IMG/VR virus record: IMGVR_UViG_3300045581_000912
Location: 1 to 30,661 of that record
Length of the DNA stretch: 30,661 bases
Reading direction: 5' to 3' (one strand)
Origin: a virus
Shown: positions 1-30,661 of the stretch, in pieces
Numbering within the stretch: the first letter of the stretch is position 1
How the letters are laid out: every line of letters starts with the position of its first letter
Position numbers and translations under genes: made by a program
Notes under the pieces: generated by a model
Seen by the model: the letters and a program-made list of their open reading frames with translations, nothing else
The model's database searches: none
What the model was told of the DNA's origin: nothing

Positions 1-718
1 TTAGAGTTACTAGCACACGTAGCACTGCTACCAGCATTAGGGCCCAAGAAATTAGAGTTAAAAGCATTTGTAGCATTACTACCAGCACAAGTACCTAAGA
101 AATTAGAGTAACTAGCATATGTAGCACCACAACCAGCTTGTTTACCTATGAAATTAGAGTAGCGAGCATTACAAGCAACAAAACCAGCTTGATAACCTAA
201 GAAGTTAGAGTTACAAGCACACGTAGCAGTATCACCTGCACCAATACCTAAGAAATTAGAGTTACTAGCACACGTAGCACTGCTACCAGCATTAGGGCCC
301 AAGAAATTAGAGTTAAAAGCATTTGTAGCATTACTACCAGCACAAGTACCTAAGAAATTAGAGTAACTAGCATATGTAGCACATAACCCAGCACCATAAC
401 CTAAGAAATTAGAGTTATTAGCATTAGTAGCACAACTACCAGCATTAAAACTTAAAAAATTAGAGCTCCTAGCATACGTAGCATAGTAACCAGCTTGTTT
501 ACCTATGAAATTAGAGTTACAGGCACACGTAGCACCACGACCAGCATTACAACCTAAGAAATTAGAGCTGTAAGCATTAGTAGCACAGAAACCAGCATTA
601 ACACCTAAGAAGTTAGAGTTATTAGCACACGTAGCAGTATCACCTGCACAAGTACCTAAGAAATTAGAGTTATTAGCATACGTAGCACAACAACCAGCTT
701 GATAACCTGCAAAAAAGC
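1..718. repeat. 51-bp tandem repeat array inside the tail fibre
   Basis: About 14 units, each marked on the plus strand by ttagagtt spaced 51 bases apart (1, 52 and so on). Units are in phase with the minus-strand reading frame, so copy-number change would not shift the frame. Units vary at codons 7-8, 11-12 and 15-17 and are fixed at the SNFLG and AG..AT core. Confidence 0.9.
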
Positions 719-1247
719 TACCTACATTACTTGCACTTATTGGTAGATTACCAATATTAATAGAGCTAGTAGCAAAAGTTTGAGTAGCAGTAAAATTGTT
801 ATCTGTATCTATTTTTGCATAATTAGCGCTGTTTGCTTGTACTGTCGTATAAGTCGATTGCCAGTTAGCACTATTAGCGTTCGTAGTAGTATAAGCATTA
901 TTCCAATTACCACTATTACCTAAAGTTGTTGTGTAAGTTGATTGCCAGTTACCGCTTAATGGTCTTAAAACAGTAGCACCATCTGTACCCCAGTCCGAGC
1001 TTAAAGCATTAACACTAGCGTAAACATTACTCCAGTTAGCGCTATTACCTAAAGTTGTTGTGTAAGTTGATTGCCAAACGCCAGATAATGCTGCTAATTC
1101 AGTATCAGCTAGCAAAGCACCAGATAACAGACTTACAATAGAACTAAGGTTACCAGCTCTTGTTTCACCGCTTTGTACCAATGGTACTAACTCTGAACCG
1201 CTATACGGTAAAACAATATCTGGAAGATCGGAAATTTTAACACCCAT
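1..1247 (-). CDS. Tail fibre with 17-residue repeats (C-terminus beyond window)
   Basis: The ATG at 1247-1245 opens a frame that runs off the left edge (about 415 codons seen). The N-terminus (MGVKISDLPDIVLPYSGSE, followed by a VPLVQSGETRAG-like stretch) resembles the attachment end of phage tail fibres. Residues about 55-150 carry a loose NSANWQSTYTT repeat. From about base 718 leftwards the frame is about 14 near-perfect 51-base repeats of the form SNFLGxxAGxxATxAxN, predicted to form a beta-solenoid or trimeric fibre shaft as in YadA-head-like repeats. About 18 cysteines lie at the variable repeat positions, which is unusual. The predicted role is host recognition. A late promoter AATAAATA lies 5 bases before the ATG. 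The family call comes from repeat style, so the receptor is unknown. Confidence 0.8.
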   Translation of the reverse strand, partial: MGVKISDLPDIVLPYSGSELVPLVQSGETRAGNLSSIVSLLSGALLADTELAALSGVWQSTYTTTLGNSANWSNVYASVNALSSDWGTDGATVLRPLSGNWQSTYTTTLGNSGNWNNAYTTTNANSANWQSTYTTVQANSANYAKIDTDNNFTATQTFATSSINIGNLPISASNVGSFFAGYQAGCCATYANNSNFLGTCAGDTATCANNSNFLGVNAGFCATNAYSSNFLGCNAGRGATCACNSNFIGKQAGYYATYARSSNFLSFNAGSCATNANNSNFLGYGAGLCATYASYSNFLGTCAGSNATNAFNSNFLGPNAGSSATCASNSNFLGIGAGDTATCACNSNFLGYQAGFVACNARYSNFIGKQAGCGATYASYSNFLGTCAGSNATNAFNSNFLGPNAGSSATCASNS

Positions 1248-1252
1248 ACTTA

Positions 1253-1260
1253 TATTTATT
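1253..1260 (-). promoter_or_regulatory. Late promoter AATAAATA for tail fibre
   Basis: On the minus strand AATAAATA is followed by TAAGT and then the ATG, a 5-base gap. A T4-type late start would fall on the A of the ATG. Confidence 0.65.
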
Positions 1261-1292
1261 GCCTTTTTCAGTTTTTAATATAATTTAATTTA

Positions 1293-1985
1293 ATGATCTC
1301 CTTTAATGAAGCCAAGCACGCATATACAAATACTGAAACAGATGAATCATATATTTCTGTAACTACCCTGCTTGGTAAATATAAAGCGCCCTTCGATAAA
1401 GATCTTCACTCAACCAGAGTAGCTAAGAAAGAAGGTGTACCTAAAGAAATGGTTCTTGAGATGTGGCGTAAGGAGACTAAGATTGCTACAGACAAAGGTA
1501 CGAAAATCCATAAATTAATGGAAAATTATATAGCTTACGGTGAAGAAGTATCTGAGTATGACTACTTATACAAATCCTATGAGAAGTGCGAAACTGATAG
1601 CGTTGAAAAATATAACAAAGTACTAACAGAACAACTCTTATATAATCATACATTTAAAGTAGCTGGCACATCTGACTTAATTTATGATCAGGGTGATTAT
1701 TTTACCTTAGGTGACTTTAAAACTAACAAGAAATTTAATTTCACTAGCTCTTTTAACGAATACCTACTACCACCAGTTTCACATTTACAATCCTGTGAGT
1801 TTAATAGCTACGCTTTGCAGTTATCTATGTATGCTTATCTTTACGAAAATATGTCTGGTAAGAAGTGTAAAGGTCTGGTAATTTATTATCTCGAGGATAG
1901 TAAATGGCGCTCATATAGGTGCAATTATCTTAAATTAGAAGCAGAAGCTATCTTTAAAGACTACAATCTCAAAGCTCTAAAGTAA
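1293..1985 (+). CDS. PD-(D/E)XK nuclease (RecB/Cas4-like exonuclease)
   Basis: 230 aa. The RecB-type nuclease motifs appear in order: GTKIH with H73, GTSDLI with D128, LGDFKTNKK with D141 and K143, and an ALQLSMY motif with Q176 and Y180. This is the H...D...DxK...QxxxY pattern of AddB/RecB/Cas4 nucleases, which cut DNA using metal ions. In phages such stand-alone domains act in recombination, DNA end processing or host DNA degradation. The gene is divergent from the tail fibre. There is no Shine-Dalgarno; a TATAAT lies about 9 bases upstream. Confident as a nuclease, not as to its biological role. Confidence 0.8.
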   Translation: MISFNEAKHAYTNTETDESYISVTTLLGKYKAPFDKDLHSTRVAKKEGVPKEMVLEMWRKETKIATDKGTKIHKLMENYIAYGEEVSEYDYLYKSYEKCETDSVEKYNKVLTEQLLYNHTFKVAGTSDLIYDQGDYFTLGDFKTNKKFNFTSSFNEYLLPPVSHLQSCEFNSYALQLSMYAYLYENMSGKKCKGLVIYYLEDSKWRSYRCNYLKLEAEAIFKDYNLKALK

Positions 1986-2009
1986 AGTGTAATAATTTTA
2001 CGCTCCATA

Positions 2010-2017
2010 TATAAATA
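2010..2017 (+). promoter_or_regulatory. Late promoter TATAAATA
   Basis: Perfect T4-type late box, 6 bases before the ATG at 2024. No ribosome binding site fits in the gap. Confidence 0.65.
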
Positions 2018-2023
2018 ACTGCG

Positions 2024-2239
2024 ATGAAAAAAGAGACTCTTCTTAAAAAACTCGAGGCGCAGCATGATAAGATGTTGGAAGCATTAGATGAAATATCTAC
2101 ACTACTTGAGATAGACATGGATGACGATGAATTAGCTGAGATGTCTGTATGCTTTAGAGAGCAGCTAGATATCTGTATTGCTGAAAATGAAGAATGTAAC
2201 TACAATGATATAGTTGAGTATATTCGCGAAAATCTATAA
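2024..2239 (+). CDS. Unknown 71-aa acidic protein
   Basis: Not recognised. The first 30 residues are lysine/leucine-rich and probably helical (KKETLLKKLEAQHDKMLEAL). The rest is strongly acidic with a DMDDDE stretch and two cysteines. It sits directly behind a late box and 8 bases ahead of the next gene, so it is probably co-expressed late with it. Confidence 0.6.
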   Translation: MKKETLLKKLEAQHDKMLEALDEISTLLEIDMDDDELAEMSVCFREQLDICIAENEECNYNDIVEYIRENL

Positions 2240-2242
2240 ATA
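2235..2242 (+). promoter_or_regulatory. Late promoter TATAAATA before a GTG start
   Basis: The box overlaps the stop codon of the previous gene and ends 5 bases before the GTG at 2248. The conserved spacing supports GTG as the true start. Confidence 0.65.
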
Positions 2243-2247
2243 TTATA

Positions 2248-2613
2248 GTGAAAGCGTTTAAGTCATTCTTTAAAGAAGTAAATCCTAATATCGGTTATGA
2301 CCCAGAAGAGTTAGCTAAAGGTATTAAAACCGAGTTAGAACATACTAACTATAAAGCAATAGCTACTATTATCGCAAAGCATCATTTAGCTGAAGATCCT
2401 CATTATTACACAAAACTAGCAAAAGTTGAAGGTAAAAAAGAAGAAGAAGCAGAAGATATTCACAAGCCAGTAAGACCTGGAATTCTCAAGAGACAAATAA
2501 AAGGTAAGATTACTTGTTCTAAAGCTAGAGCATTAAAGTCTAAACAAAAAAATAAAGGTAGCAATACTTCGAAAGCTGCTCAACGCTTTTTAAACTACAG
2601 ACATTGTAATTAA
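2248..2613 (+). CDS. DUF5661-like phage protein
   Basis: 121 aa, GTG start chosen because it lies exactly 5 bases behind a late box. Residues 21-57 (ELAKGIKTELEHTNYKAIA, then a KHHLAEDPHYYTKL-type motif) match my memory of DUF5661, a small domain frequent in phage structural or accessory genes and of unknown function. The C-terminal half is lysine/arginine-rich and may bind nucleic acid. There is no Shine-Dalgarno. The family call is from motif memory only. Confidence 0.6.
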   Translation: MKAFKSFFKEVNPNIGYDPEELAKGIKTELEHTNYKAIATIIAKHHLAEDPHYYTKLAKVEGKKEEEAEDIHKPVRPGILKRQIKGKITCSKARALKSKQKNKGSNTSKAAQRFLNYRHCN

Positions 2614-2624
2614 TGATGTGGTAA

Positions 2625-2632
2625 TATAAATA
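2625..2632 (+). promoter_or_regulatory. Late promoter TATAAATA for GIY-YIG endonuclease
   Basis: The box is followed by TACAT and the ATG at 2638, a 5-base gap. The mobile gene has the same promoter-start geometry as resident genes. Confidence 0.65.
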
Positions 2633-2637
2633 TACAT

Positions 2638-3381
2638 ATGGAACATGTATATATTATCTATAAAACTATTAATACTGTAAATAAAAAGTTTTATATAGGC
2701 GTACATCGCACCAAAAATCTTGATGATGGCTATATGGGTTGCGGTCATTATAGGGGCCGTAAATTACGTGAACAATTAAATACAAGATTATATAGAGCGT
2801 TTCGAAAATATGGTGACGGTGTATTTATAACAGAAGTATTATATAGGTTTGATAATGAAGGTGATGCTTATAATAAAGAAAAAGAATTAATTGATATTAA
2901 AGATAAAAACTGTTATAATGATAAGCCGGGAGGTATAGGTGGATTTCATCCTGATACAAACAAAGGTAGAATACTCACTGAGAAAGAGAGGAAGAAATTA
3001 AGTGAATCAGCTAAAATAAGATCAAAATTATATCCTCTTCAAACAGAATTATTAAACGATCATGTTAAGAGTAGAATTGGTAAAACATACTCTGAAATAT
3101 ATGGTGTAGAAAAAGGACAAGAAGTATCACGTAAACGCTCAGTAACGCTTACGGGTAGAAAGCTCTCCGATGAGCATAAACGTAAAATGAGTGAAAACAG
3201 AAAAGGCAGAGACTGTGGAAAGTGTAAAGGTAGAAAAAAAGTTTATGATGTTAATAACAATAAAATTATAAGATTATTTCCACAACAAATACAACAGCTT
3301 ATAAATCAAGGCAATATAGAGGAAAAAACCATGTCTGTTACTAAATATCAGAAGGTTAAATATATCCTAAATCACTGTTGA
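2638..3381 (+). CDS. GIY-YIG homing endonuclease with NUMOD3 motifs
   Basis: 247 aa. The N-terminus carries the GIY-YIG fold: VYIIYK at 4-9 and FYIGVHRT at 18-25, then an arginine-rich helix and an acidic second half. Two NUMOD3-type DNA-binding motifs follow, near 110-125 (GRILTEKERKKLSESAK) and 172-190 (GRKLSDEHKRKMSENRKGR). This is the T4 Seg-type free-standing homing endonuclease layout. It nicks or cuts an allele lacking the insertion and spreads by repair. It is not inside a recognisable intron and lies between two short unknown genes. Confidence 0.85.
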   Translation: MEHVYIIYKTINTVNKKFYIGVHRTKNLDDGYMGCGHYRGRKLREQLNTRLYRAFRKYGDGVFITEVLYRFDNEGDAYNKEKELIDIKDKNCYNDKPGGIGGFHPDTNKGRILTEKERKKLSESAKIRSKLYPLQTELLNDHVKSRIGKTYSEIYGVEKGQEVSRKRSVTLTGRKLSDEHKRKMSENRKGRDCGKCKGRKKVYDVNNNKIIRLFPQQIQQLINQGNIEEKTMSVTKYQKVKYILNHC

Positions 3382-3388
3382 TTTTCAT

Positions 3389-3724
3389 ATGAGTGCTTTA
3401 TATACTGATGATGATATGAAAGCTGAATTTGTTTCTTTAGGTGAACTACATCCTATGGATGTCTTTTCAATAGGCGATGAAAAGTTTCTAGTAATTAAAA
3501 ATACATGCGTTGCTGCAGTTCATTACAAAGGAGAACACTACGAAGTCTCAGGTTCGAGCATGCTAACGTATTACAATAACGATGGTCAACAATGCTCTAT
3601 AATATGCTTAAATGATTTGACTATGGTACCTCCTACATCTCTTAAAAAATATAAAGTGGTTTTAGCTGGCAAATTTACAGGCTTCAAGTATAATAAGCTT
3701 GAAACTGAACAGATATATGAATAA
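3389..3724 (+). CDS. Unknown 111-aa protein
   Basis: Not recognised. Predicted mostly beta, with alternating hydrophobic stretches (MDVFSIGDEKFLVIK, CVAAVHYKGEHYEVSG). The C-terminus overlaps the next gene by 8 bases in another frame, which suggests translational coupling to the sugar gene. No promoter box or Shine-Dalgarno is seen in front of its ATG. Confidence 0.55.
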   Translation: MSALYTDDDMKAEFVSLGELHPMDVFSIGDEKFLVIKNTCVAAVHYKGEHYEVSGSSMLTYYNNDGQQCSIICLNDLTMVPPTSLKKYKVVLAGKFTGFKYNKLETEQIYE

Positions 3725-4577
3725 TGTTTTAATTATAGGAGCCGGTTACGTTGGAACTAAATTATTTTCCTTTGCAAATAAAAACAACTCTAATTATTTT
3801 ATCTACTCTAGAGAGAAATTAGATTATGGGGATCGATCTGCTCTAGGTAAGTTTCTACTTAATAACGGCATTACTCATGTTATTAACTGTTCAGGGTTTA
3901 CCGGAAGACCTAACGTTGACGAAGGTGAATTAAAGAAGAAAGAATGCTGGGACCTTAATGTTGTTATTCCTCTTAGAGTAAGTAAGCTATGCAAAGAGCT
4001 AAGAATTAATTATATTCATATTTCATCCGGTTGCATTTATTCTGGATATGAAAAGGAATTTACAGAAGAAGATGAGCCTAATTTTGGGTTGTATGATCAT
4101 TCATCTTTTTACTCTAAATCTAAACACGCCTTTGAAACTTTAAATGATTATGGCTGCACTATACGCGTACGTATGCCATTTTGCGATGATTATCATGAAA
4201 GAAGCTTTATTACTAAAATTTATAAGTACGACAATCTTATTAACTACAGAAATTCAAAAACGTATATTTCTGACTTATGTAGCTTTATCGAATACATTAT
4301 TGATAAAAATATTTCTGCGGATGATATAGGAATTATTAACTTTGTTAACCCAGACGCGCAAGATACTAAGTACTTGGTTGATAGAATGAAGGTATTTGGA
4401 GTAGAAAATAAAAATTGGAAAATTGTAGAGATTGAAGATATTGATATCAAAGCTCCGAGATCTAATTGCGTACTTTCAATGGATAAGTTTGCTTGTTTGT
4501 TTCCAGACTTTCATGTAGAGTCTGAAAAAGAAGCTATAGATTTAGCTCTAACAAATATGACATTTCCTAAATGTTAA
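3717..4577 (+). CDS. NAD(P)-dependent SDR: RmlD/epimerase-like
   Basis: 286 aa from the ATG at 3717. An upstream TTG in the same frame would add six residues ahead of the Rossmann strand and is not favoured. GAGYVGT (8-14) is the dinucleotide-binding loop, ISSGCIYSG (102-110) the active-site strand, and Y132-xxx-K136 (YSKSK) the SDR catalytic pair. The layout fits extended SDRs such as dTDP-4-dehydrorhamnose reductase or sugar epimerases. With RmlA and RmlB just downstream, a role finishing a dTDP-deoxysugar is the natural inference. The exact product sugar cannot be read from sequence. Confidence 0.75.
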   Translation: MNNVLIIGAGYVGTKLFSFANKNNSNYFIYSREKLDYGDRSALGKFLLNNGITHVINCSGFTGRPNVDEGELKKKECWDLNVVIPLRVSKLCKELRINYIHISSGCIYSGYEKEFTEEDEPNFGLYDHSSFYSKSKHAFETLNDYGCTIRVRMPFCDDYHERSFITKIYKYDNLINYRNSKTYISDLCSFIEYIIDKNISADDIGIINFVNPDAQDTKYLVDRMKVFGVENKNWKIVEIEDIDIKAPRSNCVLSMDKFACLFPDFHVESEKEAIDLALTNMTFPKC

Positions 4578-4611
4578 CTTGATTCTCTAAAGTTAATTTA
4601 TATATATTTAT

Positions 4612-5346
4612 ATGCTTAAAGGAATCGTACTTGCTGGTGGTAAAGGTACCAGATTGCTACCCACTACCAGAGCTGTATCCAAACAGCTTCATTGCGTTTA
4701 TAATAAGCCAATGATTTACTACCCACTACAAACTCTCAAAGATATGGGAGTTACTGAGGTGTTAATCATTACCGCTGATCCAATGCAGTGTAGATTATTC
4801 CAGGAACAGCTTAGGGATGGTTCTGATTATGGTCTTAAGCTCGAATATACTATACAAGAACAACCTGGTGGTCTTCCAGAAGCATTTATAATTGGAGAAA
4901 AATTTATAGGTCCAGACGATGACGTAGCTTTAATTCTAGGTGATAACGTTTTTATTACGCATAAAAAAATTAAAGCTGAACCTAATACAATTTTTACTTT
5001 TAAGGTTAAAGATCCATCTGCATATGGAGTTGCAGAACTAGATGAAAATAACAATCTTATTAATATCGTAGAAAAACCTACAGAGTATATTAGCGACAAC
5101 GCAGTAGTAGGGCTGTATGTGTTTACTAGAGTGGCTATTGATCTTGCTAAAACTCTTAAACCGTCTAAAAGAGGAGAGTTAGAAATAGTTGATCTAATAT
5201 CTAAGATTAAGGAACAGGAAGGTATTGAAGTTGAAGAGCTAGATGGGTTCTGGTTTGATTGCGGAAATCACGATGACTTGCTTAACTGCGCGAACCTTAT
5301 TAAGACTATCGAAGATAGAACGCATTCTACAATTGGATTACATTAA
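4612..5346 (+). CDS. rmlA: Glucose-1-phosphate thymidylyltransferase (RmlA)
   Basis: 244 aa, shorter than the roughly 290 of bacterial RmlA because the C-terminal extension is missing. Motifs: GGKGTRL (9-15, nucleotide/phosphate binding), KP (32-33), QEQPGGLPEAF (82-92), LGDN with metal-binding D111, EKP (154-156) and FWFD (213-216). It joins dTTP and glucose-1-phosphate to make dTDP-glucose in the cytoplasm. It ends 4 bases before rmlB. No Shine-Dalgarno; an AT-rich tract (ttatatatattt) precedes the ATG and could be a degenerate late box. Confidence 0.9.
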   Translation: MLKGIVLAGGKGTRLLPTTRAVSKQLHCVYNKPMIYYPLQTLKDMGVTEVLIITADPMQCRLFQEQLRDGSDYGLKLEYTIQEQPGGLPEAFIIGEKFIGPDDDVALILGDNVFITHKKIKAEPNTIFTFKVKDPSAYGVAELDENNNLINIVEKPTEYISDNAVVGLYVFTRVAIDLAKTLKPSKRGELEIVDLISKIKEQEGIEVEELDGFWFDCGNHDDLLNCANLIKTIEDRTHSTIGLH

Positions 5347-5350
5347 ATTT

Positions 5351-6349
5351 ATGAATAAAGATACATGCTTGGTTACTGGAGGTTGCGGATTTATAGGCTC
5401 GCACGTTATTGATGAACTACTTAAAAGTAATAACTTTAAAAAAATTATTAATATCGACAAATTAGGAGTAGGGTCTGATATAAATAATGTATCGACAGAT
5501 AAACGGATTCACAATTATTATCTCGATATATGTTATGAAGAAGTTAAAACCATATTCAAAAAATACAAACCTGCGTTTATCATACATCTGGCTGCTGAGT
5601 CGCACGTCGATAGGTCTATCACAGATCCTTTATCGTTTATCAACTCTAATGTAGTTGGTACAGGAAACATATTAGAGTGTATCCGGACAGAAGTTCCCGG
5701 AGCTAGAGTTATCCACGTATCTACTGATGAGGTTTATGGTCATTTGCATCCAGAAGATGATCCGTTTATAGAAGATACGCCACTAGATCCTAGATCACCT
5801 TACTCTGCATCTAAAGCAGGTTCAGACATGCTAGCATTATCTTATCGCAACACTTACAATACAAACATTACTGTTACAAGATGTTGCAACAATTATGGCC
5901 CTAGGCAGCATGATGAAAAATTAATTCCAACTATTTTTAGAACTTTATGTAAAGGTAGCAAAGTTCCTGTTTACGGAAATGGCTCTAATATAAGAGAATG
6001 GATTTATGTAGAAGATCACGCAAAAGCTTTGGTAGAAGCTCTTTTTATAAAAGACTCTAAACCAGTCTATAATATATATGGTAGCAAGAGATATAAGAAT
6101 ATTGAAATAATTAACATTATTGTAGATAAGCTAAAGGAGATTGACCCTAAATACTCACGTGAGGGTGATCTTACTGCATACATTGAGTATGTTAAGGATA
6201 GACCTGGTCATGATCTATGCTACAAAATGGATTCCGTTTATAACGATATTACATCTTTAGAGACGCAAAAAAGTTTTTTAAGTGGAATAGAAGAAACGCT
6301 AAACTATTATAAATTTAAATATGAAAAAGAAAGTAAGACAGCCCTTTAA
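5351..6349 (+). CDS. rmlB: dTDP-glucose 4,6-dehydratase (RmlB)
   Basis: 332 aa from the ATG at 5351. The open frame extends further upstream into rmlA, but only this start gives the usual N-terminus. TGGCGFIG (9-16) binds NAD. AAESHVDRS (81-89), the T125-D126-E127 catalytic triad in STDEVYG, Y151-xxx-K155 (YSASK), NNYGP (180-184) and DRPGHD (283-288) are all present, so the enzyme looks intact. It converts dTDP-glucose to the 4-keto-6-deoxy sugar, precursor of rhamnose, fucosamine and other deoxysugars. The 3' end overlaps the next gene by 29 bases. Confidence 0.92.
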   Translation: MNKDTCLVTGGCGFIGSHVIDELLKSNNFKKIINIDKLGVGSDINNVSTDKRIHNYYLDICYEEVKTIFKKYKPAFIIHLAAESHVDRSITDPLSFINSNVVGTGNILECIRTEVPGARVIHVSTDEVYGHLHPEDDPFIEDTPLDPRSPYSASKAGSDMLALSYRNTYNTNITVTRCCNNYGPRQHDEKLIPTIFRTLCKGSKVPVYGNGSNIREWIYVEDHAKALVEALFIKDSKPVYNIYGSKRYKNIEIINIIVDKLKEIDPKYSREGDLTAYIEYVKDRPGHDLCYKMDSVYNDITSLETQKSFLSGIEETLNYYKFKYEKESKTAL

Positions 6350-6503
6350 GTATGGTACATACCTCATCGAATATCGCGAAGGTAAGACTGGTCTGTTGAG
6401 GATTTTAAAGGAAAAACTAGACACTTTTGAAGAAGCTCAAAAATCTAGAGAAAAATTGCTACAAGCCGGCTATACCGATCCTGTTATTAAAAAAGTCGGG
6501 TGA
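6321..6503 (+). CDS. Unknown 60-aa basic protein
   Basis: Overlaps the end of rmlB by 29 bases in another frame, so coupled translation is likely. Basic N-terminus (MKKKVRQPFKYG), then a compact alpha/beta segment. Not recognised; it might have nothing to do with sugar metabolism. Confidence 0.5.
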   Translation: MKKKVRQPFKYGTYLIEYREGKTGLLRILKEKLDTFEEAQKSREKLLQAGYTDPVIKKVG

Positions 6504-6526
6504 ATAAAGAAAAGAATTGATTCTGG

Positions 6527-6544
6527 AAGGAACACTGTTATAAT
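6527..6544 (+). promoter_or_regulatory. GGAAC-N5-TATAAT promoter before DUF932 gene
   Basis: AAGGAAC at 6527-6533, a 5-base spacer, TATAAT at 6539-6544. Exactly 6 bases later is an ATG (6551) opening a 7-codon frame. Confidence 0.65.
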
Positions 6545-6550
6545 GAGGGT

Positions 6551-6574
6551 ATGAACGAAAGAAGTTCAGCTTAA
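6551..6574 (+). CDS. Possible 7-codon leader peptide (MNERSSA)
   Basis: The first ATG after the promoter encodes MNERSSA and stops 19 bases before the DUF932 start. The inverted repeat TGAAC/GTTCA (552-556 and 564-568 of the 6 kb block) spans the minigene. It could be a leader peptide or simply a structured 5' leader. Tentative. Confidence 0.25.
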   Translation: MNERSSA

Positions 6575-6593
6575 ACAATAACAAAATAAAAAA

Positions 6594-7430
6594 ATGGGAT
6601 TATTCACTAAAATTAATTCGCTAGAAGAAGTACCTCAATTCAATGTAGTAAAAGAGGAAGTCTTCGATTCACGCGGTGACCGCGTTAATGGACTCTATTC
6701 GCTGATGCGCGAGGATACTCGTGATCACCTTGGAGTATGCCGTGATAAGTATAGACCTATTCAAATGGGTGAGATGCTTGATATTATCGATACAGCAACT
6801 GCAAAGGTTGGCAGTGTTGACCATATCGGTTATACTTTTTCCCGCGGCGGAAAACGCGTTGTTCTTCAATCTCGTATGAAAGAGCAGTTCGATATTAACG
6901 GAGATAAAGTAGATGGTCTATTCTATACCGTTATTGATAACACCGGAATGAATTCCAATAAGATCATTCCTTCAACAATGCGCGTTATTTGCGATAATGC
7001 TCTGCATCTTGTTAAGAAAGAAGCTGAGCAATCAAGAACTCGTGGATTGCGCCATTCGTTTACGTTTGATGATAGCGTAGATGAAATCATCCATAAAATT
7101 GAAACTAATATTAACATCGTTAAGACGTTTAATAAAACTGCTGAGTTTTTACAGAATCATAAGTTTTCAAAAGACCAAATGATGAAACTAGTTCAGCAAA
7201 TCCTCCCAGCACCAAAGCCTAACCAAATTACAGCAAAGCTTCTTTCAAAGAGAGAAGATATTGTAAACCGTTTTGCTAACGGTATTGGTACTGAGGGCAA
7301 GACGATGTGGGATGCTTTAAATGCTGTTACGGAGTATGAATCTCGTAAGCAGTTCTCTCCTGAGAAGCTTATTAGAACTCTCAATTCTCCTACCCTCTCG
7401 AACAGAGCTCTTGAAATTCTTGTTGCATAA
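6594..7430 (+). CDS. DUF932 phage/plasmid-like protein
   Basis: 278 aa, matching the DUF932 / TIGR03299 style family: a REDTRDHLGVCRDKYRPIQ block near 39-57 and a TVIDNTGMNSNKIIPSTMR block near 116-134. The biochemical function is unknown; these proteins are frequent in phages and plasmids. Codons are richer in C- and G-ending forms than neighbouring genes, which suggests high expression. The upstream 20 bases are A-rich with no Shine-Dalgarno. It is served by the GGAAC promoter at 6527 with a longer leader than usual (about 44 bases). Confidence 0.75.
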   Translation: MGLFTKINSLEEVPQFNVVKEEVFDSRGDRVNGLYSLMREDTRDHLGVCRDKYRPIQMGEMLDIIDTATAKVGSVDHIGYTFSRGGKRVVLQSRMKEQFDINGDKVDGLFYTVIDNTGMNSNKIIPSTMRVICDNALHLVKKEAEQSRTRGLRHSFTFDDSVDEIIHKIETNINIVKTFNKTAEFLQNHKFSKDQMMKLVQQILPAPKPNQITAKLLSKREDIVNRFANGIGTEGKTMWDALNAVTEYESRKQFSPEKLIRTLNSPTLSNRALEILVA

Positions 7431-7660
7431 TGCATATATTTCGAATGATTGACATTCAAGATCCCGAAACTGGTTACGGCATATTGGTTGATATGCCGTA
7501 CCAGATAGTGGATGGGATTGAAAAAGTTATTGATATAAAAATCTATGAAATAATAAATAACGTGGTAGAAGGAATTGCACCAGTATCCTCTCCTCTGGTA
7601 AAATTAGCTTTTGCTAGTAACTTTTTGAAATTGTTAGAAATAGAACGTAATAAAGAATAA
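7430..7660 (+). CDS. Unknown 76-aa protein
   Basis: The start overlaps the stop of the DUF932 gene (TAATG), and its own stop overlaps the next start the same way, a sign of translational coupling. No motif recognised. The middle (KVIDIKIYEIINNVVEGIAP) is hydrophobic/helical. Confidence 0.55.
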   Translation: MHIFRMIDIQDPETGYGILVDMPYQIVDGIEKVIDIKIYEIINNVVEGIAPVSSPLVKLAFASNFLKLLEIERNKE

Positions 7661-7845
7661 TGTATAAAGGTGTAATAAGTAAATTTTTATTCGAACTTGA
7701 TGTTGATACTAATCGCATTATGGTGCATAGTGAAGGTGAAGGGGTAGAACCTATTGCTTTTATAAGTGTTAAGCCTAATATTACCGAAAAAGATTTTCAC
7801 TACGAGATAATGTCGTGGGTATCTGATAATAGTAATCTTAGATAA
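7660..7845 (+). CDS. Unknown 61-aa protein
   Basis: Coupled to the previous gene by TAATG. Predicted small beta-rich protein (GVISKFLFELDVDTNRIMVH). Not recognised. A GATAAATA word overlaps its stop codon at 7841-7848. Confidence 0.5.
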   Translation: MYKGVISKFLFELDVDTNRIMVHSEGEGVEPIAFISVKPNITEKDFHYEIMSWVSDNSNLR

Positions 7846-7849
7846 ATAT

Positions 7850-7865
7850 GGAACTCTAATATAAT
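7850..7865 (+). promoter_or_regulatory. GGAAC-N5-TATAAT promoter, leaderless geometry
   Basis: GGAAC 7850-7854, 5-base spacer, TATAAT 7860-7865, then TAGGT and the ATG at 7871. GATAAATA at 7841-7848 is directly upstream, so early and late elements are stacked. Confidence 0.7.
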
Positions 7866-7870
7866 TAGGT

Positions 7871-8116
7871 ATGAATTGTGGATGTGGTAATAAAGTTGAA
7901 GAAGCGCGAGCAGAACTCGGTCTTAAGATTTGTAAAACTTGTGCCTTTACTGGACCGGATATACCAAAGCCTAAAGGGCGTCAAGTATATGGTCATAAGA
8001 CTGGTTGCGAAATAGAGATACATACTGCAGAATCTTGGGAACGTAATAAAAAATATTTTATTCCTTCAGGAGCTCGTAGTTGCGTTAAAAATTTCAGTCG
8101 TAGTGTATGCGCTTAA
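7871..8116 (+). CDS. Cysteine-rich, probably zinc-binding protein
   Basis: 81 aa. Cysteines at CGCG (3-5), CKTC (21-24), residue 46 and near the C-terminus (VKNFSRSVCA) could bind zinc, with CxC and CxxC spacing. The family was not recognised. It starts 5 bases after a TATAAT box and overlaps the next gene by 10 bases. Confidence 0.5.
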   Translation: MNCGCGNKVEEARAELGLKICKTCAFTGPDIPKPKGRQVYGHKTGCEIEIHTAESWERNKKYFIPSGARSCVKNFSRSVCA

Positions 8117-8316
8117 TAAAACATATAAGAAGGGAGTTCGAAATACCAACTATGCATATGATTTCATTTGAAAATATCGTAGTATTCTTAGCCTTTATTT
8201 TGTATACTTGTGTATCTATCTCGCACTTCTATAAACATAATTATGCGTGGGGTGTTGTGTGGGGTGGTTATGCTGTATCTAATATAGGGCTTATAATAGC
8301 ACAATCAATAAAATAG
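8107..8316 (+). CDS. Small membrane protein with two helices
   Basis: 69 aa. Hydrophobic segments near 22-40 (FENIVVFLAFILYTCVSI) and 47-66 (AWGVVWGGYAVSNIGLII) predict a two-pass inner-membrane protein. The ATG at 8107 overlaps the previous gene; an internal ATG at 8152 would still keep both helices. Function unknown; it might affect the envelope during infection. Confidence 0.5.
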   Translation: MRLIKHIRREFEIPTMHMISFENIVVFLAFILYTCVSISHFYKHNYAWGVVWGGYAVSNIGLIIAQSIK

Positions 8317-8350
8317 TTGATTAATTGTACATATAAACTATATTAGAGAT

Positions 8351-9046
8351 ATGGGGTTATTCGATTCAATTAGCTGCGAAATGCCATTGCCAGAAATTCC
8401 GCAAAGTGTTATAGACGTTTGGGGAATTACGAGCGGAGATGTTATCTTTCAGACAAAAGATACACCCAGTCAAGCGATGTTGCGTTATAAAATCGATAGC
8501 GCAGGGCTACTATGGGTTCAGAAGGTAGATGGTTATTGGACAGAGAAGGAAGAAGTCTCTGCTGATGCATCATTTAGTGAAAAGATAAATGCAATGAGTC
8601 ATTTTGTAGTCGAGAAGAAATGGTGGGAGCAAGATTATTATTCTGGTTCTATTAATTTCTACGAATCGTTCAAACATCCAGAACAAACACACGACACATA
8701 TTATGGTCGCTTTGAATATGGATGGGTAGAGTATAGAGGTCTTTTTAAAAATGGAGCTCTCTTAGGTGATATCGAGCTCGTAGAAATAAAGCAGCCAGTT
8801 AAATTGACTGATGAAGAATTAAAAGAAAAGCAAAAAAAAGCAAGAACAGTAAAAAGAGAAATACAATCGTGGTTAAAAAAAGATCGAAAAGAAAATCCAA
8901 CTCCTCCACAAAAGCTGGTTGATGATATAGATAGAGAATTAAAACTAGTAGAAACTATAATGGATGAGAGTGATATTATACATGCTCTAAATAATATTAA
9001 AACACTAATTAAAACGTACAGAAAAAAATATGATCAATGGTATTAA
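8351..9046 (+). CDS. Conserved-type phage protein (MGLFDSI N-terminus)
   Basis: 231 aa. The start MGLFDSISCEMPLP resembles a recurrent phage family beginning MGxFDxxxCExPLP, of unknown function. The centre is rich in tryptophan and tyrosine (KKWWEQDYYSG, YYGRFEYGWVEYRG). The C-terminal 80 residues are lysine/glutamate-rich and probably coiled coil. It overlaps the following gene by 17 bases. Confidence 0.6.
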   Translation: MGLFDSISCEMPLPEIPQSVIDVWGITSGDVIFQTKDTPSQAMLRYKIDSAGLLWVQKVDGYWTEKEEVSADASFSEKINAMSHFVVEKKWWEQDYYSGSINFYESFKHPEQTHDTYYGRFEYGWVEYRGLFKNGALLGDIELVEIKQPVKLTDEELKEKQKKARTVKREIQSWLKKDRKENPTPPQKLVDDIDRELKLVETIMDESDIIHALNNIKTLIKTYRKKYDQWY

Positions 9047-9251
9047 AATTAAGCCGGAACAAAGAGAAATAGTTGAAAAATGTAGAGAAACTATCGTATC
9101 TTTAACTAATCAACAAAACGCAGCTTACGAAGAACTTACTACGCTACTAGGAGGTGACTCTGACTGGTTGTTTGAGTATATTTTCAACACAAGTGTTACA
9201 GACGAATATTTAAAAATGGTACAAGAAAAACTTTTTGAATATAATGAGTAG
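9030..9251 (+). CDS. Unknown 73-aa helical protein
   Basis: Starts inside the end of the previous gene. Predicted all-helical and acidic (PEQREIVEKCRETIVSL, NQQNAAYEELTTLLGG). No known motif. Confidence 0.5.
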   Translation: MINGIKIKPEQREIVEKCRETIVSLTNQQNAAYEELTTLLGGDSDWLFEYIFNTSVTDEYLKMVQEKLFEYNE

Positions 9252-9285
9252 AAAAGCAATATTTTTAATATAACATATAAACAAC

Positions 9286-9648
9286 ATGGCAACAGGTAAT
9301 ACAGCGCGTAATGAAATCACTGGCAAGGTAATTAAAACTAATCCTACATCTACTAGTTATAGAGATGGTTGGGATTTAGCTTTCGGTAAGAAAGAACAAT
9401 CTTCTAAAAAAATGGTATTGGTTAGCGCTTCTTGGTGCGGCCCATGTCATGGCCTTAAGAAAAGATTAGAAGAAAGCGGATTAAATAATAAAATAGAAAT
9501 TAAAGAAGCAGATAAAGATTCTGCGTTCTTCAAAGAGCATAATATTAAATCTGTGCCTAGATTGTTAATTATGGAAGGTGATGCTGTAGTTGAAATTATT
9601 CAGGGAGCAGATGATATTTTTAAAGCTATCTCTAGTAGTGAAGAATGA
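9286..9648 (+). CDS. Thioredoxin-like protein
   Basis: 120 aa. Active site WCGPC at 50-54 and cis-proline SVPR at 89-92 mark a competent thioredoxin. A roughly 35-residue polar N-terminal extension precedes the fold. It would donate electrons in the cytoplasm; T7 shows that thioredoxin may also serve as a polymerase clamp factor, and T4 carries its own for ribonucleotide reductase, but no partner is in the window. The last codons overlap the HAD gene (ATGA). Confidence 0.85.
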   Translation: MATGNTARNEITGKVIKTNPTSTSYRDGWDLAFGKKEQSSKKMVLVSASWCGPCHGLKKRLEESGLNNKIEIKEADKDSAFFKEHNIKSVPRLLIMEGDAVVEIIQGADDIFKAISSSEE

Positions 9649-10172
9649 TAAAAAGAATTTTTCAAGATATTGACGAATGTATATTGCATACGTTCTGTAA
9701 CTCAAAGCATGTTGAAGGGTTAAAATATGTTGAATTTGAGTTAGAAGACGATCACAATATCTATAGAACTGTCTTTAGACCTTGCGCTAAAGAATTGTTT
9801 GAGTACTATAAAAGCGTAGTAGGTGAGAATAATGTTTATATCTTAACTGCTGCATCGCGCAATTATGCTCAGACTTTAAATAAGTTGGGGGAACTTGGTT
9901 TAGATAATAATCATATTATTTCACGTGAAGACATTAAAAAGCATACTATAGTAGGTGGATGGAATGTAGATAATATTTACACTCCACATAAACTGGCTAA
10001 TAAAGATAATGTTTTGATTGATAATTTACCTTATAATTATAATACGAGCAAGACAGATATCATGCAAATACATCCAAAAAATTATTATCATACCAAGGAC
10101 TTTTACGGAGTAGAGTATCACGAGGAGAATTTCTTGGAAGACGTTAAAAAATTTATTGAAGAGCGAAGATGA
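9645..10172 (+). CDS. HAD-superfamily phosphatase-like protein
   Basis: 175 aa. Motif I is QDIDE with D8 and D10 (DxD), motif II LTAAS (67-71), a lysine-rich stretch near 117-120, and motif III/IV VLIDN with D126. The spacing fits small FCP1/5'-nucleotidase-type HAD phosphatases that remove phosphate from nucleotides, DNA ends or proteins. The substrate is unknown. It is coupled by ATGA overlaps to the thioredoxin gene before and a small gene after. Confidence 0.75.
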   Translation: MIKRIFQDIDECILHTFCNSKHVEGLKYVEFELEDDHNIYRTVFRPCAKELFEYYKSVVGENNVYILTAASRNYAQTLNKLGELGLDNNHIISREDIKKHTIVGGWNVDNIYTPHKLANKDNVLIDNLPYNYNTSKTDIMQIHPKNYYHTKDFYGVEYHEENFLEDVKKFIEERR

Positions 10173-10447
10173 AATATGATATCATTATAAGTGAGGGTTG
10201 TACTGCTTTCTGCACTTCTATTAACGGTAAGGTTATAGGGGATGAGTATGAGCCTACTAGATTTCCAGATGAGGAAGTAGATGAGTTAGTAGATTACTTA
10301 TGCGCAAAATTCAAGGAAGAACTGCGTCAAGGTACTGTATTATTGAATGATCTTATTCAATGCTTTCAACCTGATGAATGGTCTTACGATTCCGATTCAT
10401 GCGATCAATGCGGCGACTCGGTGAGTATTAAGACTTGGAAGTTATAA
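10169..10447 (+). CDS. Unknown 92-aa protein with C-terminal CxxC
   Basis: Overlaps the HAD gene by 4 bases. Acidic, with a CDQCGD motif near the C-terminus that could bind metal. Not recognised. Confidence 0.5.
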   Translation: MKYDIIISEGCTAFCTSINGKVIGDEYEPTRFPDEEVDELVDYLCAKFKEELRQGTVLLNDLIQCFQPDEWSYDSDSCDQCGDSVSIKTWKL

Positions 10448-10463
10448 GGAACACCATTATAAT
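10446..10463 (+). promoter_or_regulatory. GGAAC-N5-TATAAT promoter, leaderless geometry
   Basis: AAGGAAC 10446-10452, TATAAT 10458-10463, TAAGT, then the ATG at 10469. Confidence 0.7.
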
Positions 10464-10468
10464 TAAGT

Positions 10469-10660
10469 ATGAGCAAAGAGCTACACCCGTCAGAAATCTT
10501 AGATATTATTTCATATTGTAAGCTTTACAGCTTTGTTGAACTTGTATCTACTGGCAAAAGACGCGACGGTACTTATAATTATTGCCGCGAAGCATTAGAA
10601 CTTAAAGCTACCGAACTTTTAAAAGAACTTAAAAAAATTAAAGAAGACTTATTACCATGA
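10469..10660 (+). CDS. Unknown 63-aa protein
   Basis: First gene behind a GGAAC promoter, starting 5 bases after the -10 box. Helical, with a lysine-rich end (LKATELLKELKKIKEDLL). No recognised motif. Overlaps the next gene by ATGA. Confidence 0.5.
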   Translation: MSKELHPSEILDIISYCKLYSFVELVSTGKRRDGTYNYCREALELKATELLKELKKIKEDLLP

Positions 10661-10848
10661 AACTCGATATTCCAGATAAGAAAGATCTGAAGAGCATCAA
10701 TAATTACGACTCTCTCACTCAACTTACTATTTTGAAAGATATTTGTAACCGCATTTATATTGCGCGTTGTATATCAATGTCGCAAGATAGTATTATTGAT
10801 AACTTAGAAAAAATAGATAAATTGTTTAGAACTAATGATGGGCATTGA
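10657..10848 (+). CDS. Unknown 63-aa protein
   Basis: Translationally coupled to both neighbours (4 and 14 base overlaps). Helical, charged (DKKDLKSINNYDSLTQLTIL). Not recognised. Confidence 0.45.
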   Translation: MKLDIPDKKDLKSINNYDSLTQLTILKDICNRIYIARCISMSQDSIIDNLEKIDKLFRTNDGH

Positions 10849-11107
10849 ATTTGTATCTGAGCTTTCAGAAAAAGAAGCGAGGCAATTGCTTTTTGATATC
10901 TTTGAGAGAATACCTCTTAAAGACGGAGAAGAATATACATACGCTAGTTTACCAGATAAAGTTACTAGATATGTTAATGAAACATATCGTCTTTCAGCGT
11001 TAGAAACAATTGTAACAGATTATATTAAAGTTGAATGTGGTATGTCTCTAGGTAACAGAGATCCTATTAATTTTCTAATTGACAATCATCGCACGTTAAG
11101 ATATTAA
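10835..11107 (+). CDS. Unknown 90-aa protein
   Basis: Starts ATGATG inside the previous gene; either ATG is possible. Predicted helical (SELSEKEARQLLFDIFERI). No motif recognised. It ends just before a new promoter, so 10469-11107 looks like a three-gene operon. Confidence 0.5.
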   Translation: MMGIEFVSELSEKEARQLLFDIFERIPLKDGEEYTYASLPDKVTRYVNETYRLSALETIVTDYIKVECGMSLGNRDPINFLIDNHRTLRY

Positions 11108-11110
11108 AAT

Positions 11111-11128
11111 AAGGAACATTATTATAAT
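11111..11128 (+). promoter_or_regulatory. GGAAC-N5-TATAAT promoter, leaderless geometry
   Basis: AAGGAAC 11111-11117, TATAAT 11123-11128, 6 bases, then the ATG at 11135. Confidence 0.7.
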
Positions 11129-11134
11129 AATAAT

Positions 11135-11533
11135 ATGAACGCACAAACAAAAATTTACGATAAAATGAATCAGATCCGATACAGAAAAGTCGGGCGCAAA
11201 TACGTACAAGATAACGACCTGTGGGCTTACGATGGTCTCCGTGAAGGTTGGTGGCTTGTAAAAGTAACTCCAGGCTCTACGTCTATCCGTCAACAAGTTT
11301 ATCCTAATAGAGCGGAGATTGACGCCGCAGCTAAAGATAAGGTAGATGAGTTGGTTGATATCATCCGTAAAGCTAGTGAAGCAAAACCAGCTAAGATTCC
11401 AGTTAGTCCAGAAGCGCTAGCTGATTGGCAGGCATTTATCGCCAAACATGGTAATGAATTTTCTACTCTTCAGTTTCCGTCTATTCAAGAGAACGCAGAA
11501 AAAATTATAGAAGCTCTAATAGAAAAAAAATAA
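11135..11533 (+). CDS. Unknown 132-aa protein
   Basis: Residues about 5-55 (RKVGRKYVQDNDLWAYDGL, GWWLVKVTPGS) look like a small beta domain. The remainder is helical with an alanine/lysine-rich linker. C/G-ending codons are more frequent than in neighbours. Not recognised. Begins exactly 6 bases after a -10 box. Confidence 0.55.
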   Translation: MNAQTKIYDKMNQIRYRKVGRKYVQDNDLWAYDGLREGWWLVKVTPGSTSIRQQVYPNRAEIDAAAKDKVDELVDIIRKASEAKPAKIPVSPEALADWQAFIAKHGNEFSTLQFPSIQENAEKIIEALIEKK

Positions 11534-11535
11534 TT

Positions 11536-12171
11536 ATGAAAAAACAATTTAAAAACGTTAAACAAGTAAAAAAACAGATTAAAGATTCAGTTCTGAGAGA
11601 TCAGGATTTTGAACTATATCTATTTACAAAATATCCTGAACTATTTCCTACAGACGAAGCAGGAGAATTGCTACCTCAGCATTTGAGATGCTATAATGAC
11701 TGTCCTACTGGATGGAGGAATATTGTAGAGGATTTGTTCGCTTGTATAACTGATTATCAAAAAAATACTAAACGATTTACCCCTAATCCTAACCGTAGAA
11801 TTAGAAACCTAATAAGCAAATTCTATAATAAGGTTCTATCAAGAGCGTTTTTTACTCCTAAGCTTAGAAGCATAGGGCGAAAATTTCACTCGAAGTTCAT
11901 ATATAAAAAAGATCTGTCTATTTCGGTTAGCCCTCCTAAAGTAACTATAGATCAATTTAAAGAAAAATTTGGAACTCTCAGAGTATATGCATCTGGTGAT
12001 GATAACGTCCAAGGTATGATTGACTTTGCAGAATTTCTTTCTTCTAAAACTTGTGAAAATACTGGTAAGCGTGGCCGTACTCGTCTTACTCCTTCGCGAT
12101 GGTATGTTACTCTAAGTGACGCAGAATATAATCGTATATATAATAAACCTAAGCAAAAGAATGAACAATAG
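11536..12171 (+). CDS. Conserved-type phage protein with EKFGTLR motif
   Basis: 211 aa. CYNDCPTGWRNIVEDL at about 52-67 and QFKEKFGTLRVYASG near 145-159, then a GMIDFAEFLSSKTCENTG stretch, match my memory of a phage family of unknown function whose members combine a CPxGW motif, KEKFGxLRxY and a CE..G pair. The basic middle may contact nucleic acid. Overlaps the next gene by 11 bases. Confidence 0.55.
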   Translation: MKKQFKNVKQVKKQIKDSVLRDQDFELYLFTKYPELFPTDEAGELLPQHLRCYNDCPTGWRNIVEDLFACITDYQKNTKRFTPNPNRRIRNLISKFYNKVLSRAFFTPKLRSIGRKFHSKFIYKKDLSISVSPPKVTIDQFKEKFGTLRVYASGDDNVQGMIDFAEFLSSKTCENTGKRGRTRLTPSRWYVTLSDAEYNRIYNKPKQKNEQ

Positions 12172-12838
12172 TGATATCTTTATTATCGGTGATATACACG
12201 GTTACTGGGATACTATTTTTTCTAGAATTAACCTAATTGATTTAAAAGACTGTACTTTAATTGGTGTAGGTGACTTAGGTATAGGATTTGTTGACTCTGC
12301 TAAGCAAGAGAGACAATTCAAACACCTAAACGATTTCTTTTCAAGCAGAAATATTAATTTCATTGGTATTAGAGGTAATCATGACGATCCTTCATACTTC
12401 AATGGAGATGTAAAGTACAGTCACTTTACTCTTCTGCCTGACTATACAACTATGACTCTGAATGATAAGGAGTTTATGTTTGTAGGTGGAGCTGTTAGCG
12501 TTGATAGAATTAGACGTAAGGATGGAGTATCGTATTGGAAGGACGAAATCTTTATTTTAGATCAATCTAAGATAAAGCGTTGTGATGTATTGATAACTCA
12601 TAGCGCTCCTACCTGGAATGGTCCTTTTGATAAGGTAGGTATTGAAACTTATTTAAGTGCTGATGAAACTCTCTGGAAAGAATGCGTAGAAGAACGCAAA
12701 GCTCATGATATACTAATTAAGCTTTGTGGTGCTAAAAAGCATTACTGCGGACATTTTCACAAATACTACCTAACAGAACACGAAGGGTGTGTTAGTAGAA
12801 TACTTGAAGAGCATGAAATAATTCTAAGCACAATATGA
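12161..12838 (+). CDS. Calcineurin-like metallophosphoesterase
   Basis: 225 aa from the ATG at 12161; the open frame extends upstream into the previous gene but the motifs start at residue 10. Metal-binding motifs in order: GDIHG (10-14), GDLG (37-40), GNHDD (72-76), THSAP (146-150) and CGHFH (196-200). Two-metal phosphodiesterase or phosphatase acting on protein, nucleotide or nucleic-acid phosphate; the substrate is unknown. Adjacent to a small gene by ATGA overlap. Confidence 0.85.
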   Translation: MNNSDIFIIGDIHGYWDTIFSRINLIDLKDCTLIGVGDLGIGFVDSAKQERQFKHLNDFFSSRNINFIGIRGNHDDPSYFNGDVKYSHFTLLPDYTTMTLNDKEFMFVGGAVSVDRIRRKDGVSYWKDEIFILDQSKIKRCDVLITHSAPTWNGPFDKVGIETYLSADETLWKECVEERKAHDILIKLCGAKKHYCGHFHKYYLTEHEGCVSRILEEHEIILSTI

Positions 12839-13017
12839 ATAAGACTGAGCCAATTAAAATTACAATAGAGGGTGGTTATACTCCTAATAAAACACTTCAA
12901 CTCACTCTACCTCCCGATTCTTCTCTGGAAGAGTGGGTTGATGCGTTTAAGACTATTTTAGTGTTCCAAACGTTTATACACTCTCATGTAGAAGAGATAT
13001 TTGTTACAAATGAGTAA
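12835..13017 (+). CDS. Unknown 60-aa protein
   Basis: Coupled to the phosphoesterase by ATGA overlap. Beta-rich (KITIEGGYTPNKTLQLTL) and then helical. Not recognised. Confidence 0.45.
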   Translation: MNKTEPIKITIEGGYTPNKTLQLTLPPDSSLEEWVDAFKTILVFQTFIHSHVEEIFVTNE

Positions 13018-13057
13018 AAAAGTCTCTGGAAGAAGAGTAGTTTGAATATATAATAAC

Positions 13058-13474
13058 TTGATGAAGCTATTAAACATTGTATTATTAATATTTTTTACTC
13101 TAACAACAAACAAACCCGAATATCCCAATATTGTCGAAGATAGAGTTTATACAGCGAGAATAACATATTATACAAATGACAATACTTGGGGCAATAAAGT
13201 AGCATGTCAATCTTCTAGAATAGCACAAGAAGGTACTACTATTGCCGCACACCCAGACTTCGAATTCGGTACAAAGGTTTTTATACCAGATCTTAAAGGA
13301 AAATTAGGTGATGGTATGTTTACTGTGCAGGATAGAGGATCTGCTGTAACAAAAAAGAAAGCATCAAAGGGTAAAGCTTACGTATTTGATGTATATGTTA
13401 AGAATGATGAGAAACTAAATCGTTTTGCTCGAATCAAGCCAGAATATATGAAAGTTTATGTGGTAAAACCATAA
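13058..13474 (+). CDS. Secreted 3D-domain (double-psi barrel) protein
   Basis: 138 aa. Residues 1-18 (MMKLLNIVLLIFFTLTTN) are a signal peptide or anchor. The rest has the 3D/RlpA-like pattern: ARITYYTNDN (33-42), TTIAAHPDFEFGTKVFIP (60-77), QDRGSA with D92, and FDVYV with D111. These double-psi beta barrels bind or cleave peptidoglycan glycan strands. Placed at the head of the lysis region, it may loosen the wall in the periplasm. ATATAATA lies 5 bases before the ATG and may be a variant late box. Confidence 0.7.
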   Translation: MMKLLNIVLLIFFTLTTNKPEYPNIVEDRVYTARITYYTNDNTWGNKVACQSSRIAQEGTTIAAHPDFEFGTKVFIPDLKGKLGDGMFTVQDRGSAVTKKKASKGKAYVFDVYVKNDEKLNRFARIKPEYMKVYVVKP

Positions 13475-13477
13475 ATA
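13470..13477 (+). promoter_or_regulatory. Late promoter CATAAATA for holin
   Basis: Overlaps the stop of the 3D-domain gene; the ATG at 13487 is 9 bases downstream. Confidence 0.5.
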
Positions 13478-13486
13478 ATATCATAC

Positions 13487-13804
13487 ATGGATACCGAGAA
13501 ATCTTTATTACAACAATTCTTAGACGGTGGTTGGATTATTCCTTTTATAGGTGCAGCTTCAATGGTTGCTAGGATTATATCTATGAGCGATCGCTCTGGA
13601 ATAGCTTGTCAACTCAAGAAAATATTTGTTGCGTCTTTAACTACTACTATCATGTGGGCATTAATTCACGATGTACAAATTCTTGACTTTCATAAAGCAA
13701 TAATATATGGTGTAACAGGGGTAATATCACCTGAAATTATTACCGGAATAGTTAATTTAGGTAAGAAATTTTCAAAATCTCCAGACAAATTTATTAATAA
13801 GTAA
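13487..13804 (+). CDS. Probable holin (LydA-like, superfamily III)
   Basis: 105 aa. Three hydrophobic stretches: about 15-31 (GWIIPFIGAASMVARII), 46-62 (KKIFVASLTTTIMWALI) and 70-90 (KAIIYGVTGVISPEIITGIV). A short lysine-rich cytoplasmic tail (KKFSKSPDKFINK) follows. Size, topology and the RIISMSDRSG loop resemble P1 LydA-type holins that form lesions in the inner membrane at lysis time. A late box precedes it, and endolysin and spanins are within 1.4 kb. Confidence 0.65.
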   Translation: MDTEKSLLQQFLDGGWIIPFIGAASMVARIISMSDRSGIACQLKKIFVASLTTTIMWALIHDVQILDFHKAIIYGVTGVISPEIITGIVNLGKKFSKSPDKFINK

Positions 13805-14042
13805 ATTTGTTATAAAGGTCTCTTTCTAAGAGTCTATATCTAGTATCAGAATGCCATACCTCATCTGTTTGAGGTGTATAAATACCGTCTTTAGTTTGTA
13901 TAGGTTTATTCTTTTCCAGAAGAAGAATAGACGGTTGATAGATGTTTAATGGTTTCTCTTTCTTCCAAAAGCTGGGCACGCAAGAGGTCAGCGCGATTGT
14001 TGCTATCGTTAGTACCAATACTACGTAATTTTTCGATTTCAT
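13794..14042 (-). CDS. Outer-membrane spanin lipoprotein (Rz1-like)
   Basis: 82 aa on the minus strand. Residues 1-20 form a lipoprotein signal ending in LTSC, so Cys21 would be lipidated and the rest exposed in the periplasm. It overlaps the 3' part of the i-spanin in a different frame, the classic nested Rz/Rz1 arrangement. It converges with the holin gene, overlapping its stop by 11 bases. The presence of a two-component spanin implies a host with an outer membrane. Confidence 0.7.
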   Translation of the reverse strand: MKSKNYVVLVLTIATIALTSCVPSFWKKEKPLNIYQPSILLLEKNKPIQTKDGIYTPQTDEVWHSDTRYRLLERDLYNKFTY

Positions 14043-14166
14043 CTATAATATCTTTCTGTCTATTGCGTGATTTTTCTATTATATCATAATAAAACGCCCT
14101 GTTCTTTAACTCTAAAAAAGAAGTCAAAGCTTTCAGGGCGTTTTTAATTAGGCCGATAAAATCCAT
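13906..14166 (-). CDS. Probable inner-membrane spanin (Rz-like)
   Basis: 86 aa. A short hydrophobic N-terminus (MDFIGLIKNALKALTSFLEL) is followed by a charged coiled coil (IIEKSRNRQKDIIDEIEKLR) and a second helix (ADLLRAQLLEERETIKHL). The N-terminal segment is amphipathic and weaker than a textbook membrane anchor. The assignment relies on its overlap with the lipoprotein gene and its neighbours. The start overlaps the stop of the upstream small membrane protein by one base. Confidence 0.6.
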   Translation of the reverse strand: MDFIGLIKNALKALTSFLELKNRAFYYDIIEKSRNRQKDIIDEIEKLRSIGTNDSNNRADLLRAQLLEERETIKHLSTVYSSSGKE

Positions 14167-14354
14167 TATTTGCCTTTATCTTTTGCTTTGCCAATGTTAA
14201 GAGCGGCAAAGTCAATAAGAGCATAGAGTTTAGCGAGAGCTGAACCTGGCTTTGGGGTAGGGGTTGCTGCAGCAACAGCTGCTGCTAAAGCGATAACCGC
14301 AGTTACGATATTAAAAGCCTCGTTGCTGGTAATAAATTCAAGTACTGTATTCAT
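14166..14354 (-). CDS. Small lysis-region membrane protein
   Basis: 62 aa with a single hydrophobic alanine/valine-rich helix at about 14-31 (FNIVTAVIALAAAVAAAT), a proline turn (TPTPKPGS) and a C-terminal helix ending in KAKDKGK. Similar short proteins occur beside phage lysis genes; it could be a second holin or antiholin, but this is not proven. First gene of the minus-strand trio, 5 bases behind a late box. Confidence 0.55.
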   Translation of the reverse strand: MNTVLEFITSNEAFNIVTAVIALAAAVAAATPTPKPGSALAKLYALIDFAALNIGKAKDKGK

Positions 14355-14359
14355 ACTAA

Positions 14360-14367
14360 TATTTATT
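14360..14367 (-). promoter_or_regulatory. Late promoter AATAAATA (minus) for spanin operon
   Basis: AATAAATA, then TTAGT, then the ATG at 14354 on the minus strand: exact 5-base spacing. Confidence 0.65.
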
Positions 14368-14373
14368 CTCGCG

Positions 14374-14381
14374 TATAAATA
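14374..14381 (+). promoter_or_regulatory. Late promoter TATAAATA for endolysin
   Basis: Divergent from the spanin-operon promoter only 6 bases away. The ATG at 14394 is 12 bases downstream, longer than usual. Confidence 0.6.
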
Positions 14382-14393
14382 TTTTATACAAAT

Positions 14394-15128
14394 ATGAAAA
14401 CAAACCTACTGACTCTATTAAAAACGTTGTTTACTAAAAAAGAAGAAGTCGTAGCTGCAGCTACATCAAGCAAACCTTCACAGCCTAAAGCAAGTGCTTC
14501 AACCTCTTCTTTATCCAAAGCAGCTTTTGATTTAATTATTAAGTATGAAGTTGGTGGAGGTGAAAAATATTACAATAAAGCTCTCAAAGCTCCAACATAC
14601 CCAGGAGGTGCATCTGGTGTAACTATAGGTATAGGTTATGATTTAGGCTATAATAGTGCTAAGCAATTTGAAGCTGATTGGAAGAAATTACTCCCGTCAG
14701 ATACATATCAAAGACTAGCCGCGCACTTAGGTAAAAAGAGCGCTGCAGCTAAAGCTGCTATAGCTTCTGTTAAGGATATCTCAATACCTTGGTCAGTAGC
14801 CTTAGAGGTATTTATAGCTCAAACATTACCTAGATTTATAAAAGAAACAATTAAAACGTTCCCGGGATCAGAAAAATTACATCCGGATGCTTTTGGTGCT
14901 CTTGTTTCTTTAGTATTCAATCGTGGAGGTAGCGTATCCGGTTCTTCACGAACAGAGATGTTGAATATAAGGAAGGCTATCTCAAAAGAGATACCTACAT
15001 CCAATATATACAATTATATAGCAGATCAAATTATAGCTATGAAACGTCTATGGGTAGGTAAAAATCTTCCTGGATTACTTAAACGTAGAGACGAGGAAGC
15101 TGCTCTTGTTAAAAGTTCTAACAAATAA
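14394..15128 (+). CDS. Endolysin, T4-lysozyme-like muramidase
   Basis: 244 aa. Residues 1-42 are a lysine/alanine/serine-rich leader or linker. The catalytic domain starts at SKAAFDLIIKYE, with the probable catalytic E52, followed by GVTIGIGYDLG (75-85), the conserved GxTIGxGYDLG-type motif of GH24/pesticin-type lysozymes with D83. Later FGALVSLVFNRGG (about 167-179) matches the helix seen in these folds. It cleaves the glycan backbone of peptidoglycan after holin action. No transmembrane or SAR helix is seen, so holin-dependent release is expected. Confidence 0.8.
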   Translation: MKTNLLTLLKTLFTKKEEVVAAATSSKPSQPKASASTSSLSKAAFDLIIKYEVGGGEKYYNKALKAPTYPGGASGVTIGIGYDLGYNSAKQFEADWKKLLPSDTYQRLAAHLGKKSAAAKAAIASVKDISIPWSVALEVFIAQTLPRFIKETIKTFPGSEKLHPDAFGALVSLVFNRGGSVSGSSRTEMLNIRKAISKEIPTSNIYNYIADQIIAMKRLWVGKNLPGLLKRRDEEAALVKSSNK

Positions 15129-15159
15129 TTAAAAAGTAGTAGAAAACCCCTCATACAGG

Positions 15160-15167
15160 TATAAATA
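15160..15167 (+). promoter_or_regulatory. Late promoter TATAAATA upstream of a 22-aa frame
   Basis: Box followed 10 bases later by the ATG at 15178. Confidence 0.45.
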
Positions 15168-15177
15168 AATACAACAA

Positions 15178-15246
15178 ATGAAAAACGAGTCTACATTAAA
15201 GTATGCGCTTCGCGGCATTAATTGCCCGCAGTGGTATTTTATTTAA
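15178..15246 (+). CDS. Possible 22-aa peptide
   Basis: ATG to TAA encoding a short peptide ending CPQWYFI. Support is only the upstream late box and the terminator at 15279 that would close such a transcript. The 3' part contains direct-repeat-like cgcttcgcgg sequence that may instead be RNA structure. Weak call. Confidence 0.2.
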   Translation: MKNESTLKYALRGINCPQWYFI

Positions 15247-15278
15247 AGCTCGCTTTACATTCCTGGTTACAGAAAAAA

Positions 15279-15308
15279 GGCGGGCCTTAAAAAAGCTCGC
15301 CTTTTTTA
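15279..15308 (+). terminator. Rho-independent terminator upstream of tRNA array
   Basis: GGCGGGC (15279-15285) pairs with GCTCGCC (15295-15301), followed by six T. It separates the lysis region from the RNA array. Confidence 0.75.
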
Positions 15309-15315
15309 TTGATAA

Positions 15316-15333
15316 AAGGAACTCTGATATTAT
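15316..15333 (+). promoter_or_regulatory. GGAAC-N5-TATTAT promoter for RNA array leader
   Basis: AAGGAAC 15316-15322, spacer TCTGA, TATTAT 15328-15333. No ATG follows at the usual distance, so the product is probably RNA. Confidence 0.6.
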
Positions 15334-15337
15334 ATTG

Positions 15338-15436
15338 AAACAGATAGGTTCACGACGAGGGATTACCTGAAAAGCCCAAGGGCGCACGATTAGGTGTCAT
15401 CAGAATATTTCTGAGGAGTGGTTTTTTAGGTTGATT
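15338..15436 (+). ncRNA. Possible short leader RNA
   Basis: Region between two GGAAC promoters without a coding frame. It contains TCAGAA-tat-TTCTGA (a hairpin near 15400) followed by a T6 run at 15422-15427, which could end a roughly 90-base transcript. No known family recognised. Confidence 0.3.
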
Positions 15437-15440
15437 TATT

Positions 15441-15458
15441 AAGGAACTATGTTATAAT
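15441..15458 (+). promoter_or_regulatory. GGAAC-N5-TATAAT promoter for tRNA array
   Basis: AAGGAAC 15441-15447, TATAAT 15453-15458. The leader to 15553 has no gene but contains CGACAA/TTGTCG pairing (15468-15499), so a structured RNA leader of the tRNA transcript is likely. Confidence 0.65.
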
Positions 15459-15556
15459 AAAGGAGTCGACAATAACTGATGAGTTGGTTAGTTGTCGTCG
15501 TTAATAGCTAAGGTTATTAAAAATATTGTTCTTTGAAATTTTTAACTTTTTCTAAT

Positions 15557-15632
15557 GCTGCTAGAGAGGTCAACGGGCTCCATGCCCGGTACTAAGCTGT
15601 AAGCTTACAGCTTAGTCACCTCTTTAGACGGC
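15557..15632 (+). ncRNA. Novel three-way-junction RNA
   Basis: Long basal stem: GCTGCTA plus AGAGGT (15557-15570) pairs with ACCTCT and TAG-A-CGGC (15618-15632). Two arms lie inside: CGGGC/GCCCG closing TCCAT (15574-15588), and a 26-base perfect palindrome whose half is ACTAAGCTGTAAG (15591-15616). There is no T-arm or CCA, so it is not an ordinary tRNA. Position at the head of the tRNA array recalls the small stable RNAs (species 1 and 2) of the T4 tRNA cluster. Confidence 0.5.
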
Positions 15633-15645
15633 TCAATTTTCAAAT

Positions 15646-15673
15646 GCTGCTATCGTCTATCGGTTAGGACACC
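15646..15673 (+). pseudogene. 5' half of a tRNA cut off by an endonuclease insertion
   Basis: GCTGCTA followed by TCGTCTATCGGTTAGGACACC is the acceptor strand and D-arm of a bacterial tRNA-Glu-like gene. After the D-arm the tRNA sequence stops and the late promoter plus homing endonuclease begin. No matching TAGCAGC 3' strand occurs downstream; the next intact tRNA-Glu has its own, different acceptor stem. Confidence 0.6.
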
Positions 15674-15678
15674 TTTAA

Positions 15679-15686
15679 CATAAATA
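15679..15686 (+). promoter_or_regulatory. Late promoter CATAAATA for homing endonuclease
   Basis: Six bases after the tRNA fragment, 17 bases before the ATG at 15704. Confidence 0.4.
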
Positions 15687-15703
15687 TAATAAAATAATAT
15701 TTT

Positions 15704-16378
15704 ATGACAAAAGGTGGATATAGAGAAGGTTCAGGTAGATCAAAAAATGGTTATTATAAAGGAATATATTGTGGAAGTACTTATGAACTTTGCTGGGTGA
15801 TTTATAATATAGATCATAAAATAGAGTTTGATCGTTTCCCCGGTAAATTGCAGAAAGAAGGAGTAACATATTACCCTGATTTTTTATTATCCGACGGTAA
15901 GACGATTGTAGAAACAAAGGGATATGAAAAACAAGAGGCAGTTGATAGAAAAACAAAAATCGCCGAATCTCTTGGTTATAATGTAAGGGTGTTACGTAAA
16001 GATGATTTACAGTATACATTTGATTATGTTACAAAAACTTATAATACTAAACGATTTTATGAGCTATATGATGACTACAAACCAAAATACAATCACAAGT
16101 GTGATTACTGTCAAACTCTGTTTAAAACAGATAGAAAAATAAAGACTAAAATAAAATTTTGTAGTAGGAGTTGTGCTGGTAGATATCAACAATCTAAAAT
16201 TAAAACAGATGAAATTAGGGAAAAAATCTCTAATTCGCTGCTTGGAAAAAAAGTTAAGCCATACAAAAGAAAATATAAACAAGTATGGATTACAAATAGT
16301 GTAATAAACACTAGAATAAAAGAAGGTGATATAATCCCTGAGGGATTTAAGCAAGGAAGAACACTAATGTCCTCATAG
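15704..16378 (+). CDS. PD-(D/E)XK-type homing endonuclease in the tRNA array
   Basis: 224 aa. E28 (STYE), YYPDF with D59 and IVETKG with E70/K72 form a PD-(D/E)XK catalytic site, as in Vsr-, T7 endonuclease I- or I-Ssp6803I-like enzymes. A zinc finger follows (CDYC at 133-136, CSRSC at 153-157), then a NUMOD-like segment (REKISNSLLGKK). It lies between a truncated tRNA and an intact tRNA-Glu, and its last four codons including the stop form the 5' acceptor strand of that tRNA. This fits a selfish gene targeting a tRNA locus. Confidence 0.75.
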   Translation: MTKGGYREGSGRSKNGYYKGIYCGSTYELCWVIYNIDHKIEFDRFPGKLQKEGVTYYPDFLLSDGKTIVETKGYEKQEAVDRKTKIAESLGYNVRVLRKDDLQYTFDYVTKTYNTKRFYELYDDYKPKYNHKCDYCQTLFKTDRKIKTKIKFCSRSCAGRYQQSKIKTDEIREKISNSLLGKKVKPYKRKYKQVWITNSVINTRIKEGDIIPEGFKQGRTLMSS

Positions 16379-16445
16379 TTTATGTTGGTTAGAACACTGG
16401 CCTTTCACGTCAGAGAGCCCGGATCGTCGCCGGGTGAGGATACCA
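16369..16445 (+). tRNA. tRNA-Glu (TTC)
   Basis: Acceptor GTCCTCA/TGAGGAT, anticodon loop CTTTCAC (TTC), encoded CCA. T-loop is ATCGTCG instead of TTCRANY, although the D-loop keeps GG. The first 10 bases overlap the end of the endonuclease gene. Confidence 0.85.
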
Positions 16446-16450
16446 ATTTT

Positions 16451-16505
16451 CGTTCTTACGAACGATCTTCAGAGTTTCGGTGATCTGAAGTAAAAGAAAA
16501 CACCG
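16451..16505 (+). ncRNA. Hairpin plus H-type pseudoknot RNA
   Basis: Hairpin CGTTC-ttac-GAACG (16451-16464). Then CTTCAGA (16467-16473) pairs with TCTGAAG (16484-16490), while CGGTG in the loop (16478-16482) pairs with CACCG (16501-16505) across an A-rich linker. The same plan recurs at 19798-19865. Family unknown. Confidence 0.45.
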
Positions 16506-16517
16506 TACAATTTCAAT

Positions 16518-16591
16518 CGTGGGATAGAGTAGTGGCCACTCAAGGGTCTCATAAGCCTTTCAGGCCGGTTCGATTCCGGCTCCCGCAACCA
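16518..16591 (+). tRNA. Initiator-type tRNA-fMet (CAT)
   Basis: Acceptor CGTGGGA/TCCCGCA has the C1xA72 mismatch that marks bacterial initiator tRNA. Anticodon loop CTCATAA and the TCCCGCAACCA end closely match E. coli fMet. The T-loop is canonical (TTCGATT). The anticodon stem keeps only part of the three G-C pairs of E. coli (AGGGT/GCCTT). Confidence 0.8.
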
Positions 16592-16598
16592 ATTTAAT

Positions 16599-16661
16599 GA
16601 TGCACCATTACGAACGGAATCTTAATAAGATTTGTTGGTGAGACCCCAACATGCATCACCA
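16599..16661 (+). tRNA. Minimal tRNA-like gene, anticodon reads AAT (Ile)
   Basis: Only 63 bases with CCA. Acceptor GATGCA/TGCATC, anticodon stem GAATC/GATTT with loop TTAATAA, T-stem GTTGG/CCAAC with loop TGAGACC and no variable loop. Only about 11 bases sit where the D-arm should be, so the D-arm is missing or vestigial. Could be a decayed gene, but all remaining stems pair. Confidence 0.5.
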
Positions 16662-16667
16662 ATTTAT

Positions 16668-16741
16668 GCGCCATAAGTGTTACGTTAGCACGGGTTCCTT
16701 CCAAGTACTTAGCGTGGGTTAGACTCCCGCATGGCGCACCA
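16668..16741 (+). tRNA. tRNA-Gly (TCC)
   Basis: Acceptor GCGCCAT/ATGGCGC, anticodon loop CTTCCAA, CCA encoded. T-loop TTAGACT; D-loop TTACGTTAG lacks GG. One T-T mismatch in the anticodon stem. Confidence 0.75.
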
Positions 16742-16748
16742 ATTTAAA

Positions 16749-16826
16749 AGCCAAGTGAATGTCGATAGATAAGACGCAATCCTCATAAGGTTGAGTATGT
16801 GAGTTTAAATCTCACCTTGGCTACCA
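16749..16826 (+). tRNA. tRNA-Met (CAT), elongator or Ile2 type
   Basis: Acceptor AGCCAAG/CTTGGCT, anticodon loop CTCATAA on stem CAATC/GGTTG, CCA encoded. T-loop TTTAAAT; D-region without GG. If C34 were lysidinylated it would read AUA (Ile); sequence alone cannot decide. Confidence 0.75.
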
Positions 16827-16832
16827 ATTTAA

Positions 16833-16918
16833 GGGTAGGTATACCGTTAAGGAGACGGTTCGGACTGTAAATTCGACGCTTAAAAGCTCGCTGGGATCGT
16901 TCCCCAGACTGCCCACCA
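16833..16918 (+). tRNA. tRNA-Tyr (GTA)
   Basis: Class II tRNA with long variable arm, anticodon loop CTGTAAA, CCA encoded. T-loop ATCGTTC is non-canonical, like that of tRNA-Glu. Confidence 0.8.
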
Positions 16919-16925
16919 TTTTAAT

Positions 16926-17000
16926 GCGCTTCAAGCTTTAATAGTGAAGCTCCTGGCTTTTAACCAGATGAACACGGGGCGGTACCGTGGAGGCGCACCA
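16926..17000 (+). tRNA. tRNA-Lys (TTT)
   Basis: Acceptor GCGCTTC/GAGGCGC, anticodon loop CTTTTAA, CCA encoded. T-stem CACGG/CCGTG closes GGCGGTA instead of TTCRANY, and the D-loop has no GG. Confidence 0.75.
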
Positions 17001-17009
17001 TTTTATATA

Positions 17010-17086
17010 CGGGATGTAGCTCAGCCTGGTAGAGCGCTTGCTTTGGGAGCAAGATGTCGTCAGTTCGAATCTGGCCATCCCGACCA
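17010..17086 (+). tRNA. tRNA-Pro (TGG)
   Basis: Fully canonical cloverleaf with TTCGAAT T-loop, GG in the D-loop, anticodon loop TTTGGGA and encoded CCA. Confidence 0.9.
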
Positions 17087-17088
17087 CT

Positions 17089-17237
17089 TTTACGGTCATT
17101 GAGGGGTATTCGTCACTAAAACGTTTGTGCAGGGTAGTCAACATAAGACGCAAATGCAGTTGATAGAAATCGGGTCTTTCGAGGCGTTATCCGGTTGGGA
17201 ACACATTGCACGATATAGCGACCTGAGCCGTAAATCC
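17089..17237 (+). ncRNA. About 150-nt RNA with tRNA-like acceptor and CCA
   Basis: TTTACGG (17089-17095) pairs perfectly with CCGTAAA (17228-17234), followed by T and CCA, exactly like a tRNA acceptor end. The pairing continues inward by TCA/TGA with one bulge. The interior has TCAAC/GTTGA and GTGCA/TGCAC pairings but no T-arm, anticodon arm or tag frame I can see. Probably a stable RNA processed by the tRNA machinery; identity unknown. Confidence 0.5.
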
Positions 17238-17242
17238 ATTTT

Positions 17243-17304
17243 CAATTACTTGAGTTGCCGGCGGCTATACCTGATAAAGTAGTGTGCAGTAACTCAAGTA
17301 ATTG
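17243..17304 (+). ncRNA. Strong hairpin element
   Basis: CAATTACTTGAGTT (17243-17256) is perfectly complementary to AACTCAAGTAATTG (17291-17304), a 14-bp stem closing a 34-base loop. It lies between the acceptor-like RNA and tRNA-Asn. The stretch 17305-17365 has one further small hairpin (TCTC/GAGA) and no gene. Could be a processing signal or independent RNA. Confidence 0.45.
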
Positions 17305-17365
17305 ATTAGCTTTTCTAGTTGATATCTCAAACAAAGAGACGAAAATAAGGTATAGGGAATATAAA

Positions 17366-17636
17366 TCCGACTTAGCTCAGCGGCAGAGCAGATGACTGTT
17401 GTAATGGCAGCTTAAAGTAGAAATACTTTTTGGAAAACCAATCAAATTCGGGGAACGCTTTAAAATGCTAATCCCGAGCGAAGCCTTGAAAGAGGAACGT
17501 GTAGAGACTTGACGGTTGGTACCTTAACAGATAATGCTGAAGGTAATGAGAAAGTCCAGACCACAAACCGTAAGGATAACGAAAGTTATAGTGGTAAGTA
17601 ATCATCGGGTCCGTGGTTCGATCCCACGAGTCGGAG
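17366..17636 (+). tRNA. tRNA-Asn (GTT) split by a group I intron
   Basis: 5' exon 17366-17399 and 3' exon 17599-17636 give acceptor TCCGACT/AGTCGGA, anticodon stem GATGA/TCATC, loop CTGT+TAA with anticodon GTT, canonical T-loop TTCGATC and D-loop GG. No encoded CCA. Without removal of the 199-base insert the anticodon loop is disrupted, so splicing is needed for function. Confidence 0.85.
17400..17598 (+). other. Group I intron (tRNA type) in the anticodon loop
   Basis: 199 bases. The 5' exon end CTGT pairs with intron GCAG (17407-17410), giving the U-G wobble at the 5' splice site. The intron ends in G at 17598. Conserved core words match cyanobacterial-type tRNA-Leu introns: CAAATTCGGGGAAC (P), CTAATCCCGAGCGAAGCC (Q), GTGTAGAGACTTGACGG (R) and GAGAAAGTCCAGACC (S). 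No ORF inside; an HNH gene starts 54 bases after the tRNA ends. Confidence 0.85.
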
Positions 17637-17643
17637 CTTTTTT

Positions 17644-17689
17644 TACTGTTAATTGCACAATATTTGATTAAATAATATAGTTAACAGTA
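17644..17689. repeat. Inverted repeat at the endonuclease start
   Basis: TACTGTTAA (17644-17652) and TTAACAGTA (17681-17689) form a 9-bp stem ending one base before the ATG of the HNH gene. It follows a T7 run after tRNA-Asn. It may limit translation from tRNA-array read-through, as hairpins do for the T4 intron endonucleases. Confidence 0.5.
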
Positions 17690-18334
17690 ATGAATTACGA
17701 GCTTATATACGACAAACTTATAACAAGGGGAAAGGAAAGAACTCTAAAGGGATATAAGGAAGTTCATCATATTATTCCAAGATGTATGGGCGGCTTAGAT
17801 GAAAAAAGCAATCTTGTTGATCTCACACCAGAAGAGCATTATATAGCACATCAATTATTAGTCAAAATTTATCCTAATAACTATAAATTAATTAGAGCTG
17901 CTGCAATGATGATACCTAATAGACTAAACAACAAAATGTATGGGTGGTTAAGAAGAAAGTTTAGTAGAGCCCAATCGGTTTCACAGAGTGGTTTAAATAA
18001 TTCACAATCTGGTACTTTTTGGATTACGAACGGTATAGAAGAAAAAAAAACTGTAGATGAAATACCTTTAGGTTGGAAAAGAGGTAGAATTATTTCATAT
18101 CATACAGCTAAAGCAAAAGAAGCGAAAAAAAAGCAGATACAACAGAGTATACATCTCAAATTTTTAAACAAACAAAAAGAACTAAGCGATTTATATATTA
18201 TATACTGCAAGGAAGGATTTAATGGTGTACAACGTGCAGGTTATAAATATTCACAACCTAATCTTGTTAAATCCTTTTCTAAGTATCTTACTAACTTTAT
18301 TCCGCAAAACGGAAAGAAAAGAGGTAAAGTTTAG
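17690..18334 (+). CDS. HNH homing endonuclease
   Basis: 214 aa. The HNH core lies at 26-54: VHHIIPRCMGG (H26/H27), then NLVDLTPEEHYIAH with N41, H50 and H54. The C-terminal half is lysine-rich with a FWITNGIEEKKT motif, a DNA-binding segment also seen near the end of the endonuclease at 15704 (VWITNSVI). It is a free-standing mobile gene next to the intron-bearing tRNA-Asn and might promote its mobility in trans. Confidence 0.8.
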   Translation: MNYELIYDKLITRGKERTLKGYKEVHHIIPRCMGGLDEKSNLVDLTPEEHYIAHQLLVKIYPNNYKLIRAAAMMIPNRLNNKMYGWLRRKFSRAQSVSQSGLNNSQSGTFWITNGIEEKKTVDEIPLGWKRGRIISYHTAKAKEAKKKQIQQSIHLKFLNKQKELSDLYIIYCKEGFNGVQRAGYKYSQPNLVKSFSKYLTNFIPQNGKKRGKV

Positions 18335-18353
18335 TTCGCAAATAATTTTATAA

Positions 18354-18429
18354 GCCTTCTTAGCTCAGTTGGTAGAGCGCAGAATTTGTAATTCTGATGT
18401 CGTCAGTTCGAATCTGACAGGAGGCTCCA
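18354..18429 (+). tRNA. tRNA-Thr (TGT)
   Basis: Canonical cloverleaf: acceptor GCCTTCT/AGGAGGC, anticodon loop TTTGTAA, T-loop TTCGAAT, CCA encoded. Confidence 0.9.
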
Positions 18430-18454
18430 TTTTTAAAAAGTAACGTCTTTCAAC

Positions 18455-18529
18455 TGGGTGTTGGTATAGTGGTATTACTCTTGACTTTGACTCAAGCAAT
18501 GACGGGTTCGATTCCCTCACACCCTACCA
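18455..18529 (+). tRNA. tRNA-Gln (TTG)
   Basis: Stem CTTGA/TCAAG with loop CTTTGAC, T-loop TTCGATT, CCA encoded. The first acceptor pair is T-T, an unpaired 1-72 as favoured by GlnRS. Confidence 0.85.
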
Positions 18530-18540
18530 TATTTCCTTTT

Positions 18541-18691
18541 ATTACGCTGAGAATATCTACACACGTCTGTGAAGTCCTATGTCGGGAATCTGTCTGAGGC
18601 AACGTAAGTTGCTACAAAGTGGCCCTTCCATGAACCGACGAAGATGGCGCATATGCGCGAGGGGCATATGCAATTAAAGGATTAGCGTAAT
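18541..18691 (+). ncRNA. About 150-nt structured RNA
   Basis: ATTACGCT (18541-18548) pairs with AGCGTAAT (18684-18691), closing the element. Inside are GTCGG/CCGAC, hairpin GCAAC-gtaa-GTTGC, palindrome GCGCATATGCGC and repeat GCATATGC. No CCA, anticodon or coding frame. Family unknown; comparable in size and location to the T4 stable RNAs. Confidence 0.5.
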
Positions 18692-18707
18692 AATTATTTT
18701 TCAGAAC

Positions 18708-18782
18708 GCCGATGTAGCTCAGAGGCAGAGCACACGCTTGATAAGCGTGGGGTCGAGATTTCAAAATTCTCCATCGGTACCA
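18708..18782 (+). tRNA. tRNA-Ile (GAT)
   Basis: Acceptor GCCGATG/CATCGGT, anticodon loop TTGATAA, T-loop TTCAAAA, D-loop GG, CCA encoded. Confidence 0.9.
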
Positions 18783-18792
18783 ATTTTCAATC

Positions 18793-18866
18793 GCGGGTAT
18801 TGCATAATGGTAGTGCGCAACGTTGCCAACGTTGATGCGAGAGTTCGATTCTCTCTACCCGTACCA
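18793..18866 (+). tRNA. tRNA-Gly (GCC)
   Basis: Acceptor GCGGGTA/TACCCGT, anticodon loop TTGCCAA, T-loop TTCGATT, CCA encoded. Canonical, unlike the TCC tRNA-Gly. Confidence 0.9.
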
Positions 18867-18868
18867 AA

Positions 18869-18943
18869 GCACCATCAGACTGTGGGTAAGTCGGAAAGAC
18901 TCCAAATCTTTCGTCTTAGTGAGTTCGATTCTCACGTGGTGTG
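18869..18943 (+). tRNA. tRNA-Trp (CCA)
   Basis: Acceptor GCACCAT/GTGGTGT, anticodon loop CTCCAAA, T-loop TTCGATT, discriminator G, no encoded CCA; followed by a T-run. Confidence 0.85.
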
Positions 18944-18972
18944 GTTTTTCTATTTAAAAAGATATATTTTAA

Positions 18973-18980
18973 CATAAATA
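18973..18980 (+). promoter_or_regulatory. Late promoter CATAAATA
   Basis: Followed by AGATT and the ATG at 18986, exact 5-base gap inside the tRNA array. Confidence 0.65.
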
Positions 18981-18985
18981 AGATT

Positions 18986-19375
18986 ATGAGAATCAATAAG
19001 CAAGATACTGAAATTCTATCAGAGCTTTATAATAAAGTAACAACAAAAAGAGAAACACCATCTCAATTAAATGAAGCTGCACCATTTAGCGATCATCTCA
19101 AGCCACAAAAAGGGCTAAAGACATTCCTTAACGCACAAACAGAAGGTCAACCTCTTGTAAATGCAGATGGTTCACAGGTTGCTGGTACAGTATACCTTGG
19201 TCAAGGTTCATACATTTGGAATCACGATGGTGGAATTTATATTGCAAATGCAGGTCGTACACGAATTAATGCTGATGGCAGCATGCCTTGGGAGAACTAT
19301 ATGGACTACGATCCTAAAGTATTTGTGAATGCAGATGTACTTAAGAAAGCTGCAGCATATATTGATAGACTCTAA
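18986..19375 (+). CDS. Candidate capsid-targeted internal protein
   Basis: 129 aa; start fixed by the late box 5 bases upstream. Residues 1-30 are a helical leader ending SQLNE|AAP. LNE|A fits the (L/I)xE|A site cut by T4-type prohead protease gp21. The body is soluble, with an unusual NADGSQ...NADGS repeat. The leader resembles that of the 19907 gene (M-R-x-x-D-x-x-L-x-E-x-Y). Inference: packaged in the head, processed and possibly injected. The function of the body is unknown. Confidence 0.5.
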   Translation: MRINKQDTEILSELYNKVTTKRETPSQLNEAAPFSDHLKPQKGLKTFLNAQTEGQPLVNADGSQVAGTVYLGQGSYIWNHDGGIYIANAGRTRINADGSMPWENYMDYDPKVFVNADVLKKAAAYIDRL

Positions 19376-19383
19376 TTAATTTC

Positions 19384-19458
19384 CCGAGGGTCGCCTATGC
19401 AGTAAGGCCTCAGATTGTGAATCTGACTAACTTGGTGCAAATCCAAGCCCGCGGACCA
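19384..19458 (+). tRNA. tRNA-His (GTG)
   Basis: Anticodon stem TCAGA/TCTGA with loop TTGTGAA, CCA encoded. T-loop TGCAAAT and D-loop TATGCAGTAA without GG. Position -1 is C, not G. Confidence 0.75.
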
Positions 19459-19467
19459 TTTTTAGTA

Positions 19468-19543
<76 letters not shown>

Positions 19544-19550
19544 TTTTCAA

Positions 19551-19625
19551 GGAGTGTTCGTATAATGGTCATTACATCGGTCTGTCGAATCGAATACACG
19601 GGTTCAATTCCCGTACGCTCCGCCA
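19551..19625 (+). tRNA. tRNA-Asp (GTC)
   Basis: Anticodon loop CTGTCGA, T-loop TTCAATT, discriminator G, CCA encoded. Confidence 0.9.
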
Positions 19626-19630
19626 ATTTA

Positions 19631-19706
19631 CCCTGCTAAGCTAATCAAGTGAAAGCGTACCGCTGAAGACGGTGAGAGGTCAGTGCGATACTGGCAGCAG
19701 GGACCA
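19631..19706 (+). tRNA. tRNA-Phe (GAA)
   Basis: Acceptor CCCTGCT/AGCAGGG, anticodon loop CTGAAGA, CCA encoded. T-loop TGCGATA; D-loop AATCAAGTGAA has no GG. Confidence 0.8.
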
Positions 19707-19708
19707 TT

Positions 19709-19783
19709 GGGATGTTAGTAGAATGGATATAACGTAGCGCTACGAACGCTAAGAACCAGGTTCGATTCCTGGGCGTCCCACCA
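19709..19783 (+). tRNA. tRNA-Arg (ACG)
   Basis: Anticodon loop CTACGAA on stem TAGCG/CGCTA, T-loop TTCGATT, D-loop GG, CCA encoded. A34 would need inosine editing by the host. Confidence 0.88.
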
Positions 19784-19784
19784 T

Positions 19785-19876
19785 TTTAAAGAAGTTTGAT
19801 GAGTCGCGCTCATCTGATCTGGAATAAGCAGGAGTAAGTCCAGTGAGAATGTATATAAACCCTGCACAGCTTTAAA
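19785..19876 (+). ncRNA. Closed RNA with hairpin plus H-type pseudoknot
   Basis: Outer stem TTTAAAG/CTTTAAA (19785-19791, 19870-19876). Hairpin GATGAG-tcgcg-CTCATC (19798-19814). Then CTGGA (19819-19823) pairs with TCCAG (19839-19843) while GCAGG (19828-19832) pairs with CCTGC (19861-19865). Same hairpin-then-pseudoknot plan as 16451-16505. Not a tRNA. Confidence 0.5.
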
Positions 19877-19893
19877 CAAAAGAAACTATAAAG

Positions 19894-19901
19894 CATAAAT
19901 A
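19894..19901 (+). promoter_or_regulatory. Late promoter CATAAATA
   Basis: Followed by AGTAT and the ATG at 19907, exact 5-base gap. Confidence 0.65.
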
Positions 19902-19906
19902 AGTAT

Positions 19907-20236
19907 ATGAGACAAAAAGATATAAGTTTATTAGCAGAAGCATATTCAGAGGTTACTAAAGAGATAAGCTTTTCTGAGGCAGAAGAAACAATGTCACAAT
20001 CACCGCTTCTAGATGATTTGAAAAAAGCTGGTGTAGCTTATGAAAAACAAAGGAAGATTTTTGATAAAGAAGAAATGGAATTGGTAAAACGTGGTAGACT
20101 ATTTGATCGTATTAGAAATGATGTTCTCGACAATTTATCAAAAGATGAAATGCCAGATGGATTGGAAGATTATCTTAACAATATTACAATAAGAACATAT
20201 GTTTATGTTCCTTCAAACCAAATGTATACACGATAA
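19907..20236 (+). CDS. Candidate capsid-targeted internal protein
   Basis: 109 aa. N-terminal leader DISLLAEAYSEVTKEIS resembles that of the 18986 gene and ends SFSE|AEE, compatible with a T4-type prohead protease site. The remainder is charged and helical (EKQRKIFDKEEMELVKRG). Late promoter 5 bases upstream, location within the RNA array. The capsid role is inferred from leader and promoter only. Confidence 0.45.
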   Translation: MRQKDISLLAEAYSEVTKEISFSEAEETMSQSPLLDDLKKAGVAYEKQRKIFDKEEMELVKRGRLFDRIRNDVLDNLSKDEMPDGLEDYLNNITIRTYVYVPSNQMYTR

Positions 20237-20266
20237 AACAATTTTTAAAGCTCAGTACTGTTTTTA

Positions 20267-20340
20267 CGCACGTTGGCAGAGAAGTTATGCAGTGGTCTGC
20301 AAAACCGCGTAGTCCAGGGCAGTACTGGAACGTGCGTCCA
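20267..20340 (+). tRNA. tRNA-Cys (GCA)
   Basis: Acceptor CGCACGT/ACGTGCG, anticodon loop CTGCAAA, discriminator T, CCA encoded. T-stem TCCAG/CTGGA closes GGCAGTA; D-loop lacks GG. Confidence 0.78.
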
Positions 20341-20349
20341 TTTTATAAT

Positions 20350-20425
20350 GCGCGATTAGCTCAGTTGGTAGAGCAGTTGATTTACATTCAACTTGTCGGC
20401 GGTTCGAGCCCGTCATCGCGTACCA
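20350..20425 (+). tRNA. tRNA-Val (TAC)
   Basis: Canonical cloverleaf: GCGCGAT/ATCGCGT, loop TTTACAT, T-loop TTCGAGC, CCA encoded. Confidence 0.9.
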
Positions 20426-20431
20426 TTTTCA

Positions 20432-20507
20432 GGGCAAGTGACGGAATGGCATACGTGTTAGCCTTAGAAGCTAAATTTTGAGAGTTCGAGTCTCTCCTTG
20501 CCCACCA
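20432..20507 (+). tRNA. tRNA-Leu (TAG), short variable loop
   Basis: Anticodon loop CTTAGAA on stem TTAGC/GCTAA, T-loop TTCGAGT, CCA encoded. The usual long class II variable arm is reduced to about 5 bases. Confidence 0.82.
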
Positions 20508-20517
20508 TTGACTTATT

Positions 20518-20535
20518 AAGGAACTAGCTTATACT
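20518..20535 (+). promoter_or_regulatory. GGAAC-N5-TATACT promoter in the tRNA array
   Basis: AAGGAAC 20518-20524, TATACT 20530-20535, about 40 bases before tRNA-Leu (TAA). Confidence 0.65.
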
Positions 20536-20574
20536 ATTAAAGTAGAAAGAAATAAACGTTTTACTAGAAATAAA

Positions 20575-20657
20575 GCTGGTGTGGCGAAATTGGTAGTACG
20601 CTATGGTCTTAAAAACCATTGGAGAAATCCGTGAGGGTTCAAGTCCCTCCACCAGTA
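20575..20657 (+). tRNA. tRNA-Leu (TAA)
   Basis: Class II, anticodon loop CTTAAAA, acceptor GCTGGTG/CACCAGT, T-loop TTCAAGT, no encoded CCA. Ends 2 bases from the convergent endonuclease gene. Confidence 0.88.
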
Positions 20658-20658
20658 C

Positions 20659-21345
20659 TTATTTTTTAATATTATTTTTTATATAATAACAATCCTTCTT
20701 AAACTCTTTATGTCTAAACAAAGTACCTTCTTCTAAACCATACTTAGCCATTAGTTTATAAACACGTTTATAATTTCCTGATCCAGAAAGTTTAAGCTCT
20801 CTAAAAGTTCTATTTATAATAAACTGGTTACGCTTAAGACTTTCTATTAGTTGCTCATCTGTAACCTTTCGCTTACTCGTATGAGCTTTATTTTTAGAAC
20901 AGAAAGTTTCTGTTTGTGTATGACAATTAGGGCATAAGTATCTTAAATTTTCTAATCTATTATCGTTATTGATACCATTTATATGATCAAGCTGTAACTT
21001 TAAAGGCTTATCTTGCCATATATCCGTTAAACCGCAAATAGCGCATTGGTTGTGTAATAAATTCTCACGCTGTATGATAGCTCTTACACGAGAATTTGCT
21101 GTACTGCTATTAACCTTAAAAACCTCTTCTTTAGATAATTGTGTTGTACCTGTCTTAGATTGATTACCTTTGTAGCTTATTTCAAGTTTTTTATTCCAGT
21201 TCATCCACGTGGCTATTCTGACATTTAACTTATTAGCAATCTCTTGATTAGATATAGTATTGTTTGAATCTTCAATCCATTTTTGTATCTCAGGTTTAAT
21301 AGTTTTCCAATTTACATTATTTCGCTTGTATTTTTTAGTTTCCAT
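20659..21345 (-). CDS. HNH homing endonuclease
   Basis: 228 aa. N-terminal helix-turn-helix-like segment (SNQEIANKLNVRIATWM, 32-48). The HNH core contains zinc-binding CAIC (101-104) and CPNC (138-141) around LQLDHINGINNDNRLENLR (D120-H121). Layout fits phage HNH homing endonucleases. Inserted against the strand, with its 3' end abutting tRNA-Leu. TATAAATA lies exactly 5 bases before its ATG on the minus strand. Confidence 0.85.
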   Translation of the reverse strand: METKKYKRNNVNWKTIKPEIQKWIEDSNNTISNQEIANKLNVRIATWMNWNKKLEISYKGNQSKTGTTQLSKEEVFKVNSSTANSRVRAIIQRENLLHNQCAICGLTDIWQDKPLKLQLDHINGINNDNRLENLRYLCPNCHTQTETFCSKNKAHTSKRKVTDEQLIESLKRNQFIINRTFRELKLSGSGNYKRVYKLMAKYGLEEGTLFRHKEFKKDCYYIKNNIKK

Positions 21346-21350
21346 ATTAT

Positions 21351-21358
21351 TATTTATA
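21351..21358 (-). promoter_or_regulatory. Late promoter TATAAATA (minus) for HNH gene
   Basis: TATAAATA, ATAAT, ATG on the minus strand. Confidence 0.6.
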
Positions 21359-21399
21359 CAGAAAAGTTAATTTACCCAGCGTCTACCAACTTTTAAAAT

Positions 21400-21660
21400 A
21401 TGAAAGTAACAGGAAAAACTATAGTAGAGATTGAACTAGATCCTCTAGATGAGCTTAGAATTACGGTGCAGACCTTACGTAAAGCTTTAGAATGGCCGGA
21501 TGAAGCTCAGATTAACCGTGATGGTAATCTAGTTATCGATCATATGGGTTATACTTCACACTCATTTATTACAGAGGTAGAGATTATTCGCAAAGCTACT
21601 GAAGAAGACTTTGCTTTACAAAAGATTTTAGATGCACTTCGCGTGTATCGTACTAAATAA
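21400..21660 (+). CDS. Unknown 86-aa protein
   Basis: Compact protein with strands (GKTIVEIELDPLDELRITVQ) and helix (TLRKALEWPD). Not recognised. It lies between an HNH gene and tRNA-Ser; the TAA stop is almost contiguous with the tRNA. No promoter box or Shine-Dalgarno. Confidence 0.5.
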   Translation: MKVTGKTIVEIELDPLDELRITVQTLRKALEWPDEAQINRDGNLVIDHMGYTSHSFITEVEIIRKATEEDFALQKILDALRVYRTK

Positions 21661-21662
21661 AC

Positions 21663-21753
21663 GGGTAGATGGCAGAGCGGTTTATTGCGCAGATCTTGAA
21701 AATCTGAGAGGGTGATGAGCTCTCCGTGGGTTCAAATCCTACTCTACCCGCCA
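21663..21753 (+). tRNA. tRNA-Ser (TGA)
   Basis: Class II with long variable arm, anticodon loop CTTGAAA, T-loop TTCAAAT, discriminator G, CCA encoded. Confidence 0.9.
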
Positions 21754-21764
21754 AACAATTTAAA

Positions 21765-22150
21765 GGGGCTGCTCTGGTTTCGACTGTATGAGTAAGCATT
21801 AATTAGCATGTAGAGGTTGATCAGTTGGCCTCTTAAAAAGCTGATCAAAAAACACAAACGGCAAAATTAAAAACGTCGTGAACGCAATCTTCGGTCGCGG
21901 TTCCCGCAACGAGTCCTTCGTTGGTGGTGAACTTGCTCTCGCAGCTTGAGTTCTCAAACGCTCAGAGAAAAGCCTGCTCTGCTCTGAGTACAAACCAGGT
22001 AACAAACAGTATGCATTCTGTCTAATGCATTGGTGGAGGACGAAGTCAATTCGTCCCTAGGAGTGGTTCACCTTAACGAACCAACTATAAGCATGTTTGA
22101 AGGTTAATGTAAGCAAGTATAGGACACGGGTTCAATTCCCGTCAGCTCCA
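21765..22150 (+). ncRNA. ssrA: tmRNA
   Basis: 386 bases. Starts GGGGCTGCTCTGGTTTCGAC and ends GGTTCAATTCCCGTCAGCTCCA, the one-piece tmRNA tRNA-like domain. Pseudoknot-1 stem TTGATCAG/CTGATCAA precedes the tag frame. If the resume codon is ACA at 21854 (aligned with E. coli GCA in GCAAACGAC), the tag is 31 codons ending GELALAA and TGA (21947-21949). It rescues stalled ribosomes together with SmpB. CCA is not fully encoded. Confidence 0.88.
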
Positions 22151-22160
22151 CTTTTTTTAC

Positions 22161-22248
22161 GGATGATGAATCAGCGAAGCGCTGAAATTGATTGCTAATC
22201 AGTATGAGCCGGAAACGGCTTTGGGGGCAGGACCTACTTCATCCGCCA
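22161..22248 (+). tRNA. tRNA-Ser (GCT)
   Basis: Class II with variable-arm hairpin GAGCCG/CGGCTT, anticodon loop TTGCTAA, discriminator G, CCA encoded. T-loop reads GGCAGGA; D-loop lacks GG. Last RNA gene of the array. Confidence 0.75.
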
Positions 22249-22250
22249 TT

Positions 22251-23114
22251 TTATATCCGCGTAAGTACTTTTTTAATTGCTGCTTTAAAGCGATAACTCT
22301 CCTTAGTGTTAGGCATTTCCTTCCAGTGAGTTATAATTTCTGCAAACCATTCATCAAAGTTAGCTGCCGAATAATCGGAAGGTAGACCTAATTTATTAGC
22401 CATTGCGATTCGATGTCTCTCATTTCTAAGACCTTCTAAAGATTTACGTCTTGTTGTCTTTTCAAAATACTCATCGAGCATTTTCTTATATTCAGCTTTC
22501 AGCATTGGCTCTGATTGTGTAGGTATTCTACCTGCTACGTAGTGAGCATATTCATGAGTTAAAATGCTATAATCATCTATATGGTTCTGATCTATATAAA
22601 TTAATTTATCGTAGTATACACCAGGAGGAGCATCTCCATGCCCCGTTATTGATGAATTAGCAACATCAGGGTTTTTCGATGTGTCAGTAATTATAATACG
22701 AGGCTTTCTATTAGGAAGTACATCTTTAAATTCTCTAACTAATTTTGTTATCAAATAGTTAATCATCTTATATCTATAGCTACCTGGAGATAGGTCTTCA
22801 GAAGTATAACCATCCTTAAACACCTTTATACCATATTTTACAAATAATAACTCCGGTTTATTAATTTTTTTCTTAAAATACAGATTCTTTAATTCTTCCT
22901 CTCTTGCAGCTATTTCGGCCTGCTTAAATGTTTTTATTTCTTCTGGTTCAACTCCAAGCTTTTTCATCTTACGAATTTGTGCTTGTTTATCAGAAGGTAA
23001 TTTCTTCTTTTGCTGCTGCACATAGTTGTAATTGCTTATATTTTGCTTTTCTAGTTCCCTCTTACGCAAAGGATTTCTCTCACGTTTTTCAAAATAGAGT
23101 TTAAATTTAATCAT
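22251..23114 (-). CDS. HExxH zinc metalloprotease-like protein
   Basis: 287 aa from the ATG at 23114; an in-frame upstream ATG would add 11 hydrophobic residues and has less support. HEYAH at 187-191 supplies two zinc histidines and the catalytic glutamate. NFDEWFAEI (242-250) is a plausible third-ligand glutamate helix, as in gluzincins. The N-terminal 90 residues are lysine/glutamate-rich coiled coil. The gene converges on the RNA array. Target unknown: host protein, capsid or wall peptide. Confidence 0.65.
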   Translation of the reverse strand: MIKFKLYFEKRERNPLRKRELEKQNISNYNYVQQQKKKLPSDKQAQIRKMKKLGVEPEEIKTFKQAEIAAREEELKNLYFKKKINKPELLFVKYGIKVFKDGYTSEDLSPGSYRYKMINYLITKLVREFKDVLPNRKPRIIITDTSKNPDVANSSITGHGDAPPGVYYDKLIYIDQNHIDDYSILTHEYAHYVAGRIPTQSEPMLKAEYKKMLDEYFEKTTRRKSLEGLRNERHRIAMANKLGLPSDYSAANFDEWFAEIITHWKEMPNTKESYRFKAAIKKVLTRI

Positions 23115-23179
23115 AATTTTAAAAATTAATAAGCTTGTATAACTCACTATATGCTGCTTGTTATTATTTAGTCTTAAAG

Positions 23180-23187
23180 GATAAATA
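23180..23187 (+). promoter_or_regulatory. Late promoter GATAAATA
   Basis: 7 bases before the ATG at 23195. Confidence 0.45.
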
Positions 23188-23194
23188 ATATATT

Positions 23195-23323
23195 ATGAGA
23201 GTTTTTATTGCTATACTTCGTCGTATCTTTAAACGTAAGCTCTCAATAACTGAGCGTAGAGAGATAATTAAAAAGTTGAAAATTAAAAGGAACTCTTATA
23301 GAATAGAGAAGGACGGCTTATGA
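23195..23323 (+). CDS. Unknown 42-aa basic peptide
   Basis: Short frame MRVFIAILRRIFKRKLSI..., arginine/lysine-rich with a hydrophobic start, able to form an amphipathic or membrane-binding helix. Support: late box upstream and ATGA overlap with the next gene. Contains a GGAAC-type promoter within its 3' part. Confidence 0.45.
   Translation: MRVFIAILRRIFKRKLSITERREIIKKLKIKRNSYRIEKDGL
23287..23304 (+). promoter_or_regulatory. GGAAC-N5-TAGAAT promoter inside a small gene
   Basis: AAGGAAC 23287-23293, TAGAAT 23299-23304, 15 bases before the ATG at 23320. GAAGGAC ahead of that ATG is one of the few Shine-Dalgarno-like sequences in the window. Confidence 0.5.
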
Positions 23324-23508
23324 AAACGTATCTAATTGAATATGTATATCCTAAAACCTGTACGGTTATGTCGACATACATTGAGGGTAAAGATAAAAAT
23401 GAAGCTATTAATTTTTTCACAGAAAATTTCCCCGAGGTAAATCATATTGAAAGGATTACTTGGGTACCAAATAAAATTAAAAATCTTAAAAGTTCTATAG
23501 GAAAATAA
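23320..23508 (+). CDS. Unknown 62-aa protein
   Basis: Beta-alpha-beta pattern (TYLIEYVYPKTCTVM, KDKNEAINFFTENFPEV), not recognised. One base separates it from the next gene. Confidence 0.5.
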   Translation: MKTYLIEYVYPKTCTVMSTYIEGKDKNEAINFFTENFPEVNHIERITWVPNKIKNLKSSIGK

Positions 23509-23509
23509 T

Positions 23510-23995
23510 ATGAGGAAACGAACTCCGAAGATGTCAATTGCTACATCTGTAAGATACGGTAACTACAAACACCTTTACAATATTGCCGAAAAATATGCTA
23601 ACATTACTGAATCAAAGTTTGGTGAAATTTGCAATTATATAAATTTACCTACAAAATTAAATATTGTTTTTAGACCTATAAGAAATGCTTATGGTAGAGC
23701 TTTTTATGTAACTCATAAAGGTGATAGAAACGATAAGCAATTTATAGTAGATATTGATTTGAGGCAAAATTTAAAAACTTTTCAAGATACTCTCTTGCAT
23801 GAATTAGTTCATATTGAGCAGTTTTATGAAGGTAGATTGGTATCAGAGGCTGGTTTAGGTAATTTCTTTAAATGGTATAAAGAAAGAATAAGCTTGAAAG
23901 TTTCGTCACCGGAAGAGTATGATGAGTTTCCTTGGGAAAAAGAAGCTATTAGTAGAAGTAAAAAGTTAAGAAAAATTATTTTTAAAGTAAAATAA
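23510..23995 (+). CDS. SprT/minigluzincin-like HExxH metallopeptidase
   Basis: 161 aa. LLHELVHIEQF carries HELVH at 97-101; E143 or E145 in PWEKEA is a likely third zinc ligand. Single-domain, as in phage minigluzincins. With 22251-23114 on the other strand this makes two unrelated HExxH proteins within 0.4 kb. Substrate unknown. Confidence 0.7.
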   Translation: MRKRTPKMSIATSVRYGNYKHLYNIAEKYANITESKFGEICNYINLPTKLNIVFRPIRNAYGRAFYVTHKGDRNDKQFIVDIDLRQNLKTFQDTLLHELVHIEQFYEGRLVSEAGLGNFFKWYKERISLKVSSPEEYDEFPWEKEAISRSKKLRKIIFKVK

Positions 23996-24019
23996 TTTTT
24001 AAGCCTCTTGATAAAACAG

Positions 24020-24035
24020 CGATCTTTATTATAAT
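24020..24035 (+). promoter_or_regulatory. Variant promoter CGATC-N5-TATAAT
   Basis: One mismatch to CGAAC. TATAAT at 24030-24035, 6 bases, then the ATG at 24042. Confidence 0.5.
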
Positions 24036-24041
24036 AATACT

Positions 24042-24308
24042 ATGCCATACATTAAGAAGCAGGATCGTGAGGAGTTAGACTTAGGATGCATTCCTAGGAA
24101 TGCAGGAGAATTAAATTATACTATACATTTACTTCTTCAGAATTATATGCTTACAAAAGATGAAAGCTATCAAGTTTATAATGATATTATTGGTGCATTG
24201 GAAGCTGCTAAGATGGAATTATATAGACGTAGAGTAGCTCCTTACGAAGAGTTAAAAATTAAAGAAAACGGAGACATTGAGTTTTATAATCCTAGCTCAA
24301 ACAAGTAA
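24042..24308 (+). CDS. Conserved-type protein (PNAGELNY family)
   Basis: 88 aa. MPYIKKQDRE at the start, NAGELNYTIHLLL (21-33) and GALEAAKMELYRRRVAPYE (51-69) match my memory of a family common in phages and bacteria with no known function. The 3' end overlaps the next gene (TAATG). Confidence 0.65.
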   Translation: MPYIKKQDREELDLGCIPRNAGELNYTIHLLLQNYMLTKDESYQVYNDIIGALEAAKMELYRRRVAPYEELKIKENGDIEFYNPSSNK

Positions 24309-24844
24309 TGAACGTTCTTAAAAAAACTCGGACTTACTTAATTGGTCCGATGGAGTATGCTGATGGCAGGCAATGGAGAGAGGACATGGCAGCGTTCTTA
24401 GATGAGATGAACGTTACAGTATTCGATCCATATAAAAAGCCTTTCTATAACGCTCCTAGAGAGGATGATAATGCTCGTCAGGAAATATCATCTTGGATGG
24501 AAGAAGGTAACTATGATAAAGTTGCTGAATACTTTAGTGAGGTGAGAGCTTTTGATCTCTCTATGGTTGATAGATCAGACTTTATTATCTGTTATCTTAA
24601 TCCATCTGTTCCAACTTTCGGAACAATGGAAGAGTTAGTTACTGCTATTCGTATGAAGAGACCTACCTTTATTGTTGTAGAGGGAGGTAAGCAACATACA
24701 CCTCTTTGGGTCATGGGAATGTTGCCGCATAGATACATTCATAATAATTTTGACGAGCTGAAGGAAGTGCTGCGTAATATAGATTCAGGTAAAAAAAACA
24801 TAGATAGCGAGAGGTGGCGTTTGTTTAAGCCAGAGTTTCGTTAA
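24308..24844 (+). CDS. Nucleoside 2-deoxyribosyltransferase-like protein
   Basis: 178 aa. YLIGPMEYADGRQWRED (10-26), an aspartate strand around DLSMVDRSDFIICYLNP (83-99) and GTMEEL (105-110), with the glutamate typical of the catalytic residue, fit the NDT/DUF4406 fold. Such enzymes exchange or hydrolyse bases of (deoxy)nucleosides; in phages they may salvage or modify DNA precursors. Specificity cannot be read from sequence. Confidence 0.7.
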   Translation: MNVLKKTRTYLIGPMEYADGRQWREDMAAFLDEMNVTVFDPYKKPFYNAPREDDNARQEISSWMEEGNYDKVAEYFSEVRAFDLSMVDRSDFIICYLNPSVPTFGTMEELVTAIRMKRPTFIVVEGGKQHTPLWVMGMLPHRYIHNNFDELKEVLRNIDSGKKNIDSERWRLFKPEFR

Positions 24845-24846
24845 TA

Positions 24847-24862
24847 CGAACTCGGTTATAAT
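24847..24862 (+). promoter_or_regulatory. CGAAC-N5-TATAAT promoter, near-leaderless
   Basis: CGAAC 24847-24851, TATAAT 24857-24862, 8 bases, then the ATG at 24871. Confidence 0.65.
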
Positions 24863-24870
24863 CGGAATAT

Positions 24871-25086
24871 ATGAAGACAGTTACGCTTGAGCAAAGCCTA
24901 AAAGATGCACTGACTGCAGCAGAAGCTGCTCAGCAACGTGCATCAGATCTTGATGAATATTCCTCTCTTGCTGAATATTCACTATTATCTACAGTTCTGT
25001 ATGATCTAGAAGCATACTTTGGTTCGAATAATATGAACAGCTATCAAAGAGAACGTCTGATAAGAATGGGATTTAACCCACAATAA
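24871..25086 (+). CDS. Unknown 71-aa helical protein
   Basis: Alanine-rich helices (DALTAAEAAQQRASDLDEYS). No motif recognised. Behind a CGAAC promoter. Confidence 0.5.
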   Translation: MKTVTLEQSLKDALTAAEAAQQRASDLDEYSSLAEYSLLSTVLYDLEAYFGSNNMNSYQRERLIRMGFNPQ

Positions 25087-25092
25087 AATAAT

Positions 25093-25380
25093 ATGAATGC
25101 AGCAGAAGAATTACTAAAACACATTGGAAATCGTACAGTGATGTATGTACAAATTTCTCGTGAACTTGATTGGGACGCAACTGAGAATATTGAAGGCACA
25201 CTCGAACAGGTGTTACCTCGTTTAAACTTTGTGTATGACAGCGGTTATGGACATCAAGAATTGCATGGAACAATTTGGTACGCCGATGGCACGTGGAGTA
25301 ATCGTGGTGAATATGATGGCAGTGAATGGTGGCAACATCACATGTGTCCTCCGCTTCCGGCTGGAGCAAAATTACAATAG
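25093..25380 (+). CDS. Unknown 95-aa phage-type protein
   Basis: C-terminal half rich in W, Y and G (GTIWYADGTWSNRGEYDG, EWWQHH). Similar sequences exist in large phages as far as I recall, with no function known. Base usage in 25093-26702 is slightly less AT-skewed than upstream. Confidence 0.55.
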   Translation: MNAAEELLKHIGNRTVMYVQISRELDWDATENIEGTLEQVLPRLNFVYDSGYGHQELHGTIWYADGTWSNRGEYDGSEWWQHHMCPPLPAGAKLQ

Positions 25381-25397
25381 CACTAAAATTTAAAAGT

Positions 25398-25643
25398 ATG
25401 AGCAAATATAGGTTAATGGAAAACAACGGTCTTTATAAGATTGAAGAATATAAAAAGGTTGGATTGTTTCGAAGGCGGTATGAATGGGTTCAGGAAATAC
25501 AAACAAAACTTTCGAAAAGTTATGACCACATTATAAGATATCCAGTTTTTTATAATAAACTTGAAGACGCATGTCTGCGGTTGAAAGAGTTGCGCCTAAA
25601 AGAAATCAGAACATCCGATGAATGGAAAGAAGTAGAATTATGA
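25398..25643 (+). CDS. Unknown 81-aa basic protein
   Basis: Start at the ATG 25398 (MSKYRLMENNG); the open frame extends upstream but overlaps the previous gene. Charged, RRRYEWVQEIQTKL centre. ATGA overlap with the next gene. Confidence 0.5.
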   Translation: MSKYRLMENNGLYKIEEYKKVGLFRRRYEWVQEIQTKLSKSYDHIIRYPVFYNKLEDACLRLKELRLKEIRTSDEWKEVEL

Positions 25644-25978
25644 GACAATTAAAATTCAGAGTGTGGGATGATGAACAAAAGAAGTTTGAATATTTTGAAC
25701 TTCATAACATTACAATTCCAGATAGATTGTTGATTCAACACAAATTTCCTGTTCAACAATACACTGGTTTTAAAGATAAAAACGGTGTTGACATTTACGA
25801 AGGGGATATTTTTAAAGGAGGACAAAATAAATGGGATTCTGTAAAATTTGAAAATGGTAAATTTATCGTAAATCTTATGGGGGCTAGAGTGTTTGATTTA
25901 GAAGAGCTTTTTGAAGATCGTCATAAACCAGAAATTATTGGAAATATTTTTGAAAATCCAGAACTCTTAAAAGTATAA
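25640..25978 (+). CDS. YopX-like protein
   Basis: 112 aa from the ATG 25640 (MRQLKFRVWDDEQ). QQYTGFKDKNGVDIYEGDIF near 41-60 is the hallmark of the YopX family, common in phages of many hosts and of unknown function (small beta-barrel). Coupled to the preceding gene. Confidence 0.8.
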   Translation: MRQLKFRVWDDEQKKFEYFELHNITIPDRLLIQHKFPVQQYTGFKDKNGVDIYEGDIFKGGQNKWDSVKFENGKFIVNLMGARVFDLEELFEDRHKPEIIGNIFENPELLKV

Positions 25979-26000
25979 AAAAAATTTAGAGCATGAGACG

Positions 26001-26702
26001 ATGAGTAAAATTATAGCAATTGGAGACATACACGGTGAGCTGTACAAGCTGCACAACTTATTTGATAAACTTTCAATCAACAAGGATGACACGCTTGTGT
26101 TTATTGGTGATTATATAGATCGTGGTGAGCATAGTAAAGGCGTGATTGACCATCTAATTAAACTGTCAAAAGAGTACAACTGTGTTTTCTTAAAAGGTAA
26201 CCATGAAAGTTTCTTTCTTGAATCATATCAAAAAGTATTTGGATCAAGCGCATGGAGTGACGGCAGCAGTGGAGGCATACCTAAAATATTTCAATCATGG
26301 ATGCTAAACGGTGGAGCCAAATGTTTGCAGTCATATGATGCGCAAGCATTTTTAGAAGGTCAGCATTTTCATGCGCTAAACACTATGAGTGAAACACATG
26401 GACGTTTCTTTAATACATTAAAGCGCACATACGAGACTGACAAGTATATTTTTGTTCACGGTCATCTTTCGCACGAATTGGACATTGAAGATCAAGAAGA
26501 GTTTATGTGTCTATGGGGACGCTATTCTGAAATTTGGCCGCATAAATCCGGTAAAATTGTTGTCTGTGGACATACAATACAGCCACGTCCTATTGATGAC
26601 GGTTTTAAAATATGCATTGACACAGGATCATTTAAAGCCGATGGGTACATTACAGCATTGGTAATTGATGACAAAAGGCACCATTTTGTAGAGGGAAAAT
26701 AA
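26001..26702 (+). CDS. PP2A/lambda-type Ser/Thr protein phosphatase
   Basis: 233 aa. GDIHG (8-12), GDYIDRG (36-42) and GNHES (66-70), with later FVHGHL and VVCGHT histidines, give the complete two-metal PPP phosphatase site, close in layout to lambda phosphatase. It would remove phosphate from proteins or small phosphoesters in the cytoplasm. Second calcineurin-like enzyme in the window; the two are not close copies. Confidence 0.85.
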   Translation: MSKIIAIGDIHGELYKLHNLFDKLSINKDDTLVFIGDYIDRGEHSKGVIDHLIKLSKEYNCVFLKGNHESFFLESYQKVFGSSAWSDGSSGGIPKIFQSWMLNGGAKCLQSYDAQAFLEGQHFHALNTMSETHGRFFNTLKRTYETDKYIFVHGHLSHELDIEDQEEFMCLWGRYSEIWPHKSGKIVVCGHTIQPRPIDDGFKICIDTGSFKADGYITALVIDDKRHHFVEGK

Positions 26703-26705
26703 AAT

Positions 26706-27017
26706 ATGAGTCCTAACGAACAAAATATTGCACTCGCGAAAGCTTGTGACGTAAAGGATAACATTCCAGACTATGTGAATGATTTAAACGCTATTCATAA
26801 TGCCAAAGAAACGCTAGGTATAAATGATCGAAATAATTTGGATATTCGTGTCAAGTGGGTAGGTGCATTGCGAGATGTAGTAAGTCGTAGATGTCCTGTC
26901 AATAAATTAGGAACACCTGTTGTATCTGATCTAGATATTCTATGTGCCTCGGCAGAAGAACATGCCGAGGCTCTTCTCAAAACTTTGAAAAAATGGAAAA
27001 CGGATAAGAGTATATAA
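26706..27017 (+). CDS. Unknown 103-aa phage protein
   Basis: PDYVNDLNAIHNAKETL (20-36) resembles the DLNAxH segment of small phage proteins sometimes called ABA-sandwich domains; tentative. The 3' part contains CCTCGGCA/TGCCGAGG, an 8-bp hairpin within coding sequence. Ends next to a new promoter. Confidence 0.5.
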   Translation: MSPNEQNIALAKACDVKDNIPDYVNDLNAIHNAKETLGINDRNNLDIRVKWVGALRDVVSRRCPVNKLGTPVVSDLDILCASAEEHAEALLKTLKKWKTDKSI

Positions 27018-27033
27018 GGAACCTCATTATACT
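27016..27033 (+). promoter_or_regulatory. GGAAC-N5-TATACT promoter, near-leaderless
   Basis: AAGGAAC 27016-27022, TATACT 27028-27033, 7 bases, then the ATG at 27041. The element overlaps the stop of the previous gene. Confidence 0.68.
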
Positions 27034-27040
27034 TAGTTTG

Positions 27041-27196
27041 ATGAAAGCAATCCTAAGAACTTATTTGAGTGAAACATCCTTTGAGGAAGAAATTGTAGAT
27101 ATTGATGATGATCATATCTTTGCATATGGACCGTATCAGGACACTGTTCCTTTTACAGTAGGTTCAAACCAATCCATTCTTCCATACGAGGATTAA
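27041..27196 (+). CDS. Unknown 51-aa acidic protein
   Basis: MKAILRTYLSETSFEEE..., acidic DIDDD segment, then an aromatic/proline end. No family recognised. Its own promoter lies directly upstream and a further promoter begins 2 bases after its stop, so it is a one-gene unit. Confidence 0.5.
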   Translation: MKAILRTYLSETSFEEEIVDIDDDHIFAYGPYQDTVPFTVGSNQSILPYED

Positions 27197-27197
27197 T

Positions 27198-27215
27198 AAG
27201 GAACTATCTTATAAT
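27198..27215 (+). promoter_or_regulatory. GGAAC-N5-TATAAT promoter for RadA-like gene
   Basis: AAGGAAC 27198-27204, TATAAT 27210-27215; AGGAG follows at 27217 but 17 bases before the ATG at 27239, too far for a usual Shine-Dalgarno. Confidence 0.68.
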
Positions 27216-27238
27216 TAGGAGTCAACAAAAAACAATAT

Positions 27239-28144
27239 ATGTATCTAAGCATCGAAAAAACATCGTTTACTAAAGTATCTGACATCGTAATTCCATCAAT
27301 CTTTTATCGCAGACTTAAGTCTGGTGTAGCAGAGCTTGATAGTATGTTCGGTGAAGGTATTCTTCCAGGCTCTGCCTTTACTATTACTGCTCAAGCAGGT
27401 TGCGGTAAAACTACTCTGCTTCTTCAAGTGATGGAGGCTCTAGCTAATAACGGCTACGACGTAGGTTATGCATCTGGTGAGGAGAATCAGTATCAGCTAG
27501 CCTTTACTTGCAAACGTTTGAGCGTTTCAAACGTTCAGATCGCTAACGAAACTGATATCGACTCTCTAGCTGACGCTATGAAAGATCTCGACGTACTCGT
27601 TGTAGACTCCTTCCAAGCTTTGACTACTCGTAATAAGCTTAATCATGCTGAGCTCGAGCGCTATGCTGTAACTACTCTGCTTAAAGCAGCTAAAGAAAAC
27701 GAATGCGCGCTGTTCATAATCATGCACTTGACGAAGGATGGTAAGCTTAAAGGTAGTACGCTTGTGCCTCACGCTGTAGACGTTAATATGATGATCACGA
27801 TGGACGATGAAGGCGACGAGCAAGATCGTATCATCTCTACTTATAAGAACCGTTTCGGTCCTTGTCAGGATTATCAATCTACTATGACTTCTACCGGCTT
27901 TAAGATCTCCGGTAAGCGTGAAGTTGTTAAGGCTGAATCGAAAACTAAGCGTAAAAAGAAGTTGAACGAGGCAATTCTTAATCTTGATCCTCCTCAAATT
28001 ACTAAGAAGCTTGTTATGAATAAGTTCGGTCTTACTGCTAGCCAAGCCTATCTGGCTTTGAAAGAACTTACTGATGCTGGTAAGATCAAAAAGTTTGGTA
28101 GAGGCGAATCGAGTGTATTCAAACGTACTGCTATTAATGTCTAA
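27239..28144 (+). CDS. RadA/Sms-like RecA-fold ATPase
   Basis: 301 aa. Walker A AQAGCGKTT (51-59), SGEEN (79-83), Walker B VLVVDS (119-124) and the RadA signature KNRFG (203-207). The N-terminal zinc finger and C-terminal Lon-like domain of bacterial RadA are absent; residues about 235-301 look like a basic linker plus winged helix. RadA drives branch migration during recombination; a phage version would act in recombination-dependent replication. C/G-ending codons suggest strong expression. Could alternatively be a DnaB-like helicase core or Sak4-type annealase partner. Confidence 0.82.
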   Translation: MYLSIEKTSFTKVSDIVIPSIFYRRLKSGVAELDSMFGEGILPGSAFTITAQAGCGKTTLLLQVMEALANNGYDVGYASGEENQYQLAFTCKRLSVSNVQIANETDIDSLADAMKDLDVLVVDSFQALTTRNKLNHAELERYAVTTLLKAAKENECALFIIMHLTKDGKLKGSTLVPHAVDVNMMITMDDEGDEQDRIISTYKNRFGPCQDYQSTMTSTGFKISGKREVVKAESKTKRKKKLNEAILNLDPPQITKKLVMNKFGLTASQAYLALKELTDAGKIKKFGRGESSVFKRTAINV

Positions 28145-28147
28145 TTT

Positions 28148-28291
28148 ATGTTAAAGATTGACTTCTATAAAAAGAGCGGTGAGTGGACTGGCGCGCATTA
28201 TCTAGATCGTCTTCCGAGAGATCTAGATAAGCTCGCGCTAAGTTTACTAGGAGATTACTTTGCTGACTACTATCTCGTTAGTTTGCAATAA
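28148..28291 (+). CDS. Unknown 47-aa protein
   Basis: MLKIDFYKKSGEWTGAHYL... starts 3 bases after the RadA-like stop. Helical C-terminus (LALSLLGDYFADYYLVSL). Good codon usage and tight packing support it; family not recognised. Confidence 0.5.
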   Translation: MLKIDFYKKSGEWTGAHYLDRLPRDLDKLALSLLGDYFADYYLVSLQ

Positions 28292-28294
28292 ATA
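28287..28294 (+). promoter_or_regulatory. Late promoter AATAAATA
   Basis: Overlaps the preceding stop codon; CTTGT, then the ATG at 28300, exact 5-base gap. Confidence 0.65.
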
Positions 28295-28299
28295 CTTGT

Positions 28300-28662
28300 A
28301 TGAATTTTCTTAATCTATACGAGCAAGTTATTAGTGGTATTGCTGAAGCATTTGCAACATTTGTAACGAAGAGAGCTGCTGGTGCTAAAAAGATAGAAGA
28401 GTCTGCTTTTAAGAAAGGCAAGTACTCTATACTTACAGGCTATCACTTTGCTGGTAAGGTTAAGCCATATGCTGATGCTCTTAAGTGGTCTAAAAAAGAA
28501 GAGAAAGAAGCTCATTTCAAAGAAAAGTATAAGGAAATGTACGCAAAATTGAAAGACTTAGATTCCTTGACACAGAAAGAATTTCAAAGCATCTCTGGCT
28601 CATTAGAGGCTTACGGTGAGGTTTATATTCAGTCGGTTAAACCTAAAGAGTATGACAAGTAA
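28300..28662 (+). CDS. Candidate capsid-targeted internal protein
   Basis: 120 aa. Leader MNFLNLYEQVISGIAE|AF ends in IAE|A, matching the T4 prohead-protease consensus (I/L)xE|A. The body is lysine-rich, helical, net basic (KKGKYSIL, KKEEKEAHFKEKYKEMYAK), like T4 internal proteins that bind packaged DNA. Late promoter with exact spacing. Inference from leader, charge and promoter only. Confidence 0.5.
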   Translation: MNFLNLYEQVISGIAEAFATFVTKRAAGAKKIEESAFKKGKYSILTGYHFAGKVKPYADALKWSKKEEKEAHFKEKYKEMYAKLKDLDSLTQKEFQSISGSLEAYGEVYIQSVKPKEYDK

Positions 28663-28666
28663 TAGG

Positions 28667-28674
28667 GATAAATA
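28667..28674 (+). promoter_or_regulatory. Late promoter GATAAATA
   Basis: TCCCT, then the ATG at 28680 (5-base gap). GGGATA/TATCCC is self-complementary around the box. Confidence 0.55.
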
Positions 28675-28679
28675 TCCCT

Positions 28680-28856
28680 ATGACGAAGGAACAAATGCGT
28701 GAATGGTCGCGTTTTTTTGAAGAGCTAGATGCTTCAAGAGCTCGTGAAATTGAAATAGAGCGACAAATAATAGAAGAGGAAAGATTGAAGATTGAATCTT
28801 TAACGAACTCTCTTATTATTAGGTATAGAGATGAACGCCCTAAACGAGACAATTAA
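28680..28856 (+). CDS. Unknown 58-aa charged coiled-coil protein
   Basis: MTKEQMREWSRFFEELDAS, then a glutamate/arginine-rich helix typical of a coiled coil. Overlaps the next gene by 26 bases. Support: exact late-box spacing and coding overlap. Confidence 0.5.
   Translation: MTKEQMREWSRFFEELDASRAREIEIERQIIEEERLKIESLTNSLIIRYRDERPKRDN
28804..28819 (+). promoter_or_regulatory. CGAAC-N5-TATTAT promoter inside coding sequence
   Basis: CGAAC 28804-28808, TATTAT 28814-28819, 11 bases before the ATG at 28831. Embedded in the 3' end of the previous gene. Confidence 0.55.
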
Positions 28857-29217
28857 AGATATAATCCTTAATAGAGTTCTAGAACATCCAAATACACTAG
28901 GAGAGGTTTTGCTTGAGTATGTCTTTCCTGGTGAAGGTAGAGGCTGTTACTCAAACTTTAATGTAAGGGAGAGCTTTAAGGAATATTCTGACGGTAAAGA
29001 GTTTTTTGCTAAGCTTATACTTGGCTATCATTCAGATCTTTTTAGTGAAGAGGAAATAGAACAAGACAAAGCAAGAATTTCTTGCTACAGAGAAGCAGAA
29101 AGTGACATCGAGGTAGCGTGGCTCTGGGATGGAGATGGTCGTTTGATTTTTAAACTAGGTAAAATTTTAATTGAGAATACAGATATAAAGAAATCATATA
29201 CTTGGGATTTCATTTGA
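28831..29217 (+). CDS. Unknown 128-aa acidic protein
   Basis: Mixed alpha/beta, acidic (FSEEEIEQDKARISC), with IEVAWLWDGDGRLIFKLG near 93-110. No family recognised. Confidence 0.55.
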   Translation: MNALNETIKDIILNRVLEHPNTLGEVLLEYVFPGEGRGCYSNFNVRESFKEYSDGKEFFAKLILGYHSDLFSEEEIEQDKARISCYREAESDIEVAWLWDGDGRLIFKLGKILIENTDIKKSYTWDFI

Positions 29218-29228
29218 TAAACAAAAAC

Positions 29229-29246
29229 AAGGAACTATAATATAAT
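29229..29246 (+). promoter_or_regulatory. GGAAC-N5-TATAAT promoter
   Basis: AAGGAAC 29229-29235, TATAAT 29241-29246, 11 bases before the ATG at 29258. Confidence 0.68.
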
Positions 29247-29257
29247 AAATCAAACGT

Positions 29258-29608
29258 ATGAAAAACGATAACCAACACAACAGCGTTATTCTTCATGGCG
29301 AAGCGATGATCTTCGGATCAGCTCTTCCGGAAGATGTAACCGAAATCACTCCATCAAACAAAGAGTATCATATTATTGCGGATAGCGAAACTACTGGCAA
29401 CCATCATGTTATTGATGCTGTACCTGGTGTCCGCTTCTTCAAGAGTAAAAAGGGAACTACGTATATGCAGAACGATAAAAAGACTGCAGTGCGCTGCGTT
29501 CTCAAAGATCGTCACTCAGCTATTACCATTGCTCCAGGTACTTGGGAATTTGGAATCCAACTAGAATATGATCACTTCGCCAGCAATCTAAGAGCTGTTC
29601 GCGACTAA
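29258..29608 (+). CDS. Unknown 116-aa phage protein
   Basis: HGEAMIFGSALPEDV (13-27), GNHHVIDAVPGVRFF (47-61) and TIAPGTWEFGIQLEYDHF (90-107) suggest a beta-rich protein of a type often seen in phages; function unknown. C/G-ending codons suggest high expression. Its 3' end overlaps the convergent endonuclease by 4 bases. Confidence 0.55.
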   Translation: MKNDNQHNSVILHGEAMIFGSALPEDVTEITPSNKEYHIIADSETTGNHHVIDAVPGVRFFKSKKGTTYMQNDKKTAVRCVLKDRHSAITIAPGTWEFGIQLEYDHFASNLRAVRD

Positions 29609-30462
29609 ACTGATTGACGGGATTGACGAAAATCAATCCCGTCATATTTTGCTCCTTTAATAATATTATCTTTAGCCCATAACGGCTGTAGATTATAAAT
29701 ATTGTTTATTTTTAATAAATCATCAGCGTTAGATGCGGCGATGCTAGCTAAAGGCTTAATATGATCTATATGCCAATCACCGTAATTACACCAAGACATT
29801 CCTGGTAGAAATTTACTTTCGATGTAAAGTCTTGCTTCTTCGTAGGTGCAGCCTAAAATACGTTCAGTATTTACAGGTTTATTAACAGACATCCTTGCAA
29901 AGGCATTGGATACGAGGCGTCTTATTTTCTCTTTTGGATCCTTCTTATATTTTTCTTTTGCATTAAGACGAAGTTTTTCACGATTTTTATTAACATATTT
30001 TTTTCGCTTTACTTTTAAAATGTCTTTATTGTTAGTATAATAGTTTAAATATTTTTCCTTTATAACATCTTTATTATCGATACGGTATTTTTTATTATAT
30101 TCCCTTAACGTATCTTTATTATTAATTAACCATAATTTGTTACATAATTTTATTTTTTCATGATTTTTTTCAAAGTAAAGCTTACTTGTTTTTTTAATAG
30201 CCTCTTTATTAGAACAAAAATAATCTTTAACTTTTTTAGATCTAGCGTGCTCTGCGCAAATGCTCGAGCAATACTTATTACGATTTGTATCATATGAACT
30301 AAATGAATTACTACAATGCTGACATTTTTTAATAAACATAAGCGCATTTTTACTTTGTCTATAGGACCAAGATAATTTATTGTACTTTGTCCTCTCTTCT
30401 AGTGTAAGCTCTGAAACTTTTTTATTTAATGATTTTAAGAAAATGGTATGTGGTTTTTCCAT
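29605..30462 (-). CDS. HNH homing endonuclease with YY/NK repeats
   Basis: 285 aa from the ATG at 30462, 8 bases behind TATAAATA; an upstream ATG would add nine residues inside the promoter. N-terminal zinc finger (CQHC, CSSIC), a long repetitive helix of NKDxxxxxxxKYY-type units, then the HNH core GDWHIDHIKPL and NIYNLQPLWAKDNIIKG. Common free-standing phage HNH endonuclease. Inserted against the strand after 29258. Confidence 0.85.
   Translation of the reverse strand: MEKPHTIFLKSLNKKVSELTLEERTKYNKLSWSYRQSKNALMFIKKCQHCSNSFSSYDTNRNKYCSSICAEHARSKKVKDYFCSNKEAIKKTSKLYFEKNHEKIKLCNKLWLINNKDTLREYNKKYRIDNKDVIKEKYLNYYTNNKDILKVKRKKYVNKNREKLRLNAKEKYKKDPKEKIRRLVSNAFARMSVNKPVNTERILGCTYEEARLYIESKFLPGMSWCNYGDWHIDHIKPLASIAASNADDLLKINNIYNLQPLWAKDNIIKGAKYDGIDFRQSRQSV
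29615..29650. terminator. 12-bp hairpin between convergent genes
   Basis: TGACGGGATTGA (29615-29626) pairs perfectly with TCAATCCCGTCA (29633-29644) around CGAAAA, followed on plus by TATTTT. It would end the 29258 transcript while also encoding the last residues of the minus-strand endonuclease. Confidence 0.6.
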
Positions 30463-30470
30463 ATTATTAT

Positions 30471-30478
30471 TATTTATA
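30471..30478 (-). promoter_or_regulatory. Late promoter TATAAATA (minus) for HNH gene
   Basis: TATAAATA then 8 AT bases and the ATG at 30462 on the minus strand. Confidence 0.5.
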
Positions 30479-30526
30479 GTAAAGTGCAAAGAATACGATC
30501 TTTTTTAACAAAACATATTTAAACAT

Positions 30527-30544
30527 AAGGAACAACCTTATAAT
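30527..30544 (+). promoter_or_regulatory. GGAAC-N5-TATAAT promoter (first of two)
   Basis: AAGGAAC 30527-30533, TATAAT 30539-30544. No ATG nearby; the A-rich stretch 30545-30590 holds no gene. Confidence 0.65.
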
Positions 30545-30593
30545 AAAAAAAGCAATAACGCTATAACAAAACAACAAACAATAAAAAAAATAA

Positions 30594-30609
30594 CGAACCT
30601 TATTATAAT
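30594..30609 (+). promoter_or_regulatory. CGAAC-N5-TATAAT promoter (second), leaderless
   Basis: CGAAC 30594-30598, TATAAT 30604-30609, 6 bases, then the ATG at 30616. Confidence 0.68.
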
Positions 30610-30615
30610 AAGAGT

Positions 30616-30661
30616 ATGAAAGAAAAGATTACCGAGTTAACTGATGAGCAAAAGGCAAAGA
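30616..30661 (+). CDS. Start of a gene running off the right edge
   Basis: MKEKITELTDEQKAK... 15 codons visible. Start supported by the promoter 6 bases upstream and a second promoter 65 bases further up, implying tightly controlled or strong expression. Too short to identify. Confidence 0.5.
   Translation, partial: MKEKITELTDEQKAK

What the first reader, a model, noticed from the sequence alone, without database searches (positions are those of the whole stretch)
6527..30609. A recurrent phage promoter: (A)AGGAAC - exactly 5 nt - TATAAT
At least 15 copies on the plus strand share GGAAC or CGAAC, a spacer of exactly 5 bases of variable sequence, and a TATAAT-like box: -10 boxes at 6539, 7860, 10458, 11123, 15328, 15453, 20530, 23299, 24857, 27028, 27210, 28814, 29241, 30539, 30604 (and a CGATC variant at 24030). 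Nearly all lie in the short gaps ahead of genes or RNA units. GGAAC would sit at about -22 to -18, too close for a sigma-70 -35 element and unlike the T4 MotA box near -30. This suggests a phage-specific sigma factor, activator or altered RNA polymerase contact.
Basis: seen in the sequence. Interest (0 to 1): 0.85.

Follow-up and report, generated by a model that had tools for sequence, protein, structure and literature searches.

The report
Phage early promoter with -20 element
A large group of uncultured T4-like phages appears to switch on its small accessory genes from a stereotyped DNA signal (GGAAC, exactly five bases, TATAAT, then the start codon) that bacterial genomes essentially lack, which points to an RNA polymerase adapted by the phage to read DNA closer to the start than the normal -35 signal.

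Summary
Observation confirmed. All 16 listed sites exist; [GC]GAAC-N5-TATAAT occurs 10 times exactly, 16 with one mismatch in the box, all on + (shuffles: 0.03 and 0.49). Spacing 5 is exclusive.

These are T4-like myoviruses (gp18, gp23, gp17, UvsX, gp55) without Shine-Dalgarno sites. Consensus: WWAA-[G or Y]GAAC-TMYRA-TATAAT-WA, with ATG 5-6 nt after the box in half of 352 copies, so transcripts should be leaderless. It serves accessory genes (164/615) and no structural genes (0/245). Replication genes favour TTGA-N18-TATAAT, structural genes TAAATA.

Some relatives encode a full-length RpoD-like sigma; in six contigs its gene follows a canonical TTGAAC-N17-TATATT promoter and then a copy of this motif. 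The window has no sigma gene, and who reads GAAC at -22 to -18 is unproven. I rate it a new variant of phage-specific promoter.

The parts
6529..6544 (+). Class A promoter GGAAC-ACTGT-TATAAT; ATG 6 nt after box opens a 7-codon ORF, DUF932 gene starts at 6594
7850..7865 (+). Class A promoter GGAAC-TCTAA-TATAAT; ATG 5 nt after box, zinc-ribbon gene 7871-8116 (site also ahead of this gene in several relatives)
10448..10463 (+). Class A promoter GGAAC-ACCAT-TATAAT; ATG at 10469, 5 nt after box
11113..11128 (+). Class A promoter GGAAC-ATTAT-TATAAT; ATG at 11135, 6 nt after box
15318..15333 (+). Class A promoter GGAAC-TCTGA-TATTAT directly after a terminator-like hairpin and T-run, ahead of a non-coding unit
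15443..15458 (+). Class A promoter GGAAC-TATGT-TATAAT, with TTGA 22 nt upstream of the box; ahead of a non-coding unit
20520..20535 (+). Class A promoter GGAAC-TAGCT-TATACT with TTGAC 22 nt upstream of the box; between two tRNA-Leu genes
23289..23304 (+). Class A promoter GGAAC-TCTTA-TAGAAT; ORF 23320-23508
24020..24035 (+). Variant CGATC-TTTAT-TATAAT; ATG at 24042, 6 nt after box
24847..24862 (+). Class A promoter CGAAC-TCGGT-TATAAT; ORF 24871-25086
27018..27033 (+). Class A promoter GGAAC-CTCAT-TATACT; ATG 7 nt after box
27200..27215 (+). Class A promoter GGAAC-TATCT-TATAAT; RecA/DnaB-like ATPase gene 27239-28144, short A-rich leader
28804..28819 (+). Class A promoter CGAAC-TCTCT-TATTAT; ORF 28831-29217
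29231..29246 (+). Class A promoter GGAAC-TATAA-TATAAT; ORF 29258-29608
30529..30544 (+). Class A promoter GGAAC-AACCT-TATAAT; tandem with the next
30594..30609 (+). Class A promoter CGAAC-CTTAT-TATAAT; ATG 6 nt after box, ORF runs off the contig

Best explanation
The motif is the promoter of a phage-specific, probably early, gene class in a clade of T4-like myoviruses. TATAAT is an ordinary -10 box read by sigma region 2 of a sigma70-type holoenzyme. Transcription starts about 6 nt downstream, at or next to the A of ATG in half of the genes, so those mRNAs are leaderless; others have short A-rich leaders. There is usually no -35 element. [G or Y]GAAC at -22 to -18 replaces it and is bound in rigid register with the -10 box, in the stretch known as the Z-element, by a phage-adapted polymerase. 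The most likely adaptor is phage-made: either the RpoD-like phage sigma found in some members, which would feed back on its own gene, or an unidentified small early protein that docks on sigma2. Shown here: the motif, spacing, strand, clade-wide conservation, absence from bacteria, gene-class partition, start-codon geometry, and the phage sigma gene with its double promoter.
For: Exact spacing: 320 copies at N5 against 1-19 at other spacings in 1.39 Mb. Same strand as the accessory gene block. ATG 5-6 nt after the box, opening at least 30 codons, in 179/352 copies against 81/1941 for other TATAAT. Partition: 0/245 structural, 164/615 accessory, 6/99 replication genes. At least 120 consensus hits in viral contigs, chance level in 257 Gb of genomes and in a Flavobacteriaceae-family sample (9 hits outside one phage contig, 10 in the reversed control). 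First base G in some lineages, C/T in others. Full RpoD-like sigma (regions 1.2, 2, 3, 4) in G017, G026, G027, G030, G035. All six contigs with the 62-100%-identical sigma are rich in class A: 6 to 25 copies per locus against 7 in 776 kb around host-like RpoD genes. In those six the sigma gene follows TTGAAC-N17-TATATT and then a class A site.
Against: No transcript 5' ends. The phage sigma is not found in several class-A-rich fragments (for example the window, G003, G013, G020), its region 4.2 is canonical, and the G017 sigma gene has no class A site directly upstream. A profile comparison of conserved families found no hidden sigma. The host is unknown, so host-specific reading cannot be excluded.
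Confidence: 0.55

Rival explanations
1. Plain host early promoter: the unmodified primary sigma of the (unidentified) host reads both TATAAT and GAAC, by region 3.0 or the beta' zipper, as an extended -10 variant.
For: TATAAT and the distance to the start codon are sigma70-like; accessory and tRNA genes are early in T4 (general knowledge); the phage sigma is itself RpoD-like with canonical region 2.4; no unseen factor is needed.
Against: The consensus is near chance level in 84,980 bacterial and archaeal species and in the sampled Flavobacteriaceae-family genomes; the first base switches between related phages.
Confidence: 0.27
2. A DNA-binding phage activator (working like MotA, or like GcrA docking on sigma2) binds GAAC in the spacer and recruits host polymerase; the phage sigma is unrelated to it. 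This is a narrower version of the best explanation.
For: Rigid 5-bp register, lineage-specific first base, sigma absent from many fragments; sigma2-binding activators are known (PMC7403470).
Against: No candidate was identified: conserved early families include a membrane protein, lipoprotein-like and metalloprotease-like families, small acidic proteins and one zinc-ribbon protein with a poor model.
Confidence: 0.3
3. Promoter of a phage single-subunit (T7-type) RNA polymerase, which also reads one rigid block with TATA at the start site.
For: Single rigid ~20-bp block; superficial likeness of CGAACTC..TATA to T7-type promoters (recalled, not tested).
Against: No PF00940 match in 22 contigs including the 185-kb and 154-kb ones, while T7 rang at 1e-109; the box-to-ATG distance fits a bacterial -10.
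Confidence: 0.03
4. Not a promoter but an RNA-level or translation-initiation element ahead of start codons.
For: Fixed distance to ATG in half of the copies; the phages lack Shine-Dalgarno sites.
Against: Also precedes tRNAs and non-coding units and follows terminators directly; the ATG distance varies while the 5-bp spacer does not.
Confidence: 0.04

Closest known systems
T4 middle promoters (MotA/AsiA sigma appropriation)
   Same: T4-like phage; sigma70-type -10 TATAAT; -35 replaced by a phage-specific element
   Different: MotA box near -30 against -22 to -18 here; drives replication genes in T4, accessory and tRNA genes here; MotA and AsiA not seen, though not searched for with their own models
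phiEco32 / 7-11 phage-sigma promoters
   Same: Well-conserved phage promoters; the phage sigma gene sits behind both a host-type and a phage promoter (PMC4331800)
   Different: Here the sigma is full-length RpoD-like and found in only some members; motif and copy number differ
Extended -10 and Z-element of sigma70 promoters
   Same: Elements between -35 and -10; the Z-element covers -24 to -18 (PMC4496709)
   Different: Not TGn; a strict GAAC at -22 to -18. Whether Z-element contacts read sequence is stated as unknown in that review
T4 late promoters (gp55)
   Same: gp55 is present in near-complete relatives; TAAATA boxes ahead of structural genes
   Different: That is a separate class: 0/245 structural genes carry the GAAC motif
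Leaderless TATAAT-N6-ATG genes
   Same: Pribnow box about 12 bp ahead of the start codon (PMC3160421)
   Different: Here joined to GAAC and confined to phages

Membership tests
sigma70 -35/-10 promoter | TATAAT-like -10 box about 6 nt ahead of the transcription start | tested here: inconclusive
   The box is present and ATG lies 5-6 nt after it in 179/352; start sites themselves not measured
sigma70 -35/-10 promoter | TTGACA-like -35 at 16-19 bp | tested here: not met
   TTGA at offset 22 or 23 in only 21/352
Extended -10 promoter | TGn directly ahead of the -10 box | tested here: not met
   The last spacer bases favour G/A then A; TG is not favoured there
T4 middle (MotA) promoter | MotA box about 13 bp ahead of TATAAT | tested here: not met
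   No conserved element upstream of WWAA-[G/Y]GAAC in the position table
T4 middle (MotA) promoter | MotA and AsiA encoded | not tested
   No search with MotA or AsiA models was run; neither name came up among the proteins scanned
T4 late (gp55) promoter | TATAAATA-type box ahead of structural genes | tested here: not met
   Class A at 0/245 structural genes; TAAATA class at 115/245
T7-type polymerase promoter | Single-subunit RNAP encoded | tested here: not met
   PF00940 absent from 22 contigs, T7 control positive; most contigs are fragments
Phage-encoded-sigma promoter | Phage sigma70-family factor encoded | tested here: inconclusive
   Present in G017, G026, G027, G030, G035 and relatives, not seen in the window and several fragments
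Phage-encoded-sigma promoter | The sigma directs transcription from the motif | not testable with these tools
   Needs in vitro transcription or RNA-seq
Bacteroidota sigmaABfr promoter | TTTG / TAnnTTTG | tested here: not met
   The motif has TATAAT, and TAnnTTTG promoters are not enriched in the phages

The most novel reading that the evidence does not exclude
A natural promoter class in which a phage-encoded RpoD-like sigma (or an accessory phage protein) makes RNA polymerase read a sequence-specific element in the Z-region (-22 to -18) in place of -35, giving one-block promoters for dozens of leaderless early genes, with a G-to-C/T specificity switch between lineages.
Probability: 0.4. Interest if true: 0.85.

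Novelty: new variant of a known kind. Interest (0 to 1): 0.72.

Why it matters
It gives a promoter code for a large uncultured group of T4-like phages and lets their genes be sorted into three putative expression classes from sequence alone.

Tried and rejected
T7-type RNAP: none, with a positive control. Sigma70_r2 in the first ten relatives and the window: none; found only on widening. phrog_12780 sigma: none. Host-type TAnnTTTG or TTGAC promoters: not enriched. The 72-aa family as gp33: compared by eye with two gp33 sequences, no convincing likeness. G010 30627-31250 as gp55: weak hit (E 0.016) to a protein that looks by eye like a nucleotide-binding enzyme. The 152-aa, 141-aa and 251-aa families as readers: metalloprotease-like, lipoprotein-like and porin-like by inspection. 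Zinc-ribbon protein: no PDB relative, pLDDT 64, so no fold search was made. Hidden sigma among conserved families: none by hhalign. Host: Flavobacteriaceae (a phage contig in a MAG, L173/L189) and Verrucomicrobiota/Planctomycetota (DUF1501 gene beside the sigma, one hit in an Akkermansiaceae MAG that looks like an assembly junction) are both weak. Papers: no description found, in an open-access library only.
Full report
OBSERVATION. In the 30,661-base window [GC]GAAC-N5-TATAAT occurs 10 times exactly and 16 times with up to one mismatch in the box, all on +; 300 dinucleotide shuffles give means of 0.03 and 0.49, maxima 1 and 3. No other spacer length comes near. One of the 16 (2640) is probably chance. 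The sites lie ahead of ORFs (mostly 5-23 nt from box to start), ahead of non-coding units of which the first follows a terminator-like hairpin (15318, 15443), and between tRNA genes (20520).

WHAT THE WINDOW IS. The record is a linear virus fragment from IMG/VR, with no near relative among phage isolates apart from tRNA matches and one 40-base match that falls in a group I intron. Relatives in viral contigs carry T4-type genes: tail sheath, baseplate wedge, UvsX, DnaB-type helicase, primase, terminase, and in the longest ones (185 and 154 kb) gp23, gp32, gp44, gp46/47, UvsW and gp55. One contig fetched through a single gene, G001, carries HTVC008M-like gp33, gp59 and gp32 and lacks the motif. 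The phages show no Shine-Dalgarno sites above background, except a slight excess in G010.

THE MOTIF ACROSS THE CLADE. Of ten first relatives eight have it, each on a single strand; 26 further records, most of them fetched because they matched the motif, all have it, some in both directions. Over 21 contigs (1.39 Mb, window included) 320 exact copies have spacer 5; other spacers have 1 to 7, except 19 at spacer 0, which sequences such as GGAACTATAATATAAT produce by themselves (the last clause is inference). The consensus is WWAA-S-GAAC-T-M-Y-R-A-TATAAT-W-A. The first base is G in most lineages and C or T in G007, G008, G009 and G020, mixed in G013. A slightly looser 20-mer has 19 hits in 257 Gb of bacterial and archaeal genomes, where the same kind of estimate gives about 15. 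Of these, one 14-kb contig binned with a Flavobacteriaceae MAG has nine copies and is itself a phage contig of this clade. In 60 genomes of that family the pattern with ATG is at the level of its reversed control once that contig is set aside.

START-CODON GEOMETRY. Of 352 unique copies, 179 have an ATG opening at least 30 codons 5 or 6 nt after the box, and 288 have one within 60 nt; for 1,941 other TATAAT the 5-6 nt figure is 81. If the box is a normal -10, those mRNAs begin at or next to AUG. The rest often have A-rich leaders.

THREE PROMOTER CLASSES. Class A (this motif) precedes 164 of 615 accessory genes, 6 of 99 replication genes and 0 of 245 structural genes. Class B, TTGA-N18-TATAAT-N5/6-ATG, peaks at exactly offset 22 in G037 and G012 (15 and 8 sites), ahead of gp55 and gp32 among others, and precedes 16% of replication genes. 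Class C, TAAATA next to ATG, precedes 47% of structural genes. By analogy with T4 these would be early, middle and late; timing is inferred. Regions were delimited by hand, some contigs are close relatives of each other, and gene calls are simple longest-ORF calls, so the percentages are approximate. Only 21 of 352 class A sites also have TTGA at offset 22-23, so GAAC mostly stands in for the -35 rather than adding to it.

A PHAGE SIGMA. Sigma70_r2 finds nothing in the window and first relatives. In a wider set it finds gp55 in the long contigs and a full RpoD-like sigma (300-400 aa, Pfam regions 1.2, 2, 3 and 4) in G017, G026, G027, G030 and G035, alignable with bacterial RpoD/SigA. A scan of viral contigs with this family returns six contigs at 62-100% identity, all rich in class A. 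The other 74 returned are 54-58% identical and I take them for bacterial rpoD in host or prophage contigs; they have 7 class A matches in 776 kb. In all six, the sigma gene follows TTGAAC-N17-TATATT (canonical) and then a class A site directly ahead of ATG. This is the arrangement described for phiEco32/7-11, where the phage sigma gene is served by both host and phage promoters (PMC4331800).

HOW IT MOST LIKELY WORKS. Sigma region 2 reads TATAAT; an element at -22 to -18 is read in fixed register. The rigid 5-bp spacer speaks against a flexible sigma4-type contact. The position falls in the Z-element (-24 to -18), which contacts the beta' zipper and whose sequence specificity was unknown in the review read (PMC4496709). 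Phage specificity and the first-base switch argue for a phage-made reader. The sigma is the best candidate where it occurs, but its -10 and -35 helices are canonical and it is missing from many fragments, so an accessory protein is about as likely, and the host enzyme alone is not excluded.

LIMITS. No transcript data; contigs are mostly fragments; host unknown; the literature library is open-access only, and searches for GGAAC/TATAAT phage promoters found nothing relevant.

Noticed in passing
window 16369-22153: Phage tRNA array (16 tRNAs by ARAGORN, further matches by Rfam at 16668 and 16761) with a tmRNA (tag GKIKNVVNAIFGRGSRNESFVGGELALAA) and homing endonucleases.
   Followed up: partly
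window 17390-17580: Group I intron inside the tRNA region, followed by a homing endonuclease gene (17690-18334); similar introns in G003, G009, G010.
   Followed up: no
window 15318-15640: Two non-coding units, each behind its own class A promoter; class A sites with similar terminator-like sequence upstream occur in G003, G004 and G010.
   Followed up: no
window 1-1247 (-): ORF made of tandem repeats (...cctaagaaattagagtt...), open at the contig end.
   Followed up: no
L334 4802-6223; L335 1762-3183: DUF1501 gene near the phage sigma in two phages; from general knowledge the family is common in Planctomycetota/Verrucomicrobiota, a weak host hint.
   Followed up: no
G037 and G012 (L296-L313): Class B promoters: TTGA exactly 22 nt ahead of TATAAT and ATG 5-6 nt after it, ahead of gp55, gp32 and other genes.
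   Followed up: partly
window 7871-8116: Conserved 81-aa C4 zinc-ribbon protein, behind a class A promoter in many relatives; no Pfam or PHROG family and no PDB relative.
   Followed up: partly
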